Assembly: GCF_004799325.1 (NCBI RefSeq)
Contig: NZ_SSMD01000002.1
Location: 62,001 to 126,000 of the forward strand
Reading direction: 5' to 3'
Length of the DNA: 64,000 bases
DNA from: Thalassobius vesicularis
Lineage (GTDB): Bacteria > Pseudomonadota > Alphaproteobacteria > Rhodobacterales > Rhodobacteraceae
The position numbers and the translations under genes were made by a program. This document shows, one piece after another, positions 1 through 64,000 of this stretch. How positions within the stretch are numbered: position 1 is the stretch's first letter; each line of letters opens with the position of its first letter. Below the pieces are notes generated by a model, which was not told the origin of the DNA, did not search any database, and worked only from the letters and a program-made list of their open reading frames with translations.

Positions 1-126
1 CTCGCGGATCGGAGTCCGCGACACACCGAACCGGTCGGCCAGCTCGCTTTCGACCAAGCGATCACCCGGACGGTATGTTCCTTCGTCGATTGCTTCGAGT
101 ATCAGCGTATATGCGTCTTTCTGCAC
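1..126 (-). CDS. GntR-family transcriptional regulator, N-terminal part (cut by window edge)
   Basis: Only the first 42 codons are present; the gene runs off the left edge. Read on the minus strand from a GTG at 126, they encode a winged-helix N-terminus with the phrase ELADRFGVSRTPIRE, the recognition-helix signature of GntR regulators. An AAGGA ribosome binding site lies about 8 bases upstream of the GTG. The effector domain (FCD, UTRA or aminotransferase-like) is outside the window, so ligand and regulon cannot be inferred. It diverges from the nucleotidase gene at 239. Confidence 0.8.
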   Translation of the reverse strand, partial: MQKDAYTLILEAIDEGTYRPGDRLVESELADRFGVSRTPIRE

Positions 127-238
127 CGCCTGTTCCTTTTCCCATCCCCATTCGCATCCGGTCACAGTAAGCCCGTGTTTCGCCTGCGATCAAGCCCAGC
201 TTCTTGCGCCTTTCGTCGCGGCAATCTAGCGTCGGATC

Positions 239-883
239 ATGCCAAAGGAAGCTTTCAGTCACGTCACTTTCTGGGTTTTCGACCTGGACAACACGCTTTA
301 CCCGCCCCGCGCGCGCCTGTTCGACCAGATCGAACAGCGCATGACGGCCTATGTGATGCGGTCCTTGGGCGTGGATCAGGCCCGCGCGAACCACCTGCGG
401 CAACACTATTGGCAGACCTACGGCACCACGCTGGCCGGGCTGATGCACGAGCATGACGTGGACCCGCTGCCCTATCTGGACGAGGTGCACCAGATCAGCC
501 TGTCGCATCTGGAACCCGACAGCGCCCTTGCCGCGGCGATCACCGCCCTGCCGGGGCGCAAGATCGTCTACACCAACGGCAGCGCACCCTATGCGCGGCG
601 GGTGCTAGAGGCGCGCGGGCTGGACGGGCTGTTCGATGCGGTATACGGCGTTGAAAACGCTGGGTTTATCCCCAAGCCGCAACCCGACGCATTTCGCAAG
701 ATATTCGAGGCCGACGGGCTGGACCCGACCCGCGCCGCCATGTTCGAGGACGACCCGCGCAACCTGGCCGCCCCCCATGCAATGGGGATGCGGACGGTGC
801 ACGTCGCCCCCGCCCCGCATCAGGCCGAGCATATCCACCACCACACCGACGACCTGGCTGATTTCCTGACCCGTCTGCGCTGA
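239..883 (+). CDS. HAD-family pyrimidine 5'-nucleotidase (SDT1-like)
   Basis: A 214-residue cytosolic HAD phosphatase, predicted to dephosphorylate UMP/CMP or related nucleotides. HAD motif I is DLDNTLY at residues 15-21 (nucleophile Asp15, acid/base Asp17). Motif II is in IVYTNGS near residue 105, the Lys of motif III is in KPQPDAF, and motif IV is the acidic EDDPRN. The helical cap between motifs I and II and the DLDNTLYPP start are typical of the yeast SDT1/pyrimidine 5'-nucleotidase group rather than phosphoglycolate phosphatases. It is a single gene divergent from the GntR gene. The exact substrate is inferred from family only. Confidence 0.85.
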   Translation: MPKEAFSHVTFWVFDLDNTLYPPRARLFDQIEQRMTAYVMRSLGVDQARANHLRQHYWQTYGTTLAGLMHEHDVDPLPYLDEVHQISLSHLEPDSALAAAITALPGRKIVYTNGSAPYARRVLEARGLDGLFDAVYGVENAGFIPKPQPDAFRKIFEADGLDPTRAAMFEDDPRNLAAPHAMGMRTVHVAPAPHQAEHIHHHTDDLADFLTRLR

Positions 884-989
884 CGCATTTGTGATCGCGT
901 CCGCTTGCCGCAGTGCGGCAATCCGGCTCATTAAATTCGCAAACGTGAATGTTAAATGGCTCTTTACCCTCATTTAACAGGATAACGAC

Positions 990-1193
990 ATGACCGCGAT
1001 CGACGCCACCAACGCCCCCGCAACCGAAACCAAGACATCCTCGCCCGATACGATCCTCCTGCTGGCGACCCTGCTGGCGCTGGTCGCCTGGGGTGCCTCG
1101 GTGTTCTTCTTTGGTGTGCCCGGTCTGTACATCCCCGCGCTGGCGCTGGTGCCGGTGATGTATGTGCTGCTGATCATCATCTCTCGGGGATGA
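990..1193 (+). CDS. small two-helix membrane protein, function unknown
   Basis: This 67-residue protein has a hydrophilic N-terminus of about 22 residues rich in Ala and Thr, followed by two hydrophobic helices (about residues 25-43 and 46-63). They are joined by a short turn containing PG, and the protein ends in Arg-Gly. An ACAGGATAACGAC leader gives a plausible Shine-Dalgarno site (AGGA). Short two-helix proteins of this kind are common in Rhodobacterales, but I do not recognise a named family. High-GC codon use with hydrophobic periodicity supports real coding. Confidence 0.6.
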   Translation: MTAIDATNAPATETKTSSPDTILLLATLLALVAWGASVFFFGVPGLYIPALALVPVMYVLLIIISRG

Positions 1194-1255
1194 CAGGATG
1201 CCGCTTGGAATGCCCCCCTGTTTGGCACTAGGTTGCCGCGCAGGAGGCATTCCAG

Positions 1256-2458
1256 ATGAGCACCCAAGACGTTGATATCCTGGTCTCCGGCGGCGGCGTC
1301 GCCGGGTTGACCGCCGCGGCCGTGTTCGGATCGGCCGGTTTCTCGGTCCTGTGCGTGGACCCGACCCCCCCTGTGACAGAGCGTGACGCCGCCGGTTCCG
1401 ACCTGCGGACGACGGCGTTTTTGCAACCCGCGCAGGCTCTGCTAGAGCGCGCGGGCCTGTGGCAGCGTCTGGACGCCTATGCCGCGCCGTTGCAGATCAT
1501 GCGGATCGTGGATGCAGGCGGCGCGGTGCCCGAGCCGAGAATCGTCAAGGATTTCAATGCCTCAGACATTTCCGAGCGGCCGTTTGGCTGGAACCTGCCC
1601 AACTGGCTGCTGCGCCGGGAAATGGTGGCGCGACTGGCCGAGATGCCCAATGTCGAGTTTCGCCCCGGCACCGGCACCGCCAGCCTGTTCACCCGCGAAG
1701 CCGAAGCCCGCGTTGGCCTGAGCGACGGCACGATGGTGCGCGCACGGCTGGTGATCGCGGCGGACGGGCGAAACTCGCCAGTGCGCGAGGCGGCGGGCGT
1801 GAAGGTGAAGACCATCCGCTACGGTCAAAAGGCGCTGGCCTTTGCCGTCACCCATCCGATTCCGCATGAGAATGTGTCTACCGAGATTCACCGCTCGGGC
1901 GGGCCGTTCACGCTGGTGCCCCTGCCCGATTACAACGGTCTGCCCTCCTCGGCCATTGTGTGGATGGAGCGCGGGCCCGAGGTGCTGCGGCTGGCCGAGC
2001 TGCCCGAGGCCGAGTTCGAGACGGCGATGAACGAACGCTCCTGCGGGCTGTTCGGACCGCTGACGCTGGCCTCGCGCCGGACGGTGTGGCCGATCATCAG
2101 CCAGTATGCCGAACGCATGTATGCCGAGCGCGTGGCGCTGGTGGCCGAGGCCGCTCATGTGGTGCCGCCGATCGGAGCGCAGGGGCTGAACATGTCGCTG
2201 GGCGATATGCGCGTGCTGCTGGAGCTGGCAGAGGCCGCCCCCGAGCGGCTGGGCGATGCGCAAATGCTGGAGGCCTATCACCGCAAGCGTCACATGGAAG
2301 TGCGCGCACGGGTGGCGGGGATCGACGTGCTGAACCGCGCCTCGATGATGGAGGCGCGGCCGTTGCGCGATCTGCGCGCGGCGGGGCTGAACGCGATCTA
2401 CTCGCTGGCGCCGGTGCGCAAGACCATGATGCAGCTGGGACTGGGGACGAAGGGGTAA
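1256..2458 (+). CDS. UbiH/UbiF/UbiL-type FAD-dependent hydroxylase of ubiquinone biosynthesis
   Basis: A 400-residue class A flavoprotein monooxygenase, probably hydroxylating the benzoquinone ring in ubiquinone synthesis at the inner membrane face. The dinucleotide-binding motif GGGVAGLTAA is at about residues 12-21, and the second FAD/NAD motif is IAADGRNSPVREAAG near residue 170. The third motif, normally G-D-A-A-H, reads LVAEAAHVVPPIGAQGLN near residue 298. The usual Gly-Asp pair is therefore Ala-Glu, while the downstream PxGAQGLNMSL part is intact. An AGGAGG site precedes the ATG by 7 bases. The ring position (C1, C5 or C6) cannot be decided from sequence alone. A dispersed repeat begins 2 bases after the stop. 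Confidence 0.88.
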   Translation: MSTQDVDILVSGGGVAGLTAAAVFGSAGFSVLCVDPTPPVTERDAAGSDLRTTAFLQPAQALLERAGLWQRLDAYAAPLQIMRIVDAGGAVPEPRIVKDFNASDISERPFGWNLPNWLLRREMVARLAEMPNVEFRPGTGTASLFTREAEARVGLSDGTMVRARLVIAADGRNSPVREAAGVKVKTIRYGQKALAFAVTHPIPHENVSTEIHRSGGPFTLVPLPDYNGLPSSAIVWMERGPEVLRLAELPEAEFETAMNERSCGLFGPLTLASRRTVWPIISQYAERMYAERVALVAEAAHVVPPIGAQGLNMSLGDMRVLLELAEAAPERLGDAQMLEAYHRKRHMEVRARVAGIDVLNRASMMEARPLRDLRAAGLNAIYSLAPVRKTMMQLGLGTKG

Positions 2459-2460
2459 AA

Positions 2461-2522
2461 GGGGCGCTGCCCCTCTGGCCTGCGGCCATTCACCCCGGGA
2501 TATTTGGAAAAAGAAGAAGCCC
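2461..2522 (+). repeat. dispersed intergenic repeat, long form, copy 1
   Basis: This unit has three parts. A GGGGCGCTGCCCC hairpin comes first, then a TGGCC-TGC-GGCCA hairpin, then CACCCCGGGATATTTGG running into an A-rich AAGAAGAAGCC end. The same order recurs at 12338-12401, 23376-23440 and 60755-60817, with different bases but preserved pairing in the middle hairpin. It sits directly behind the UbiH-like gene. Confidence 0.75.
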
Positions 2523-2546
2523 GTCCCGGTGTCTGGGGCGGGCTTT
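2517..2546. terminator. hairpin terminator between two convergent genes
   Basis: The inverted repeat AAGCCCGTCCC / GGGGCGGGCTT surrounds a 7-base loop and is followed by T residues on the plus strand and a run of A (T on minus) on the other side. It lies between the convergent UbiH-like and aminotransferase genes and could serve both. Its left arm overlaps the end of the dispersed repeat. Confidence 0.65.
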
Positions 2547-2553
2547 GTTGATC

Positions 2554-3681
2554 TCAGAGGACTTGGTCGATGACCGTTTTCAGGCGGTTGAGCGTGGCGG
2601 GCACATCGTAAAGTTTGTCGAGCCCGAACAGGCCGAGGCGGAAGGTCATGAAGCCTTCGGGCTCGTCGCAGGCGAGCGGGACGCCGGCGGCGATCTGCAT
2701 GCCGAGGGCCGCGAATTTCTTGCCGTTCTGGATCTCGGGGTCGGTGGTGTAGCTGACGACCACGCCGGGGGCTCCGAAGCCTTCGGCGGCGACCGAGGTC
2801 ACGCCCTTGGCGGCCAGCATGGCGCGGACGCCGTCGCCCAGCTGCCATTGCGCGGCCCGCAGGCGGGAGAAGCCGTAGGCGCGGGTTTCCTGCATGGTGT
2901 CGCGGAAGGCGCGCAGGGCGTCGGTGGGCATGGTGGCGTGGTAGGCGTGGCCGCCGTTTTCATAGGCCTGCATGATCGCGTGCCATTTCTTCAGGTCGAT
3001 GGCGAAGCTGTCGGACTGGGTGTTGGGCAGACGGTCGAGCGCGCGTTGCGACATCATCACCAGACCTGCCGAGGGGGAGGCAGACCAGCCCTTTTGCGGG
3101 GCCGAGATCAGCACGTCGACGCCGGTTTTGGTCATGTCGACCCAGGCGCAGCCCGAGGCGATGCAGTCGAGCACCATCAGGGCGCCGACCTCATGCGCCG
3201 CTGTGGCCAGGGCGGTGATGTAGTCGTCGGGCAGGATCAGACCGGCGCTGGTTTCGACATGGGGGGCGAAGACGACGTCGGGCTTGGCCTCGCGGATGGC
3301 TTGGGTCACTTCCTCGATCGGGGCCGGAGCGAAGGGGGATTGCGCGCCGTTGCCGGTTTGGCGGGCCTTGAAAACGGTGGTCTGGGCGGCGAAATTGCCT
3401 GCCTCGAAGATCTGGCTCCAGCGATAGGAGAACCAGCCGTTGCGCACGATCAGCGCGTGGGCGTCATGGCCGAACTGGCGGGCGACGGCCTCCATCGCGT
3501 AGGAGCCGCCGCCGGGGACGAGGGCGACACCATCGGCGTGGTAGACCTCTTTCAGCATGCCCGATATGTCGCGCATCACCTGCTGGAAGGTGGCGGACAT
3601 GTGGTTCAGCGAGCGGTCGGTGAAGACGACGGAAAATTCCAAAAGGCCGTCGGGATCGACGGTATCGAGCAGTGCAGGCAT
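2554..3681 (-). CDS. class V PLP-dependent aminotransferase (alanine/serine-glyoxylate type)
   Basis: A 375-residue fold-type I aminotransferase. The PLP lysine is in the SAPQKGW motif near residue 190, preceded by the conserved Asp in LMVLDCIASG. The N-terminal VVFTDRSLNHMS and the VPGGGSYAMEA loop match the serine-pyruvate/alanine-glyoxylate group. I start at ATG 3681 because GGGAGAG lies 7 bases upstream; an in-frame TTG at 3735 would add 18 residues but has no clear ribosome site. It is the third gene in a row with two Lrp/AsnC regulators (21 bases downstream of the nearer one), suggesting amino-acid-responsive control. The donor and acceptor are not determinable. Confidence 0.82.
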   Translation of the reverse strand: MPALLDTVDPDGLLEFSVVFTDRSLNHMSATFQQVMRDISGMLKEVYHADGVALVPGGGSYAMEAVARQFGHDAHALIVRNGWFSYRWSQIFEAGNFAAQTTVFKARQTGNGAQSPFAPAPIEEVTQAIREAKPDVVFAPHVETSAGLILPDDYITALATAAHEVGALMVLDCIASGCAWVDMTKTGVDVLISAPQKGWSASPSAGLVMMSQRALDRLPNTQSDSFAIDLKKWHAIMQAYENGGHAYHATMPTDALRAFRDTMQETRAYGFSRLRAAQWQLGDGVRAMLAAKGVTSVAAEGFGAPGVVVSYTTDPEIQNGKKFAALGMQIAAGVPLACDEPEGFMTFRLGLFGLDKLYDVPATLNRLKTVIDQVL

Positions 3682-3755
3682 GTGTTCTCTCCCAAATTTG
3701 GGATAGGGGTAGCGCGGTTTGGCGGGCTTGTCCAAGTCTACCGTCGCATACAGGG

Positions 3756-4211
3756 TCAGAGCGGACCGGGGCGGCGTTCTTCGGAGAGCATGACGTTCGC
3801 CTCGACGTTGCCGACGCCGGGAAGGGCCATGATGCGGCGGCGCAGGACGCGCTCGAAGTCAGAGATGTCGCGGGCGACGATCTTCAGGCGGTAGTCGTAG
3901 ATGCCGAGGATGTGCTCGACGGTCTGGACCTCGGGGATGGCGGTGACGACGCGCTCGAAATCCTCGAGGCTGACGCGGCCCTTGGTGGCCAGTTTGACGC
4001 CCAGAAAGACGGTGACGCCGAAGCCGAGCTTGTCGCGGTCCAGTACAAGGCGGCGACCCTTGATCGCGCCGGAGTCGTGCAGGCGCTTGATGCGGCGCCA
4101 GGTGGCGGGTTGGCTGAGGTTGAGGCGGCGACCAAGGGCCCCGGCGGAGAGGGTGGCGTCTTGTGCAAGGGCGCGCAGGATCTGGTGGTCGATATCGTCG
4201 AGGTCGATCAT
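3756..4211 (-). CDS. Lrp/AsnC-family transcriptional regulator (proximal copy)
   Basis: A 151-residue regulator starting MIDLDDIDHQILRAL. A winged HTH covers about residues 4-50 (LGRRLNLSQPATWRRIKRL). A C-terminal RAM/ACT-like ligand domain follows (about 65-145), including the EHILGIYDYRLKIVARD strand pair and ending in NVMLSEE. Full family length. It is transcribed toward the class V aminotransferase. It is clearly paralogous to the next gene, with the same length and layout, but the HTH differs (AGALGRRLNLS versus TADLAERAGIT). No good ribosome site is visible before the ATG, so translation may depend on the upstream gene. Confidence 0.88.
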   Translation of the reverse strand: MIDLDDIDHQILRALAQDATLSAGALGRRLNLSQPATWRRIKRLHDSGAIKGRRLVLDRDKLGFGVTVFLGVKLATKGRVSLEDFERVVTAIPEVQTVEHILGIYDYRLKIVARDISDFERVLRRRIMALPGVGNVEANVMLSEERRPGPL

Positions 4212-4230
4212 GGGTGTCGGGCCGTGGATT

Positions 4231-4253
4231 GAGTATTTGGATCAGAAAGAAGC
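4231..4253 (+). repeat. dispersed intergenic repeat, short A/T-rich half only
   Basis: The 23-base stretch GAGTATTTGGATCAGAAAG followed by AAGC fills most of the 52-base gap between the two Lrp genes. It matches the A/T-rich end of the long copies and the arms of the 102-bp palindromes near degP. The GC hairpins are absent here. Confidence 0.75.
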
Positions 4254-4263
4254 TGGGAGGCGG

Positions 4264-4719
4264 TCAGACGGGGAGAACTTCGTCTTCCTTGATGCGGGCG
4301 ACGTGCATCAGGGCGTCGAGGTCGGCGATATGCGGCAGGGTCAGGATGCGGCTGCGGTAGATCTGCTGGTAATGCGCCATGTCGCGGGCGATGACAGAGA
4401 GGCGGACGTCGACCTGACCGAGGAAGGTCTGGATTTCCAACACCTCGGGCACCTCGCGGGCGGCGGCGAGGAAATCGTCGAAGGCGCGCGGGTTGGTTTT
4501 GTCGAGGGTGATGCGGAGGGAGACCTCAACCTCGTACCCAAGCGCGCGCCAGTCGATGACGGCCTGTTGGCCCAGAAGGATGCCTTGCGCCTGCATCCGT
4601 TCCAGCCGTCGCCAGCAGGTGGCGGCGGTGATGCCGGCGCGTTCGGCCAGATCCGCGGTCGAGAGGCCGGGATCGGCCTGGAACTGGCGCAGAATGCGCC
4701 GATCGGTGTCATCCAGCAT
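4264..4719 (-). CDS. Lrp/AsnC-family transcriptional regulator (distal copy)
   Basis: A 151-residue Lrp-type protein starting MLDDTDRRILRQFQADPG. Its HTH is in residues 5-50 (LAERAGITAATCWRRLERM). The ligand-binding RAM domain contains IQTFLGQVDVRLSVIARD, the usual Gly- and Asp-containing effector loop. It is divergent from ilvC (133 bases between start codons), so it may regulate ilvC and itself, a common arrangement for Lrp regulators of branched-chain synthesis. It is first of a three-gene minus-strand run ending in the class V aminotransferase. Confidence 0.88.
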   Translation of the reverse strand: MLDDTDRRILRQFQADPGLSTADLAERAGITAATCWRRLERMQAQGILLGQQAVIDWRALGYEVEVSLRITLDKTNPRAFDDFLAAAREVPEVLEIQTFLGQVDVRLSVIARDMAHYQQIYRSRILTLPHIADLDALMHVARIKEDEVLPV

Positions 4720-4836
4720 GATTTTTCCGACTATTGGCTATTTTGAGAATGATTTCTTACACGAATTGCGAAGATCGTCAAAGTTTGAAACCCAAATGCG
4801 CCGGTTTCCGCAGATAGTGCGCCCAGAACACAATAA

Positions 4837-5874
<1,038 letters not shown>

Positions 5875-5900
5875 GGCCGGGCCGGATGGCCTGATCTTTG

Positions 5901-5930
5901 AACCCCCGGCCTGCACGCCGGGGGTTTTTC
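5901..5930 (+). terminator. rho-independent terminator of ilvC
   Basis: A 10-bp perfect stem AACCCCCGGC / GCCGGGGGTT with a 6-base loop is followed by a T run. It starts 27 bases after the ilvC stop and lies just before the ribosome site of the DMT gene. Confidence 0.9.
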
Positions 5931-5946
5931 CTTTCAGGAGGGGCGG

Positions 5947-6864
5947 ATGGAGCCGCAGATCACCAAATCCAGCTGGCTGATGGTCGGCATTCTGGGCTTC
6001 GTCTGGGGGTCCACCTTCATGGGGATCGAGATCGCCCTTGGCGGTGGCATCCCGCCGTTCTGGCTGGCGACGGGGCGGTTGGCGATTGCGGCGGCCGTGC
6101 TGGCGGTGGTCTGGGGGCGGCAGGGCTGGCGGCTGGCGCTGGACCCCGATCAGCGGCCGACCTGGGCGCAGATCGTGTGGACCGGGGCGGTCAGCTCGGG
6201 CATTCCGTTTTTGCTGCTGAACTGGGGGCAGACGCATGTGACCTCGGGGTTTGCGGGGACGGCGATGGCGGCAGTGCCGATCTTTGTGCTGCCGCTGGCG
6301 CATGTCATGGTCGCCGGAGAGCGGCTGAATGCGCGTAAGATCATCGGCGTGGGCATGGGCGTGGTGGGCGTCTGGCTGCTGGTCGGTCAGGGCGCGCTGA
6401 CCGGATCGGGTGCTGCGTTGGAAATCTGGGGCCAGCTGGCCTGTATCGCGGTGGCGCTGTGCTATGCGGTCAACTCGATCACCATCCGCCGGTTGCCGCC
6501 GGTCGATCCGATCGGGCTGACGACGCTGATGATGGCCTCGGGTGCGGTGATTACCCTGCCGTTTTCCGTGGTGTTCGAGGGGGTGCCGCCGGTGCCCTCG
6601 GCCAACGCTTTGTGGGCGCTGCTGGGGTTGGGCGTCGTATCAACGGCGGCGATGAACCTGCTGCGGGTGCTGGTGATCCGCTCGGCCGGGCCGACCTTTC
6701 TGACGCTGGTGAATTACCAGGTGCCGGTGTGGTCGGTGGTGCTGGGCGCGTGGCTGCTGGCGGAACCCCTGCCCCCCAGCCTGATCTGGGCGCTGGCGTT
6801 GATCCTGTCGGGCGTCGCGCTGGGACAGTTCGGCGCGCTGAAGCGGCTGTTTGTCAGCCGCTGA
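5947..6864 (+). CDS. EamA/DMT-family membrane transporter
   Basis: This 305-residue inner-membrane protein has about ten hydrophobic helices arranged as two EamA halves. The first starts SWLMVGILGFVWGSTFMGIE and the second near residue 165 (LACIAVALCYAVNS). The VWGSTF phrase and the final PxLIWALALILSGV helix are DMT hallmarks. Members export amino acids or metabolites; the substrate is unknown. CAGGAGGGG lies 6 bases before the ATG. It converges on folP with an 11-base overlap of the coding ends. It is one of four EamA-type genes in this window. Confidence 0.85.
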   Translation: MEPQITKSSWLMVGILGFVWGSTFMGIEIALGGGIPPFWLATGRLAIAAAVLAVVWGRQGWRLALDPDQRPTWAQIVWTGAVSSGIPFLLLNWGQTHVTSGFAGTAMAAVPIFVLPLAHVMVAGERLNARKIIGVGMGVVGVWLLVGQGALTGSGAALEIWGQLACIAVALCYAVNSITIRRLPPVDPIGLTTLMMASGAVITLPFSVVFEGVPPVPSANALWALLGLGVVSTAAMNLLRVLVIRSAGPTFLTLVNYQVPVWSVVLGAWLLAEPLPPSLIWALALILSGVALGQFGALKRLFVSR

Positions 6865-7867
6865 CCCGCCCATCGCTGACCGCTGTCCACAGGTTCAGGG
6901 CCGAGCGCGTCTCGGCCACGTCATGGACGCGCAGCATCTGCACCCCGTCCAGAACCGAGCGCAACGCAACGGATAAAGAGCCCGCCGCGCGGTCCTTTGG
7001 TTCCGGCGCGTTGCCGATGGTCCCGATGAACCGCTTGCGCGACACGCCCAGCAGGATCGGGCACCCCAGCGCGTGGAACAGCGAAATCCGGTTCAGGATC
7101 AGCAGGTTATGCTCTAGCGTCTTGCCGAACCCGATACCGGGATCGACCATGATCTGCCCGCGCGGAATGCCCAGCGATTCCAGATGGGTGACGCGCTCTT
7201 CGAGGAAGTCGTAAACCTCTAGCAGGACGTTTTCGTACTGTGGCGACAGGTGCATCGTCTGTGGATCGCCTTTGGTGTGCATCACCATCACCGGCAGATT
7301 TTCCGCCGCGCAATAGGCACCAAGGGCCGCGTCGAAGGTAAAGCCCGAGACATCGTTCACGATATCGGCCCCGGCGGCAATCGCGGCCTGCGCCACCGGC
7401 TGCTTGCGCGTGTCGATCGAGATCGGCAGCCGCATTTCGGCCCGGATGCGGCGGATCACGGGGGTCACGCGGGCGACCTCTTCGCCGACCGAGACCCAAG
7501 CCGCGCCGGGGCGGGTCGACTCGCCGCCCACATCGATCAGGTCCGCGCCTTCGGCCATCATCTGGCGGGCATGGGCAAGGGCCGCGTCGGGCGCGTCATG
7601 GTCGCCGCCGTCGGAGAAACTGTCGGGCGTCACGTTCAGGATCCCCATCACCGAGGGGCGCGACATCGGCACCCCGGCGATGTCCGGGCGCGGGGCGATC
7701 AGACGCTCCAACACCTCGGGCGGGGCGTCCTGCGCGGGGATCAGATGCGCGCCGCTGCGGGTCAGCACCTCGATCCGGTCGAACCAGGCCCAGCCACCGG
7801 CAAGGGTCAGCGCGCCATCGGGGCGAGCGCTGTCGATCTGGGGGATGGGGCGGTAATAGCGTTTCAT
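6854..7867 (-). CDS. folP: dihydropteroate synthase
   Basis: Condenses p-aminobenzoate with hydroxymethyl-dihydropterin diphosphate in folate synthesis and is the sulfonamide target. It has 337 residues. The pterin-binding TIM barrel begins at about residue 70 with MGILNVTPDSFSDGG, followed by DVGGESTRPGA, PISIDTRKQP, IVNDVSGF, VMHTKGDPQTM and DPGIGFGKTLEHN, all in the expected order. The first 65 residues or so are an extension common in this bacterial group. It lies 33 bases downstream of folB on the same strand, so the two are likely co-transcribed. Confidence 0.96.
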   Translation of the reverse strand: MKRYYRPIPQIDSARPDGALTLAGGWAWFDRIEVLTRSGAHLIPAQDAPPEVLERLIAPRPDIAGVPMSRPSVMGILNVTPDSFSDGGDHDAPDAALAHARQMMAEGADLIDVGGESTRPGAAWVSVGEEVARVTPVIRRIRAEMRLPISIDTRKQPVAQAAIAAGADIVNDVSGFTFDAALGAYCAAENLPVMVMHTKGDPQTMHLSPQYENVLLEVYDFLEERVTHLESLGIPRGQIMVDPGIGFGKTLEHNLLILNRISLFHALGCPILLGVSRKRFIGTIGNAPEPKDRAAGSLSVALRSVLDGVQMLRVHDVAETRSALNLWTAVSDGRVSG

Positions 7868-7900
7868 GACATCCTGCGCGGCGGGCCGAAACGGGTGCGG

Positions 7901-8818
7901 TCAGATCATTTTCACGTCTGCGGCTACGGCCCGCAAGGGCAATGTGTCGTCTTGGGGCAGGTCCTCGCCGATGATGACGACGTCGGCGGCCTGCATCGCA
8001 CGGGCGAACCACAGCACCAGCGCTAGCGCATCGCGCGGCTGGGCCGAGGGGCCGTCCACCGCATCCAGAACGATCTTCGAGGGCGCCCAGACGCTGAGCT
8101 GGTCGTTCTTCATCGACCAGTCCAGCTCGGTCCGGGTGTTGACCACCACGCAGCGCTTGTCGCGCCCGGCCAGAACCCAGGCGTTCTGTTCAATCGCCAG
8201 CAGGTCGATGCGGCGCTGCGCCAACGGGTTCGAGGCGCGCGGCGCGGCAATGTCGGGCGCGCCGACGCACAGGATGGTGGGGCGATGCTCGGCCTCCAAC
8301 TGGTCCAGCCAGTGACGCAGCAGGGGCGAGGCAATCGCGGCGTTCGACAGGTACACCACCTGCGGATGGGGCTTGTCCTCGGGGTGGTCGGCGGGGTGCA
8401 CGTCCTTGCGGGCGCGCACGATCTCGACGCCCAGAGCGCCGGGGCCCCGATCCAGTTTCTCGATCCGCACAAAGACGCGCATGGCCTGGGGTTCGGCCAG
8501 GATGCGTTCGGCGATCCGCTCGGCCAGGGTTTCCAGAAGATTCAGACGTTCGGCGGCCAGTTCGTGAGCGATCGCCTCGGTCACTCGGTCGTAGGACAGG
8601 ATGCGATCCACGTCGTCATCGACGGGGCCGGTCAGCGGCTGCACCTCGACCACGATGTTGAAGCGCACACGCTGGGTGGTGCCGCGTTCCTTTTGGAAGG
8701 CGCCGATTTCCACCTCGACGACATGGTCGCGCAAGGAAATGCGATCCAGCGGCCCGTCAGCCGTGCCCTCGGCCCGTTCCGACGGGTGGCCAAAGGCCCA
8801 CTTGAGTTCCTGCGACAT
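7901..8818 (-). CDS. folB: dihydroneopterin aldolase with a long C-terminal extension
   Basis: Converts 7,8-dihydroneopterin to hydroxymethyl-dihydropterin and glycolaldehyde. The FolB domain covers about residues 20-140 (DRISLRDHVVEVEIGAFQKE, then LNLLETLAERIAERIL and VFVRIEKLDRGPGALGVEI), so the usual 120-residue enzyme is complete. Residues about 150-305 form an additional region with alternating strands and helices (YLSNAAIASPLLRHW, PTILCVGAP, ALALVLWFARAM, DVVIIGEDLPQ). I do not recognise it as a known domain. It is followed by folP. The extension could be a subunit or scaffold domain specific to this lineage; that is inference. Confidence 0.9.
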   Translation of the reverse strand: MSQELKWAFGHPSERAEGTADGPLDRISLRDHVVEVEIGAFQKERGTTQRVRFNIVVEVQPLTGPVDDDVDRILSYDRVTEAIAHELAAERLNLLETLAERIAERILAEPQAMRVFVRIEKLDRGPGALGVEIVRARKDVHPADHPEDKPHPQVVYLSNAAIASPLLRHWLDQLEAEHRPTILCVGAPDIAAPRASNPLAQRRIDLLAIEQNAWVLAGRDKRCVVVNTRTELDWSMKNDQLSVWAPSKIVLDAVDGPSAQPRDALALVLWFARAMQAADVVIIGEDLPQDDTLPLRAVAADVKMI

Positions 8819-8914
8819 GCTTTCCTTCCGTCCACCGCTACGCCGCCACCCTACCCGCTAGGCGGGCGGGATGACAGACAGGTTCCGCCCAAATGGCGGA
8901 CAAAACCGGCATAC

Positions 8915-9532
8915 TCAGTTTTGCGACAACTCGGTCTGGGGACGATAGAAATGGTGCACGCCAATCGTCGTCGTCCGGGCGAATTTACGCGACCATTTCG
9001 GCGCAACGGCGTTGGTGTGGTAGTAGGTCGCCCCGTCGGTCAGCGCGCGCGGCGCCCCGCTGAGGATCAACTTGGCCACCTTGCCCACGCGTTCGAACGC
9101 CTGCGGATTGGCGATCACCTCGGCATGGCCGTCGCAGGTAAAGGTGAACTGGCACTGGTATTTGCGGCCGGTGCCCTGATGAATCACACCGCACACCGTG
9201 TCGGGGAAACGAGGGCTGTCGACACGGTTCATGATGACCTCGGCCACCGCGAACTGGCCCTTCACGCTTTCGCCGCGGGCCTCGAAATACAGCGCCTCGG
9301 CCAGGCAACGCCATTCGTCACCGCCCTGTGCCGAGGGCAGCCCTGCCAGCCATTCCTTGGAATAGCTGATGTTTTCAACCTTGCCCGTGGGGTGCAGCAG
9401 TTTGCTCAGACGGGTGGCAGAAAGCCCAAACAACCCGCGCTGTTCCTGCTTCAGCACCTGGTCCATCGGGGTGTCGGCAAAGGCCGGCGTCACCACCGAA
9501 AGGGCCAGAACAAAGGCCAGAAAGATACGCAT
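8915..9532 (-). CDS. secreted SleB-type cell wall hydrolase
   Basis: A 205-residue protein starting MRIFLAFVLALSVVTPAFAD, a clear Sec signal peptide (cleavage after AFA near residue 19). The hydrolase_2 (SleB/CwlJ) domain occupies about residues 85-200, with CLAEALYFEARGESVKGQ (probable catalytic Glu), VAEVIMNRV, a conserved Cys pair and TDGATYYHT. It probably cleaves peptidoglycan glycan strands in the periplasm. I choose ATG 9532 rather than 9646 because the signal peptide begins there and GGAG sits 9 bases upstream. It is a monocistronic gene downstream of ppdK. Confidence 0.85.
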   Translation of the reverse strand: MRIFLAFVLALSVVTPAFADTPMDQVLKQEQRGLFGLSATRLSKLLHPTGKVENISYSKEWLAGLPSAQGGDEWRCLAEALYFEARGESVKGQFAVAEVIMNRVDSPRFPDTVCGVIHQGTGRKYQCQFTFTCDGHAEVIANPQAFERVGKVAKLILSGAPRALTDGATYYHTNAVAPKWSRKFARTTTIGVHHFYRPQTELSQN

Positions 9533-9635
9533 TTTTTCAGTCTCCGAACCACGCCGAAACCCAAAGGAACCCGGCAATAGCACCTGCCCCTTAGAGAAAA
9601 TTTTCGATTTCGTCCACCCACGCCCCCTTGACAAC

Positions 9636-9669
9636 GAAAAAGGCACCGGCGGAGCATTGCCGATGCCTT
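9636..9669 (-). terminator. rho-independent terminator of ppdK
   Basis: On the minus strand an 11-bp stem (AAGGCATCGGC / GCCGGTGCCTT, one G-T pair) with an 8-base loop runs into TTTTT. It lies 33 bases beyond the ppdK stop. Confidence 0.8.
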
Positions 9670-9701
9670 CGATTCATAAATAGAAAGTCCTTACGAAACT
9701 G

Positions 9702-12257
9702 TTACTTAGCTTCGGGGAAGCGCATTTTGTCCCTGACTGCTAATTGAGCAGCCGCCAGTCGCGCCACCGGCACCCGGAAGGGCGAGCAGGACACGTAGTT
9801 GAAGCCCGCAGCCCGGCAGAAGGCGATTGATTCGGGGTTGCCGCCATGCTCGCCGCAGATCGACAGGGTCAGGTCCGGGCGCACCTCGCGGCCGCGCTCG
9901 GCGCCGATGCTCAGCAGCTCGCCCACGCCGTCGGTGTCCAGCATGTGGAACGGGTCCTCGGGGAACACGCCCTGCTGCACATAGGCCGACATGAATCGCC
10001 CCGCATCGTCGCGCGACAGGCCATAGGTCATCTGCGTCAGGTCGTTCGTGCCGAAGGACAGGAAGGCGCTGAACGGCGCGATTTCCCCGGCCCGCAGGGC
10101 GGCGCGCGGCGTTTCCACCATGACCCCCAGACGGTAGGCGAAATTCACCCCGGTTTCGTTGCGCACGGCGGCGGCGATGCCGTCGATGCGGGTCTTGACC
10201 AGCTCAACCTCGCGCTTGGCCGAGACCAGCGGGATCATCACCTCGGGCACCACCGGATCGCCATCGCGGCTGGCCTCGATGGTGGCCTCGAAAATCGCGC
10301 GGGCCTGCATCTCGTAGATCTCGGGGACAGTGATCCCCAGACGCACGCCACGCATCCCCAGCATCGGGTTGTATTCCGACAGCGCCTCGACCCGGCGGGT
10401 CACGTCAGACAGCGGCAGATCCAGCGCTTCGGCCAGTTCACGGTGGCCCGCACGGTCGCTGGGCAGGAATTCGTGCAAGGGCGGATCGAACAGGCGGATG
10501 CACACGGGTTGCCCCTGCATGATGCGGAAAAGCTCCGCAAAGTCGGCGCGTTGCATCGGCAGCAACCGCTCCAGAGCTGCGCGGCGATCCTCGCTGTCAT
10601 CGGCAAAGATCATCTCTCGCATCACGGTCAGGCGGTCGGCCTCAAAGAACATGTGCTCGGTCCGGCACAGGCCGATCCCCTGCGCCCCGAAATTGCGCGC
10701 GGTGGTCGCGTCCGCCGGGGTGTCGGCATTGGCTCGCACGCCGATGTCGCGGTGCTCGTCCGCCCAACCCATCAGGGTCTGGAACGCGTCGTCCTGCGCG
10801 GCCTCCAGCATCGGGGCTTCGCCAGCCAGAACCTCGCCATTGGTGCCGTCGATGGTGATGATGTCGCCCGCGCGGAATTCCCGCCCGTCCGGCGCCATCA
10901 GAGTGTTGCGACGGGTGTTGAACGTCAGGCTGGACGCGCCCACAACGCAGGGCAGGCCCATGCCGCGCCCGATCACGGCCGCGTGGCTGGTCATCCCGCC
11001 CCGCTCAGTCAGCACGGCGACGGCCGCATGCATCCCGCGCACGTCCTCCGAGGACGTCTCGCGCCGCACCAGAATACACGCCTCGCCACGCGCGGCACTG
11101 GCCTGCGCCTCGGCGGCAGAGAACACGATCCGGCCCGACGCGGCACCGGGGCTGGCGGCGATCCCGCGGGTGATGCGGTCGCGCTTGGCCTCGGGATCGA
11201 TCTGACGGTGCAGCAATTCGTTGATGGCGCGCGGCTCGATCCGGGTCAGCGCCTCTTCCTGGGGGATGATCCCGTCCTCCGCAAGGCTGACAGCGATCCG
11301 CACGGCGGCCCGCGCATTGCGCGCCACGCGCACCCCGTCCAGCAGGTGGACATGGCCGTTCTCGATGGTGAATTCGGCCTGCATCTCTTCGCGCAGGCGG
11401 GTACGCATCAGCTGCGTGTGCCGGATCAGATCATCGAACGCCTCAGGCTCCAACTCTTGCAGCGAGGGCCCACGCGGATCACGCTCCAGGAACATCGCGC
11501 CCGCACCGGCGGACAGCGCGTCGCGCCCCTGGCTTTGCGAAAGGTAGCGCCCGGTGATTTGCGGCAACCCGGTTTTCGAGTTCACCAGCTGGATCACGCC
11601 CGAGCCACATTCGCCCAAGCCCAGCCCCAGCGCCATCTCCTGCACCACCAGGCCCAAACCTGCATCCGCAGGCGCGCCCTTGGCTTGGCGCAGCAGACGG
11701 GCGGTCGTGCCCTCCCACGCGCGCGCCATGGATCGCAGCACCTCGCCCAGTTGAACCGCCGGGTCCTGCGGGAATTCTTCCTCGGTCTCGTCCTCATAGG
11801 CGCGCAACGCCTCGGACAGCCCTTCGGGCCCATCCAGCCCGACATCGTCGAACACATCCGGGTCCAGACGCGCCACATGCACCGCATAGGCCTGCACGAA
11901 ACGCAGATACATCGCGCTGGCCGCGTCCTGACCCAGCCGGTCGCTCAGGTCCACATAGACCGCATCGTTCATGCCGATATTCAGCACCGCCCCCGGACCG
12001 CCCCAATCGGGGTCCTCGGACGAGGGTCGCACGCACAGCAGCGGCGCCGCCCCGAACGGCTCCATCAACGCGCGGATGTTGGGCATCTCGCCCGACGCGA
12101 TCCGATGTACCGCGTCAAAGCTCAGCGCCACGGTCTTGGGCACCGGCAAATCCAGGCGCACCAGGCGCTGCAAACACTTCGCGCGTCCCCCGTGGCTCGA
12201 GGCCGTCATCGGCGCGGTCGGCGTGATCAGGGTGATATGAGGATCGTTCTGCTGCAC
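9702..12257 (-). CDS. ppdK: pyruvate, phosphate dikinase (PPDK-type, PEP-utilising)
   Basis: Interconverts pyruvate, ATP and Pi with PEP, AMP and PPi; in roseobacters it serves gluconeogenesis. It has 851 residues. The order is an N-terminal ATP-grasp-like domain (CVRPSSEDPDWGGPGAVLNIG near residue 75), a swivelling phosphohistidine domain (ERGGMTSHAAVIGRGMG near residue 430, catalytic His in TSHAA), and a C-terminal PEP barrel with GLCRTEHMFFE, MVETPRAAL, SFGTNDLTQMTYG and CGEHGGNPESI. It is slightly shorter than classical PPDK. The start is GTG 12257, with AAAGG upstream and a common N-terminus VQQNDPHITLITPTAPM. It sits behind glyS and a dispersed repeat. Confidence 0.9.
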   Translation of the reverse strand: MQQNDPHITLITPTAPMTASSHGGRAKCLQRLVRLDLPVPKTVALSFDAVHRIASGEMPNIRALMEPFGAAPLLCVRPSSEDPDWGGPGAVLNIGMNDAVYVDLSDRLGQDAASAMYLRFVQAYAVHVARLDPDVFDDVGLDGPEGLSEALRAYEDETEEEFPQDPAVQLGEVLRSMARAWEGTTARLLRQAKGAPADAGLGLVVQEMALGLGLGECGSGVIQLVNSKTGLPQITGRYLSQSQGRDALSAGAGAMFLERDPRGPSLQELEPEAFDDLIRHTQLMRTRLREEMQAEFTIENGHVHLLDGVRVARNARAAVRIAVSLAEDGIIPQEEALTRIEPRAINELLHRQIDPEAKRDRITRGIAASPGAASGRIVFSAAEAQASAARGEACILVRRETSSEDVRGMHAAVAVLTERGGMTSHAAVIGRGMGLPCVVGASSLTFNTRRNTLMAPDGREFRAGDIITIDGTNGEVLAGEAPMLEAAQDDAFQTLMGWADEHRDIGVRANADTPADATTARNFGAQGIGLCRTEHMFFEADRLTVMREMIFADDSEDRRAALERLLPMQRADFAELFRIMQGQPVCIRLFDPPLHEFLPSDRAGHRELAEALDLPLSDVTRRVEALSEYNPMLGMRGVRLGITVPEIYEMQARAIFEATIEASRDGDPVVPEVMIPLVSAKREVELVKTRIDGIAAAVRNETGVNFAYRLGVMVETPRAALRAGEIAPFSAFLSFGTNDLTQMTYGLSRDDAGRFMSAYVQQGVFPEDPFHMLDTDGVGELLSIGAERGREVRPDLTLSICGEHGGNPESIAFCRAAGFNYVSCSPFRVPVARLAAAQLAVRDKMRFPEAK

Positions 12258-12337
12258 TGCGGCACCTTTCGTGAATGGCCGCAGAATACGCCGACCGGTC
12301 CACAAGGCAAGCCCGCGTCCGGATATTTCCGAACACG

Positions 12338-12401
12338 GGCTTTCTTCTTTTTACAAATATCCCGGGGGAGGCCGCCGCAGGCGGTCGGGGGCAGCGCCCC
12401 C
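12338..12401 (-). repeat. dispersed intergenic repeat, long form, copy 2
   Basis: Read on the minus strand the order is GGGGGCGCTGCCCCC, then the hairpin CCGCC-TGC-GGCGG, then CCCCCGGGATATTTG and an A-rich AAAAGAAGAAAGCC end. It begins 10 bases after the glyS stop in the direction of glyS transcription. The middle stem differs from copy 1, yet pairing is kept. Confidence 0.75.
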
Positions 12402-12410
12402 TGCCCCGTT

Positions 12411-14636
12411 TCAGCCCTCGATCCGGTTCAGATCGGCGACCGACAGACAGATCGTGCGAATGCGCGACAGCAGGTTCAGGCGGTTGCGGCGGACGATCTC
12501 GTTGTCCGAGTTCACCTGCACCCCCTCAAAGAACGCATCGATCGGCGCCCGCAAAGAGGCCATCGCCCGCATCGCGCCCTCGAAATCCTCGCCCCCCATC
12601 GCCGGGGCAATCTGCGCCTCGGCCGCGTCCAGTGCTGCGAACAGCGCCTTTTCGACCACGGTTTCCGCGAATTTCACGTCCGCGCCATAGGAATACTCAA
12701 CCCCGTCCTTGGCCTCGGCCTGGGTCAGGATGTTGTTGGCCCGCTTGAAGCCTTGCAACAGGTTCTCGCCATCGTCCGAGGACAGGAACTCGCCCAGGGC
12801 CTGCGCGCGTTTCACCAGCAGGGTCAGGTCGTCATTGCCCGGCATCGACAGGCAGGCGTCGATCACGTCGTGACGCAGCCCCTGATCGCGCAGGTAGACC
12901 TTCAGCCGGTCATGGAAAAAGGCCAGCAGATCGGCGCTGATATCCGGCACGGGGCCGGTCACGGCCTGTACGGTTTCGCGGGTGGCCGATTGCGCGCTTT
13001 GCAGCACGGTTTCCAACGCCGCACCGAACACACCGTGATCGGCGATCTCGTCCAGCATGGCGTTCAGCGCGTCCAGGCTGTCGCCCTCGGCATCCGACTG
13101 GTTGATGTGGTGCTTCAGCAGCTGGCTGTCGATGAAGCGGTCCAGGTTCACCCGGATATCGCCCGACAGGATGATGCGGATCACCCCCAGCGCCGCACGG
13201 CGCAGCGCGAACGGGTCTTTCGACCCCGTCGGTTTTTCGTCAATCGCCCAGAAACCCGTCAGCGTGTCCAGCTTGTCAGCCAAAGCGACGATCGAGGACA
13301 CCGCCTCGCTTGGCACGTCATCCGACGGACCCAGCGGCGCATAGTGTTGCTGGCAGGCGTTTGCCACGGCCTGCGGCAGGCCCGCGGCCTCGGCATAGTA
13401 GCGGCCCATCAGGCCCTGCAGCTCGGGGAATTCATACACCATTTCCGAGCTCAAGTCGGCCTTGGCCACTTGTGCGGCCTGCTGCGCCAGACCCGCCTCG
13501 ACCCCCAGCACCGGCGCGATTTCGCGGGCCAGCGCGGCGATACGGTCGATCCGGGCGGCCTGGGTGCCCAGCTTGTTGTGGAAGGTCACGTTGGACAGGC
13601 GATCCGTCCATTCGCTCATGCCCTTCTTGGCGACGCGCAGGTCGTTCTCCCAGAAGAATTTCGCATCCGACAGACGCGCCGACAGCACCTTTTGGTTGCC
13701 CGCCAGAATGGTCTTGCCGTGGTCGGTGGTTTCGCGGTTCGCCACGGTGATGAAGCGTTCGATGCGGCCCGTCTTGGGGTTCTTCACCGAGAAAAACTTC
13801 TGGTGCTCTTTCATCGAGGTTTGCAGCACCTCGGGCGGCAGGCCCAGGAATTCCTCGCCGATCTGGCCCATCAGCACGACCGGCCATTCGACCAGACCCG
13901 ACACCTCGGCCAGCAGGCCGCGATCCTCGACAACCTCCAGCCCGGCGGCAAAGGCCATGTTGGTGGCGTCGTGCCAGATCGCCTCGGCGCGGTCGGTGGC
14001 CGACAGGATGACGTGGTCGCGCTTCAGCTTGGCGGTGTAATCGTCAAAGCCGTTCACGCTGAACCGGCCCGAGCCCATGAAACGGTGGCCCTGCGTGGTG
14101 TTGCCCGACACGATGCCGTCCACGTCCATCGGCACGACCTCGGCCCCGGCCTCGGTGGTCAGGATGCACAGGATCGAGTGCAGCGGACGCACCCAGCGCA
14201 AGCTACCAGCGCCCCAGCGCATGGATTTCGGCCAGGGGAAGTTGCGGATGGTCGCCTCCAGCACCTCGGCCACGATCTCGGCGGCGGGGCGGCCCGGCTT
14301 CTCGACCACGGCAAAGAACACGCGGCCCTTCTTGTCGTCCCGTTCAACCAGCTGGTCGCGGGTCAGACCAGCGCCGCGCAGGAAGCCCTCGATCGCCTGT
14401 TCGGGCGCATCGACGCGCGGACCCTTGCGTTCCTCGCGCAGGGTCGGGCTGCGGTCCAGCAGGCCCTCGACCGTCAGCGTCAGACGGCGCGGCGTCGAAA
14501 ACGCGGCGGCCGAGGCATAGGTCAGACCGGCCTCGACCAGGCCATCGGTGACGCGGGCGCGCAGATCCTCGGCGGCCTTGGCCTGCATCCGGGCGGGGAT
14601 TTCCTCGGAAAAGAGTTCGATCAGCAAATCGGGCAT
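12411..14636 (-). CDS. glyS: glycyl-tRNA synthetase, beta subunit
   Basis: Tetrameric alpha2beta2 GlyRS beta chain, 741 residues. It begins MPDLLIELFSEEIPARM, the family hallmark, and carries FSTPRRLTLTV, the ENLLQGFKRANNIL region in the anticodon-binding C-terminus, and ALRRAALGVIRIIL near residue 560. I start at ATG 14636 (AAAGG upstream). The stop of the small membrane protein gene lies one base before this ATG (TGACATG), so the three genes glyQ, membrane protein, glyS form one translationally coupled operon. Confidence 0.95.
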   Translation of the reverse strand: MPDLLIELFSEEIPARMQAKAAEDLRARVTDGLVEAGLTYASAAAFSTPRRLTLTVEGLLDRSPTLREERKGPRVDAPEQAIEGFLRGAGLTRDQLVERDDKKGRVFFAVVEKPGRPAAEIVAEVLEATIRNFPWPKSMRWGAGSLRWVRPLHSILCILTTEAGAEVVPMDVDGIVSGNTTQGHRFMGSGRFSVNGFDDYTAKLKRDHVILSATDRAEAIWHDATNMAFAAGLEVVEDRGLLAEVSGLVEWPVVLMGQIGEEFLGLPPEVLQTSMKEHQKFFSVKNPKTGRIERFITVANRETTDHGKTILAGNQKVLSARLSDAKFFWENDLRVAKKGMSEWTDRLSNVTFHNKLGTQAARIDRIAALAREIAPVLGVEAGLAQQAAQVAKADLSSEMVYEFPELQGLMGRYYAEAAGLPQAVANACQQHYAPLGPSDDVPSEAVSSIVALADKLDTLTGFWAIDEKPTGSKDPFALRRAALGVIRIILSGDIRVNLDRFIDSQLLKHHINQSDAEGDSLDALNAMLDEIADHGVFGAALETVLQSAQSATRETVQAVTGPVPDISADLLAFFHDRLKVYLRDQGLRHDVIDACLSMPGNDDLTLLVKRAQALGEFLSSDDGENLLQGFKRANNILTQAEAKDGVEYSYGADVKFAETVVEKALFAALDAAEAQIAPAMGGEDFEGAMRAMASLRAPIDAFFEGVQVNSDNEIVRRNRLNLLSRIRTICLSVADLNRIEG

Positions 14637-14637
14637 G

Positions 14638-15165
14638 TCAGTAGCCTTTCGGCGGAGTTGGGCAATCTGCGGGGACGGGTTCGCCGTTGAACACGACCTC
14701 GCCGCAATGGTTGATCTGGTTCCAGACAAAGCCGCGCCCGTCGTCCATCACGGCGACAATGCGGTCGATGCCATAGTGAAAATTCGCCTGCCCCAGAAAG
14801 GCCAGGGCGGTGCCGTTTTCCAGCGCGTGGCCCAGTTCCTTGGCGTCGAAACAGCCGAACCAGCCGGGCGCGACCAGCGGCTCGGCCTTGGCGTAGGGCT
14901 TGTACGTCTCGGTCAGCATGGCCTGGCTATGGCCGGTGGTGAAACAGGCACGATACCGGATCGGAGAGCTGTCGGAATCGATCGCCTGGAAATTGTCATA
15001 GACGATGCTTTCCGGCACCCCCGAGGACAGCGACGTGATCATCACGTCGTCGGTCCCGTTGGCCGATACCTCGTCATAATAGGCGTAAACCTGCAGATAA
15101 TACATCGCCACACCGGCGACCAAAGCCGTAATCACGATCAACCCCGCCAGCAGTTTCCCGGTCAT
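14638..15165 (-). CDS. membrane-anchored protein between glyQ and glyS (DUF6446-like)
   Basis: This 175-residue protein has a single N-terminal transmembrane helix ([21 protein letters not shown], residues 4-24) and a periplasmic domain with cysteines in [21 protein letters not shown] and ADCPTPP, possibly two disulfides. It starts inside the end of glyQ (ATGA overlap, stop of glyQ 15162) and ends one base before glyS. I believe it matches a Rhodobacterales family annotated as DUF6446, but this is from memory. Its link to tRNA charging is unknown. Confidence 0.8.
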
Positions 15166-16094
15166 TCTGCAGCCCAGCCCCCGGCCTCGGTCTGCACGAA
15201 GGCGTCGGCGCATTGCTTGGCCAGCGCACGGACGCGGCCGATATAGGCCTGACGCTCGGTGACCGAGATCACGCCGCGCGCGTCCAGCAGGTTGAACAGG
15301 TGGCTGGCCTTGATGCACTGGTCATAGGCCGGGTGGGCCATGATGATACGCTTGCCGGTCTTGGGGTCGACATGTTCGGCCGACAGAATCGCCTCGCACT
15401 CGGCCTCGGCCTCTTCGAAATGCTTCAGCAGCATCTCGGTGTTGGCGGTGTCAAAGTTGAAGCGGCTGTATTCCTGCTCGGTCTGGCGGAACACGTCGCC
15501 ATAGGTCAGCGCGATCGGCGCGTCGGGCGCGTTGAAGGGCATGTCCATGACGTGATCGACGCCCAGCACATACATCGCCAGACGTTCCAGACCATAGGTC
15601 AGCTCGCCGGACACCGGGTGGCAGTCATGCCCACCGACCTGCTGGAAATAGGTGAACTGCGACACTTCCATGCCGTCGCACCAGACCTCCCAGCCCAGAC
15701 CCCATGCGCCAAGGGTGGGCGATTCCCAGTCGTCCTCGACGAAGCGGATGTCGTGCAGATCCATGTCGATGCCGATGGCCTGCAACGAGCCCAGGTACAG
15801 GTCCTGCAAATTCGCCGGGCTGGGTTTGATCAGCACCTGGTACTGGTAGTAATGCTGCAGACGGTTCGGGTTCTCGCCATAGCGCCCGTCGGTGGGCCGG
15901 CGCGAGGGCTGCACATAGGCCGCCGCCCAGGCGCGCGTACCCAAGCTGCGCAGCGTGGTCGCCGGGTGGAACGTGCCCGCGCCGACCTCCATGTCATAGG
16001 GCTGCATGATGGCACAGCCCTGCGCGGCCCAATACGCCTGAAGCCTCAGGATGATCTCTTGAAAGCTGCGCGGTTTCACACTCGTCTCTGCCAT
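15162..16094 (-). CDS. glyQ: glycyl-tRNA synthetase, alpha subunit
   Basis: Catalytic alpha chain of the heterotetrameric GlyRS, 310 residues. It starts [29 protein letters not shown] and continues [18 protein letters not shown] (class II motif 1 region), [19 protein letters not shown] (motif 2) and [15 protein letters not shown] (motif 3-type arginine), all invariant in GlyQ. It is the first gene of the operon with the membrane protein and glyS and overlaps the next start by 4 bases. Confidence 0.97.
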
Positions 16095-16272
16095 CGGTCC
16101 AGCCTCTGTCGGGGCCTTGCGCGGCCCGGGAAAAAGTCCCGCCCTACCTAAGGCGCGGCGGAAGCGGGGTCAATTCCACCCGCGCGCATTATTTGGATGC
16201 ACAGGACGCCTGATTTGGTAAAAAAAGAAGACAGGAACGCATTCAAGTACAGGGCAAGGACCTTTTTACGTT

Positions 16273-18027
16273 ATGATGAGATTAGTGATCGCCGCCTTAC
16301 TTTTCGTGGCAATGGCGAGCCGGAGCCTTTTTGCTCAGGAAGAAACCGTTTGGGTGCAGATCGAGGCGCAACCAACCCTGGCCGAGGCCTTGGGCCGCGC
16401 CCGTGATTATGCCACCCAGCTGCAGGACGTTAACGGATTCGCCGTGCGTGGCGGTTGGTACGCCATCGTTCTGGGGCCGTATCAGCGTGACGACGCCGAA
16501 CAGGTGCTGCGCGTCTACCGCGCCGAGGGCAAGATCCCGCGCGACAGTTTCATCGCCTATACCGGCAATTTCGACAGCCAGTTCTGGCCCGTCGGCACCG
16601 CAGGGCTGACCCAGCCCGCAACGCCACCGGCCGAGACCTCGCAGCCCGTGACGCAACCCGAGGCGCAGCCGACCGTTCAGGCCCAGCCGGAACAAGTCCT
16701 GCCCGACGAAACCCTGTCCGAGGCGCGCGCCTCCGAGGCCGCCCTCAGCCGCGACGAGCGGATGGAGCTGCAACGCCTGCTGCAATGGGCGGGCTTTTAC
16801 ACCTCCAGCATCGACGGCGCCTTCGGCCGTGGCACCCGCGCCTCGATGGCCGCCTGGCAAGAGGCGTATGGCCACGAACCGACCGGCGTTCTGACCACTG
16901 GCCAGCGCGCTGAACTGCTGGACCAGTACAACGCCATCCTCAAGGGGCTGGACGTGCAGACCGTCGCCGACGCCACCGTCGGCATCACCATGAAACTGCC
17001 GCTGGGTGCCGTGAAATTCGACCGGTACGAGGCCCCCTACGCGCATTTCGCCGCCACCGGCGCGGTCCCCGAGGCGCGCGTTCTGCTGATCTCGCAGACC
17101 GGCGACCGCAACACGCTGTATGGCCTCTACGACATCATGCAGACGCTGAAAATCGTGCCGCTGAAAGGCCCGCGCAAACTGGACGGCGACTCGTTCACGC
17201 TGGTCGGGCAAGGCGCACGTTTCGTCTCGCATACCGAGGCGTCGCTGCAAAACGGGCAGATCAAGGGCTTCACCCTGATCTGGCCGATCGGCGACGAAGA
17301 GCGCCGCGCCCGCCTGCTGGATGACATGCGCGCCAGCTTTGCCCGCACCGAGGGCGTTCTGGACCCCGCCGCCGGCAGCACGCTGGATCAGCGCGTCGAT
17401 CTGGTCTCGGGTCTGGCCACGCGCCAGCCGAAACTGACGCGCTCGGGCTTTTACGTCGATCCCAAGGGTGCCGTCGTGACCACCGCCGACGCCGTGGCCG
17501 CCTGCACCCGCATCACGCTGGACGCCGACACCGAGGCCACCGTTCTGGCCACCGACGCCGCACAGGGCATTGCCGTTCTGCGACCCAAGCAAACGCTCGC
17601 CCCGATGGCCGTCGCCCGGTTCCAGACCGCAACGCCGCGCCTGCAATCCGAGGTCGCCGTGGCTGGCTACTCCTACGGGGGTGTGCTGGATGCGCCGACG
17701 CTGACCTTCGGCACCCTTGCCGACCTGCGCGGACTGCAAGGCGAAGAAACGCTGGAGCGTCTGGCCATGGTCACCCTGCCCGGCGATGCGGGTGGCCCGG
17801 TCTACGACACCGGCGGCGAGGTGCTGGGCATGCTGCTGCCGCGCGCCGAAAGCAACCGCCAGCTGCCCGAGGACGTCAGCTTTGCGCTGGACGGCGCGGT
17901 CATTCGTCAGGTGCTGAAGGATGCTGGCATCAAGACCGAGGAAACCGACCAGATCACCGACAAGGCCCCCGAAGACCTGACGGTCGAGGCGACGGGTATG
18001 ACCGTTCTGGTCAGCTGCTGGGAATGA
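16273..18027 (+). CDS. secreted SPOR-like / peptidoglycan-binding protein with a trypsin-fold domain lacking catalytic residues
   Basis: A 584-residue exported protein with a signal peptide (MMRLVIAALLFVAMASRSLFA). A SPOR-like repeat (GGWYAIVLGPYQRDDAEQVL, about 60-80) is followed by a Pro/Gln/Glu-rich linker (about 115-155) and a PG_binding_1 domain (LQRLLQWAGFYTSSIDGAFG, about 165-215). A C-terminal Deg/trypsin-like domain covers about 390-560. In that domain the His motif reads VVTTADAV (Asp406 for His), the Asp motif reads QGIAVL (Gly432 for Asp) and the Ser motif reads GDAGGPV (Ala506 for Ser). The fold is probably kept but proteolysis is not expected. It is monocistronic, with a strong terminator behind it. 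Confidence 0.82.
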   Translation: MMRLVIAALLFVAMASRSLFAQEETVWVQIEAQPTLAEALGRARDYATQLQDVNGFAVRGGWYAIVLGPYQRDDAEQVLRVYRAEGKIPRDSFIAYTGNFDSQFWPVGTAGLTQPATPPAETSQPVTQPEAQPTVQAQPEQVLPDETLSEARASEAALSRDERMELQRLLQWAGFYTSSIDGAFGRGTRASMAAWQEAYGHEPTGVLTTGQRAELLDQYNAILKGLDVQTVADATVGITMKLPLGAVKFDRYEAPYAHFAATGAVPEARVLLISQTGDRNTLYGLYDIMQTLKIVPLKGPRKLDGDSFTLVGQGARFVSHTEASLQNGQIKGFTLIWPIGDEERRARLLDDMRASFARTEGVLDPAAGSTLDQRVDLVSGLATRQPKLTRSGFYVDPKGAVVTTADAVAACTRITLDADTEATVLATDAAQGIAVLRPKQTLAPMAVARFQTATPRLQSEVAVAGYSYGGVLDAPTLTFGTLADLRGLQGEETLERLAMVTLPGDAGGPVYDTGGEVLGMLLPRAESNRQLPEDVSFALDGAVIRQVLKDAGIKTEETDQITDKAPEDLTVEATGMTVLVSCWE

Positions 18028-18057
18028 TCCCGCGGCCAAAGCGTTGGTAAGAAACAC

Positions 18058-18086
18058 AAAAGGCGCGGCAAATGCCGCGCCTTTTT
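18058..18086 (+). terminator. rho-independent terminator
   Basis: A 12-bp stem AAAAGGCGCGGC / GCCGCGCCTTTT with a 4-base AAAT loop is followed by T. It lies 31 bases after the stop of the SPOR/protease-like gene. Confidence 0.9.
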
Positions 18087-18112
18087 CCGTGGTGGGGCCG
18101 TGCAATAACCAT

Positions 18113-18148
18113 GAAAAAACCCGCGCCGGATTGGAACGACGCGGGGCT
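18113..18148 (-). terminator. rho-independent terminator of the DUF1127 gene
   Basis: On the minus strand GCCCCGCG and CGCGGGT arms enclose an interrupted loop and are followed by TTTTTT. It sits 34 bases past the DUF1127 stop and faces the plus-strand terminator at 18058. Confidence 0.75.
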
Positions 18149-18181
18149 TTCATCCGGGCAGACGCCTCTGCCCCAGCCTGC

Positions 18182-18406
18182 TCAGACGTAGAACAGGTCG
18201 CGGAAGACGTAGCGCGGGATATCATCGCGGGTGATGCCCATCTTGGACAGCTCCGCATCCGATTTCGCATTCAAGGCACGGACCTGATCCGCGCGCGAGC
18301 GGTGCTGGGCGTAAGCGCTCATGCCTTGGCCCAGGTTGGCGAAAAAGGCGTCAATGCGGTCACGCAGACCACCCTTGGCGAAAACGACAGAAGCTTGTGC
18401 AGCCAT
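18182..18406 (-). CDS. DUF1127 small basic protein
   Basis: A 74-residue protein with the DUF1127 pattern in its C-terminal half (RALNAKSDAELSKMGITRDD, then IPRYVFRDLFYV). In alphaproteobacteria such small Arg-rich proteins are often stress-induced and can act with small RNAs or RNA turnover; the role here is inferred only by family. It has its own terminator and is monocistronic. An AACCGGAG leader gives a Shine-Dalgarno site. Confidence 0.85.
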   Translation of the reverse strand: MAAQASVVFAKGGLRDRIDAFFANLGQGMSAYAQHRSRADQVRALNAKSDAELSKMGITRDDIPRYVFRDLFYV

Positions 18407-18500
18407 TTTGGAAAACTCCGGTTACCTTTGGTTTTCTCCCTGACACCAGGTTAGGTCAGGCAGACTGACTTTACCAATGCGCTTTCGGAATGGCCGCGCT

Positions 18501-18525
18501 GCAATTGCTGCAATGCAGCAATTGC
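18501..18525. other. perfect 10-bp hairpin without T tail
   Basis: GCAATTGCTG and CAGCAATTGC are exact inverted arms around a 5-base CAATG loop. It sits 9 bases past the stop of the minus-strand gene at 18534. There is no poly-T on either side, so it could be a Rho-assisted 3' end or a binding site. Confidence 0.6.
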
Positions 18526-18533
18526 CTGCGATC

Positions 18534-18809
18534 TCACTCGGCCGCGCTGCCTTTGGGCATGGCCGGCGGTTTTGACGGGGCGCGGTACTTCTTGGGTTCG
18601 GCGGCATCCACCACCGGCTCGACCTTGGCCTCGGCAATCTCAGGCGCGTCGGCGGCCTTCAGGATCCGCTCGCGGGTCACAAACATCGGGTTCGAAGCAG
18701 TGGCCAGGTGCGTGACGACCTTCATCAGGGTCACCTGCGCCTCCCAGCCATAGGCGGCAAGACGGTACATCGATGTCGACAGTTGATAGGGGTTGAGCAC
18801 ATGGATCAT
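18534..18809 (-). CDS. small helical protein of unknown function
   Basis: A 91-residue protein. Residues 1-55 look amphipathic and helical (YRLAAYGWEAQVTLMKVVTHLA), loosely reminiscent of phasin-type or polyhydroxyalkanoate-granule helices. Residues 56-91 are an Ala/Pro/Lys/Glu-rich tail that is probably disordered. No enzyme motif is visible. An AAAGGACCGATCC leader supports the ATG at 18809. It is monocistronic. Confidence 0.6.
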   Translation of the reverse strand: MIHVLNPYQLSTSMYRLAAYGWEAQVTLMKVVTHLATASNPMFVTRERILKAADAPEIAEAKVEPVVDAAEPKKYRAPSKPPAMPKGSAAE

Positions 18810-18860
18810 CGGATCGGTCCTTTCCGGTTGGGCATCCGGGCTCAGCCTATCGCTGCAAGA

Positions 18861-19013
18861 TCACGCTTGTGCGACGAACCCCGGGGCCTGTGAATTCCGC
18901 GCATCAGCCTGCCAGAGCGCCCCAGCGGCACCGAGTCCTTCCGGCGTCACGCGCTGCAATGCCGTATAGAACGCCGCCAAAACAGGCAGCGCAGGCCGCC
19001 GGACGCGGCCCAT
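18861..19013 (-). CDS. doubtful 50-codon reading frame downstream of folE2
   Basis: In the 234-base gap between folE2 and the gene at 18534, an open frame in phase with folE2, after its stop, begins at ATG 19013 and encodes MGRVRRPALPVLAAFYTALQ and 30 more residues. Composition looks protein-like (helical, Ala/Leu-rich) but no ribosome site is visible. It may be a remnant of a lost gene or chance. I report it mainly to say what the gap holds. Confidence 0.2.
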   Translation of the reverse strand: MGRVRRPALPVLAAFYTALQRVTPEGLGAAGALWQADARNSQAPGFVAQA

Positions 19014-19043
19014 GCCCAAGGAATAAGCGGAGATGACCCTAAG

Positions 19044-20141
<1,098 letters not shown>

Positions 20142-20164
20142 CGCAGGCCCTCTCTGGTTCCTCC

Positions 20165-20193
20165 CGGAAGAGTAACTTAATCACTCTTCCGGC
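20165..20193. promoter_or_regulatory. inverted repeat just upstream of folE2
   Basis: CCGGAAGAGT and ACTCTTCCGG are perfect 10-bp arms separated by 9 A/T-rich bases. The repeat is centred about 38 bases before the folE2 ATG and lacks a T tail, so it fits an operator or leader hairpin better than a terminator for metZ. Confidence 0.5.
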
Positions 20194-20253
20194 AAATTTC
20201 CAATTTCGAAAGGGATTACGCCAAAAACGGCACCCCGGATCACTTTTTTCGGA

Positions 20254-21435
20254 TCAGGCTAGCTCCAACGCCGCCTTCAGGTCCGCGATCAGGTCCTTTT
20301 GCGATTCCAGACCGACCGACAGGCGCACCAGACCGCCCGAGATGCCCAAGATGTCCTTTTGGTCCTGCGGCAGGCGCTGGTGGGTCGTCGTGGCCGGGTG
20401 GGTCACGATGGATTTCGCATCGGCAAAGTTGTTCGAGATGGTGAACACTTTCAGCGCGTTCAGGAAGCGGAAGCACGCCTCTTTCCCGCCCGCGATCTCG
20501 AACGCCACCACGGTGCCGCCGGATTCGCCCTGACGCATCGCAACGGCGTGTTGCGGGTGCGATTGCAGCATCGGATAGCTGACGCGCGACACTTTGGGGT
20601 GCCCTTCCAGCGCCTGCGCCACGGCCAGCGCGCCATCGGCTTGCGCGCGCACGCGCAGGTCCATCGTCTCCAGCGCCTTCAGCTGCACCCAGGCGTGGAA
20701 CGGGCTCATCGCGCCGCCGGTGTGTTTCAGGTAGGTCTCGATCGGTCCGCGGATCAGCTCGCGCGAGCCGACGATCATCCCGCCCAGGCAGCGCCCCTGC
20801 CCGTCCACATGCTTGGTGGTCGACACGATCACCAGATCGGCGCCGCAGGCCTTGGAGTAGCTGAAGATCGGCGTCGCCATCGCGTCATCGACCAGCACCA
20901 GCGCGCCATTGGCATGGGCCAGATCGCAAACGTGTTTCAGATCAATGACTTCCAGCGTCGGGTTCGAGATCGATTCCAGGAACACCAGCGTCGTCTCGGG
21001 CGTAATCGCGGCCTCCCACGCGGCGTTATCGGTGCCATCGACCAGCACGATCTCTACGCCAAAGCGGCCCAGCACGTTTTCCAGCACGTACAGGCACGAA
21101 CCGAACAGAGCCCGGCTGGCCACCACGCGGTCGCCTGCCTTGCTCAGCGCCATGAGCGCGCCGTTGACCGCCGCCATCCCCGAGGCACAGCCGAACGCGT
21201 CCTCATAGCCCAGGATCGCGGCCATGCGGTCTTCGAACATGCGCACGGTCGGGTTGCCATAACGGGCATAGATGAATTCGTCCTCGCCCAGCGCCTCGAA
21301 CCGCGCCTCGGCGGATTCGGCGGTGGGATAGACAAAGCCCTGGGTCAGGAAAATCGCCTCGCTCACCTCGCCATATTGGCTGCGGCGGCTGCCCTCGTGG
21401 ACCAGTTTCGTGCGGATATCCCAATCGTCGCTCAT
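20254..21435 (-). CDS. metZ: O-succinylhomoserine sulfhydrylase
   Basis: Forms homocysteine from O-succinylhomoserine and sulfide in methionine synthesis (PLP enzyme, Cys/Met-metabolism family). It has 393 residues. The start DWDIRTKLVHEGSRRSQYGE, the RYGNPTVRMFEDR motif and GCASGMAAVNGAL precede the PLP lysine in VSTTKHVDGQGRCLGG near residue 205. The HVDGQGR version and FVYPTAESAEARF favour MetZ over cystathionine gamma-synthase. A SAM-II riboswitch and terminator occupy the leader. GAAGGAG lies 7 bases before the ATG. Confidence 0.93.
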   Translation of the reverse strand: MSDDWDIRTKLVHEGSRRSQYGEVSEAIFLTQGFVYPTAESAEARFEALGEDEFIYARYGNPTVRMFEDRMAAILGYEDAFGCASGMAAVNGALMALSKAGDRVVASRALFGSCLYVLENVLGRFGVEIVLVDGTDNAAWEAAITPETTLVFLESISNPTLEVIDLKHVCDLAHANGALVLVDDAMATPIFSYSKACGADLVIVSTTKHVDGQGRCLGGMIVGSRELIRGPIETYLKHTGGAMSPFHAWVQLKALETMDLRVRAQADGALAVAQALEGHPKVSRVSYPMLQSHPQHAVAMRQGESGGTVVAFEIAGGKEACFRFLNALKVFTISNNFADAKSIVTHPATTTHQRLPQDQKDILGISGGLVRLSVGLESQKDLIADLKAALELA

Positions 21436-21470
21436 TGTGCGTCTCCTTCGGCGACCCCTGCGCGGGGCAC

Positions 21471-21505
21471 AAAAAAACTCCCGTTTCGGCCAAGCGAAAG
21501 GGAGC
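21471..21505 (-). terminator. attenuator terminator between SAM-II aptamer and metZ
   Basis: On the minus strand GCTCCCTTTCG pairs with CGAAACGGGAG (one bulged C) around a CTTGGC loop, and TTTTTTT follows. It lies 11 bases after the aptamer and 36 bases before the metZ start, as expected for an expression platform that stops transcription. Confidence 0.8.
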
Positions 21506-21515
21506 TTTCGTCTGA

Positions 21516-21571
21516 CCTCTTTAGCGGCATGTTTAACGTGGCCCGCAATCCGGTAAACAAATCGCCACGGG
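21516..21571 (-). ncRNA. SAM-II riboswitch aptamer controlling metZ
   Basis: The minus-strand RNA contains CCCGTGGCGATTTG, an internal loop with ATTGCGGG, then CCACGTTAAACA and the 3' GCTAAAGAGG. P1 is CGUGGC pairing with GCCACG. The 3' GCUAAAG segment is the conserved pseudoknot strand of SAM-II, and the GAUUUG..UUGC..GCUAAA skeleton follows the known metX/metA aptamers of alphaproteobacteria. It should shut off metZ when S-adenosylmethionine is abundant. Boundaries are by eye. Confidence 0.9.
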
Positions 21572-21691
21572 CGCCCAAATACGCCCCCGCCCGCAACGCG
21601 TCAATCGTTACGTTCCCTTTACCATGTTTTCACACCCGCTTTGCACGCTCAGGGCAGATTGCGCCCACAGACACAGCAGAGGGTCAGGGGA

Positions 21692-22432
21692 ATGCCGCTG
21701 CTTCGGATCAATGCCACGGATCGCGGGCTGGCACTGCATGGCAGCGCCCAGCCGCTCTGGCCCACACTGAACGCCCGCGTGCTTGCGGGCGACGGGCCGA
21801 TCGTCATCATGGTGCACGGGTTCCGCTTTGCCCCCGGCGCGGGCGCGGACTGCCCGCATGTCCACATCCTGTCCACCCGCGACGAGCCCACCCATTGGAA
21901 GGCCCTGTCCTGGCCCCGCGCCCTTGGGTTTGTCGACGGTGACAGCCCCGGTCTGGGAATCGCGCTGGGATGGTCCGCGATGGGCAGCCTCTGGCAGGCG
22001 TTCCAATGCGCGCAGGACACTGGCGCGCTATTGGCCCAACTGCTGGACCACCTGCGCCAACTGGCCCCGCACCGTCCGATCCACGCCATCGGCCACTCGA
22101 TGGGCGCGCGCGTCATCCTGACCGCCCTGCACCACGCCCGCCCCGGCAGCCTGAACCGCGCCCTGCTGCTGGCCCCGGCCGAGTTCCAATCCGCCGCCGC
22201 CGAGGCCCTCAACAGCCCCGCCGGCCGCACGGTCGAGGTGTTCTCAATCACCAGCGGTGAAAACGACCTCTACGATTTCGCCCTCGAACGGCTGATCGCC
22301 CCGCCCGTCCCCGGCGACCGCACGATGGGCGCCTGCCCACCCCGCACCGCCAATCTGGTGACGCTGCAACTGGACGACCCAAACGTGCTCGATCTGCTTT
22401 CTACCCGCGGCCTGCCCGTCGCGCCCCCGTAG
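21692..22432 (+). pseudogene. alpha/beta hydrolase interrupted by an in-frame TAG
   Basis: An alpha/beta-hydrolase fold of 246 residues up to the stop. The oxyanion strand IVIMVHGFRF is near residue 54, the nucleophile is in AIGHSMGARV near residue 146, an acid is plausible in SGENDLYDF, and the His region is near the end. I start at ATG 21692, where homology-like sequence begins (MPLLRINATDRGLALHG). The stop at 22430-22432 looks premature. The same frame stays open for 66 more codons to TAA 22631 and reads RRVCHWSAYLRPGVFNLYRA and onward, strongly protein-like. The product may be truncated, read through or non-functional. Confidence 0.7.
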
Positions 22433-22633
22433 CGCCGCGTCTGCCACTGGTCCGCCTACCTGCGCCCCGGCGTATTCAACCTCTACCGCGCGCTCTTGTT
22501 CCAACCCCAGCGCCACCCGCTCCCGGCCCTGCGCGCCGCCCTGCCCGACCAGACGCAGCCCCGCTGGTCACGCCTCAGGATCCTGCCCCGCCCCCGTGCC
22601 CCCTTGCCTTTCGCCCGCAAAGCCGCATCTTAA
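22433..22633 (+). pseudogene. orphaned C-terminal coding stretch of the alpha/beta hydrolase
   Basis: In frame with the upstream hydrolase after its TAG, 66 sense codons run to TAA 22631. The translation is RRVCHWSAYLRPGVFNLYRA, then LPALRAALPDQTQPRWSRL and a basic tail. It has no start codon or ribosome site of its own and ends 25 bases before the GST gene. A single C-to-T change at a CAG codon would explain the break. Confidence 0.65.
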
Positions 22634-22658
22634 CGCCCGGAGTGAACCCGGAGCGACC

Positions 22659-23372
22659 ATGACCCCCATCGACCTGTACTACTGGCCCACGCCCAACGGC
22701 TGGAAAATCTCGATCGCCCTCGAAGAGATGGGCCTGCCCTACACCCTGCACCTGATCAACATCGGCAAGGGTGACCAGTTCGCGCCCGAGTTCCTGAAAC
22801 TCTCGCCCAACAACCGGATGCCCGCGATCATCGACCATGACGGCCCCGACGGCGCCCCGATCTCGATCTTCGAATCCGGCGCGATCCTGCAATACCTCGC
22901 CCGCAAAACCGGCCAGTTCTACGGCAAGACCGAGCGCGACCGCATCGCCGTCGACCAATGGCTGATGTGGCAGATGGGCGGCGTCGGCCCGATGGCCGGT
23001 CAGGCCCACCACTTCCTCAAATACGCCCCCTCGATGGAGCCCCCCAACGACCTGCCCTACGCCAAGGACCGCTACCGCAACGAGGTCTCGCGCCTCTACC
23101 GCGTCCTCGACACCCAACTGGGCAAACACCGCTACGTGGCGGGCGATTTCTACTCCATCGCCGACATGGCGCTCTGGGGCTGGGTCTCGCTGTGGGAAGG
23201 CCAGCAACAAACGCTGGACGACAAACCCAACCTCAAACGCTGGCTGGACGAACTGTCGGCCCGCCCCGCCGTCCAACGCGGCCGCGCCCTCGCCGCCGAC
23301 CTGCGCGAGCGCAAGCGCGAAACCGGCGAAGAACGCGAAGCCCAGAAAGTCCTCTTCGGCCAAAAAGGCTGA
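22659..23372 (+). CDS. glutathione S-transferase (YghU/Ure2p-like nu class)
   Basis: A 237-residue cytosolic GST. The N-terminal thioredoxin-like domain (IDLYYWPTPNGWKISIALEE, NRMPAIIDHDG, FESGAILQYLARK) contains the Pro of the cis-Pro loop and the Glu-Ser glutathione site. A helical C-terminal domain follows (VDQWLMWQMGGVGPMAG, YVAGDFYSIADMALWGW). The TPNGWK start is typical of bacterial nu-class enzymes with disulfide-reductase activity. I start at ATG 22659 (CGGAG upstream). Confidence 0.88.
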   Translation: MTPIDLYYWPTPNGWKISIALEEMGLPYTLHLINIGKGDQFAPEFLKLSPNNRMPAIIDHDGPDGAPISIFESGAILQYLARKTGQFYGKTERDRIAVDQWLMWQMGGVGPMAGQAHHFLKYAPSMEPPNDLPYAKDRYRNEVSRLYRVLDTQLGKHRYVAGDFYSIADMALWGWVSLWEGQQQTLDDKPNLKRWLDELSARPAVQRGRALAADLRERKRETGEEREAQKVLFGQKG

Positions 23373-23375
23373 CCC

Positions 23376-23440
23376 GGCTTCTTTCTGAACCAAATACTCC
23401 GGGGGTGAATGGCCGCAGGCCAGAGGGGGCAGCGCCCCCT
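23376..23440 (-). repeat. dispersed intergenic repeat, long form, copy 3
   Basis: Read on the minus strand: AGGGGGCGCTGCCCCC, the hairpin TGGCC-TGC-GGCCA, then CACCCCCGGAGTATTTGG and TTCAGAAAGAAGCC. Unlike copies 1 and 2 it is oriented with its A/T end toward the preceding gene (GST stop 3 bases away), so orientation relative to genes is not fixed. Confidence 0.8.
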
Positions 23441-23479
23441 CCCCCTTGACAGCCCGCGCCGCCCGCCTCATGCAGCGCC

Positions 23480-24145
23480 ATGTCCCAGAAATCCCCCTAT
23501 CAAGCCCCCGATTTCTACGCCCGCGCCATCGCGCAGGGGCGGCACCGGGATATTGTCGGCGGACGCTGGGATGAAACCGGGCGTGCGCAGATGGCGCTCT
23601 TGCTCGACGCGGGCTTGCAACCGCATCACCACCTGCTCGACATTGGTGCGGGCTCGCTGCGGCTGGGCTGCAAGGCCGTGCCCTATCTCGATCCGGGCCA
23701 TTACTGGGCCACCGATCCGTCGCGCGACATGATGTTGACCGGCCGCACCCACGAGCTTCCCGATCCTGACCGCCTCGACCCCGCCCATCTGGTCCAGGAT
23801 GAAACCTTCGCCTTCCCCGGCATTCCCGACACGATCACCCATGCGCTGGCCTTTGCGGTGTTTCCGCACCTGACCCTGCCGCATCTGCGCTTGGCCCTAG
23901 AAAACCTGCGCCGCTTTCCCGCGCTACAGGTCTTTCTGTTCACCGTCTTTCTGGCCCCGCAGGACGAGGCCGCGCGCCCCTACCGTCAGCCCGACGGCGT
24001 GGTCACGCACCCGGCCAAGGCACCCTTCCATGTGCTGGAAACCGAGCTTCAAGCTCTGGCCACCGAAACCGGCTGGAGCCTGACCCGCGACGCACGGATG
24101 CTGCCGCGTGGCCAAGTCCTGTACGCCGCGCGGCGTCAGCCCTGA
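23480..24145 (+). CDS. class I SAM-dependent methyltransferase
   Basis: A 221-residue protein with methyltransferase motif I in HHLLDIGAGSLRLG (about residues 51-64), an acidic motif II in YWATDPSRDM and a motif-IV-like region in HALAFAVFPHL. Near the N-terminus RDIVGGRWDETGRAQMALLL resembles small-molecule methyltransferases. The substrate cannot be assigned. The C-terminus overlaps convergently with yciB by 10 bases. Confidence 0.78.
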   Translation: MSQKSPYQAPDFYARAIAQGRHRDIVGGRWDETGRAQMALLLDAGLQPHHHLLDIGAGSLRLGCKAVPYLDPGHYWATDPSRDMMLTGRTHELPDPDRLDPAHLVQDETFAFPGIPDTITHALAFAVFPHLTLPHLRLALENLRRFPALQVFLFTVFLAPQDEAARPYRQPDGVVTHPAKAPFHVLETELQALATETGWSLTRDARMLPRGQVLYAARRQP

Positions 24146-24738
24146 TCCTTTTCGATCCCGTATTTCTTGAACACGGCCCCTTGGGTCATGAAGAACAGGA
24201 AAATCGCCGCCGTCAGGCCGAAGGTCTTGAAATAGACCCAGGTTTCAGTGGTTTGCGTGCGCCAGATCACCTCGTTCAGCACCGCCAGGCCAAAGAAGAA
24301 CGCGCACAACCGGCGCGTCAGGATCATCCAGCCCTCGGGCTGCAACGGCAAGGTCGCCTCCATCAGCCCTTGCAGATAGCTTTCGCCACGCAGCAGCCCC
24401 ACGCCCAGCGCGCCGCCGAACAGCAGGTAGATCAGCGTCGGCTTGATCTTGAAGAACCGCTCGTCATTCAGCCACACCGACAGCCCGCCGAAGATCACCA
24501 CCAGCACCAGCGTGATCACCTGCATCTTCGAGACATGCCCCGACAGCTTCCATAGCAACCCGGTCGAGATCAGCATCAGCGGGATGAACCCCGCCGTCAC
24601 CAGGATAAAGCCCTGATACTCGGTGCCGCCGATGGTGAACACGCGGTCCTTCAGCAGCAGGTAGGCTGCAAAGAACACCACGATCGGCCCCAGCTCCAAC
24701 GCGGTTTTCAGCTTCGGGTCGATTGTCTTGCCGGCCAT
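24136..24738 (-). CDS. yciB: YciB/IspZ inner-membrane protein (septation/membrane integrity)
   Basis: A 200-residue protein with about five to six transmembrane helices, starting MAGKTIDPKLKTALELGPIV. It has the family pattern LELGPIVVFF near residue 14, KPTLIYLLFGGALGVGLLRG and a C-terminal TETWVYFKTFGLTAAIFLF. YciB helps cell-envelope synthesis and septation. The start is ATG 24738 with GGGAGG 8 bases upstream. The upstream DMT gene ends 5 bases before this start, so the two are probably co-transcribed. Confidence 0.9.
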   Translation of the reverse strand: MAGKTIDPKLKTALELGPIVVFFAAYLLLKDRVFTIGGTEYQGFILVTAGFIPLMLISTGLLWKLSGHVSKMQVITLVLVVIFGGLSVWLNDERFFKIKPTLIYLLFGGALGVGLLRGESYLQGLMEATLPLQPEGWMILTRRLCAFFFGLAVLNEVIWRTQTTETWVYFKTFGLTAAIFLFFMTQGAVFKKYGIEKDQG

Positions 24739-24742
24739 ACGC

Positions 24743-25645
24743 TCAGCCTCCCATTTCCACAATGACTGCCCCCGCCGCGATCAAGGCCATCAGACCCAGC
24801 CGGCGCGGACCCACAGTTTCCTTCAGAAACACCCATCCGATCAAGGCCGCAAACACGGTCGAGGTCTCGCGCAGGACCGCCGCCTCGCCCACCTTGTCCA
24901 GCCGCGTCGCCAGCATCACCGCGCCAAAGCTGAAGAACGCCACGATCGCGCCAGAAAACCCGCGCAGCATCAGCGGCCCCATCTCGGGACGAACGGCCAG
25001 CGATCGCCAGCGCAAGGCCGCCACGAACGGCATCACCAGCCCGTCGATCATGAAGAACCACGCCAGAAAGGTGAACGGATCGGCCGTCGCCCGGATGCCG
25101 TAAGCGTCATAGGTCGTATAGGCGGCGACCATGCAGCCGGTCATCACCGCAAACCCCATCGCGGCCCCCAACTGGCCCCGGTTGTCATGCAATTTCAGAT
25201 AGTTGTACAGCGCCAGCCCGAAGATCCCGCACAGCAGCACGGCCACGCCCAGCCATTGCAGCGGGGCAAACACCTCTCCGAACAGCAGGTAGGCGCCGAT
25301 CACCGTAAAGAACGGCCCCATGCCGCGCACCACCGGGTAAACCACCGTGTAAGAGCCGCGCGTATAGGCCATCGCCTGCAGGGTCTTATAGACGATGTGG
25401 ATCACCCAGGCGGTCGCGAAGATCGGCCACATATGCGGCTCGGGCCAAGGCACCACGAACAGCGCGAACGGAGCGGCAATCGTCGCATAAAACGCATCGA
25501 TCACCCCGCGCGTCAGCCACGGATCGTGCCGCCCCTTTTGCAGCGCCCCGAACACCGCGTGCAGGATCGCCGCCAGCAGCGCCAGCACCAAGGCCAGATC
25601 ATGGCCCGCCTCCGTCCCCTCAAGCGAGGTCAGCCAGGCGCTCAT
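24743..25645 (-). CDS. EamA/DMT-family transporter
   Basis: A 300-residue protein with about ten helices in two EamA repeats (LALVLALLAAILHAVFGALQ at the start, the second half from about residue 150). The loop RGSYTVVYPVVRGMGPFFTV is typical of DMT carriers. It overlaps the preceding gene by 4 bases (ATGA) and ends 5 bases before the yciB start, forming a three-gene minus-strand unit. Confidence 0.85.
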   Translation of the reverse strand: MSAWLTSLEGTEAGHDLALVLALLAAILHAVFGALQKGRHDPWLTRGVIDAFYATIAAPFALFVVPWPEPHMWPIFATAWVIHIVYKTLQAMAYTRGSYTVVYPVVRGMGPFFTVIGAYLLFGEVFAPLQWLGVAVLLCGIFGLALYNYLKLHDNRGQLGAAMGFAVMTGCMVAAYTTYDAYGIRATADPFTFLAWFFMIDGLVMPFVAALRWRSLAVRPEMGPLMLRGFSGAIVAFFSFGAVMLATRLDKVGEAAVLRETSTVFAALIGWVFLKETVGPRRLGLMALIAAGAVIVEMGG

Positions 25646-26076
25646 ATCATCCGGGGTTCGGCCAGCCCGATCAGCGCGGCCAGTTGGTCCTGCGCCTGCT
25701 CGGCCAGATCAATCTGGGTGCCATCCGACAGGCGCACCACTTCGCCGCCGATCGGGTCCATCGCGTAGGCCTCGACCAGCACGGTTTCGACGCTTTCCAG
25801 CACGAAATCCGTCCGGTGCGCCGGGGTCAGGCACAGATGCGCCACGCGGGGCAGCGCGTCGTCGATGTGCGAATCCCACAGGATTCGCCCCATGCCGACG
25901 ACGTCCTCGCCCTCGGTCACGACGCATTCGGCACAGACGACACGGCCATCCGGCCAGTCGCCCTCGTCGCCGTCATAATCGACCCGAGCCCATTGCATCA
26001 GGTCGTCCATGTCGTTGAAAAGGCTGCTGTTATCCCATTCAGCTTGGGATTTCAGCGTCTCATGGATCTCAAGCAT
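25642..26076 (-). CDS. conserved-looking acidic protein, function unknown
   Basis: The 144-residue protein starts at the internal ATG 26076 (MLEIHETLKSQAEWDNSSLF). Earlier in-frame Met codons add a basic stretch of different composition and are unlikely. It is acidic, with two Cys in RVVCAECVVTEGEDV and a strand-rich middle (VAHLCLTPAHRTDFVLES). It ends in DLAEQAQDQLAALIGLAEP. I see no catalytic signature. Its stop overlaps the DMT start (ATGA), which supports real translation. Confidence 0.6.
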   Translation of the reverse strand: MLEIHETLKSQAEWDNSSLFNDMDDLMQWARVDYDGDEGDWPDGRVVCAECVVTEGEDVVGMGRILWDSHIDDALPRVAHLCLTPAHRTDFVLESVETVLVEAYAMDPIGGEVVRLSDGTQIDLAEQAQDQLAALIGLAEPRMI

Positions 26077-26259
26077 CTCGGCGGCCCGCGTCTTCAACTG
26101 GCATCGGATGCGACAGCCAGAGTTCCCATTCCAGTCACGAGCCAGCCCCTGAAAACAGGGCCAATCCCGCGCGTTTCCGGGATTTGTGACTCGCACCGGA
26201 TGGATTCACAAGCAGACTCTTGTGGAAAAGCTGTGGGTAACCCGGACCGATGCGCCGGA

Positions 26260-27270
26260 TCAGTCGCCCAGACCGGTCAGCGCGCGGGCGAACTCCTCGG
26301 GGTCGAAGGGGGCCAGGTCGTCGATCTGTTCGCCCACGCCGATGGCATGGATCGGCAGGCCGAACTTGTCGGCCAGCGCCACCAGCACGCCGCCCTTGGC
26401 GGTGCCGTCCAGTTTCGTCATCACCAGACCCGAGACATCGGCCAGTTTCTGGAACGTCTCGACCTGGCTCAGCGCGTTCTGCCCGGTCGTCGCGTCCAGC
26501 ACCAGCAAGGTGTTATGCGGCGCGGTCTCGTCCTTCTTGCGGATGACGCGGACGATCTTTGCCAGCTCCTCCATCAGGTCCTTGCGGTTCTGCAGGCGGC
26601 CAGCGGTGTCGATCATCAGCAGGTCCGCGCCATCGGCCTCGGCGCGGGTCATCGCGTCAAAGGCCAGGCTGGCGGGGTCGCTGCCCTCGGGCGCGGTCAG
26701 CACCGGCACGCCGGCACGCTCGCCCCAGACCTGCAGCTGCTCGACAGCCGCCGCACGGAACGTATCGCCCGCCGCGATCACCACCTTCTTGCCCGCGCCC
26801 TTGAACTGGCTGGCCAGCTTGCCGATCGTCGTCGTCTTGCCCGAGCCGTTCACACCCACCACCAGCACGACCTGCGGCTTTTTGGGAAACAGCGGCAGCG
26901 GCTTGGCGACCGGCTCCATGATGCGGGTGATTTCGTCGGCCAGCAGGGTCTTGATCTCGGTCGTCGACAGTTTCTTGCCGAACCGCCCCTCGGCGATGTT
27001 CGCCGTCACCCGCAGCGCCGTGTCCACGCCCATGTCCGAGGCGATCAGCAACTCCTCCAGGCTTTCCAGCATGTCGTCGTCCAACGTGCGACGCACCACC
27101 GTGGCATCCGGGCGCCCGATCAGACGGCCCAGTAGACCCGGCTTTGCCTCTTCCGCCGCAGGGGCCGCGGTCTCGGTCACGCCGCCATCATCGACAATCG
27201 CATCCAGCCCTTCCTCGAGTTTCGACGAAGAGCGCGTCAGGCGTTGTTTGAGCTTGCCGAAAAAGGACAT
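26260..27270 (-). CDS. ftsY: signal recognition particle receptor FtsY
   Basis: SRP receptor GTPase that docks ribosome-nascent chains at the inner membrane, 336 residues. A short acidic A domain (about 1-50) is followed by the NG domain with G1 VNGSGKTTTIGKLA, the I-box DTFRAAAVEQLQVW, G3 DTAGRLQNRKDLMEEL, G4 TKLDGTAKGG and the closing GVGEQIDDLAPFDPEEF. I choose ATG 27270 (MSFFGKLKQRLTRSS, GGAGG upstream), which preserves the membrane-targeting basic N-terminus. Confidence 0.96.
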   Translation of the reverse strand: MSFFGKLKQRLTRSSSKLEEGLDAIVDDGGVTETAAPAAEEAKPGLLGRLIGRPDATVVRRTLDDDMLESLEELLIASDMGVDTALRVTANIAEGRFGKKLSTTEIKTLLADEITRIMEPVAKPLPLFPKKPQVVLVVGVNGSGKTTTIGKLASQFKGAGKKVVIAAGDTFRAAAVEQLQVWGERAGVPVLTAPEGSDPASLAFDAMTRAEADGADLLMIDTAGRLQNRKDLMEELAKIVRVIRKKDETAPHNTLLVLDATTGQNALSQVETFQKLADVSGLVMTKLDGTAKGGVLVALADKFGLPIHAIGVGEQIDDLAPFDPEEFARALTGLGD

Positions 27271-27330
27271 GGGGGCCTCCGCAGGGTATTCCCTTTCCAC
27301 CTAAACAACCTGCCCCCGTAATGGAAGCCC

Positions 27331-27972
27331 TCAGGCCTGCGCGAAGGTCCAGAACCCGGCCATCAGCAGCGCCTGCGCGCCCCAATACAGCACCCAGACC
27401 GCCACCGCAGGTCCGCGCCCGCCCGGACGGATGAAAATCTGCGTAGACAGGATCAGGTCCGAGGCGACAAAGCACAGCGCCCCCGACAGAACCCAGATCC
27501 GTGGCCCACCCGGCAGCGCCGCGCAGATGCCCATCGACAGGATCAGCACCACGTAACCGCGCACCGCGGGCCGCAACGCGCCGGTCTGCGGCGACAGCCA
27601 GACCTCGGTCGAGGCACCAAGTGCCACCAACACAACCGCCACGCCCCAGAACAGCGCATCCGGGCTGCCCATCGGGAACGCCGTCAGAAACGCCACCACG
27701 TACAGGATATGCCCCGCCGCAAACGCCCCGATGCCCGCCTTCAGCGCCCCTTCGCCCGGCCGGGACAACAGGAAATCCCCCGCCGCACAGGCCCACAGCC
27801 CGGCCAGCGCCAGCCCCGGCAGCCCCGCCCCCATCAGCCCCAGCGCCGGCAGCACCACCGCCCCGGTCTTGACCCCCGAGCGCAGCCAGCTTTCCCCTCG
27901 CCAGCAGAACACCCCGCCATAAAGCAGCGCCAACACCGCCCCCGCCGCGATCAAAGCCCAGTTCGGTTCCAT
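27331..27972 (-). CDS. YhhN-family lysoplasmalogenase-like membrane protein
   Basis: A 213-residue protein with about eight transmembrane helices. It carries the YhhN pattern: LWACAAGDFLLSRPGEGALK with the conserved Asp, a second acidic helix GALCFVASDLILS and a final WVLYWGAQALLMAG. Mammalian relatives (TMEM86) hydrolyse lysoplasmalogens; the bacterial role is uncertain. It lies 60 bases upstream of ftsY on the same strand and may be co-transcribed. Confidence 0.85.
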   Translation of the reverse strand: MEPNWALIAAGAVLALLYGGVFCWRGESWLRSGVKTGAVVLPALGLMGAGLPGLALAGLWACAAGDFLLSRPGEGALKAGIGAFAAGHILYVVAFLTAFPMGSPDALFWGVAVVLVALGASTEVWLSPQTGALRPAVRGYVVLILSMGICAALPGGPRIWVLSGALCFVASDLILSTQIFIRPGGRGPAVAVWVLYWGAQALLMAGFWTFAQA

Positions 27973-28069
27973 GTCATCCTCCGTCCCCTTTATGCGTCAT
28001 CTTCGCGCAAACTTGCCCCGCGCGGAATTGTGACTTGGAGGAAACCGCCCCGTTTGGCACGGTTACGGC

Positions 28070-28471
28070 ATGAGACTCGCAGCCCTGACCCTCCTCCTCG
28101 CCACGCCCGCCTTCGCCGCCCCCTACATGACGGCCGAGGAATTCGACGCCATGACCCGCGGCAAGACCTTTTACTACGCCGAGGACGGGCAGGATTACGG
28201 CGCCGAGGATTACCTCGACAACCGCCGCGTCCGCTGGTCGTTTCTGGATGGCCGCTGCAAGGACGGGCATTGGTATCCGCAGGACGACATGATCTGCTTT
28301 GTCTACGAAGAAGAGGACGGCCTGCAATCCGAACCGCAATGCTGGAGCTTCACCAGCACCCCCTCGGGGCTGGTCGCGCAATTCCGCAACCTGCCGGGCG
28401 GATCGCTGCTGTACCAGACCCGCGAAAGCGACGAGCCGATGCTGTGCATGGGGCCGGACGTCGGTGCGTGA
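28070..28471 (+). CDS. secreted protein of unknown function
   Basis: A 133-residue protein with a Sec signal (MRLAALTLLLATPAFA, cleavage before APYM). The mature part is acidic with aromatic runs (TRGKTFYYAEDGQDYGAEDY, DGHWYPQDDMICFVYEEEDG) and four cysteines (in GRCKDGH, MICFVY, QCWSF, MLCMG), suggesting disulfides in the periplasm. The Cys pattern and Trp-Pro-Asp spacing look conserved. I recall similar small exported proteins in Rhodobacterales but no named family. Confidence 0.7.
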   Translation: MRLAALTLLLATPAFAAPYMTAEEFDAMTRGKTFYYAEDGQDYGAEDYLDNRRVRWSFLDGRCKDGHWYPQDDMICFVYEEEDGLQSEPQCWSFTSTPSGLVAQFRNLPGGSLLYQTRESDEPMLCMGPDVGA

Positions 28472-28577
28472 CTTGTCGTAATATGACTTTTTCGGCGGGG
28501 ATATGGGTTATATATCCCTCCATCATCGCCCAATTCGAACATTTCCCCAATTTCCGCCTGATCACAGGTTCCCACCC

Positions 28578-29582
28578 ATGCCGCTGTTCACCCTGGCCAC
28601 ACTCACCCCCGCAGCACTGCTGGTTCTGGGCGTCGCCCTGGGCGGCGGATGGAGCTGGGCCGGGGCCGCCTCCATGACGCTGGTCTGCGCCACGCTGGAC
28701 CGCCTTGTGCGCCTGCCGCGCCGCCAGCCCGCCGATACCGAGTTTCCCAGCGGCGATATCCTGTCGGTCACGCTGGCGTTGCTGCACCTGCCGCTGCTGG
28801 GGCTGGCCGTCTGGGCGATCTCAGGCGGGGCGGAGCACAGCCTGACCGACCGCGCCGGACTGCTGATCGGCTTTGCGCTGTTCTTCGGCCAGATCGGCCA
28901 CCCCAACGCGCACGAGCTGATCCACCGTCCCGCGCGCCTGCATCGCGCATTGGGCACGATGGTCTACGCAACGCTGCTGTTCGGCCACCATGTCTCGGCG
29001 CATCGGCTGGTGCACCACACCCATGTCGGCACCGAGCGCGACCCCAACTCGGCCCCCAAGGGCATGGGGTTCTGGCGCTTCGCCGCCCGCGCCTGGATCG
29101 GGTCCTTCAAAGCCGGATGGCGCGCGGAACGCGATCTGAGCGACCGTTCAGGTCGGAGGGCGCATCGGTATTTTACCTATGTATTCTGGAGTGTTGCAGG
29201 CACATCCTCAAGTTACGCCTTGGCTGGACCTGCGGGAATTTTCAGCCTTCTGATCCTCGCCTCCTATGTCCATCTGCAAATCCTTCTGGCGGATTACGTC
29301 CAGCATTACGGGTTGCGTCGCGCGGTCGGAACCACCGGCAAACCCGAACCCGTCCGCGCCCGCCATTCGTGGAACAGCCCGCATCCGTGGTCCTCGGCCA
29401 TGATGCTGAACGCCCCGCGCCATTCGGATCACCACCAGCATCCGATGCGGCCTTATCCGACCCTGCGGTTGGAGGGCGACATGCCCGTGCTGCCCTACTC
29501 CCTGCCGGTGATGGCGGTGATCGCCCTGTGGCCGCCGTTGTGGCGACGGCTGATGGATGCGCGCGTGGCGGTGGTGGAATGA
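28578..29582 (+). CDS. AlkB-type integral-membrane di-iron oxygenase (alkane 1-monooxygenase/desaturase family)
   Basis: This 334-residue inner-membrane protein carries the His boxes of the alkane hydroxylase/fatty-acid desaturase superfamily: HELIHR near residue 113, HHVSAHRLVHHTHVG near 135 and NAPRHSDHHQHP near 277, plus several long hydrophobic helices. The HELIHR and NxxRHSDHH boxes are closer to AlkB than to acyl-lipid desaturases. The substrate may be an alkane or a fatty acyl chain. I start at ATG 28578. Codons around 29150-29260 are less GC-rich than the rest. The stop merges with a short repeat copy. Confidence 0.85.
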   Translation: MPLFTLATLTPAALLVLGVALGGGWSWAGAASMTLVCATLDRLVRLPRRQPADTEFPSGDILSVTLALLHLPLLGLAVWAISGGAEHSLTDRAGLLIGFALFFGQIGHPNAHELIHRPARLHRALGTMVYATLLFGHHVSAHRLVHHTHVGTERDPNSAPKGMGFWRFAARAWIGSFKAGWRAERDLSDRSGRRAHRYFTYVFWSVAGTSSSYALAGPAGIFSLLILASYVHLQILLADYVQHYGLRRAVGTTGKPEPVRARHSWNSPHPWSSAMMLNAPRHSDHHQHPMRPYPTLRLEGDMPVLPYSLPVMAVIALWPPLWRRLMDARVAVVE

Positions 29583-29604
29583 GTATTTGGATCAGAAAGA
29601 AACT
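29581..29604 (+). repeat. dispersed intergenic repeat, short A/T-rich half only
   Basis: GAGTATTTGGATCAGAAAGA and AAC follow directly on, and share bases with, the TGA stop of the AlkB-type gene. It separates that gene from the convergent xseA stop at 29603. The match to the other copies ends at AAAGAA. Confidence 0.7.
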
Positions 29605-31144
29605 AGAAGAGGCTGCCCTGCTCGGGCGGTTTGGGCGCTGATTTGCGGGCGGGTTTGGTGCCCACGGTCATGCGGCCATCGGCGAACTCGATTTCCAGCG
29701 ACTGGGCGGATTGCGCCGCGGTGCTGGTGGTGACCAGCGCGCCGTCGCCGTAAACCACCGCGTAGCCGCGTTTCAACGTCGCCTCGTAGCCGACGGTCTG
29801 GCGCAACCGTTCCAGCCGGTCGATATCGCGGCGCCATTGGTCGATCTGGCGCAACCCGGCCTGGGACAGGCGTTGCGACAGGCGATCAAGGTCGGTCCGT
29901 TTGCGGGTGAGATCAGCCTGCAGCGGTTTGATGTTCAGGCGATCGGCCCGCCGGTCCATCGCCTCGCGCTTGATCTGGAGGACGCGGATCAGGGCGGCGT
30001 CGACGCGCGGGCCAAGGGTGGCGAGGTGGCGTTTCTCGGCCTCGATCCGGGTGGTCAGGGCGCGCGGGCGCAGCGCGCCCGAGGTTTCCGACAGGGCCAG
30101 GCGGCGCTTTTGCACCGAGCGGGTCAGGGCCTGTGGCAGGCGGTCCGCGATGCCGTCCAGTTTCTGGCGGGGGATGTCGAGCAGCCGATTGGCGTTGGGC
30201 AGGGCGCGCGACAGATCGCGCAGGCGTTGGCCGCGTTGGCTGATCCCCTGGGTCAGGGCGCGCGACAGGCGGGCGTTCTGGCCGTCCAGCCAGCTGAGCA
30301 GCTCCAGCCGCACCGGCACCGCCAGTTCCGCCGCTGCCGTGGGCGTCGGCGCGCGCATGTCAGAGGCGTAGTCGATCAGCGTCGTGTCCGTCTCGTGCCC
30401 CACGGCTGAAATCAGCGGGATGTCCGAGGCCGCCGCCGCGCGAGCGACGATTTCTTCGTTGAAGCCCCACAGATCCTCGATCGAGCCACCGCCGCGCGCG
30501 ACGATGATCAGGTCGGGCCGGGGCAGCGCGCCGCCCGGTGTCAGCGCGTTGAAGCCGCGGATTGCGTTGGCCACTTCGGGGGCGCATTTGGCGCCCTGCA
30601 CCGCCACCGGCCAGATCAGTACCTTGCGCGGGAACCGGTCCCGCAGCCGGTGCAAAATATCACGGATCACCGCCCCCGAGGGCGAGGTGACGACCCCGAT
30701 CACTTCGGGCAGATAGGGCAGCGGCCGTTTGCGCGCCGCATCGAACAGCCCTTCGGCGGCCAGCGCGGCCTTGCGTTTTTCCAGCATGGCCATCAGCGCG
30801 CCCATGCCCGCCGGTTGGATATCCTCGATCACCATCTGGTATTTCGACTGGCCCGGGAAGGTGGTCAGGCGGCCGGTGGCGATGACCTCCATGCCTTCCT
30901 CGGGGCGGGTGGTCAGGCGCGACACCACGCCCTTCCAGATCACCGAGGCCAGAACCGCGCGGTCGTCCTTCAGGTCCAGATACAGGTGCCCCGAGGACGG
31001 GCGCGACACGCGGCCCACCTCTCCTCGGATGCGGATATGGGAAAACTCGCCCTCGATCATGCGTTTCACCGCCCCCGAAATCTCGGAAACGGAAAATTCC
31101 GGGGCGTTTTGCCCCTCGGTGGGCTGATCAAACAGTTCGGACAT
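29603..31144 (-). CDS. xseA: exodeoxyribonuclease VII large subunit
   Basis: Processive single-strand DNA exonuclease subunit, 513 residues. The N-terminal OB fold ([39 protein letters not shown]) is followed by the catalytic domain with [37 protein letters not shown] and [19 protein letters not shown] coiled-coil C-terminus begins at about residue 300, and the closing strand is GYAVVYGDG. The start is ATG 31144, divergent from purD 73 bases away. The small subunit xseB is not in the window. Confidence 0.95.
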
Positions 31145-31217
31145 GCGGGGCCTGTCTTGTATCCATGCGTCAGCCACCTTAGAACGCCTGCAATCGAAGG
31201 CCAAGCGGAGAGGCGGC

Positions 31218-32480
31218 ATGAACATCCTGATCCTGGGCAGCGGCGGGCGCGAACATGCGCTGGCATGGGCCGTGATGCAGAACCCCAAATGCGACAAGCT
31301 GATCGTGGCCCCCGGCAATGCGGGGATCGCGGCGATTGCGACCTGCGCGGATCTGGACATCCTGAACGGCGCGGCGGTGATCGCCTTTGCCGAGGAACAC
31401 GCGATTGATTTCATCATCGTCGGCCCCGAGGCACCCCTGGCCGCTGGCGTGGCCGATGACCTGCGCAACGCCGGTTTCAGCGTCTTCGGCCCCTCGAAAG
31501 AGGCGGCGCGGCTGGAAGCCTCCAAATCCTTCACCAAGGAAATCTGCGACGCGGCCAACGCGCCCACCGCAGGTTACGGCCATTTCACCGATGCCGAGGC
31601 CGCCAAGGCCCATATCCGCGCCAACGGTGCGCCGATCGTCGTCAAGGCCGACGGTCTGGCCGCTGGCAAGGGCGTGATCGTGGCGATGGACGAACAGACC
31701 GCACTGGACGCCATCGACGACATGTTCGGCGGTGAATTCGGTGCCGCTGGCGCCGAAGTGGTGATCGAGGAGTTCATGGAGGGCGAGGAAGCCTCGTACT
31801 TCATCCTGGTCGACGGCGAGACCTGCCTGCCCATCGGCACCGCGCAGGACCACAAGCGCGTCGGCGAGGGCGATACCGGCCTGAACACCGGCGGCATGGG
31901 GGCCTATTCCCCCGCGCCCGTCCTGTCGGACGAGATCGCGCAGCTGGCGATGGACCAGATCATTCGCCCAACGATGAAGGCGATGGCAGATCGCGGCTCT
32001 CCCTACCAAGGGGTGTTGTACGCGGGCCTGATGATCAAGGACGGCCAGCCCCGTCTGGTCGAATACAACGTGCGTTTCGGCGACCCCGAATGCCAGGTGC
32101 TGATGATGCGCCTTGGCGCGCAGGCGCTGGACCTGATGCAAGCCTGCGCCGAGGGCCGCCTGGCCGAGGCCACCGTCAACTGGGCCGACGATCACGCCCT
32201 GACCGTGGTGATGGCCGCCAACGGCTATCCGGGTGCCTACAAGAAGGGCACCGTTATCAACGGCCTGAACAGCCTGCCCGAAACCGCGCACGAGATGTGC
32301 TTTCACGCCGGCACCGCCGCCCGTGACGGCCAGATCGTCGCCACCGGCGGGCGCGTGCTGAACGTCACCGCCCGCGGCGCCACCCTGCGCGAGGCCGCCG
32401 ACCGCGCCTATGCGATGGTCGATCAGATCGACTGGCCCGAGGGCTTCTGCCGCCGCGACATCGGCTGGCGCGCGCTCTAA
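31218..32480 (+). CDS. purD: phosphoribosylamine-glycine ligase (GAR synthetase)
   Basis: Second step of purine synthesis, 420 residues. The N-domain starts [19 protein letters not shown]. The ATP-grasp contains [19 protein letters not shown] and [20 protein letters not shown], and the signature [14 protein letters not shown] is near residue 290. I start at ATG 31218 (GGAGAGG upstream), which gives the invariant N-terminus. Confidence 0.97.
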
Positions 32481-32602
32481 GCACCGCTTAGGCTCTGGCG
32501 GGCTGCCTCTGGTCGGGCGCCCGCCAGTCCAACCGGGATTTGCGCAATTCCCCGGCCCGCTCTAAGATGCGCCCACGCACAAGGACCGAAGCCCCGAATA
32601 CC

Positions 32603-33202
32603 ATGTCTGATCTCGTCGATACCGCCTATGCCACCGGCGACTACATGGAGCTGATGTTCACCTATGCCCCCGTCGGGCTGGTGGTCACCGAAAACCGCGT
32701 CATCCGCGACTGCAATCCAACTTTTGCGCGTATGTTTGGCTATGGCCGCACCGAATTGCGTGACAGGTTGTTCAACATCCTTTACCCTTCTGAGGAAGAG
32801 TTTGCGAATATCCGCAACCGTGGGGTGAAGGATTTGCAGGAAAATACCGGCTACTGGGACGAGCGCGTGATGATGCGCAAGAACGGCGAGAATTTCTGGG
32901 TCCGCGTACGCGGCCACACCTTCACGCCCGACAGCCCCCTGCAACGCGCCGTCTGGAGCTTTGCCGACCTGTCCCGCTCGCGCCCCTACCAGCCGCTGAC
33001 CCGCCGCGAGCGCGAGGTCTTCTCGCTGATGGCCGAGGGCAAGACCAGCAAGGAAATCGCGCAGATCCTCGGCATGTCCTACCGCACCGTCGAGGTGCAT
33101 CGCGGCCGCCTGCTGAAGAAGTTCCGCGCCTCCAACACGGCGGGCCTGTTCCAGTCCCTGGGCCAGATCAGCGGCCCCCATGTCGTGAACCAATCCCAAT
33201 GA
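32603..33202 (+). CDS. PAS-domain LuxR-type transcriptional regulator
   Basis: A 199-residue protein. A single PAS fold (about residues 12-125: FTYAPVGLVVTENRVIRDCN, FGYGRTELRDRLFNILYPSE, GYWDERVMMRKNGENFWVRV) is joined to a LuxR HTH (PLTRREREVFSLMAEGKTSK at about 135-185). The layout suits a small-molecule or redox-sensing regulator. The next gene starts inside the stop codon region (ATGA), so the two are co-translated. Confidence 0.85.
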   Translation: MSDLVDTAYATGDYMELMFTYAPVGLVVTENRVIRDCNPTFARMFGYGRTELRDRLFNILYPSEEEFANIRNRGVKDLQENTGYWDERVMMRKNGENFWVRVRGHTFTPDSPLQRAVWSFADLSRSRPYQPLTRREREVFSLMAEGKTSKEIAQILGMSYRTVEVHRGRLLKKFRASNTAGLFQSLGQISGPHVVNQSQ

Positions 33203-33774
33203 AGGAGGGAGACTTAGCGCTCAAGCCCGCCATGATGCGGCCGACCCAAGTGTACCGGGTCGATGGTGCCACGCTGACCCGTCTGGAAAACGACGCCCCG
33301 CTTTGGCAGCTGGACCTGAGCGCCGTCAGCTCGGTCAGCTATGCCCAGACCTCGGTCAGCGGCGTTACCTCGCGCTATTTGCAGCTCGAGGCCGAGGGCC
33401 AAACGCGCCGCCTGTCGCAAACCGGCGCCCCTTCGGGCCCCGGAGATGACTTCACCACCCTGATTACAACCGTCCTGCGCGCGCTGCACGCCGCCCGGCC
33501 CGAAATCCAGATCGGCTGGGGCATCCGTGGCCGCGCGCGGGTGGTGATGTTTGTTCTGGGCGTGCTCTGCCTGCTGGTCGGGATCGGCCTGCCCGTCGCC
33601 GCCATCGCCAGCGGCGTCAGCTCCGACCGTTTCGCCGCCGCCGCCCTGCCCAGCCTGCTGTTGCTGGCGCTTGGCGTGGTGTTCAGCTGGGCCAACCGCC
33701 CGTGGGAGCCGCTGCCCACCATGCCGCTCAGCCAACTCATCGCGACGTTGGACACGCCGACTAACGACAGCTAA
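33199..33774 (+). CDS. membrane protein of unknown function, coupled to the PAS-LuxR gene
   Basis: A 191-residue protein. A soluble N-terminal half (about 1-105) is rich in beta-type residues (WQLDLSAVSSVSYAQTSVSG, PH-like appearance). Two transmembrane helices follow (VVMFVLGVLCLLVGIGLPVA and ALPSLLLLALGVVFSWA). The first ATG overlaps the upstream stop, but no ribosome site precedes it; an in-frame ATG at 33232 is possible, with GGAGGG rather far upstream. The end overlaps the convergent FG-GAP gene by 14 bases. Confidence 0.65.
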   Translation: MKEGDLALKPAMMRPTQVYRVDGATLTRLENDAPLWQLDLSAVSSVSYAQTSVSGVTSRYLQLEAEGQTRRLSQTGAPSGPGDDFTTLITTVLRALHAARPEIQIGWGIRGRARVVMFVLGVLCLLVGIGLPVAAIASGVSSDRFAAAALPSLLLLALGVVFSWANRPWEPLPTMPLSQLIATLDTPTNDS

Positions 33775-34458
33775 GCGCCGCCTCCAGACTTTCAGGCCCG
33801 CGATACGCCCCGCGCGCCTCGCTGCGCAGACGTCCACGCGTCAGCACCGTCTCCATCACGCTCTGCCAATCGCCCGAGGCCGTCACCATCACCGGCACCT
33901 GCCCCGCGCAAACCCGCAACCCGCCCGCGATGAACGCCCAGCCGATCTTGTGGTTGGTCAACCCTGCTTGCTCGGTCACGAAAACCAGCTTGCCCGCGTC
34001 GAACCGCCAAACCTTCAACACCTTGGCCAGATGGGGTTTTTCGACATAGGCGATCTCGATCTTGCCGTCGCCATCCAGATCCGCCGCGCCGACCGGCGCC
34101 AGCCAGCGATGCGCCCGCCCGATATAGGGCGTCGCCGCAACCAGCCCGGTCTCGTCCCAGACGCTCAGCCGCGCGCCCTGCGTCACGCTGGTCTGCACCG
34201 CGATCACCTCGAGCGTGCCATCGCCGTCCAGATCCGCCAGACGCGGCGCGATATCCTCGAAGATTTCCGAGCCCGGCAGGACATACGTCCTGACCTGCCC
34301 ATCCGCCATCCGCAGCCGCAACGCCCCCCATTCGGGTGTGTCGCCCAGGATGTCATGGCCATAGCGGGCGACGGGCCGGTCATAGCTGGCCCCGACAATC
34401 CCCGCCAAGGCCGTCACCGGGGCCAGACACAACGCCAGCCCCAGCGCGATCTTGCGCA

Positions 34459-34459
<1 letters not shown>
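33761..34459 (-). CDS. secreted FG-GAP/VCBS-repeat protein
   Basis: A 232-residue exported protein starting MRKIALGLALCLAPVTALAG (signal peptide). Two calcium-loop-like FG-GAP repeats read ADLDGDGTLEVIAV and ADLDGDGKIEIAYV, about 45 residues apart, inside a beta-propeller-like arrangement. Such proteins bind ions or ligands in the periplasm. The start is ATG 34459, whose ATGA overlaps the ferredoxin stop, so it is the second gene of a two-gene unit. Confidence 0.75.
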
Positions 34460-34908
<449 letters not shown>

Positions 34909-34939
34909 CTAGCGTCAAAAGCCGCAAGAGGCAGAGCAG

Positions 34940-35470
34940 ATGATCCGTTTCCCCGTACCGGCCCTTCTGGCGCTGTTCGGCGTTGCCGCATGCAACGCCA
35001 GCCTGCCCATGCCCGAACTGTCCCCCGAACCCGAGGTCACCCGGTCTTATGAAGAGGCCCCCCCGGGCGCCCGCCCCGGTTCGTGCTGGGGCAAACACAC
35101 CACGCCCGCGCTGATCGAAACAGTGACAGAGCAGATCATGCTCCAACCCGCCCAGGTCCGCACCGACGGCACGGTGGAACAGCCGGCGATCTACAAGACC
35201 GAAACCCACCAGCGCATCACCCGCGAACGCCGCGACACCTGGTTCGAAACCCCCTGCCCCGAGGCACAAACCCCAGACTTCGTCGCCTCCGTCCAGCGCG
35301 CCCTGGCCGCGCGCGGCCACTACCACGGTCGCATCACCGGAGAAATGGACAGCGCCACCCGCGCCGCCGTGCGCCGGTACCAGAAGCCACAAGGCCTGGA
35401 CTCCGGCATCCTCTCAACCGCCGCCGCCCGCAAACTCGGCCTGATCGCCGTCATCCTGCCCAAGGACTGA
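34940..35470 (+). CDS. lipoprotein with a peptidoglycan-binding domain
   Basis: This 176-residue protein has a lipoprotein signal (IRFPVPALLALFGVAACNAS, Cys near residue 18). A PG_binding_1 domain near the C-terminus (FVASVQRALAARGHYHGRIT, TRAAVRRYQKPQGLDSGILS, about 112-165) should anchor it to the wall. The central region (RPGSCWGKHTTPALIETVTEQ) resembles a family of Rhodobacterales periplasmic proteins. It is monocistronic. Confidence 0.8.
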   Translation: MIRFPVPALLALFGVAACNASLPMPELSPEPEVTRSYEEAPPGARPGSCWGKHTTPALIETVTEQIMLQPAQVRTDGTVEQPAIYKTETHQRITRERRDTWFETPCPEAQTPDFVASVQRALAARGHYHGRITGEMDSATRAAVRRYQKPQGLDSGILSTAAARKLGLIAVILPKD

Positions 35471-35507
35471 CCTCAAGGCGCGCACCCGGCCGCACCGGCG
35501 GGCCATT

Positions 35508-35609
35508 GAGTATTTAGATCAGAAAGAAGCCAGAAAGCTGTCCCTTCAACACCCCGCGCGCGGGCGGAGAAGGACGCCAACTATGGGCTTCTTTCTGATG
35601 AAAATACTC
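35508..35609. repeat. 102-bp palindromic repeat downstream of degP (element A)
   Basis: The arms GAGTATTTAGATCAGAAAG (plus AAGCC) and GGCTTCTTTCTGATGAAAAT (plus ACTC) are inverted, differing at two of 24 positions. They enclose a GC-rich core with GCGCGCGGGCGGAGAAGGAC. The same length and core recur at 37329-37430. It lies between the lipoprotein gene and the degP terminator. Confidence 0.85.
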
Positions 35610-35655
35610 AATTCCAACACCGCCGCGCGCGGGACGGTTGGCAGATGAGCGCGAG

Positions 35656-35682
35656 AAAAAGCCGCCCCGAAGGGCGGCTTTC
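35656..35682 (-). terminator. rho-independent terminator of degP
   Basis: On the minus strand AAAGCCGCCC and GGGCGGCTTT arms surround a short TTCG-type loop and run into TTTTT. It is 21 bases beyond the degP stop. Confidence 0.9.
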
Positions 35683-35702
35683 ATTTTCAGTTAGTATTGC
35701 GA

Positions 35703-37160
35703 TCAGTCGGCCACGGACAGCGCGACAAAGCGCGGCTCGCCCTGGCGGCGGATCAGCAGCAGCAGCGACTTGCGCCCCGCGTCCTTGGCCTCGTCCACGC
35801 GGGCTTGAAGATCCGCGACGGTTTCCAGCTTTTGCTGGCCAGCCTCCGTGATCAGGTCACCCGCGCGCAGGCCCTTTTCATAGGCCTCCGAGGTTTCGAC
35901 CACGTCCATCACGACCAGGCCCGTTGCCGTGTTGGCCAGTTGCAGCTCTTTGCGCAGTTGGTCGGTCAACACGTTCAGGGTCAGGCCCAGCATCTCGGAC
36001 GGCTCGGTCGCTTCGGGCTTGGCGGCTGCGGCGGGCACGGCTTCGGCCTCTTCGCGGCGGCCCAGCGTGACCTTCAGCGTCTGGGTCTTGCCGTCGCGCA
36101 GCACCATCACCCGAACGGCCTTGCCGACATCGGTATTGCCGACCTGGCGCACCAGACCCCGCGTATCCGCGACATCGACGCCATCAAAGGACAGGATCAC
36201 GTCGCCCTGCAGGATGCCGGCCTCTTTGGCGGGGCCTTCGGGGACGTCCGTCACCAGCACGCCAGCGACCTTTTCCAGACCCATCGCCTCGGCGACGTCC
36301 TGGGTCACGTCCTGGATCCGCACGCCCAGCCAGCCACGGCGGGTTTCGCCGTATTCCTTCAGCTGCGCCACGACCTTGCTGACCACGTTCGACGCCATCG
36401 AGAACCCGATCCCGATCGAGCCGCCATTGGGCGACAGGATCGCGGTGTTCACGCCGATCACCTCTCCGTCCATGTTGAACAGCGGCCCGCCCGAGTTGCC
36501 CCGGTTGATCGCCGCATCGGTCTGGATGAAGTCGTCATAGCTGCCTGACAGCGCCCGGTTACGCGCCGACACGATGCCCGCACTGACCGAGAACCCCTGC
36601 CCCAGCGGGTTGCCCATTGCCATCACCCAATCGCCCACACGCATCTTGTCGCTGTCACCAAAGGTGACGTAAGGCAGCGGCTTGTCCGCCTCGACCTTCA
36701 GCAGGGCGATGTCGGTGTTCGGGTCGGTGCCGACCAGCGTGGCCTTCAGGGTCTCACCGCCGAAGAACTCGATCTCGATCTCGTCGGCGCTTTCGATGAC
36801 GTGGTTGTTGGTGACGATGAACCCGTCCTCGGAAATCACGAAGCCCGACCCCAGCGCCGAGCTGCGCCGCGGACGGTCGCCCTGCCCCTGGTTACGGTTC
36901 TGGAAATCCTTGAAGAATTCCTCGAACGGGCTGCCCTCTGGCACGATCGGATTCGGCCCTGCCTGCGAGGCGACCACCGTCGAGGTCGTGATATTCACCA
37001 CCGAGGGGCTGATCTTTTCAGCCAGATCGGCCAGGCTGTCGGGTCGCGCCGAGGCGCTCATGGCCTGCGCCAACACCATCGCCAGCGCCACGACACCCAG
37101 CCAAAGCGCACGCAGCGCGCCCTTCTGGTTCGGAACAGAAACTGCCAGACTGCTCACTCC
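35703..37160 (-). CDS. degP: Do/DegP-family periplasmic serine protease
   Basis: A 485-residue protein that degrades and refolds misfolded envelope proteins. It has a signal peptide (about 1-38, ALRALWLGVVALAMVLAQAM). The trypsin domain carries a complete triad: His in FIVTNNHVIESAD, Asp in DPNTDIALLKV and Ser in RGNSGGPLFN. Two PDZ domains follow (from RRGWLGVRIQDVTQ and from EMLGLTLNVLTD). I start at ATG 37160 (AAAGGAGAG just upstream); a GTG two codons later has better spacing. It is flanked on both sides by 102-bp palindromic repeats, and its terminator is at 35656. Confidence 0.9.
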   Translation of the reverse strand, partial: GVSSLAVSVPNQKGALRALWLGVVALAMVLAQAMSASARPDSLADLAEKISPSVVNITTSTVVASQAGPNPIVPEGSPFEEFFKDFQNRNQGQGDRPRRSSALGSGFVISEDGFIVTNNHVIESADEIEIEFFGGETLKATLVGTDPNTDIALLKVEADKPLPYVTFGDSDKMRVGDWVMAMGNPLGQGFSVSAGIVSARNRALSGSYDDFIQTDAAINRGNSGGPLFNMDGEVIGVNTAILSPNGGSIGIGFSMASNVVSKVVAQLKEYGETRRGWLGVRIQDVTQDVAEAMGLEKVAGVLVTDVPEGPAKEAGILQGDVILSFDGVDVADTRGLVRQVGNTDVGKAVRVMVLRDGKTQTLKVTLGRREEAEAVPAAAAKPEATEPSEMLGLTLNVLTDQLRKELQLANTATGLVVMDVVETSEAYEKGLRAGDLITEAGQQKLETVADLQARVDEAKDAGRKSLLLLIRRQGEPRFVALSVAD

Positions 37161-37328
37161 CATCTCTCCTTTGATCCTGCTAAACATGCCGGCCTCTGGC
37201 GCCGGTTTGGCCTTACCTTCCCAGCACCCGCTCCGGTTTTCAACTCAATCCACATCGCGGCACCTCAAGTGGCCGTGAACCGCCGGTGATCCTGTCACAA
37301 CCCGCGCCCGGACAATCTGTTCCGCCGC

Positions 37329-37430
37329 GAGTATTTTCATCAGAAAGAAGCCAGGGTGCCGTCCTTTTGCCATCTCGCGCGCGGGCGGAGAAGGACGCCG
37401 CATTCTGGCTTCTTTCTGATCCAAATACTC
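37329..37430. repeat. 102-bp palindromic repeat upstream of degP (element B)
   Basis: The arms GAGTATTTTCATCAGAAAG (plus AAGCC) and GGCTTCTTTCTGATCCAAAT (plus ACTC) enclose a core sharing GCGCGCGGGCGGAGAAGGAC with element A. Both copies are 102 bp and align without gaps, about 80% identical by my count. It occupies much of the 292-base gap between DUF2065 and degP, so it may lie inside the degP leader. Confidence 0.85.
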
Positions 37431-37452
37431 AAACCCGACCGTTGGGCCAGGC

Positions 37453-37650
37453 TCAGGCGCCCAGGGTCTTGGCGACCCAGACGCAGAATATCCCCACGGC
37501 CAGGGCCGTCAGGCCCAGCAGGCGGCGCTGATCCATGGGCAGGGCGCGCAGGGCTTCCAGCAACTGCTCGATAATCGAAGGGGCCAGCGCCCAGGCCAGC
37601 CCCTCCACGATCAGCACCAGCCCGAGGGCCAACAGTGCGATTTCGATCAT
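37453..37650 (-). CDS. DUF2065 family membrane protein
   Basis: A 65-residue protein with two hydrophobic helices (MIEIALLALGLVLIVEGLAW and LLGLTALAVGIFCVWVA) joined by a loop with IIEQLLEALRALPMDQRR, the DUF2065 pattern. It starts 4 bases inside hflC (overlap at 37647-37650), so it is co-translated with hflKC. In many proteobacteria it follows hflC. Confidence 0.9.
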   Translation of the reverse strand: MIEIALLALGLVLIVEGLAWALAPSIIEQLLEALRALPMDQRRLLGLTALAVGIFCVWVAKTLGA

Positions 37651-38525
37651 TTCGACGCGCCGTCAGCCTTCAGATAGTCGAAGAACTCGCTGTCCGGGGT
37701 CAGCACCAGCGACGAGTTTCCGCCCTTCAGCGCCTTTTCGTACGCTTGCAGCGAGCGGTAGAAGGCGAAAAACTCGGGGTCCGCGCCGAAGGCTTCGGCG
37801 AAGATCGCGTTGCGTTTGGCGTCCGCTTCACCGCGGGTGACCTGGGCTTCGCGCTCGGCCTCGGACAGGGTTTCGACCACGGTACGATCGGCCAGCGCGC
37901 GCACGCGTTGTGCTGCTTCGTTACCGCGGGCGATTTCGTCGGCCGCTTCGCGTTCGCGTTCGGCTTTCATCCGGGCAAAGGTCGCGTCAAGGTTCTGCTG
38001 CGGCAGGTTGGTCTGCTTCAGGCGGACGTCCACGACCTCGATCCCCAGGCTGCGCGCCGAGGTGCGGGCCTGGTCGCGGATCCGGGTCATCAGAACGCGG
38101 CGGTCCTGCGACAGGATCGTGTCCGAGGTCACCTGATCGGCACCCAGCACTTCGCGGATCTGCGCGTTCAGGATCGAGGACAGCCGGTCCTCGGCCACGC
38201 GGATGCCGCCGACGCCGACGGCCTGACGGAACTGCACCACGTCGCTGATGCGGTAGCGCGCGAAGGCGTCCACCACCAGGCGGCGGTCATCCGAGGGGGT
38301 CACCTCGATCGCGTCGGTGTCCAGCGACAGAATACGGTCGTCGTATTTCACGACTTCCTGGATCAGCGGCACCTTGAAGTTCAGGCCCGGCTTTTCCTTG
38401 ACGGCGCGGATCTGGCCGAATTGCAGCACCAGCGCCTTTTCGCGTTCATCCACCACGAAAACCGAGGACAGAACGCCCACGACGGCGATCACGACAACGG
38501 GGATGGCATAAGTCAGTTTCTTCAT
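37647..38525 (-). CDS. hflC: HflC, SPFH-family modulator of FtsH
   Basis: A 292-residue inner-membrane protein with a single N-terminal helix (LTYAIPVVVIAVVGVLSSVF) and a periplasmic SPFH/band 7 domain (EKALVLQFGQIRAVKEKPGL; YDDRILSLDTDAIEVTPSDD). A coiled-coil tail holds repeated Ala/Glu (AEREREAADEIARGNEAAQR). It forms the HflKC cage around FtsH. It is followed by DUF2065 and preceded by hflK with a 3-base gap. Confidence 0.95.
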   Translation of the reverse strand: MKKLTYAIPVVVIAVVGVLSSVFVVDEREKALVLQFGQIRAVKEKPGLNFKVPLIQEVVKYDDRILSLDTDAIEVTPSDDRRLVVDAFARYRISDVVQFRQAVGVGGIRVAEDRLSSILNAQIREVLGADQVTSDTILSQDRRVLMTRIRDQARTSARSLGIEVVDVRLKQTNLPQQNLDATFARMKAEREREAADEIARGNEAAQRVRALADRTVVETLSEAEREAQVTRGEADAKRNAIFAEAFGADPEFFAFYRSLQAYEKALKGGNSSLVLTPDSEFFDYLKADGASK

Positions 38526-38528
38526 GGC

Positions 38529-39671
38529 TCAGTTCCCCCCCTTGCGCAGTTCGTTCAGCGGCAGGTAGGGCACCACGCCCGAGCCGCCCTGGCCGATCAC
38601 GCTGCTGTCCAGGATGGTCTTGTCCACCTCGCCCAGCACTTTTTCCATCGTCTCCAGGTACAGACGTTTGCGCGTCACTTCGGGGGCCTTTTCGTATTCG
38701 GCACGCACCGCGCTGAAGCGGCTGGCCTCACCCAGGGCGTCGTTCACGACCTCGGCGCGATAGGCTTCGGCCTGTTCCAGCTTTTGCGCCGCTTCACCGC
38801 GCGCTTCGGCCAGCACCTTGTTGGCATAGGCATCGGCCTGACGTTGCAGTCGGTCGCGTTCCTGTTCGGCGGCCTGCACGGCGCGGAAGCTGTCGATCAC
38901 TTCGCGCGGCGGGTCGGCCTTTTCCAGGTTGACGCGGACGATGTTGATGCCGCTTTCGTACTCGTTCAGGATCGACTGGATGTTTTCCTTCACCCGGTCG
39001 GCGATCAGGCCGCGGTCGCGGTTCAGGATCGGCGCCAGGTTGCTGGCCGCGATGATCTCGCGCATCACGGATTCCGAGACCGCCTGCACGGTCAGGCGCG
39101 GGTCCGAGATGTTGAACAGCAGTTTCGCCGGATCGTTGATGTTCCACACCACCTGGAAATCGATATCCACGATATTCGCGTCCGTGGTCAGCATCAGGCC
39201 CGAATCCGCGCTGCCGCGCGCCACACCCACGGTTTCCGTCCGTTCCGAGGTCACGTTCACCACTTCGGCGGTCACGAACGGCCAGGGCGCAAAGTTCAGA
39301 CCGGGGTTGCCGATCTTGTGGAACTCGCCCAGCAGCAGCTCGACCGATTGTTCTTCGGGCTTCACGGTGTAGAAGCTGCCGAACGCCCAAAGCGCCACGG
39401 CCGCCATCACGCCCAGCCCCACGGTCCCCTTCGAGACCCCCGGCCCCGACGGACGCGAGCCGCGATTGGCCGGCCCATTGCCGCCGCCACCGCCGCCGCC
39501 CATCAGAACGCGCAGGCGTTCCTGGCCTTTCTTCATCAGCTCGTCGATCTCGGGGATCTGCGGGCCATCGTCCTGCGGACGCCGGCCACCATTGTTGTTC
39601 GGGCGGTTGTCGTCGCCGCCGCCTCCTCTGTTTCCGCCGCCGCCCCAGGGGCCGCCAGAATTACCAGCCAT
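38529..39671 (-). CDS. hflK: HflK, SPFH-family modulator of FtsH
   Basis: A 380-residue partner of HflC. The N-terminal cytoplasmic region is Gly/Asn-rich (AGNSGGPWGGGGNRGGGGDD) with a further GGGGGG run. A transmembrane helix lies near residue 85 (GLGVMAAVALWAFGSFYTV), then the SPFH domain (KPEEQSVELLLGEFHKIGNP) and an Ala/Glu coiled coil. It ends in VPYLPLNELRKGGN. It is first of hflK-hflC-DUF2065. Confidence 0.95.
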   Translation of the reverse strand: MAGNSGGPWGGGGNRGGGGDDNRPNNNGGRRPQDDGPQIPEIDELMKKGQERLRVLMGGGGGGGNGPANRGSRPSGPGVSKGTVGLGVMAAVALWAFGSFYTVKPEEQSVELLLGEFHKIGNPGLNFAPWPFVTAEVVNVTSERTETVGVARGSADSGLMLTTDANIVDIDFQVVWNINDPAKLLFNISDPRLTVQAVSESVMREIIAASNLAPILNRDRGLIADRVKENIQSILNEYESGINIVRVNLEKADPPREVIDSFRAVQAAEQERDRLQRQADAYANKVLAEARGEAAQKLEQAEAYRAEVVNDALGEASRFSAVRAEYEKAPEVTRKRLYLETMEKVLGEVDKTILDSSVIGQGGSGVVPYLPLNELRKGGN

Positions 39672-39744
39672 TAACCAGTCTTCCTCTTGTTATCTTTGTT
39701 CTCGGGCTGCCCATAACCTGTGCAGCCTTTGCGAAAATTCAAGC

Positions 39745-41106
39745 TCAGGCCCGGCGAACCGGGGTCTTCATGGTGACGATTTCCTCGGACATGGTGGGGT
39801 GCACCGCCACGGTCCGGTCGAAATCCTCTTTCGTGGCGCCCATCTTGACCGCGATTCCGGCCAGCTGGATCATCTCTCCGGCGCCCGGCGCCACGATGTG
39901 GCAGCCCAGAATGCGGCGCGTGTCGGCGCAAACGACCAGCTTCATCAGAACACGATCCGTGCGCCCGGCAAAGGCCGATTGCATCGGCTTGAACGAGGTT
40001 GCGTAAACCTCGATCGGGCCCTTCTCGCGCGCCTCTTCCTCGCTCATCCCCACGGTGCCCATCTCGGGCTGGGTGAAGATCGCGGTCGGGATCAGCTCGT
40101 GGTCGGGCTTGGTCGGGTTGCCCTTGAACACGGTTTCCACGAAAGCCATCCCCTCGCGGATCGCGACAGGGGTCAGGTTCACCCGGTCCGTCACATCGCC
40201 CACCGCGTAGATCGAGGGCACCGCCGTCTGGCTATAGTCATCCACGATCACCTGACCGCCCCGGCCCAGCTTCACGCCCGCCTGTTCCAGACCCATATCG
40301 TCGGTGTTGGGCGCGCGGCCCGTGGCGAACATGACCTGATCGAACACCGTCTCGTCGCCATTCGTCGCCACCACACGGATGCGCCCGTCGCTGGTCCGCT
40401 CCATGCTTTCGACATTCGTGCCCAGGTGCAGCTTCACGCCGCGCTGGATCATTTCCTCGGCCACCAGCCCGCGCGCTTCGTCGTCAAAGCCCCGCAGGAT
40501 CTGCGCGCCGCGGTAATATTGCGTCACGTCCACGCCCAGCCCGTTCAGGATGCCCGCGAATTCGCACGCGATATAGCCGCCGCCCAGGATCAGGATATTC
40601 TTCGGCATTTCCGACAGATGGAAAATGTCGTTCGAGGTGATGGCCAGCTCCGCCCCCGGCACGTCCACCTTCACCGGACGCCCGCCCATCGCCAGCAGGA
40701 TATGCTTGGCCGTCTTGCGCTCGCCCGTCGACAGCTCGACCGTATGCGCATCCACGACCTTGGCCCGCGCATCGAACGTCTGAACGCCCGAGCCCGCCAG
40801 CAGCCGCCGATACACGCCCTCCAGACGGTCCAGTTCCGCGTTCAGCTTGTCCTTGAACGCGTCCCAGCTGAACGCGCCCAGCTGGATGTCCCAGCCGTAC
40901 GCCTCGGCATCCGCCGCCATGCCGGAAAACTCGCTGGCAAACACCATCAGCTTTTTCGGCACGCAGCCCCGGATCACGCAGGTGCCGCCATAGCGGTCCT
41001 CTTCGGCCAGCGCCACCTTGGCACCGGCGTCGCCAGCGGCCACACGCGCCGCCCGAACCCCGCCCGAGCCCCCGCCGATCACGAACAGGTCATAGTCGAA
41101 TTGCAT
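39745..41106 (-). CDS. gor: glutathione-disulfide reductase
   Basis: NADPH-dependent reduction of glutathione disulfide; a 453-residue FAD homodimer. The FAD motif GGGSGGVRAARVAA is at residues 12-25 and the redox disulfide in GGTCVIRGCVPKKL near residue 40. The NAD(P) motif is ILGGGYIACEFAG near 175, the second FAD site is YAVGDVTDRVNLTPVAI, and the C-terminal active-site His is in AVHPTMSEE. It follows rpiA by 9 bases on the same strand. Confidence 0.94.
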   Translation of the reverse strand: MQFDYDLFVIGGGSGGVRAARVAAGDAGAKVALAEEDRYGGTCVIRGCVPKKLMVFASEFSGMAADAEAYGWDIQLGAFSWDAFKDKLNAELDRLEGVYRRLLAGSGVQTFDARAKVVDAHTVELSTGERKTAKHILLAMGGRPVKVDVPGAELAITSNDIFHLSEMPKNILILGGGYIACEFAGILNGLGVDVTQYYRGAQILRGFDDEARGLVAEEMIQRGVKLHLGTNVESMERTSDGRIRVVATNGDETVFDQVMFATGRAPNTDDMGLEQAGVKLGRGGQVIVDDYSQTAVPSIYAVGDVTDRVNLTPVAIREGMAFVETVFKGNPTKPDHELIPTAIFTQPEMGTVGMSEEEAREKGPIEVYATSFKPMQSAFAGRTDRVLMKLVVCADTRRILGCHIVAPGAGEMIQLAGIAVKMGATKEDFDRTVAVHPTMSEEIVTMKTPVRRA

Positions 41107-41115
41107 CAGTTGTCC

Positions 41116-41904
41116 TCAGTCAGAAAGGTCCGTGAACAGGTTGTCCGCCTCGACGAAATCCAGACGGTCATGCTGTACCGAACCCTCGTTAATGTCGCGT
41201 GTTTCGACCCGACCGTCGCCGTAGCCGATGACCACCGTGTCACAAATATCCATGAACAGCCCGTTTTCAACCACGCCCGGGATCTGGTTCAGCGCCATCG
41301 CCAGCTGGCGGGCGTTCCCGATGCGGTTCAGGTGCAGGTCCAGAATGTGGTTGCCCTCGTCCGTCACATAGGCCACCGCGCCGTTCATCCGCAGCGTCGT
41401 TTCGCGCCCCATCACGTCCAGAGAGATCAGCAATTCCTCCAGCAGCGCCTTGCTGGTCTGCCAGCCGAACGGGATCACCTCGACCGGCAGGGGAAACGCG
41501 CCCAGCGTCTCGACCTCTTTGCTGGCATCCGTGATCACGATCATCCGGTCGCTGGCCGTCGCCACGATCTTTTCCTGCAACAGCGCCCCGCCGCCGCCCT
41601 TGATCAGGTTGAACTCGCCGTCGAACTCGTCCGCGCCATCAATGGTGACGTCCAGCCAGCGCGCCTGGTCCAGGCTGATCACGTCGATCCCCACCTCGCG
41701 CGCCAGCATCGCTGTCCGGGCCGAGGTCGGCACCCCCTTGATCCGCAGCCCCTCTTCGCGCACGCGCTCGCCCAGGCAGCGCACCATCCATGCCGCGGTC
41801 GAACCCGTGCCCAGACCGACCTTCATCCCGTCCTCGACAAAGTCCACCGCCCGCTTGGCAGCGACGAACTTGGCCTTGTCGATGGGTGACAATTCTCCGG
41901 TCAT
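41116..41904 (-). CDS. rpiA: ribose-5-phosphate isomerase A
   Basis: Interconverts ribose-5-phosphate and ribulose-5-phosphate, 262 residues. Motifs are KVGLGTGSTAAWMVRCLGE near residue 29, DGADEFDGEFNLIKGGGGAL (catalytic Asp and Lys), EKIVATASDRMIVI and the C-terminal GVVENGLFMDICDTVVIGY. The start is ATG 41904 (GGAG 8 bases upstream). Together with gor it suggests shared control of NADPH and pentose metabolism. Confidence 0.95.
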   Translation of the reverse strand: MTGELSPIDKAKFVAAKRAVDFVEDGMKVGLGTGSTAAWMVRCLGERVREEGLRIKGVPTSARTAMLAREVGIDVISLDQARWLDVTIDGADEFDGEFNLIKGGGGALLQEKIVATASDRMIVITDASKEVETLGAFPLPVEVIPFGWQTSKALLEELLISLDVMGRETTLRMNGAVAYVTDEGNHILDLHLNRIGNARQLAMALNQIPGVVENGLFMDICDTVVIGYGDGRVETRDINEGSVQHDRLDFVEADNLFTDLSD

Positions 41905-42090
41905 GGCGGTGACTCCAATGGTTCTGAAACGCTTATAGAAAAGTTGCCGCAAAGGTGCGAGGGGGAAGCGCCCGTTTTCCGCGATCCGCCTTGGCGCGCG
42001 CAGGCCGAAATTCCTTGGATTATGTTACCTTTGCGCCTTACGCTGTGTCATTGCCCATATTTTTGGTCAATTTATTAAAGGATATTTTCC

Positions 42091-42656
42091 ATGACCCGTC
42101 TTCTGACCTCTGTTTCCGCAGTGCTTGTTGCCTTGGCCGGTTGTGCCCCCGTTCCGATTTCCAGCAAAGTGTATGCCCCCAATCCCGCCGATGCGTTCCC
42201 GTTCAGGGCGGCGGCAGCGGTTGCATGATGAACAACGCCAAATCCGTCGCAAACCGCCAGATCGGCACCGCCGATGTCCGCGTTTCGCTGTGGGCCTCGC
42301 CCCCGGAACAGGCCAAGCCCCACGCCACCGTCGATCTGCAGATCCTGCAGCGCAAAAAGCTCGGCCCGATCCAGTCCGTCCGGATCAATCCGGGCCGCAT
42401 CCGCCTTGAGGAGGGCGGCAAAAGCTACGCCCCCGCGACCCGCAAGACGCATAACAACACCAACGCGGAACACGGCCTCCAGTTCAACGGGGCCTACGTG
42501 ACCTTCCCGTCGCCCACGGGCAACGCCGAGGCCGCCCGCGTGGTCTTTCAACCCGGCGCCATCACCATCGGCGGCCGCGCCGTCGATTTCGCGCCGATCC
42601 GCTTCACCCGCACGACCGAGGTCGCCATCTACCTCTTCCCCTGCATCCCGGCCTGA
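42091..42656 (+). pseudogene. lipoprotein gene split by an apparent frameshift
   Basis: From ATG 42091 (AAAGGA 10 bases upstream) the sequence encodes a clear lipoprotein signal (MTRLLTSVSAVLVALAGCAP, lipobox LAGC), then VPISSKVYAPNPADAFPF. It then changes to a low-complexity stretch and stops at TGA 42226. A second frame, open through the same region, carries QGGGSGCMMNNAKSVANRQI and a coherent 143-residue beta-rich domain to 42656. Its first ATG (42225) overlaps the TGA. One missing base near 42200-42206 would fuse them. Alternatives are two coupled genes or a sequencing error. No known family recognised. Confidence 0.6.
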
Positions 42657-42682
42657 GCACCGCAAAAGAGTTGTACGTTTTT

Positions 42683-42708
42683 CCCCGGGAATCATACGAT
42701 TTCCGGGG
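42683..42708. other. hairpin between lipoprotein and sdaA
   Basis: CCCCGGGAATC and GATTTCCGGGG form an 11-bp stem with one G-T pair and a 4-base ATAC loop. T runs flank it weakly. It could terminate the lipoprotein transcript or lie in the sdaA leader. Confidence 0.5.
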
Positions 42709-42814
42709 TTAACGCATCGTGACCACAGCGGTTTTCCCCGCTGAAACGTCGCAAATCGCGGGGGTCGCGCCCCCCTGTCCGGTGCTAGAATGGGCGAAAC
42801 AACAGGGGTGCGCG

Positions 42815-44188
42815 ATGTTTCTTTCGGTCTTCGACATGTTCAAAATAGGCGTCGGCCCGTCCTCCTCGCACACGATGGGGCCGATGGTGGCTGCCGCGCA
42901 ATTCCTTGATTTCATGCGAAAATCTCCGTTCGACTTCCACGGTTTGCGGGCGTCCTTGCATGGCTCTCTGGCCTTTACCGGGGTGGGCCACGCAACCGAC
43001 CGCGCCACCGTTCTGGGGCTGGCCGGTTTCACCCCCGAAAGCTACGACCACGCCCGCGCCGAGGCCGTTCTGGAGCAGATCAACGCCACCGGCAAAATCC
43101 TTCTCCCCGACTTCAACCCATTGAATTTCAACCCGAAATCCGACCTGATCTTTGATTACGACCACCCCCTGCCCGGCCACGCCAACGGCATGATCCTGAT
43201 GGCCACCGACGCGCAGGGCGACGTGATCTTGCAGGAAACCTACTATTCCGTCGGCGGCGGCTTCGTCCTGACCGAGGCACAACTGGCCGCCGGACAGGAC
43301 ACCGATCAGGGCCCGCCGGTGCCGTTCCCGTTCAAAACTGCCGCGCAAATGCTTGAAATGGCTGAACAATCTGGCAAGACCATCGCCCAGATGAAGGCCG
43401 CGAACGAGCTGTCTCGCAACTCGCACGCGCACCTCAAGGACGGCATGGCGCGGCTGTGGGACGTGATGAACGCCTGCATCGAGCGCGGCCTGACCAATGA
43501 CGGCATCCTGCCCGGCGGGCTGAAGATCAAACGCCGCGCCAAAGCCATACATGATGCGTTGCAGGCCGAGCGCGGCCTCAACATCTCGGCCCCACACGTC
43601 ATCAACGACTGGATGAGCACCTACGCAATGGCCGTCAACGAAGAGAACGCCGCCGGCGGTCAGGTCGTCACCGCCCCCACCAATGGCGCCGCCGGGGTGC
43701 TGCCTGCGGTCATCCGCTATTGGCTGGACCACGTTCCCGGCGCAACACCTTCAAAAGTCGACGAATTTCTGCTGACCGCCGCCGCGATTGGCGGGCTGAT
43801 CAAGTACAATGCCTCGATTTCCGGGGCCGAGGCGGGCTGTCAGGCCGAGGTCGGCTCGGCCGCCGCAATGGCCGCTGCCGGGCTGTGTGCCGTAATGGGC
43901 GGCACCCCGGAGCAGATTGAAAACGCTGCGGAAATCGCGTTGGAGCATCATCTGGGCATGACCTGCGACCCGGTGAAGGGGCTGGTTCAGGTGCCCTGCA
44001 TCGAGCGTAACGGGCTGGGCGCGATCAAGGCCGTCTCGGCCGCCTCGCTGGCGCTGCGCGGCAACGGCCAGCACTTTGTCCCGCTGGACGCCGCGATCGA
44101 AACCATGCGTCAGACCGGCCGCGACATGCACGAGCATTACAAGGAAACCTCGCTCGGGGGGTTGGCCGTAAACGTGCCGAATTGCTGA
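42815..44188 (+). CDS. sdaA: L-serine ammonia-lyase (iron-sulfur type)
   Basis: Deaminates L-serine to pyruvate, 457 residues, the single-chain form. The start [20 protein letters not shown] (SSSHTMGP serine-binding), [40 protein letters not shown] and [19 protein letters not shown] hold the Fe-S cysteines. I start at ATG 42815 (AGGGG 7 bases upstream), the usual N-terminus; upstream in-frame codons are leader sequence. Confidence 0.95.
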
Positions 44189-44278
44189 ACAATTTCGTCA
44201 CACGCCGCTAGACCACCCCAAACCGCACCGAATTTCCACGGCCTTGCCGCCCGACCGGCGCGCTTCTAATCTGCGCCG

Positions 44279-45217
44279 ATGCAAACTGATCGCCCCTTTC
44301 TTGGCATCCTGCTGATGCTGCTGTTTTGCGCGCTCGCCCCCTTGGGTGATGCGTTGGCGAAACTGTTGGGCGCATCGCTGTCGGTCGCCATGATCCTGAT
44401 GGTCCGCTTTCTGGCGCAGGCCCTGTTCCTGGCCCCGCTGACGCTGGCCACCCGCCGCCCGTGGCGCCTGCGCGGCCGTCTGCTGAGGCTGACCGTCTGG
44501 CGCACCCTGCTGCACATCGCCGGGATCGGTATGATGTTCACGGGGCTACGTTTTTTACCACTGGCCGACGCCATCGCCATCGCCTTCGTGATGCCGTTCC
44601 TGATGCTGTTGCTGGGCAAATACGTCCTGCACGAGGATGTCGGCCCGCGCCGCCTGATAGCCTGCGTGATCGGGTTCGGAGGCACCCTTCTGGTGATCCA
44701 GCCCAGTTTCGCGCAGGTCGGCCTGCCGGCGCTGCTGCCTTTGGGCGTGGCCGTCGTGTTCGCCCTGTTCATGCTGGTCACGCGCCAGATCGCCAAGGAC
44801 ACCGACCCCATCGCCCTGCAAGCCGTCAGCGGGGCCATCGCCTCGTTGATCCTGGCCCCGGTGATGCTGATCGGCACCGTCCTGCATTGGCCCAGCTTTT
44901 CGCTGGTGGTGCCGACCGTTAACCAAGCCGTGCTGCTGTTCCTGATCGGCCTCGTCGGTACACTCGCACATCTGGTGATGACTTGGTCGCTGCGCTTTGC
45001 GCCCTCGACCACGCTGGCCCCGATGCAATATCTGGAAATCCCCTTTGCCACCGCCATCGGCTGGCTACTTTTCAAGGATCTGCCCAACGGTCTGGCCGCC
45101 ATGGGGATCACGATCACGATGGCCTCAGGCCTTTATATCGTGTTCAGAGAACGGGCCACCCATCGCCCGTCAGCACAGCCCGCACCGCCGCCTCCAGCGC
45201 CACCAGCGGCAGAATGA
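44279..45217 (+). CDS. EamA/DMT-family transporter
   Basis: A 312-residue protein with about ten helices in two repeats. It starts MQTDRPFLGILLMLLFCALA, and the second repeat runs from about residue 150 (PLGVAVVFALFMLVTRQIAK). The DALAKLLGASLSVAMILMVR opening is seen in riboflavin/SAM-like DMT carriers, but the substrate is unknown. The Pro/Ala tail (RPSAQPAPPPPAPPAAE) lies within a 74-base convergent overlap with thiN. Confidence 0.82.
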   Translation: MQTDRPFLGILLMLLFCALAPLGDALAKLLGASLSVAMILMVRFLAQALFLAPLTLATRRPWRLRGRLLRLTVWRTLLHIAGIGMMFTGLRFLPLADAIAIAFVMPFLMLLLGKYVLHEDVGPRRLIACVIGFGGTLLVIQPSFAQVGLPALLPLGVAVVFALFMLVTRQIAKDTDPIALQAVSGAIASLILAPVMLIGTVLHWPSFSLVVPTVNQAVLLFLIGLVGTLAHLVMTWSLRFAPSTTLAPMQYLEIPFATAIGWLLFKDLPNGLAAMGITITMASGLYIVFRERATHRPSAQPAPPPPAPPAAE

Positions 45218-45824
45218 CGATCATCCGGGGCGCATCCATCTGCAGGTCCACCGCGCCCACCGCCCGGTTCGACGTCCCCACGCGGCCATAGGGCGCAAAA
45301 CTCAGCCCCTCGATCGGCCATTCCAGCCCGCTGGACTGCCCGCGCACCTCGGCCATCGGGAACAGCGACACCAGCGTGCCGGGCTCCAGATCAAAATGCG
45401 CCTTCGCAGGACACAGGAACACCACCTGATCGGCGGTCAGCAGCAGGCAGCGCCGTTCCGGCCGCCGCAGCAGGGTGTTGAAACAGGCCAGCAGGTGATC
45501 CAGCCGGTCGCCCTCAAACCCCACGCCGATCACCAGCGGGGCCGCGATGCTGCGCAGCGCCTTGTCGAAATCGGTGCTGTCCTGTTCCGGGATGCGGTGG
45601 ATACGCTCTGGCCCCAGCGCCTCGCGCGCGCGCGCGGAAAGGGAATCGAGGTCGCCGATCACCGCCTCGGGCGTCAATCCGTGCGCCAGGGCCACGTCTG
45701 CCCCCCCGTCTGCGGCGACAATCCGCGGCGCCAAATCCAGCGCCCGGCGCAAGGTCGCCCCCGTGGCGCCCCCCGCCCCGATCAGTGTGACTGCCTGCTC
45801 TGAGTGAAAAATCGGCTTATTCAT
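45144..45824 (-). CDS. thiN: thiamine diphosphokinase
   Basis: Transfers pyrophosphate from ATP to thiamine to give ThDP, 226 residues. Motifs are RIVAADGGADVALAHGLTPE near residue 34, VIGDLDSLSARARE, QDSTDFDKAL near residue 85 and GFEGDRLDHLLACFNTLLR, in the order of the TPK catalytic domain. A C-terminal beta domain follows (LVSLFPMAEVRGQSSGLEW; VGTSNRAVGAVDLQ). The 3' end overlaps the convergent DMT gene. Confidence 0.9.
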   Translation of the reverse strand: MNKPIFHSEQAVTLIGAGGATGATLRRALDLAPRIVAADGGADVALAHGLTPEAVIGDLDSLSARAREALGPERIHRIPEQDSTDFDKALRSIAAPLVIGVGFEGDRLDHLLACFNTLLRRPERRCLLLTADQVVFLCPAKAHFDLEPGTLVSLFPMAEVRGQSSGLEWPIEGLSFAPYGRVGTSNRAVGAVDLQMDAPRMIVILPLVALEAAVRAVLTGDGWPVL

Positions 45825-45961
45825 ATGCCGTTTAGTGCCCGTTAACCGTAGGGATCACAATATCGCCATAAAATGATACTGTAAAAACCCAAGATTCGAG
45901 CCTCTTTGGTCTGGTTCCTCATGGTAAACAATGGGTCATAATAACCAGGAAGCGAGTAGTC

Positions 45962-47683
45962 ATGGTCAACACGAGCAAAATTCTGACGGTCTCCTACGGA
46001 ACCTTCTCCTGCACGTTGGAAGGATTCGACGACTCGTTCAACACGATGAAGGCCATCGCGGAATACTTTCGGGATCTGGCGCAGGATGACCGGTATTTCG
46101 GTGCGGAACCGCCGACACCGGACACCGAAATGCTGGCCCGCATCGCCGAGCGAGAGGTGGCCCGCCGGGTCGAGGCGCGGATGGAACACGGTGCCGTGGT
46201 GCTGCGCCCCACCGAAGAAGCTGAACCCGCCGTCGCCACGCCGCCCGCCGCCGTCGAAGCGCCCAAGCCCGCTCCGGCCCCTGTGGCCGAGCCTGTGGTC
46301 GCCGCCGCACCCGAGGTGATCGAAGAACCCGAAGAGCTGGAAGAACTGATCGAGGACGAACCCGAAGAGGCCGTCATCCCCGAACCCGCCCCCATTGCAC
46401 CGAAGCTGGACGAGGAAAGCGTCGCCGCCAAGCTGTCACGCATCCGGGCCGTTGTGTCCCGCAATGCCGAGGCCGCAGCGCAGCCGCCCGCCTATTCCGA
46501 AGACGAACACGCCGAGGATGCCTCGGACGCGACCGCCGCGTCCATTGCGGCTGCCCTGCGCGACACCTCGGAACAGCCGATGGATCTGGCCGAGGACGAC
46601 GCGTTCGAAGACCTGGACGAGGACGACAGCTTCGAGGATCTGCTGGAGGACGATCAGCCCGAAGACCCGCAGCTGGCCGCCGACATCGCCGAAGCCGAAG
46701 CTGAACCGGAAGTCGCCGAAGAGGCCCCCGCCCGCACCCGTGTGATCCGCATGAAGCGCTCGGATTTCGACGCCGCGGTCGCCTCGGGCGCGCTTAGCAC
46801 CGACGATTCCGACGGCCTGTCGCCCGAGGACGAACAAGACCTGCTGGCCGAACTGGCGCGCGTCGAATCCGAACTGTCGGGCATTTCTGATCCCATCGAC
46901 GAAGACGCCGAAGACGCGGACGACTTCGAAGCCGAACTCGATTCCATCTTCGACGAAGACGAAAAGCCCGCAGCGCCCGCAGCTCCGGTTGGCAAAGCCG
47001 AAACCGATGTCGGCCGGCTGATGGACAAGGCCCGCGTCGAGATGGACCGCCCCGAAGGTGCCCATCGCCGCAGCGCCATCGCCCATCTGCGCGCTGCCGT
47101 CCAGGCGACCCGCGCCGAGACCGAGGCCGGTGGCGGCCTGAACCGTGGCGACGACAGCCTGCACGCTTATCGCGACGATCTGAACAGCGTGGTCCGTCCG
47201 CGCCGTCCCCGCAGCGCCGAACCCGAGGCCGAGCAACAGCGCCGCCCCGTGACCAAACCGGCACCGCTGAAGCTGGTCGCCGAACAGCGCGTCGATGCCG
47301 CCAGCCCCGCCCAGACCCAGGTCGTGCGCCCGCGCCGCGTCTCGCTGGCCGAAATCCAGGACGAGCCGGCCCCCATGGCCGCGCAAGACGACGGTGACGG
47401 TTTCGCCGCCTTCGCGGAAAAGGTCGGCGTCAAGAACCTGTCCGAGCTGATGGAAGCCGCCGCCAGCTACATGTCGTATGTGGAGGGGCGCCAGAAATTC
47501 TCGCGGCCGCAGCTGATGAACAAGGCCCGCCAGGTCGAGGAATACCAGTTCAGCCGCGAAGATGGCCTGCGCTCGTTCGGCCAGCTGCTGCGCCAGGGCA
47601 AGATCGAAAAGCTGAAAGGCGGGCGGTTCACCGTCGACGACGACCTGATCGGCTTCAAGCCGGACGCCCGCGCGGCCGGATAA
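45962..47683 (+). CDS. large acidic protein with a disordered middle, function unknown
   Basis: A 573-residue protein. A compact N-terminal part (about 1-75: SKILTVSYGTFSCTLEGFDD, NTMKAIAEYFRDLAQDDRYF) and a folded-looking C-terminal part (about 475-570: FAAFAEKVGVKNLSELMEAA, FSRPQLMNKARQVEEYQFSR) are joined by about 390 residues rich in Glu, Asp, Pro and Ala (EEPEELEELIEDEPEEAVIP). Arg/Lys patches lie at 230-260 and 395-450. It is widespread in Rhodobacterales in my memory, sometimes labelled chemotaxis protein without support. Monocistronic, with a terminator. Confidence 0.75.
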   Translation: MVNTSKILTVSYGTFSCTLEGFDDSFNTMKAIAEYFRDLAQDDRYFGAEPPTPDTEMLARIAEREVARRVEARMEHGAVVLRPTEEAEPAVATPPAAVEAPKPAPAPVAEPVVAAAPEVIEEPEELEELIEDEPEEAVIPEPAPIAPKLDEESVAAKLSRIRAVVSRNAEAAAQPPAYSEDEHAEDASDATAASIAAALRDTSEQPMDLAEDDAFEDLDEDDSFEDLLEDDQPEDPQLAADIAEAEAEPEVAEEAPARTRVIRMKRSDFDAAVASGALSTDDSDGLSPEDEQDLLAELARVESELSGISDPIDEDAEDADDFEAELDSIFDEDEKPAAPAAPVGKAETDVGRLMDKARVEMDRPEGAHRRSAIAHLRAAVQATRAETEAGGGLNRGDDSLHAYRDDLNSVVRPRRPRSAEPEAEQQRRPVTKPAPLKLVAEQRVDAASPAQTQVVRPRRVSLAEIQDEPAPMAAQDDGDGFAAFAEKVGVKNLSELMEAAASYMSYVEGRQKFSRPQLMNKARQVEEYQFSREDGLRSFGQLLRQGKIEKLKGGRFTVDDDLIGFKPDARAAG

Positions 47684-47693
47684 GAACCCCACG

Positions 47694-47720
47694 AAAACCC
47701 CGGCATCGTCCGGGGTTTTT
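47694..47720. terminator. bidirectional terminator
   Basis: A 10-bp stem AAAACCCCGG / CCGGGGTTTT with a 6-base CATCGT loop has T runs on both strands. It lies between the convergent acidic-protein gene and the cyclase gene and touches the cyclase stop. Confidence 0.88.
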
Positions 47721-48691
47721 CATTCCACGTGGAAACTGTGGCAGGCCCGCCCCCGCCGTTTTGACGCATACAGCGCCTGATCCGCATCCTCCAACATCTG
47801 GCGCGGTGACGGCGTATCGTAATCCACCGACAGCACGATCCCCAGACTGGCGGAAATCCGGCACTCCTTTCCTTCGTACGGCACGGGCTGTTCCAGCCGG
47901 TCGATCAGCCGCGCTGCGATGCGGGACAGGGTTTCGCGGTTCTGGATCCCCCTCAGGATCAGCACGAACTCGTCGCCCCCGACGCGCGCAACGGTGTCAT
48001 CCTTGCGCACCTCCTCGACCATGATCATCGCGGCGCGTTGCAGAACATGGTCGCCCGCCGCGTGGCCCATCGTGTCATTCACCTGCTTGAAGAAATCCAG
48101 ATCCACATGCATCAGCGCGAACACCTGCCCCACGCCGATCAGCCGGGTCAGTACGTGATCCATCGCGCGGCGGTTTTTCAGGCCCGTCAGCGTGTCGGTA
48201 AAGGCCTGTTCCTCGGCGGCGATCTTGGCCCCTTGCAGGCGCATGTTCAGCTTGCGGCTGGCCTCCATCGCGGCGGATTTCGCCTCGATCAGGTAGAGCA
48301 TTTCGATGATCAGGTCGGTCGCGGCGAAATCGGCATTCGTCAGGTCGTAGTCACGGATGCTGTCCAGAACCGAGATGCCAAAGGACAGGTTCAGCACCCA
48401 GACCGGCCCGCAGCGCATCAGCACGCCCTTCAGCGCGGTCTGCGGCGCGTCGCGAAATTGCAGGTGCAGCTTTTTCCCCTGACGGTCCCACAAAGCCCCT
48501 AGACTGGTCAGCCGCGGGCGCGTCAATTCGAACCGGGTCAGCAGCGGCTGGCCAACCAGCGCGTGATCGGGCCGCAACTTGAGCAAGGTCGGGCCGGCAC
48601 CCACGATGATCCCGTCGGAATCCAGCACCAGATGCATCGGGCACAGGGTGTCCAACAGCCCGCTCAGGTCTTGTAAGCTTACGTTTTCCAT
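47720..48691 (-). CDS. diguanylate cyclase with HNOBA-like sensor domain
   Basis: A 323-residue protein. Residues about 1-150 resemble the H-NOX-associated (HNOBA/PAS-like) domain (PMHLVLDSDGIIVGAGPTLL, FELTRPRLTSLGALWDRQGK). A short coiled-coil linker (MEASRKLNMRLQGAKIAAEE) follows, then a GGDEF domain (about 165-320) with an intact RVGGDEFVLIL active site and the inhibitory RKDD I-site five residues before it. It should make c-di-GMP. The ATG overlaps the H-NOX stop (TGATG), so the two are co-translated partners. Confidence 0.9.
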   Translation of the reverse strand: MENVSLQDLSGLLDTLCPMHLVLDSDGIIVGAGPTLLKLRPDHALVGQPLLTRFELTRPRLTSLGALWDRQGKKLHLQFRDAPQTALKGVLMRCGPVWVLNLSFGISVLDSIRDYDLTNADFAATDLIIEMLYLIEAKSAAMEASRKLNMRLQGAKIAAEEQAFTDTLTGLKNRRAMDHVLTRLIGVGQVFALMHVDLDFFKQVNDTMGHAAGDHVLQRAAMIMVEEVRKDDTVARVGGDEFVLILRGIQNRETLSRIAARLIDRLEQPVPYEGKECRISASLGIVLSVDYDTPSPRQMLEDADQALYASKRRGRACHSFHVE

Positions 48692-49278
48692 CACCCTTTC
48701 CCCGCGGTCAGAGTGAAGCTGCGCCCCTCGGCGAACGACGCCTCGACCAGCGCGATGTCGATCACGTCGTCCCCGGCCCCCAGATGGCGCAGGTCCAGAA
48801 ACACCAGCGCGCCGTAATCGTCGGCCATCGTGCGCAGCACGCCCAGCATCACCGGGCCGAACCCATCGTGGGGGGCGCGGACATGCAGGCTCATGCGATT
48901 GGGGTCGATGGCGATCAGCTCCAGCTGGGGCAATTCCAGGTCCGACACCGCCATGCGGGCGCGATCGGGCAAGTCATCCAGTGAATGCAGGAAATCCGTG
49001 AAATCCACGCCACCAAAGCGCAGCAACCGGCGCAGCGCCTCGACCTTGGGGTGCGACACGAGGTAGATCCCGATATCCTCCAACACCTGGTCACGCGGTT
49101 TGTTCAGCACCGCAACGGTGCGTTCCAGAACATGGTCCGTGACCTTGTCGTCATAAAAAAGCATGGCTTCGAAAGTCGCTCCTTCCAGGGCGGCCCCCCG
49201 TGCCACATCCAACCAGATTTCGTTTCCATAGGTATCGCGCACAAAACATTGTATCGCGCGGTTCACCAACCCGTGCAT
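48691..49278 (-). CDS. H-NOX-family protein lacking the usual heme ligands
   Basis: A 195-residue H-NOX-like protein starting MHGLVNRAIQCFVRDTYGNE. The fold markers are present (EDIGIYLVSHPKVEALRRLL, VMLGVLRTMADDYGALVFLD). By eye alignment with known H-NOX proteins, the proximal heme histidine position (about 102-104) is Pro104 in FLHSLDDLPDRARM. The YxSxR propionate motif reads V133-R-A135-P-H137. Heme binding by the standard mode is therefore doubtful. It is the operon partner of the HNOBA-GGDEF cyclase, so it probably regulates c-di-GMP synthesis. The start is ATG 49278. Confidence 0.85.
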   Translation of the reverse strand: MHGLVNRAIQCFVRDTYGNEIWLDVARGAALEGATFEAMLFYDDKVTDHVLERTVAVLNKPRDQVLEDIGIYLVSHPKVEALRRLLRFGGVDFTDFLHSLDDLPDRARMAVSDLELPQLELIAIDPNRMSLHVRAPHDGFGPVMLGVLRTMADDYGALVFLDLRHLGAGDDVIDIALVEASFAEGRSFTLTAGKG

Positions 49279-49347
49279 ACCACTCACCGTTTCGCAGAAA
49301 GTATCACACAATCTGCGCGCGCACCCGTTAACAATTATTCAACATTT

Positions 49348-51126
49348 TCAATTGTCGGGAAAAAGCGACATTCCGCCGACATTCAGGGCGTTCAGACCGG
49401 CCGGGGCGATGGAATACGCGCCTTCCATGATCTGAGTGATGATCGAGGCGTCCAGTCGCGGCCAGCGGTCCTGCGCCAGGTCCATCAACTCTCCGGTCCG
49501 TTCCATCCCGCTATCGCCGATCAGCGTGCCCCAGGCCGAGGCGCGGTTATCCGATTGGCGCAGCACCAGAACGCCCTGTCGCCCCTGCCGCGCGGGGTTG
49601 AACGTGACCTCCAGATAGACGCAGCCGGGCCGCCCGTCGTCAAAGCTGCGGCGGCAGGCGTCCAGCGCCTCTCTCAGGTGCCAGTCGGACAGGCCCTCCA
49701 GCGCCTTGGCGGGCAGTTCGGTGCCTTCGGGGCGCAGCGGCAGAAGCGCGGCCAGCTTTTCGGCGCGGTCCTTCGGGGTCTCGCCGTTCTCGGTGTCGAT
49801 GAAATCACTGCGCGTGTCTGCCGCCTCGGCCGCATCGGCCAGTTTCACGACCTCTTCCCGCTGCGGATAACCTTCGCGCTGACGCAGCTCGTAGATCGCG
49901 GCGCGCCCCGGCTGGCCCCATCGCTTGGCCAGTTCCCAGATCGGCGCGGCATCCGGGCTCACGCGCCCCTCGACGATACGCGCCAGTTGCGAGCCGGCCG
50001 AGATCCGTTCGGCATTCAGCACTGGGGTCAGCCACAGCGCGGCCAAGGCCAGCGACAGCAGCGCCAGACGGATATTGATGGCCCGGATACGCCCGCCAAA
50101 ATCGCCGCGCCACAGCGCCGAGGCGGAATAGGCCACGCCGTACAGCGCCACCATTCCCGCACACAGCCCCGCCAGCACGCGATCCGGGGTCCAGCCATAT
50201 TGCATGACCCGCTGCGCGATGCCCCAGACGGCCAGCGCGGCCAGCGGCAGCAGCATCACCGCCAGCGCCCGCACAGCCCCACGCATCAGCCGGGCCTGCA
50301 CCTGATGGGCCTCGTCCCGATCGACCGAAACCGTGACCAGCGTGATCGCCCCGATGGCCACGCTGAGCAGCATCGCCGTTTCCGAGAACAGGAACAGCAC
50401 CTCGTTCATCCCGCTCAGGAGCACGGCGATCAGGAACAGCGCCAGCACCGGCACGACCAGCGGCACCAGCAGGCGCAGCAGCCGCAACAGCAGGTGCGGC
50501 GAGACATAATCGCGCCACTCATGCGCCACCGCCAGCGCCAGACCAAACACCCCGCCGGTGATCAGGAAGGGCACCGGGTCCAGCTCCAGAATACGTTCGA
50601 TCAGGTCGATGCCGACCAGTTCCAGCAGGGCGTTGCTCAGGAACAGCACCCCCCAGACCAGCCCCGTGAACAGCCCCGCCGCAGCAAAGCGCACCAGCAC
50701 CGTCCACGCGGTCTGGAACAGCGCCGCATAGTCGCGCCAGCCACGCGGTCCGTCGATCAGGATCACCGTCAGGAACGGCGTGCCGACCAAGTACAGCATC
50801 ATGGGGGCCGCAATCGGGTGGCCGGAATCGACGAAGTCGTCCAACTTGTCAAACCGGAAACTGGCCCACAGGAACAGTCCGCCCACTCCGGTTGCCCAGC
50901 CCAACGACGGCAACGCCGCGCGGGCCAGGGACACCGGCCCGGTCATCGCCAGCAAAACCTGAAAGAACCCGACGATGACGATACTGATGAACATCAGGAT
51001 TCGCTCGTTCCGGACCAGTTCGGGCAAAATATCGATCAAGGCATAAAGGGCCGCCCCGCCTGCCATGCCGACCAGAGTCATCGCGATGCGCGTGCGCGTC
51101 CAGTCGGTGTTCTGGCGATCAGTCAT
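49348..51126 (-). CDS. DUF4153 multi-spanning membrane protein
   Basis: A 592-residue protein with roughly ten to eleven transmembrane helices in the first 400 residues (TRIAMTLVGMAGGAALYALI, LMFISIVIVGFFQVLLAMTG, VPLVVPVLALFLIAVLLSGM, and others), followed by a soluble C-terminal region of about 190 residues. The DUF4153 core phrase YVSPHLLLRLLRLLVPLVVP and the ALYGVAYSASALWRGDFGGR helix fit the family. Function unknown. The start is ATG 51126. Confidence 0.8.
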   Translation of the reverse strand: MTDRQNTDWTRTRIAMTLVGMAGGAALYALIDILPELVRNERILMFISIVIVGFFQVLLAMTGPVSLARAALPSLGWATGVGGLFLWASFRFDKLDDFVDSGHPIAAPMMLYLVGTPFLTVILIDGPRGWRDYAALFQTAWTVLVRFAAAGLFTGLVWGVLFLSNALLELVGIDLIERILELDPVPFLITGGVFGLALAVAHEWRDYVSPHLLLRLLRLLVPLVVPVLALFLIAVLLSGMNEVLFLFSETAMLLSVAIGAITLVTVSVDRDEAHQVQARLMRGAVRALAVMLLPLAALAVWGIAQRVMQYGWTPDRVLAGLCAGMVALYGVAYSASALWRGDFGGRIRAINIRLALLSLALAALWLTPVLNAERISAGSQLARIVEGRVSPDAAPIWELAKRWGQPGRAAIYELRQREGYPQREEVVKLADAAEAADTRSDFIDTENGETPKDRAEKLAALLPLRPEGTELPAKALEGLSDWHLREALDACRRSFDDGRPGCVYLEVTFNPARQGRQGVLVLRQSDNRASAWGTLIGDSGMERTGELMDLAQDRWPRLDASIITQIMEGAYSIAPAGLNALNVGGMSLFPDN

Positions 51127-51193
51127 GATGGGGCCCCTTGCCAAGTGCGGTTGGCCTCAGGCTACCGCATGCACCAAGGCGCGCAAAGCGGGT

Positions 51194-51892
51194 TCAGCTG
51201 GCCGCAGCGTCCAGCCAGGCCGGGATATGCCCGATATCCGGCAGCACAGCATCTGCCAAAGGCGCCAGTTCCGACGCGGGTGCGGTGCCCGTCAGCACGC
51301 CGATCGTCCGCATCCCCGCGCGCCGCCCTGCCAGCAAGTCATGGGTGCTGTCGCCCACCATGACCACGGTGTCCGGCTCCAGCCCCAGATGATCGGCAAA
51401 GGCCAGCAGCGGCCGAGGCGATGGCTTGGCCCCGAACCCGCTGTCAAACCCGGCGATGAAGTGGAAATGCCCCTCGACGCCCACCTCGGACAGGTGGTTG
51501 CGGGCGCTGTATTCGGAATCGTTGGTCATCACCCCCAGCGCCAGCCCGCGCGCGGCCAGCCCCGTCAGGTAGGGGGCCAGATCGACGGCCGGGGCCAGCG
51601 TCGCCTCCATCGCGCGCACGCTCAGGAAATGCTCCAGTTGCCCGGTGGAATACTGCGGCAGCACGCGCACCAGCGCCTCGGCCACCTCGCCGTTCGAGCC
51701 CGCGATGAACGGGCTGTCATCCCGAAATCCGTTGGTGCTCAGGTCATAGCCGACCGCCGTGGCCACCTTGCCCGACAGTACGGAATCGCCGCCCGCCAGT
51801 TCGTGGATCATGCGGCCGGCCCAGACATCCCAGGTGGCGCGGAAATCGAACAGGGTGCCGTCCTTGTCGAACAATATCCCCTTGATCTGCAT
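51194..51892 (-). CDS. HAD-family phosphatase (phosphoglycolate-phosphatase-like)
   Basis: A 232-residue HAD hydrolase. Motif I is LFDKDGTLFDF at residues 7-17, motif II is VMTNDSEY near 125, and the motif III Lys is in GAKPSPRPLL. Motif IV is VVMVGDSTHDLLAGRRAGM near 175. The cap domain of about 90 residues suggests a subfamily I enzyme, and the KDGTLFDF form is common in roseobacter phosphatases. I start at ATG 51892. It is divergent from the MarR gene. Confidence 0.85.
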   Translation of the reverse strand: MQIKGILFDKDGTLFDFRATWDVWAGRMIHELAGGDSVLSGKVATAVGYDLSTNGFRDDSPFIAGSNGEVAEALVRVLPQYSTGQLEHFLSVRAMEATLAPAVDLAPYLTGLAARGLALGVMTNDSEYSARNHLSEVGVEGHFHFIAGFDSGFGAKPSPRPLLAFADHLGLEPDTVVMVGDSTHDLLAGRRAGMRTIGVLTGTAPASELAPLADAVLPDIGHIPAWLDAAAS

Positions 51893-52016
51893 GCCTGCCC
51901 TGCCTGTTTTCGTGGTTCTTATGCGCCCAAACTGCCCGCCCCCGTGACAATTGGCAACCCCGCCGGGGCGTTGGGGCGCATTGACTTTCTGTCGCGCTTG
52001 CGATGCTTTGGCGCGC

Positions 52017-52472
52017 ATGGAAAAAGAGCCCCCCTATCGCCTGCACACCTCGCTTGGCTATCACCTGTCCATCGCCGCCCGCCTTCAGGAACGGCGGCTG
52101 GATGACCAGTTGAAAACGCTGGGGCTGACGCGCACGACCTGGTGTATCCTGCTGGCCGTCGGGAACGAGGGGCTGTCGCAACCCTCGGACATCGCGGATT
52201 TCGTCGGCATCGACCGCACCGCCACCAGCCGCGCCCTGCGCCATATGGAGGACGAGGGCCTGCTCGCCCGCTCCTCGGGCACCGAGGATCGTCGCACCCG
52301 CCGGGTCGAGCTGACCGCCAAGGGCTGCAACGCGATCACCCGCGCCACGCCCTTCGCCCGCGAAAACGCCGAGATCATGTCCGAATCCCTCGCCCCCGAG
52401 GAAGAGGCCGAGCTGAAGCGCCTGCTGACCAAGCTGCGCCGCGCGGGTGATGGTCTGCTGAAGACCCTGTAA
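52017..52472 (+). CDS. MarR-family transcriptional regulator
   Basis: A 151-residue winged-helix regulator starting MEKEPPYRLHTSLGYHLSIA. The HTH runs TRTTWCILLAVGNEGLSQPS, IADFVGIDRTATSRALRHME, and the wing is SSGTEDRRTRRVELTAKG with the DxRxRxVxLT pattern. It is divergent from the HAD phosphatase, which is a candidate target. Its stop abuts the stop of the DUF3572 gene. Confidence 0.88.
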   Translation: MEKEPPYRLHTSLGYHLSIAARLQERRLDDQLKTLGLTRTTWCILLAVGNEGLSQPSDIADFVGIDRTATSRALRHMEDEGLLARSSGTEDRRTRRVELTAKGCNAITRATPFARENAEIMSESLAPEEEAELKRLLTKLRRAGDGLLKTL

Positions 52473-52757
52473 TCAGGTCCAGTGCATCTGCGCCCCGCCG
52501 GGCAGCGCCATCCGCGCCTGCATCAGCCGCTCGTACGGCAGCGAACAGCTGTCGCAAAACGCGATCACCCAAGCGTCGTCCATCAGCAGGAAATCCAGCA
52601 CCGAGCCCAGGAACGCCGGATCGCTGGCGCCTGCCTTCAGATCGTCGATCCCTGCACCGGACGCGCCCAGAAACACCGGCAGCAATTCGTCATTGCCGAC
52701 CAGCCATGTCAGGGCAGACAGGGCCAAAGTCTCGGCGTTTTCCTGCGTAATGGCCAT
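52473..52757 (-). CDS. DUF3572 family protein
   Basis: A 94-residue protein with the DUF3572 pattern: NAETLALSALTWLVGNDELL, PVFLGASGAGIDDLKAGASD, FLGSVLDFLLMDDAWVIAFC, then YERLMQARMALPGG. I start at ATG 52757. Function unknown. It diverges from the PleD-like gene 114 bases away, an arrangement I recall in several Rhodobacterales genomes. Confidence 0.85.
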   Translation of the reverse strand: MAITQENAETLALSALTWLVGNDELLPVFLGASGAGIDDLKAGASDPAFLGSVLDFLLMDDAWVIAFCDSCSLPYERLMQARMALPGGAQMHWT

Positions 52758-52870
52758 GTGCGCGCGTCCTCTTAACAAACTGGTTACCCTTTCTTAACCA
52801 ATCGGAAGGAAAGTAGCAGGTGTAAAAAGAGGTGCAGCCGAAGGGCTGTCAAATCAACCAAGGCCCCCTG

Positions 52871-54262
52871 ATGCCCGGCAAGGTATTGATCATCGACGGC
52901 ATAGCCACCAACCGCATCGGATTGCGCGCGCGGCTGAGTGCGGCCTATTACGAGGTGTCGCAGGCCGCCTCGGGCGGCGAGGGGCTGGCGCTTCTGACCT
53001 CGCAACGCCCGGATCTGGTGCTGATTTCCTCGACCCTGCCGGATATGACGGCCTGCGATCTGTGCAAGGATCTGCGCGCCAATCCCGAATTCAGCGACCT
53101 GCCCGTGATCGTGCTGGACACCTGCCCCGACCGCGCCCGCCGCCTTGCCGCGCTCGAGGCGGGGGCAGATGACGCGCTGGACCGCCATGCCGAGCCGCGC
53201 CTGCTGCTGGCCCGCCTGCGCAGCCTGTTGCGCGGCGTCACCTCGCGCGAGGATCGCAACCTGCACACCAGCGCCCGCGCCTCGGCTGGCTTTGCCGAAC
53301 CCGCGCCGATGTTCGCGCATCAGCCGCATATCGCGCTGGTGGGTGAAGACGCCGGGCGCAACCTGAACTGGCGCAACCGCCTGCAGGCCCAGCGCCCCTA
53401 TCGCTTCACCCTGCATTCCCCCCGCGCGCTGTCGCTGGATTTCGGCGGGGACGGCGTGCCGGACGTCATCATCGTTTCGGGCGGTTGCGGGGACGAACCC
53501 GATTTCGGTGCCGCCCTGCTGGCCGCGCTCGGGTCTCAGCCGGGGTTCCGGCGCTGCAAATTCCTGGTCGCCCTGCCTGATGCCCGCCCCGAACCCGCCG
53601 CCCAATTGCTGGATCTGGGCGCGCATGACCTGATGACCGGCCCCTTCGATGCCGAGGAGGCCGCCCTGCGCATCGACCAGCTGCTGCGCCGCAAGGCGCG
53701 CGCCGATCATCTGCACGAAACCCTGCAAAACGGCCTGCGCGCCGCCCTGATCGACCCGCTGACCGGCCTGCACAACCGCCGCTTCGCCCTGCCCGAGCTG
53801 CACCGCCTGGTCGAGCGCGCGGTTCACACGCGCTCGGGTCTGGCTGTCATGGTGGCCGATCTGGATCACTTCAAACGGCTGAACGACACCTTCGGCCACG
53901 GCGCCGGTGACAAGGTCCTGACCGAGGTCTCTCGCCGCCTGCGCGACGCCCTCGGCCCCGAGGATCTGCTGGCCCGCTTCGGTGGCGAAGAGTTCCTGAT
54001 CGCCCTGCCCGGCATGTCCGACCAGATCGCCCATGAAACCGCAGACCGGCTGTGTGCCACCGTCGGATCGGCCCCTTACCTGCTGCCCGATGGTGTCTCG
54101 CGCACGCGGATCACGATTTCGATCGGCATGGCGATGCTGACCCCCGGACCTACCAAGGTCGAAGGGTCGCAATCGCTGGCCGCGGGGCTTCTGGCACAGG
54201 CCGATCAGGCGCTTTACATCGCAAAAGCGGCGGGCCGAAACCAGGTTCGACCCGCCGCCTGA
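52871..54262 (+). CDS. PleD-like diguanylate cyclase with degenerate receiver
   Basis: A 463-residue response-regulator cyclase. A first receiver (about 1-120, KVLIIDGIATNRIGLRARLS) is followed by a second receiver-like region (about 155-280) and a GGDEF domain (about 300-460) with ARFGGEEFLIALPG. In receiver 1 the phospho-acceptor position reads LVLISSTLPDM, so it is Ser53 instead of Asp, and only one of the two acidic-pocket residues is kept (IIDG). The I-site before GGEEF reads GPED, losing its Arg. AAGG lies 8 bases before the ATG. It probably makes c-di-GMP without phosphorylation control or product inhibition. Confidence 0.88.
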   Translation: MPGKVLIIDGIATNRIGLRARLSAAYYEVSQAASGGEGLALLTSQRPDLVLISSTLPDMTACDLCKDLRANPEFSDLPVIVLDTCPDRARRLAALEAGADDALDRHAEPRLLLARLRSLLRGVTSREDRNLHTSARASAGFAEPAPMFAHQPHIALVGEDAGRNLNWRNRLQAQRPYRFTLHSPRALSLDFGGDGVPDVIIVSGGCGDEPDFGAALLAALGSQPGFRRCKFLVALPDARPEPAAQLLDLGAHDLMTGPFDAEEAALRIDQLLRRKARADHLHETLQNGLRAALIDPLTGLHNRRFALPELHRLVERAVHTRSGLAVMVADLDHFKRLNDTFGHGAGDKVLTEVSRRLRDALGPEDLLARFGGEEFLIALPGMSDQIAHETADRLCATVGSAPYLLPDGVSRTRITISIGMAMLTPGPTKVEGSQSLAAGLLAQADQALYIAKAAGRNQVRPAA

Positions 54263-54278
54263 ACTCTCTCGCCGCGCC

Positions 54279-54788
54279 TCAGTCGCGGTCGGGCTTGAAC
54301 GGGCGGTGCCGGTTCAGGCCTTCCTCCAGACGGTCGGCAAATTCCGCGCGCTCGGTGTCGCTCATCTGCTCCAGCCGTTCGATCAGCAGGTGCTGCCCGC
54401 GTTCCTGCCGCTCGGTGCCGATTTTCATCTGCCGCATCAGGATCGCTTCGACCTTGTCGCCGTCATAGGGTTTCGCCCGCAGCGCGGTCAGAACCTCGGC
54501 AAACTCGGCGCGCACCTGTTCGCGCGAGGGGCGGGCCGCGCGGTAGTCATCGCGCAGACGTTCGCCGATTTCGCGGCGGTCCCGGTGGCTCAGCGCGTGG
54601 GTGTAGGGCCCGACGACCATGTCCAGTCGCGGCGGACGCCCGCCGTCGAACGGGCCGAACCGGACGACCGCGCCGATCATCACCCCAGCCACAGCCAGGT
54701 TCAGCGCCAACGAGGTAAACAGCACCACCTTCAGCCACGGACGCATCCCGGCCGGTTTCTTTTCGGGCGTTTGCACGGTTTCGCTCAT
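54279..54788 (-). CDS. periplasmic heavy-metal-sensor-like (Spy/CnrX type) protein
   Basis: A 169-residue protein with one N-terminal transmembrane helix (MRPWLKVVLFTSLALNLAVAGV, residues 15-36) and a helical periplasmic domain rich in Arg/Glu (LSHRDRREIGERLRDDYRAA; AILMRQMKIGTERQERGQHL; EQMSDTERAEFADRLEEGLN). The layout fits the heavy-metal resistance (CnrX/ZraP/Spy-like) group. It starts 3 bases after the stop of the anti-sigma-like gene; the three genes form an operon. Confidence 0.75.
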   Translation of the reverse strand: MSETVQTPEKKPAGMRPWLKVVLFTSLALNLAVAGVMIGAVVRFGPFDGGRPPRLDMVVGPYTHALSHRDRREIGERLRDDYRAARPSREQVRAEFAEVLTALRAKPYDGDKVEAILMRQMKIGTERQERGQHLLIERLEQMSDTERAEFADRLEEGLNRHRPFKPDRD

Positions 54789-54791
54789 CGC

Positions 54792-55160
54792 TTACCCCTC
54801 CGCAAAAGTCAGGTCATAGCCGGGCATCAGGTCGACCAGGTACAGGTCGGTGCTGGTGCCCAGCAAGGTCTCGGCCGTTGTTGCCACGGCATCGGGCGGG
54901 TTCACCCCAATCCACAGACCGGCCACGCCCGCCGTCGCCAGCCCGGCCACTGCGGGCCAGCCCCCGACGGCATTCAGGAACTGCCGCAGGCGCGAGGTTC
55001 GGCGCGGCGGCGCGGCTCGCATCGGCGCAGGCTGCATCGCGATCGCATCCGCCATCACCCGCGCCATCAGCTCGGGCGAGGGATCAGCCGCCTGCCCCCG
55101 TGCCTCGGCGAACAGGGCGTCCAGATCGAATTCTGCGGGTTTCTTGTCCATGTCAGTCAT
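54792..55160 (-). CDS. probable anti-sigma factor (single-span)
   Basis: This 122-residue protein has a cytosolic N-terminal half (FDLDALFAEARGQAADPSPE, MARVMADAIAMQ), a basic stretch (RAAPPRRTSRLRQFLNAVGG) and one transmembrane segment near residue 78 (WPAVAGLATAGVAGLWIGVN), followed by a periplasmic tail. The start overlaps the sigma gene stop by 8 bases, which strongly suggests it inhibits that sigma factor. A second in-frame ATG is at 55151. Confidence 0.7.
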   Translation of the reverse strand: MTDMDKKPAEFDLDALFAEARGQAADPSPELMARVMADAIAMQPAPMRAAPPRRTSRLRQFLNAVGGWPAVAGLATAGVAGLWIGVNPPDAVATTAETLLGTSTDLYLVDLMPGYDLTFAEG

Positions 55161-55737
55161 CCGTATACCCCAATTCTTCGCGCCGGCCGGCCAGAATGGC
55201 GGTCAACGCGCGTTTGCCCCGTGCGGTCAGACTTTCGACCGCCTCGGTGCTGATCTCCAGTATCTCCGCGATCTCGGGGTTTCCCAACCCTTCGATATGG
55301 CGCAGCACCACCGCCTGACGCTGCCGCTCGGGCAGCTGGGCAAGCGCGTCCTGCAACGCGGTCATCCGTGCGGCCTGCTGCATTTCCCCGGCGACGTCCG
55401 GGCGGTCGTCCTCTGGCTCGGGGACCGAGTCCAGATCCACGCTGCGCGACCGCCTTAGCCGGTCGGTGCACAGGTTGGCCACCACGCGGTACAGCCAGGT
55501 CGTGACCTTGGCCTCGCCCTGCCGCCAGTCCGGCGCGATCTTCCACAGCCGCAGCATCGCCTCTTGCGCGATGTCCTCGGCCTCGGCGCGGTCGCCCAGC
55601 ATGCGCATCGCCTGTCCAAAGGCCCGCGGCGTCATCCGGACGTTCAGACTGCGCGCAGCGTCGCCGTCCCCATTGGCATAGAGCACCAGCAGGGCTTCGT
55701 CCGACACATCCGCATAGGCATCAAAGGGCATACTCAT
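55153..55737 (-). CDS. ECF-family RNA polymerase sigma factor
   Basis: A 194-residue sigma factor. Region 2 includes FGQAMRMLGDRAEAEDIAQE and AMLRLWKIAPDWRQGEAKVT. Region 4 includes LPERQRQAVVLRHIEGLGNP and EIAEILEISTEAVESLTARG. The N-terminal ATYADVSDEALLVLYANGD-like opening is typical of this group. The start is ATG 55737 (AAGGA upstream). The downstream genes are an anti-sigma and a heavy-metal-sensor-like protein. The EF-hand gene upstream is read in the same direction. Confidence 0.92.
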   Translation of the reverse strand: MSMPFDAYADVSDEALLVLYANGDGDAARSLNVRMTPRAFGQAMRMLGDRAEAEDIAQEAMLRLWKIAPDWRQGEAKVTTWLYRVVANLCTDRLRRSRSVDLDSVPEPEDDRPDVAGEMQQAARMTALQDALAQLPERQRQAVVLRHIEGLGNPEIAEILEISTEAVESLTARGKRALTAILAGRREELGYTDD

Positions 55738-55830
55738 CGTCCTTTTGCCGTATCCTTTTGGCAGCCCGAGGGCAATCGTCAGCCCCCCATTCGGGCCGGG
55801 GGCGGTCGCCCGCCCCCGCACCGGCTCGTC

Positions 55831-56454
55831 TTATTGCTTGGGCTGCATCGGGCAATCGCCGTTGCCACCCATGCCTTTGCCCATGCCCATGCCGCGGCCG
55901 TCATGGTCGCCATGGCGCATCATGCGGCCATCGTGATCGCCGTCACGCATCATCCGGCCGTTGTGGTCGCCCTTGCCGGGGCCAAAGCCGCGCTGCTCCA
56001 TGCGGTCCTGCATCTGGGCGAATTCCTCGGTCGAGATCGCCCCGTCGCCGTCCTTGTCCAGGCGCTGCAGCATCATGCCCTTGTTCTTGGGTTGCATTTC
56101 CTCGTAGCTCAGCTTGCCGTCGTCATTGGCGTCGCGGTCCACGATCATGTGCTTGGCGCGGTTGGTCATGCGCTCGGCCATCTTGGCCTGCATCTGGGCC
56201 GCCATTTCCTCGGCGCTCAGGCTGCCATCCTTGTCGGCGTCAGCGGCGTCGAACTTGGCCTTGAAGTGGGCCGCGATCTCGGCCTCGGTGATCTTGCCGT
56301 CCTTGTCGGCGTCCACCTCTTCAAAGGTGAACATCTGGCCGCGCGGGCCGTCGAACCCGCCCATGCGGTGCTCTTTGCCCCAGGCAAATGCGGCGCCTGC
56401 GCCAGCGGTCAGGGTCAGGGCGGCGACAGTCGAGATCAGAATTGCGCGTTTCAT
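55831..56454 (-). CDS. secreted EF-hand calcium-binding protein
   Basis: A 207-residue exported protein (signal MKRAILISTVAALTLTAGAG...AFA). Four EF-hand loops are visible: DADKDGKITEAE (about 48-59), DADKDGSLSAEE, DRDANDDGKLSYEE and DKDGDGAISTEE (about 135-146). The tail is Gly/Met/His/Asp-rich with repeated GDHDGR units (about 165-195), which may bind metal. It lies 94 bases upstream of the sigma gene on the same strand. It resembles the calmodulin-like/EfhP type of envelope proteins. Confidence 0.88.
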   Translation of the reverse strand: MKRAILISTVAALTLTAGAGAAFAWGKEHRMGGFDGPRGQMFTFEEVDADKDGKITEAEIAAHFKAKFDAADADKDGSLSAEEMAAQMQAKMAERMTNRAKHMIVDRDANDDGKLSYEEMQPKNKGMMLQRLDKDGDGAISTEEFAQMQDRMEQRGFGPGKGDHNGRMMRDGDHDGRMMRHGDHDGRGMGMGKGMGGNGDCPMQPKQ

Positions 56455-56695
56455 GTGCGGTTCTCCGTTTTCTGAGTTGTGTCGAAACCGGCCTCTCAGC
56501 TCGTTTTCTGATCACTAAACGCGGCCCGTTGCCCATTCCGTCGCCCTGAAACGTAAAAAATATTCCAACTCACGCATCCGTGACATGGGGGTGAACGGGG
56601 TTTTGCGACATCGGGACGCAAGGACACTGCGCACCCTTTATATTCCATCTCTGATGCACCAATTTGCACGGCTTGAGGGAAACGCGAGGGAACCC

Positions 56696-57082
56696 ATGTC
56701 CGACACCGTTCACATCGAGGAACGCGAAACCTGGCCGGCAATCGTGAACGGCTGGAGGCGAAAATGCCCGTCCTGCGGCAGCGGGCCGATGCTCAAGGGC
56801 TATCTGTCCGTGCGCAAGGCCTGCCCGGTCTGCAAAGAGGAATTCCACCATCACCGCGCCGATGACGGCCCGGCCTACCTGACGATTCTGATCGTGGGCC
56901 ACCTGATGGCGCCCCTGCTGTTGCTGGTGTTTGAAACCTGGCGGCCGGAACCGCTGGTGCTGTTCACCATTTTCGCCATTGGCACGGTCGCGCTGTCGCT
57001 CTACCTTCTTCCTCGGTTGAAGGGGGCGTTGATCGGGTTCCAGTGGGCGCGTGGCATGCACGGGTTCGGGCGTGCCGGATAA
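56696..57082 (+). CDS. DUF983 membrane protein with zinc-ribbon-like N-terminus
   Basis: A 128-residue protein. Two CxxC pairs (RRKCPSCGSGPMLKG and RKACPVCKEEF, about residues 24-51) form a probable zinc ribbon. Two transmembrane helices follow (AYLTILIVGHLMAPLLLLVF and VLFTIFAIGTVALSLYLLPR), with a final GFQWARGMHGFG. This is the DUF983 layout. The start is ATG 56696. It precedes the NUDIX gene by 20 bases, so the two are likely co-transcribed. Confidence 0.85.
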   Translation: MSDTVHIEERETWPAIVNGWRRKCPSCGSGPMLKGYLSVRKACPVCKEEFHHHRADDGPAYLTILIVGHLMAPLLLLVFETWRPEPLVLFTIFAIGTVALSLYLLPRLKGALIGFQWARGMHGFGRAG

Positions 57083-57102
57083 CCCCCCGCGAGGGAGGAT
57101 AC

Positions 57103-57810
57103 ATGACCATAGACAAGACCGCGATCCGCGACGCCGCCACGGTGATCGTGCTGCGCGACAGACTGAATGACCCACATGTTTTGATGGGCCAACGCGGTGC
57201 CCAAGCCGCGTTCATGCCCAACAAGTTCGTGTTTCCGGGGGGTGCCGTGGACAAGGCCGACGCCGATGTTCCGCTGGCCACCCAGATGCCGCATGTCTGC
57301 CGTGACCGCCTGCTCGAAGACACCGAGCGTGACCTGACGCACGCCCTGTCCGTCGCCGCGATCCGCGAGCTGTGGGAAGAAACCGGCCTGATCCTGGGTC
57401 AGCGCGGTGCCTGGGACGGCACTCCGCCCGAGGATTGGGTCAGCTTCGCCGCCACCGGCCACGTGCCTTCGGCGCATCCGCTGCAATTCGTGTTCCGCGC
57501 CATCACCCCTCCGGGTCGGCCGCGCCGGTTCGATGCGCGTTTCTTCATGATCGACGCCGACGAAATCGCCAGCGATCTGGACGATTTCGACGCCGCCTGT
57601 GACGAGCTTTCGCACCTGCAATGGATCCCGCTGCCCAAGGTGCGCGAGTTCGACCTGCCCTTCATCACCGAGGTCGTCCTGGCCGAAGTCGCCAAGCGCG
57701 CCCACGACCTGACGCCGCCGGATTCGGTGCCGTTCTTCAAGAACAACGAAGAGGCAAACCTGTTCCTGCGCCTTAAAGGAGTAGGACCAATGACAGGACA
57801 GAAGCGCTGA
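57103..57810 (+). CDS. NUDIX hydrolase (NUDT19/RP2-like)
   Basis: A 235-residue hydrolase. The Nudix box is split by an insert: FVFPGGAVDKAD near residue 46 and AAIRELWEETGLIL near residue 88, giving the G..E and REUxEE parts. The long insert between the halves and the later FDARFFMIDADE are typical of the NUDT19 (CoA/acyl-CoA hydrolase) group. The start is ATG 57103 (GGGAGG). The last 38 bases overlap the convergent DMT gene. Confidence 0.85.
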   Translation: MTIDKTAIRDAATVIVLRDRLNDPHVLMGQRGAQAAFMPNKFVFPGGAVDKADADVPLATQMPHVCRDRLLEDTERDLTHALSVAAIRELWEETGLILGQRGAWDGTPPEDWVSFAATGHVPSAHPLQFVFRAITPPGRPRRFDARFFMIDADEIASDLDDFDAACDELSHLQWIPLPKVREFDLPFITEVVLAEVAKRAHDLTPPDSVPFFKNNEEANLFLRLKGVGPMTGQKR

Positions 57811-58669
57811 TAAGCGCGATCCCGGCGCCTTCGCGCCGGGTGATCTTCTCTTTGAAGACCAGCACCGAGGCGGCGATCGAAAAGATCACCTCGACCTGCC
57901 CCACAGCAAAGACATAGGCCGCGTTCATCAGCGTAAAGGCGGTGAACCAGCCAAGGCTGCCACCCAGACTGGCCAGCCCCATCCACACGGATTTTCGCCA
58001 CGACCCCAAGACCTTGGCCAATTGACCCGGCTCGCGCCAGCCGATCCACAGGCTCAGCCCCAGCGCCTGAGAGGTCGTCACCACCGCCAAGGACGCCAGC
58101 GCCCGCATCAACGGGTCGTCGCTGGCCACCTCCAGCGTGGCACCACGATAGCCCACCGCCGAGACCGCGAAAAACGCCCCCGACAGCAGCCCCAGCCCCG
58201 CGCTGCGGTTCCAGAACCTGCGCCAGCCGGCGGCGCCCCCGGGCACGTCCGACAGCACCAGAACGCCGACCAGCCCCAAAAGGATCGCCACCATCCCACC
58301 CAATGACACCGTGTCGCCCAGCACGACAAAGCCCACCAGCGCGGTCTGCACGACCTCGGTTTTCTTGAAGGTGATCCCCACCGCGAAATTGCGCCGCGCG
58401 AACAGCGCCACCACGCACCATGTCGCCAGCACCTGTGCCAGCGCGCCGCTCCATGCGTAGGTCAGGAACATCGGCCCGACCGCAGGCACCCCCTGCCCGC
58501 GCCAGCTGACGTAGCCCACCGCAATCGTCACCACGAACGGGGCCGAGAACAGGAACCGCGCAAGCGTCGCGCCCCCCGCCGACAGCGTCCCCATCGCCAG
58601 CATCTTTTGCAGCATGAAGCGCAGAGTCTGGAACGCCGCCGCCGCGATGGAAATCAGAACCCAGGCCAT
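57773..58669 (-). CDS. EamA/DMT-family transporter
   Basis: A 298-residue inner-membrane protein with about ten helices (AWVLISIAAAAFQTLRFMLQ at the start; PMFLTYAWSGALAQVLATWC; VEVIFSIAASVLVFKEKITR at the end). The VLGDTVSLGGMVAILLGLVG helix and the KEKITRREGAGIALI tail follow the DMT layout. The substrate is unknown. The 3' end overlaps the NUDIX gene. Confidence 0.82.
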   Translation of the reverse strand: MAWVLISIAAAAFQTLRFMLQKMLAMGTLSAGGATLARFLFSAPFVVTIAVGYVSWRGQGVPAVGPMFLTYAWSGALAQVLATWCVVALFARRNFAVGITFKKTEVVQTALVGFVVLGDTVSLGGMVAILLGLVGVLVLSDVPGGAAGWRRFWNRSAGLGLLSGAFFAVSAVGYRGATLEVASDDPLMRALASLAVVTTSQALGLSLWIGWREPGQLAKVLGSWRKSVWMGLASLGGSLGWFTAFTLMNAAYVFAVGQVEVIFSIAASVLVFKEKITRREGAGIALISASVLSLVLLL

Positions 58670-58682
58670 GACCTACCCTTTA

Positions 58683-58704
58683 CCGGAGCACTTGCATGCT
58701 CCGG
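58683..58704. other. hairpin between DMT and Cys-rich lipoprotein genes
   Basis: CCGGAGCA and TGCTCCGG are perfect 8-bp arms with a 6-base loop. It lies 26 bases past the stop of the minus-strand lipoprotein gene and 14 bases before the DMT start. It has no strong T tail, so it is a weak terminator at best. Confidence 0.45.
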
Positions 58705-58729
58705 CTTTGGCATGTCCGGGCGGGCCGCG

Positions 58730-59053
58730 TCAATCGACGCAGATCTCGACCTTCTTGCCCTTTTCGTCCAGGTAGCTGTAGCAGCCGAACATCGGGGACA
58801 CCTTGTTGCAGGTCCGCGTGTCCGCCAGACAGGTGTCCGTACAATCGGTAGCCTTGCGGCAGGATTTGCCGGCGTCCGGGTTCTCGGTAAAGCAGATATA
58901 TTCCGGCGAGAAGATGCCCCCCGGCGCATAGGTGCCGCCAGCGGCCTCGCACGCGGCTTTCTTTGCGGGGATCGATTTGGGGCCCGGCGGGTCGTCTTGC
59001 GGCAGGCAGCCTGCCAGCGCCAACACCCCCAGAACCAGCATGAATTTCTTCAT
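58730..59053 (-). CDS. small cysteine-rich lipoprotein
   Basis: A 107-residue lipoprotein with signal MKKFMLVLGVLALAGCLPQ (lipobox LAGC). The mature part has nine more Cys: in KAACEA, YICFTE, KSCRKATDCTDTCLAD, TRTCNK, FGCYSY and EICVD. They suggest several disulfides. The Asp/Gly/Lys-rich N-terminus (DDPPGPKSIPAKKA) is a tether. Function unknown; it is exported to the envelope. Confidence 0.75.
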   Translation of the reverse strand: MKKFMLVLGVLALAGCLPQDDPPGPKSIPAKKAACEAAGGTYAPGGIFSPEYICFTENPDAGKSCRKATDCTDTCLADTRTCNKVSPMFGCYSYLDEKGKKVEICVD

Positions 59054-59119
59054 TTTGCCCCTCCATTGGCTGTTCTGTCCGGGCCCAGCTTACGCCTGCC
59101 GGGCCCAGAGTAAACAGTT

Positions 59120-60166
59120 TCAGAACGGCATGGGGTGCGACTTGTGCGCCTCGTCCAGCTCCTTCAGGACCTCGTCGGACAGGGTGACATCGGCCGCTTT
59201 CAGCGCGTGGTCCAGCTGTTCAAGCGTGGTCGCCCCGAAGATGACCGAGGTCATGAACGGCCGCCCCGCCGCCCAGGCCAGCGCCATATGCACCGGGTCC
59301 AGCCCGTGGCGGGCGGCGATCGCCAGATAGGCGTCGACGGCGGCGAACACCCGGTCGGTCTTGCGCCCGCCCAACCCCGGCACCAGCGACATGCGCGAGC
59401 CTTCGGGGACGTGGTTGTGCTGGTATTTCCCGGTCAGCAGGCCCACCGCCAGCGGCGAATAGGCCAGCAGGCCGATGTCTTCATTCGCGGCCACCTCGGC
59501 CAGATCGGTGTCGAACAGACGGCACATCAGCGAGTATTCGTTCTGCACCGAGGCAACGCGAGGCCCGCCGACACGCTCGGCCACGTTCGCCCACATCGTG
59601 CAGCCCCAGGCGCTTTCGTTCGACAGGCCGAAATGGCGGATATTGCCCTTTTCGACCTGACGCTGCAGCGCGTCCAGCGCGTCCTCCATATGGGCGATGG
59701 TGGTAGCGCGGTCCTGCCCCGACGCGTCATAGCCCCAGTTCTTGCGGAACATGTAGCTGCCGCGATTGGGCCAGTGGAATTGATAGAGGTCGATATAGTC
59801 GGTCTGCAGCCGCTTCAGCGACCCTTCGATCGCGCCCGGAATGGTGGCCGAGGTGATCGGCGCGCCATCGCGCACAGCCGCCAGCCCCTCGCCCGAATGC
59901 TTGGTGGCCAGAATGAAATCGCCCCGCCGCGCGCGGTTGGCAGCGTTCCAGGTGCCGATGATTTCCTCGGTCCGGCCCACGGTTTCCTTGGACACCGGGT
60001 TCACCGGATACATCTCGGCGGTGTCGATGAAGTTGATCCCCCGCGCCAGCGCCATGTCGATCTGCGCATGGCCCACCGCTTCGGTGGTCTGGGTGCCAAA
60101 GGTCATGGTGCCAAGGCAAAGGTCGGTCACATCCAGGCCCGTGCGGCCCAGCGGTCTGGTCTTCAT
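59120..60166 (-). CDS. aldo/keto reductase (Tas-like)
   Basis: A 348-residue NADPH-dependent oxidoreductase starting MKTRPLGRTGLDVTDLCLGT. The catalytic residues are visible: Asp in NFIDTAEMYPV, Tyr in the same segment (AEMYP), Lys in FILATKHSGEG and His in LYQFHWPNRG. The C-terminal VIFGATTLEQLDHAL binds NADPH. The MTFGTQTTEAVGHAQIDMAL opening resembles E. coli Tas. The substrate is undetermined. Confidence 0.9.
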   Translation of the reverse strand: MKTRPLGRTGLDVTDLCLGTMTFGTQTTEAVGHAQIDMALARGINFIDTAEMYPVNPVSKETVGRTEEIIGTWNAANRARRGDFILATKHSGEGLAAVRDGAPITSATIPGAIEGSLKRLQTDYIDLYQFHWPNRGSYMFRKNWGYDASGQDRATTIAHMEDALDALQRQVEKGNIRHFGLSNESAWGCTMWANVAERVGGPRVASVQNEYSLMCRLFDTDLAEVAANEDIGLLAYSPLAVGLLTGKYQHNHVPEGSRMSLVPGLGGRKTDRVFAAVDAYLAIAARHGLDPVHMALAWAAGRPFMTSVIFGATTLEQLDHALKAADVTLSDEVLKELDEAHKSHPMPF

Positions 60167-60202
60167 TGTGTTGCTCCCGTCGGTTCACTGCCCGGGAACA
60201 TA

Positions 60203-60231
60203 CCCCGGCTGATCGAAAAGACCAGCCGGGG
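60203..60231 (-). terminator. possible terminator hairpin past the DsrE-like gene
   Basis: CCCCGGCTGGTC pairs with GATCAGCCGGGG on the minus strand (12 bp, one G-T pair) around a TTTTC loop. It lies 9 bases after the stop at 60240. The T tail is missing on the minus strand, though TTTTT lies on the plus side. Confidence 0.5.
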
Positions 60232-60239
60232 CCGGGTTT

Positions 60240-60671
60240 TTACGGTTTGACGTAGGCGTAGCCGTCCTCTTGCAGTTCGACCAGGCGCACCACGCCCGAG
60301 GGCACGACCTGCGCCTCTTCCATCACCGACAGCTCCTTGCCGGCTTTCTTGCTCATCTTGGCCAACGTGTTGCCGCAGGCCGAGAATTGCAGGTGATCCA
60401 GCCCCAGATGCATGGTTTTCACGCGCTCCTCGACCGGGCTTTGGCCCGGCATCAGCATGATCAGGCCGGGGCCGTAGGCGACCAGCTCGACCGTGACGTC
60501 ATCACCCTTGGATTTGTAGTAGGAGACGACGTTCTCGATATTGTTCAGTGCGATGTTCATCACCTGTGCGTCACCGCTGTTCACGTGAACGGCGATCTTG
60601 TGCATCACGCCTTCGGCCCAGGCAAAAACCGGGGCACCGGCCAGAACGGCCGCCAAAATGAGTTTTTTCAT
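60240..60671 (-). CDS. periplasmic DsrE/DsrF-like protein
   Basis: A 143-residue exported protein with signal MKKLILAAVLAGAPVFAWAE. The DsrE-fold core is IAVHVNSGDAQVMNIALNNI, VTVELVAYGPGLIMLMPGQS, LQFSACGNTLAKMSKKAGKE, with one Cys in SACGNT where DsrE-family proteins have their active Cys. It ends in VPSGVVRLVELQEDGYAYVKP. A role in sulfur transfer or redox in the periplasm is only inferred by fold. Confidence 0.82.
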   Translation of the reverse strand: MKKLILAAVLAGAPVFAWAEGVMHKIAVHVNSGDAQVMNIALNNIENVVSYYKSKGDDVTVELVAYGPGLIMLMPGQSPVEERVKTMHLGLDHLQFSACGNTLAKMSKKAGKELSVMEEAQVVPSGVVRLVELQEDGYAYVKP

Positions 60672-60754
60672 GCGGATTCCTCCCTATTCGCATGGGGTTA
60701 CGATACGCGGATTCCGGAATATGTCACCGGGATTTTTTGCGGACTGGCCGCGCA

Positions 60755-60817
60755 GGGGGCGCTGCCCCCACCGGCGCCTTTGGCGCCGCCCCCGGAGTAT
60801 TTCGGTCAGAAAGAAGC
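60755..60817 (+). repeat. dispersed intergenic repeat, long form, copy 4
   Basis: The order is GGGGGCGCTGCCCCC, then the hairpin GGCGCC-TTT-GGCGCC, then GCCCCCGGAGTATTTCGG and TCAGAAAGAAGC. It lies in the 219-base gap between two divergently oriented genes, so it cannot act as a terminator for either. Confidence 0.8.
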
Positions 60818-60890
60818 GCAAAGGCGCGGCGTGGGTGGGGCGGCGTGGAAAATCCTTGCCTTCGGCGCGCAATGGGTCAGGGTTGATGAC

Positions 60891-62108
60891 ATGCGCCTGA
60901 TGATTTCCTTTGCCGCCCTGTTCCTGTCCGTGATCCTGTTGCAGCTGTCTTCGGGCGGCGTGGGGCCGTTGGATGCGCTTTCGGGCTCGGCTTTGGGGTT
61001 CAGCACGGGGCAGATCGGTTTGCTGGGCTCGTCGCATTTCCTGGGGTTTTTCCTGGGCTGCTGGTGGGCGCCGCGCCTGATGGGAAGCGTCGGGCATTCG
61101 CGGGCGTTTGCGGCGTTTACCGCCGCCGGGGCGATCGGGCTGATGGCGCATATGATGCTGGTCGGGCCGCTGGAATGGGCGATCATGCGGGCGGCGACGG
61201 GGCTGTGCGTGGCGGGCTGTTACACGATCATCGAGGCCTGGTTGCAGGCCAAGGTCACGAACGAGACGCGCGGGCGGGCGATGGGCGTTTACCGCGTCGT
61301 GGACATGGGCGGATCGCTGGTATCGCAGATGTTGATCTCGGTTTTGGCACCGGCAAGTTATGTGTCTTACAACCTGCTGGCCATACTGTGTTGCGCGGCC
61401 CTGGTGCCGCTGACCCTGACCCGGGCCGAGCAGCCCGAGACCCCCGATGCCCCGCGCCTGCGCCCGATGCTGCCGGTCAGGCGCTCGCCCCTGGCGGCGG
61501 CTGGGGTGGTGGTGGCGGCGCTGTCCAGCGCCTCGTTCCGGATGGTGGGGCCGGTTTATGGCCAGAAGGTCGGCCTGCCTGCCGATCAGATCGCGTGGTT
61601 CCTGGCGGCCTTTGTCGCCGGGGGGGCGATCGCGCAATATCCCGTGGGCTGGCTGGCGGACAAGTTCGACCGGCGCTGGGTGCTGATCTGGATGTCGGTG
61701 GCTGCCGTGGTGTCCTGCGCTGTCACGGCGTTGACCCACAGCCTCAGCCCCGCGGGCATTCTGCTGACCGCCTCTTTCTTTGGGCTGACGACCTTTCCGA
61801 TTTATTCCGTCTCGGCCGCCCATGCCCATGATTTCGCCGAAGATCACGAACGGATCGAGCTGTCCGCCGCGCTGATGTTCTACTTTGCGGTCGGTGCCAT
61901 TGCCGCGCCCTTGCTGGCCTCGTGGCTGATCGAGGCATACGGCCCCCCCGCCATGTTCGTCATGATCGCCGTGGGCCATGCGGTGCTGATCGTGTTCGGC
62001 CTGATCCGAATGCGCGCCCGTCCGACGCGGCGGCGTACGCGCTATGTCTGGTCGCCGCGCACCTCGTTCCTGATCGGGCGTCTGACCAGCCGGTCGCGCG
62101 ACGATTAA
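60891..62108 (+). CDS. MFS transporter
   Basis: This 405-residue protein has about twelve helices. It begins [20 protein letters not shown] and shows MFS motif A in [13 protein letters not shown] (near residue 260) and a motif-like [20 protein letters not shown]. Members of this subgroup (YcaD-like) export small molecules. The basic C-terminus ([15 protein letters not shown]) is cytosolic. I start at ATG 60891, where hydrophobicity begins. The gap upstream holds repeat copy 4. Confidence 0.85.
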
Positions 62109-62172
62109 CGGTGCTGGAACCCGCGCGCCCCATGCGCTAAAGGGGGCAGGAAACGGACGAAGGGCACGCGGC

Positions 62173-63885
62173 ATGGCACGGCATCTGATCACCTCGGCAA
62201 TTCCCTATATCAACGGGATCAAGCACCTGGGCAACCTGGTGGGCAGTCAGCTGCCTGCGGACCTGTTCGCCCGCTACCAGCGTGCGCGCGGCAACGAGGT
62301 GCTATTCCTGTGCTCGACCGACGAACACGGCACCCCGGCCGAGCTGGCCGCCGCCAAGGCCGGTGAACCCGTCGCCGAATACTGCGCGCGCATGCATGAC
62401 GTGCAGGCCGAGATCGCCAAGGGCTTCCGCCTGTCGTTCGACCATTTCGGCCGCTCCTCCAGCGCTGAGAACCACAAGCTGACCCAGCACCTGGCTGGCA
62501 AACTGGCCGAGGCTGGCCTGATCCGCGAAGTCAGCGAAAAGCAGATGTATTCCAAGGCCGACGGCCGCTTCCTGCCCGACCGCTATATCGAGGGCACCTG
62601 CCCGAACTGCGGCTTCGACTCGGCCCGTGGCGATCAGTGCGACAACTGCACCAAGCAGCTGGACCCGGTCGATCTGATCAATCCGCATTCCACCATCTCT
62701 GGCTCGACCGACCTGGAAATGCGCGAGACCAAGCACCTTTACCTGCGCCAAAGCCAGATGAAGGACCAGCTAGAGGCATGGATCGACTCCAAGACCGACT
62801 GGCCCGTGCTGACCACCTCGATCGCCAAGAAATGGCTGAACGACGGCGACGGCCTGCAGGATCGCGGCATCACCCGCGATCTGGACTGGGGCATTCCCGT
62901 GAAAAAGGGCGAGGAAGACTGGCCCGGCATGGAAGGCAAGGTGTTCTACGTCTGGTTCGACGCCCCCATCGAATACATCGCCTGCGCCCAGGAATGGGTG
63001 AACGCGGGCAAGGGCGACGACTGGGCCCGCTGGTGGCGCACCGACAAGGGCGCCGATGACGTGACCTATACCCAGTTCATGGGCAAGGATAACGTGCCGT
63101 TCCATACGCTTAGCTTCCCCGCCACCATGCTGGGCTGCGGCGAGCCGTGGAAGATGGTCGATTACATCAAGTCGTTCAACTACCTGAACTATGACGGCGG
63201 CCAGTTCTCTACCTCGCGCGGGCGCGGCGTGTTCATGGATCAGGCGCTGGAAATCCTGCCCGCCGATTACTGGCGCTGGTGGCTGCTCAGCCACGCGCCG
63301 GAATCCTCGGACAGCGAATTCACCTGGGAAAACTTCCAGGCCTCGGTGAACAAGGATCTGGCCGACGTGCTTGGCAACTTCGTCAGCCGCATCACCAAGT
63401 TCTGCCGCGCGAAATTCGGCGAAGTCGTCCCCGAGGGCGGCACCTACGGCGAGACCGAGCAGGCCCTGATCGCCGACCTGACCGCCAAGATCGCTGCCTA
63501 CCAGCAGTTCATGGAGGAAAAAGAGGTCCGCAAAGCCGCGCAAGAGCTGCGCGCGATCTGGGTCGCAGGGAACGAATACCTGCAATCCGCCGCGCCCTGG
63601 ACCACCTTCAAGACCGACCCCGAACAGGCCGCCGCACAGGTCCGTCTGGGCCTGAACCTGATCCGCCTTTACGCGGTGCTGTCCTCGCCCTTCATCCCGG
63701 ATGCCTCGGCCTCGATGCTGGCCGCGATGCAGACCACCGATGACGCATGGCCCGACGACGTCCCCGCCGCACTGGCCGCCCTGCCCGCCGGTCACGCCTT
63801 TACCGTGCCGGACGTTCTGTTCACCAAGATCGCGGACGAACAACGCGAGGAATGGCAGCAGCGTTTCGCGGGTATCCGCACCTGA
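62173..63885 (+). CDS. metG: methionyl-tRNA synthetase
   Basis: Class I aminoacyl-tRNA synthetase, 570 residues. The HIGH-type motif is in [15 protein letters not shown] (residues 10-24). A zinc-knuckle region [17 protein letters not shown] holds four Cys near residue 142. The KMSKS equivalent is in [10 protein letters not shown] (about residue 347). The editing/anticodon-binding C-terminal part follows. It ends before a perfect terminator whose 3' arm is also the ribosome site of the next gene. Confidence 0.97.
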
Positions 63886-63913
63886 CACCCTTGGCCTCGG
63901 CCCGGAAACATGC

Positions 63914-63945
63914 AAACTCCCTCTCGGAAGCGAGAGGGAGTTTTT
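63914..63945 (+). terminator. metG terminator containing the ribosome site of the next gene
   Basis: A perfect 13-bp stem AAACTCCCTCTCG / CGAGAGGGAGTTT with a GAAG loop and T tail starts 29 bases after metG. Its right arm GAGAGGGAG also lies 6 bases before the next ATG at 63947, in Shine-Dalgarno position. Confidence 0.85.
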
Positions 63946-63946
63946 C

Positions 63947-64000
63947 ATGAACGGCGCTGAAAGCCTGGTCCAAAGCCTGTTGGCCGCGGGCATCGATACC
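63947..64000 (+). CDS. acetolactate-synthase-like ThDP enzyme, N-terminal codons (cut by window edge)
   Basis: Only 18 codons are present, MNGAESLVQSLLAAGIDT. They match the start of ThDP-dependent enzymes of the acetolactate synthase/benzoylformate decarboxylase superfamily (MNGAESLVxTLLxxGV). The ribosome site GAGGG is buried in the metG terminator hairpin. The gene runs off the right edge. Confidence 0.65.
   Translation, partial: MNGAESLVQSLLAAGIDT

Follow-up and report, generated by a model that had tools for sequence, protein, structure and literature searches.

The 3.79-Mb genome of Thalassobius vesicularis (labelled G000 in our set), from which the 64-kb window analysed here (the whole stretch of DNA) was taken, carries well over 100 near-identical short intergenic repeats, which lie mostly at gene ends and are often headed by hairpins. 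The core of the repeat is a bipartite cassette of 21-22 nt, which takes the form GAGTATTT-N3-TCAGAAAGAA(G/A) in family A and GGATATTT-N3-AAAAGAAGAA in family B. What the original prediction described as a conserved A/T-rich half is a code in two parts, nearly invariant and with a right half that depends on the lineage, a central fact that was invisible to the earlier reader. The repeat is restricted to one bacterial family, the Rhodobacteraceae, among those sampled. The near-identity of these tags, together with the different codes found in relatives, suggests a putative factor that reads the code.

Family A has 98 matches in this genome with at most three mismatches over its 18 fixed positions, of which 70 are perfect and 22 deviate at the last base only, and family B has 84 matches with at most two mismatches (83 perfect, none with one mismatch and one with two). 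Reversed-pattern controls for both families gave no match genome-wide, so the repeat family is not due to chance, and the genome copy number, which the original prediction had proposed to count, is high. Neutral drift with random decay is rejected for this genome, where decayed cores are nearly missing. The family A matches are divided between the strands (53 forward, 45 reverse) and a role as a strand-biased guide of the chromosome was rejected on these figures, the test being crude because the contig order is unknown. First-pass ORF calls overlap 26 of 96 cores, which we ascribe to overlong ORFs after masking, although intragenic copies are thereby not strictly ruled out.

The window holds eight family A cores and two family B cores with one common architecture, at eight loci that had all been placed correctly:

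2461-2518, plus strand: long copy of family B with hairpin 1 (GGGG/CCCC), hairpin 2 (TGGCC/GGCCA), CCCC and the core GGATATTT-GGA-AAAAGAAGAA (2498-2518, plus strand), starting 2 nt past the stop codon of the ORF at 1256-2458
4231-4252, plus strand: short, core-only copy of family A, flanked by two minus-strand Lrp/AsnC-type regulator genes and hence antisense to both
12338-12401, minus strand: long copy of family B with the core at 12342-12362, run lengths 5/5/5 and hairpin 2 CCGCC/GGCGG, directly 3' of the glycyl-tRNA synthetase beta gene (12411-14729, minus strand)
23376-23440, minus strand: long copy of family A with the core GAGTATTT-GGT-TCAGAAAGAAG at 23378-23399 and run lengths 5/5/5, lying in antisense orientation behind a plus-strand GST gene
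29581-29602, plus strand: short, core-only copy of family A between convergent genes for a fatty-acid desaturase (plus strand) and the exonuclease VII large subunit (minus strand)
35508-35609, no strand: 102-bp palindrome with facing family A cores at 35508-35529 (plus strand) and 35588-35609 (minus strand)
37329-37430, no strand: 102-bp palindrome with facing family A cores at 37329-37350 (plus strand) and 37409-37430 (minus strand)
60755-60817, plus strand: long copy of family A with the core GAGTATTT-CGG-TCAGAAAGAAG at 60795-60816 and hairpin 2 GGCGCC/GGCGCC

The two palindromes, recognized as such in the original prediction, flank a Trypsin_2/PDZ (DegP-like) gene, one on each side, and each consists of two facing cores. 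The four long copies do share an architecture, but the single core that had been assigned to them, GGAGTATTT ... CAGAAAGAAGC, is found only in 23376-23440 and 60755-60817, whereas 2461-2522 and 12338-12401 carry the second core type, GGATATTT-N3-AAAAGAAGAA; the window therefore contains two sequence families. At the site of the short copy at 29581, two congeners have long copies and another genome (G152) has a two-core pair. An Rfam scan of the window elements gave no match at the gathering score or at E-values up to 1.

The hairpins are situated 5' of the core and not downstream of it, and all four hairpin modules found by a search without the core directly precede a GAGTATTT. For 70 linkers of long copies, taken from eight genomes, the best hairpin 2 stems comprise 436 pairs and 10 mismatches, and 67 of the 70 linkers form at least four pairs, where shuffling leaves 22.9 on average and 34 at most. 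The 69 stems of at least 3 bp have 35 different 5' arms and are 97.7% paired, and pairing falls to 73.5% (maximum 83.2%) when 3' arms are swapped between copies, which confirms the covariation predicted for the second hairpin. One G-run and two C-runs are of equal length in 122 of 137 copies (shuffled maximum 76). Single long copies fold no better than their shuffles (z from -1.4 to 0.1). Four of the 10 mismatches in hairpin 2 are C/A and none is G/T, hinting that the other strand is the RNA, in numbers too small to be used.

Within T. vesicularis, the cassette is near-invariant in contrast to its variable N3 gap and flanks. There are 20 facing core pairs in this genome, and among 11 aligned palindromes of about 102 bp, which were found by their cores, the cores differ at 0 of 1980 pairwise positions, N3 at 211 of 330 (64%) and the interior at 1197 of 3062 (39%). 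The stretches of this genome were picked for carrying family A copies, and their core and pair counts are thus not independent of the search. In a less biased search by the palindrome interior, seven of eight matches lay in palindromes with both cores intact. Near the 56 unpaired cores, 12 partner-like sequences occur, of which seven are family B cores in intact form, four are variants of A in spacing or in one base, and one is unclear; for the remaining 44, scores are like those of controls. The N3 gap was also considered as a 3-bp target duplication and rejected as such, given that equal N3 is seen in none of the 20 pairs, either as direct repeats or in the orientation of the cores.

The distribution of the repeat was followed in 149 Rhodobacteraceae genomes and 237 genomes of other families. 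At least 10 copies are present in 51 of the 149, and 52 of the 149 have no match of the GAGTATTT form; none of the 237 exceeds three matches. Searches that left the right half unspecified show that the right halves ("codes") vary from lineage to lineage and that, among the copies listed, they are uniform in part of the genomes but not in every one. Among the matches listed, 49 of 50 copies are alike in G110 (125 in all) and 26 of 26 in G134 (29 in all), whereas one code accounts for 17 of 26 copies in G044, no code dominates among 11 copies in G092, and G128, G153 and G156 have several codes each, with one-base variants. Some codes are shared by different genera, such as GCAAGATGAAG (G041 and G110). 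Cores of related species often occupy a common site, and codes have changed at such sites: in the stretches around copies, the matching interval holds a T. vesicularis core for 18 of 60 G153 cores, and nine of these 18 differ in code or family. At the T. vesicularis locus C1:145343 and its counterpart in T. taeanensis, the two species have a common hairpin and linker, followed by a B core in the former and an A core in the latter. Some sites are occupied in one congener and empty in another. Eight viral contigs carry a longer pattern (CCCCGG plus core), some of these matches being headed by hairpins, as in hosts. No published account of this repeat family was found among the matches listed in the open-licence literature.

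Gene calls came from a rough home-made ORF model, by which 139 of 305 placements lie between convergent genes and 24 between divergent genes. The original prediction had copies behind genes and between convergent or divergent genes in both orientations; antisense tandem copies are indeed common, but they are outnumbered by sense ones, and the placement is not indifferent. By the same rough calls, solo copies in tandem contexts comprise 83 in sense and 44 in antisense orientation (p = 0.0007). Convergent gaps are enriched for copies (23/75 versus 23/162, p = 0.004) and divergent gaps are not depleted (15/75 versus 36/162). The model called the loci 4231 and 23376 divergent, where the Pfam-matched neighbours are in tandem. 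On these rough gene calls, copies are thus preferentially located at the 3' ends of genes and show a weak bias to the sense orientation. Among 49 long copies followed by a gene in sense, 16 lie at most 20 nt from its called start, and these, together with the roughly one-third of solo tandem copies that are antisense, argue against a pure 3'-end element. As for a neighbouring gene that might encode a putative factor, the neighbours common to two genera in an adjacency comparison look, by eye, like housekeeping and transport genes.

We propose, with somewhat less than even confidence, that the repeats are directional recognition elements, mostly of gene 3' ends, which a putative factor specific to the family would read, most probably at the 3' ends of transcripts. 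The unit would comprise an optional 5' hairpin module and the two-part cassette, with GAGTATTT or GGATATTT as its left half, a 3-nt gap without strict sequence demand, and a right half that depends on the lineage and has GAA(G) at its end. The putative factor would act in trans and read the cassette across the gap, probably with a separate factor for each code in genomes with more than one, and its reading would keep the copies uniform. More tentatively, it may act at the transcript 3' end, in 3'-end formation, processing, protection or the stopping of run-out polymerase, and the G-run may switch between C-run 1 and C-run 2 immediately 5' of GGAGUAUUU. Where two genes converge, a facing pair would act for both. 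In R. sphaeroides, one published study found that no motif precedes the 3' ends that are enriched in a PNPase mutant (PMC7866481). Non-uniform codes in G044, G092, G128, G153 and G156, the recurrence of some codes, such as GCAAGATGAAG, in different genera and the 52 of 149 genomes lacking the GAGTATTT form all speak against recognition elements. So does the exactness of the cassette, as known regulator sites are usually more degenerate, and so do the undepleted divergent gaps and the folding of single long copies, which is no better than that of shuffles. A search for a factor, which covered Y1_Tnp, found none.

It is possible, though we doubt it, that these are non-autonomous mobile or gene-converted repeats of the MITE or BIME kind, whose cassettes are copied or rewritten by a putative enzyme, with uniformity reflecting ongoing copying and conversion and gene ends being places where insertion is tolerated. 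The presence and absence of copies between congeners, the palindromes of about 102 bp with common interior sequence, the mosaic modules, the switching of whole cassettes at a kept hairpin, and a placement as for harmless inserts are all consistent with this. RIME and other mosaic repeats or MITEs of alphaproteobacteria likewise have mosaic modules, palindromes of about 100 bp and presence or absence between relatives; the T. vesicularis repeats share these traits and differ in their fixed bipartite code, in-place code change and equal G/C/C run lengths. MITE-like terminal inverted repeats are found in the 20 facing pairs and not in single copies. Against this reading, decayed copies are nearly missing in spite of the divergence of the interior and of N3, this genome has no REP transposase, and it is hard to picture how copies whose flanks differ could convert one another over about 22 nt. 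No target duplication is evident in the few empty sites viewed, where flanks have diverged.

An unlikely reading is that of a self-DNA tag with dialects, resembling the DNA uptake sequences (DUS) of the Neisseriaceae, in which an uptake factor prefers the home code, and biased uptake and recombination keep copies perfect. An account of these DUS (PMC3630211) describes the same set of traits, viz., strong conservation within species, several dialects per family that share a core, the coexistence of two dialects in a genome, and inverted pairs linked to terminators. Our repeats match it in having a code that is uniform within T. vesicularis, G110 and G134 (not so in G044, G092 and G128) and differs between lineages, two codes in T. 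vesicularis, and inverted core pairs. However, DUS would be expected in very high copy number, within genes too, and the T. vesicularis genome has about 180 matches of two codes, not thousands, as compared to 1,543 to 3,770 copies given for four named genomes (PMC3630211). The cassette is also longer than DUS, its fixed positions numbering about 18 and being interrupted by 3 nt of free sequence, and a tag would need neither one-sided hairpin modules nor an orientation to gene ends.

Ordinary bidirectional intrinsic terminators, similar in sequence by descent, are an improbable explanation. GC hairpins followed by TATTT, gene-end location and convergent enrichment would fit, but core-only copies, such as those at 4231 and 29581, keep the full cassette without a hairpin, and a terminator would require neither a code common to the whole genome nor about 10 nt of fixed sequence past its T-rich stretch. 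The earlier statement that the copies are not simple terminators is upheld, though a terminator-like stem adjoins, by eye, the copies at 2461 and 12338.

REP, BIME and REPIN elements are dispersed, extragenic, single or in inverted pairs, and form genome-specific families, traits that the T. vesicularis repeats share. The original prediction had entertained a passive REP/MITE-like element. We nevertheless give almost no credence to REP/REPIN elements mobilized by a RAYT (Y1) transposase, because Y1_Tnp (PF01797), detected in 15 of 149 Rhodobacteraceae genomes, is absent from T. vesicularis, where this reading is ruled out as far as PF01797 detects such transposases, and from 48 of the 51 element-rich genomes (all except G044, G055 and G141), decayed copies are nearly absent, and core-only copies have, by inspection, neither an internal hairpin nor a short imperfect palindrome behind a tetranucleotide.

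Returning to recognition elements, a broader and more speculative reading, which may well not hold as a whole, is that of a dialect-coded recognition system confined to one bacterial family. A putative factor would read about 18 bases, spanning a 3-nt gap of free sequence, with a specificity that drifts or is replaced between lineages; many sites would have been recoded in place, left half included, with their positions and hairpins kept, and the hairpin head would form a three-stranded switch or a triplex, with one G-run matched to two C-runs. Lying at many gene ends, the elements are relevant to the ending of transcripts in these bacteria. If a factor indeed holds the sites at one code and lineages have recoded common sites, the repeats would constitute a natural experiment on the coevolution of codes and sites, set in a large marine and photosynthetic group of bacteria.

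The window comes from a 3.79 Mb draft genome, and all loci listed in the original prediction were found in place. The four long copies had been described as one family, and they do share an architecture of two hairpins followed by a core, but not a single A/T core: two carry the family A core, GAGTATTT-N3-TCAGAAAGAAG, and two the family B core, GGATATTT-N3-AAAAGAAGAA, where N3 is a free three-nucleotide gap and the half 3' of it is called the code. The many copies expected across the T. vesicularis genome are present, with 98 family A matches at up to three mismatches and 84 family B matches at up to two, the reversed control giving 0 in each search. The family A matches comprise 70 without mismatch, 24 with one (G to A at the final base in 22), one with two and three with three; among those of family B, 83 are exact, none has one mismatch and one has two.

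Column analysis of 96 fetched family A cores (one mismatch allowed in the search; the core at C6:33407 is doubtful) revealed that the first eight bases are identical in all of them and that each of the ten positions 3' of N3 is constant in at least 93, and N3 itself takes 28 of the 64 triplets, GGA and TCA most frequently. The flanking columns carry little information, except for the first 3' base (C in 89/96) and a T-rich 5' base. The fetched T. vesicularis stretches hold twenty facing core pairs, spanning 48 to 178 nt. Pairwise comparison of 11 palindromes of about 102 bp, each with two facing family A cores, gave differences of 0/1980 in the cores, 211/330 in N3 and 1197/3062 in the interior. 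This sample was selected via the cores, and two further checks were made, namely a search with the interior sequence and a search for partners. As a genome query, the interior found eight matches; seven, each with at most two mismatches, belong to palindromes whose two cores are both intact. The eighth has three mismatches and adjoins a family A core (C4:54089) that has a family B core opposite. Beside the 56 unpaired cores, 12 partner-like sequences scored at least 12/18, viz., seven intact family B cores, four family A variants (in spacing or by one base) and an ambiguous one beside C6:33407; partner scores for the remaining 44 were 7 to 10, and those for control windows 7 to 12, with 12 reached in 1/56. 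The near absence of decayed copies, despite a free internal gap and diverged surroundings, means that the cassette is maintained in T. vesicularis. Seven facing pairs of this genome are mixed:

Mixed facing pairs (contig:positions of the two cores, one of family A and one of family B)
C1:253609/253655
C2:314802/314829
C4:54089/54142
C4:194568/194608
C5:243255/243300
C7:75413/75456
C7:78922/78978

With the right half left free (GAGTATTT-N10-GAAG), matches were found in 97 of 149 genomes sampled from the one large bacterial family with which T. vesicularis groups, at least ten in 51 of these and zero in the other 52 of the 149, the reversed control giving at most two per genome. In 237 genomes of other families, from 240 drawn from the class, there were 0 to 3 matches per genome, and no code repeats inside any one genome among the matches listed. 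Codes were read from the copies listed for a minority of the 51 genomes with at least ten matches (G numbers denote genomes). The right half is uniform in 26/26 listed copies of G134 (29 in all), and alike in 49/50 of G110 (125 in all) and 24/26 of G142 (88 in all). G010 has one code in 21 of 26 listed copies and a second in four, the commonest code of G044 accounts for 17 of 26, none dominates among 11 in G092, and G128, G153 and G156 each have several codes plus variants among the copies listed. The GCAAGATGAAG code, common to G041 and G110, recurs across genera. All four copies listed for G155 reappear letter for letter, including N3, among the five listed for G150. Some of eight viral contigs (L262-L269) hold hairpin-headed copies with host-like codes, possibly as prophage or host-flank DNA.

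Around the window, sites in seven congeners are variously empty, occupied by a core of another code, or core-only as against hairpin-headed. A comparison of the congener G153 with the fetched T. vesicularis stretches, about 9% of that genome, anchored 27 of 60 cores on both sides, 18 of them with a T. vesicularis core in the matching interval (at most 460 bp). By manual reading, half of these 18 have the same code, three of the nine also the same N3, and the other nine are unlike in code or family, some by a single base. In a second genus, 4/57 cores of G156 were anchored in fetched G110 stretches, three with a core opposite; the code is the same in two and differs by one base in one. Comparison of T. 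taeanensis with T. vesicularis anchored 12/48 cores, and at one of these sites hairpin and linker are identical, yet the core is A in one species and B in the other. Because codes differ between lineages and change in place, whatever maintains the cassette must itself change over time. A factor reading the cassette would be the simplest common cause of its maintenance and code change. The main rival is a putative enzyme that copies or converts cassettes. A self-DNA tag is kept as a further rival by analogy with DNA uptake sequence dialects, the nearest known pattern (PMC3630211). The REP-type repeat that the original prediction lists as a possibility is not supported, and REP/RAYT membership fails: the Y1 transposase domain (PF01797) is missing in T. 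vesicularis and occurs in three of the 51 genomes with at least ten matches.

The base changes with retained pairing noted earlier in the second hairpin are borne out, with 97.7% standard pairs in 70 linkers, a share that swapping arms between copies brings down to 83.2% or less, and a mean stem score of 5.6 against 2.8 (maximum 3.0) in shuffled linkers; a control on hand-picked stems (99.5%) was set aside as biased. Of 140 long copies, drawn from eight genomes, 137 have a measurable G-run and first C-run in the first hairpin and a second C-run directly 5' of the core, and all three are equally long in 122. The G-run equals the second C-run in 122, whereas 10,000 shuffles within genomes gave 55 on average and 76 at most, a contrast inflated by kinship of copies. 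The match extends over several types of linker and over run lengths of 4, 5 and 6, and all three runs change together between species at three orthologous sites (L096 and L184, G153/T. vesicularis; L201, T. taeanensis/T. vesicularis). This recurrence in separate linker types and the joint change argue against descent alone as the source of the match. Upstream stretches of 40 nt fold more stably than mononucleotide-shuffled ones, z averaging -1.7 and -2.0 for long copies, -1.2 for single short copies and -0.5 for paired short ones, against -0.2 for the control; downstream stretches do so barely (z -0.2 to -0.4). Folding energies of the window's single long copies are unremarkable (z -1.4 to 0.1) and those of its two palindromes stand out (z -6.7 and -9.9). 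A second small hairpin head, CCTCCGGCGG, lies immediately 5' of the core in 20/22 short cores of G156, 7/9 of G110, 13/78 of T. vesicularis and 4/45 of G153; it is at times preceded by an A/T-rich palindrome, e.g. CGGAAAATTTGAAATTTTCCG.

Window features outside the cores include the following:
35703-37187 (-), DegP-like protease (Trypsin_2 and PDZ domains) with a 102-bp family palindrome on either side
21500-21578 (-), SAM_alpha riboswitch (RF00521, 62 bits, Rfam search)
56067-56313, a 67-nt repeat in three clustered, imperfect copies, which may encode a recurring protein motif

Gene calls from a home-made gene model yielded 305 placements flanked by confident neighbours across five genomes: 139 between convergent genes, 24 between divergent and 142 between tandem ones. 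Solo tandem copies are sense with the upstream gene in 83 cases and antisense in 44 (p = 0.0007). In T. vesicularis alone, 23/75 element loci are convergent compared with 23/162 gaps without a family A core (p = 0.004), with no difference in divergent gaps (15/75 against 36/162); the two analyses differ in masking and thresholds, and their divergent fractions differ. Two window loci called divergent in the T. vesicularis analysis read as tandem once neighbours with Pfam matches are used: 4231 lies between two minus-strand Lrp/AsnC genes, and 23376 has a GST gene on one side and, on the other, an ORF whose methyltransferase match is below threshold. Given this disagreement and the two re-read loci, the claim of gene-end placement is moderate. 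Gene-end placement, sense bias and 5' hairpins together favour, from sequence context, a reading in which the cassette would act at transcript 3' ends.
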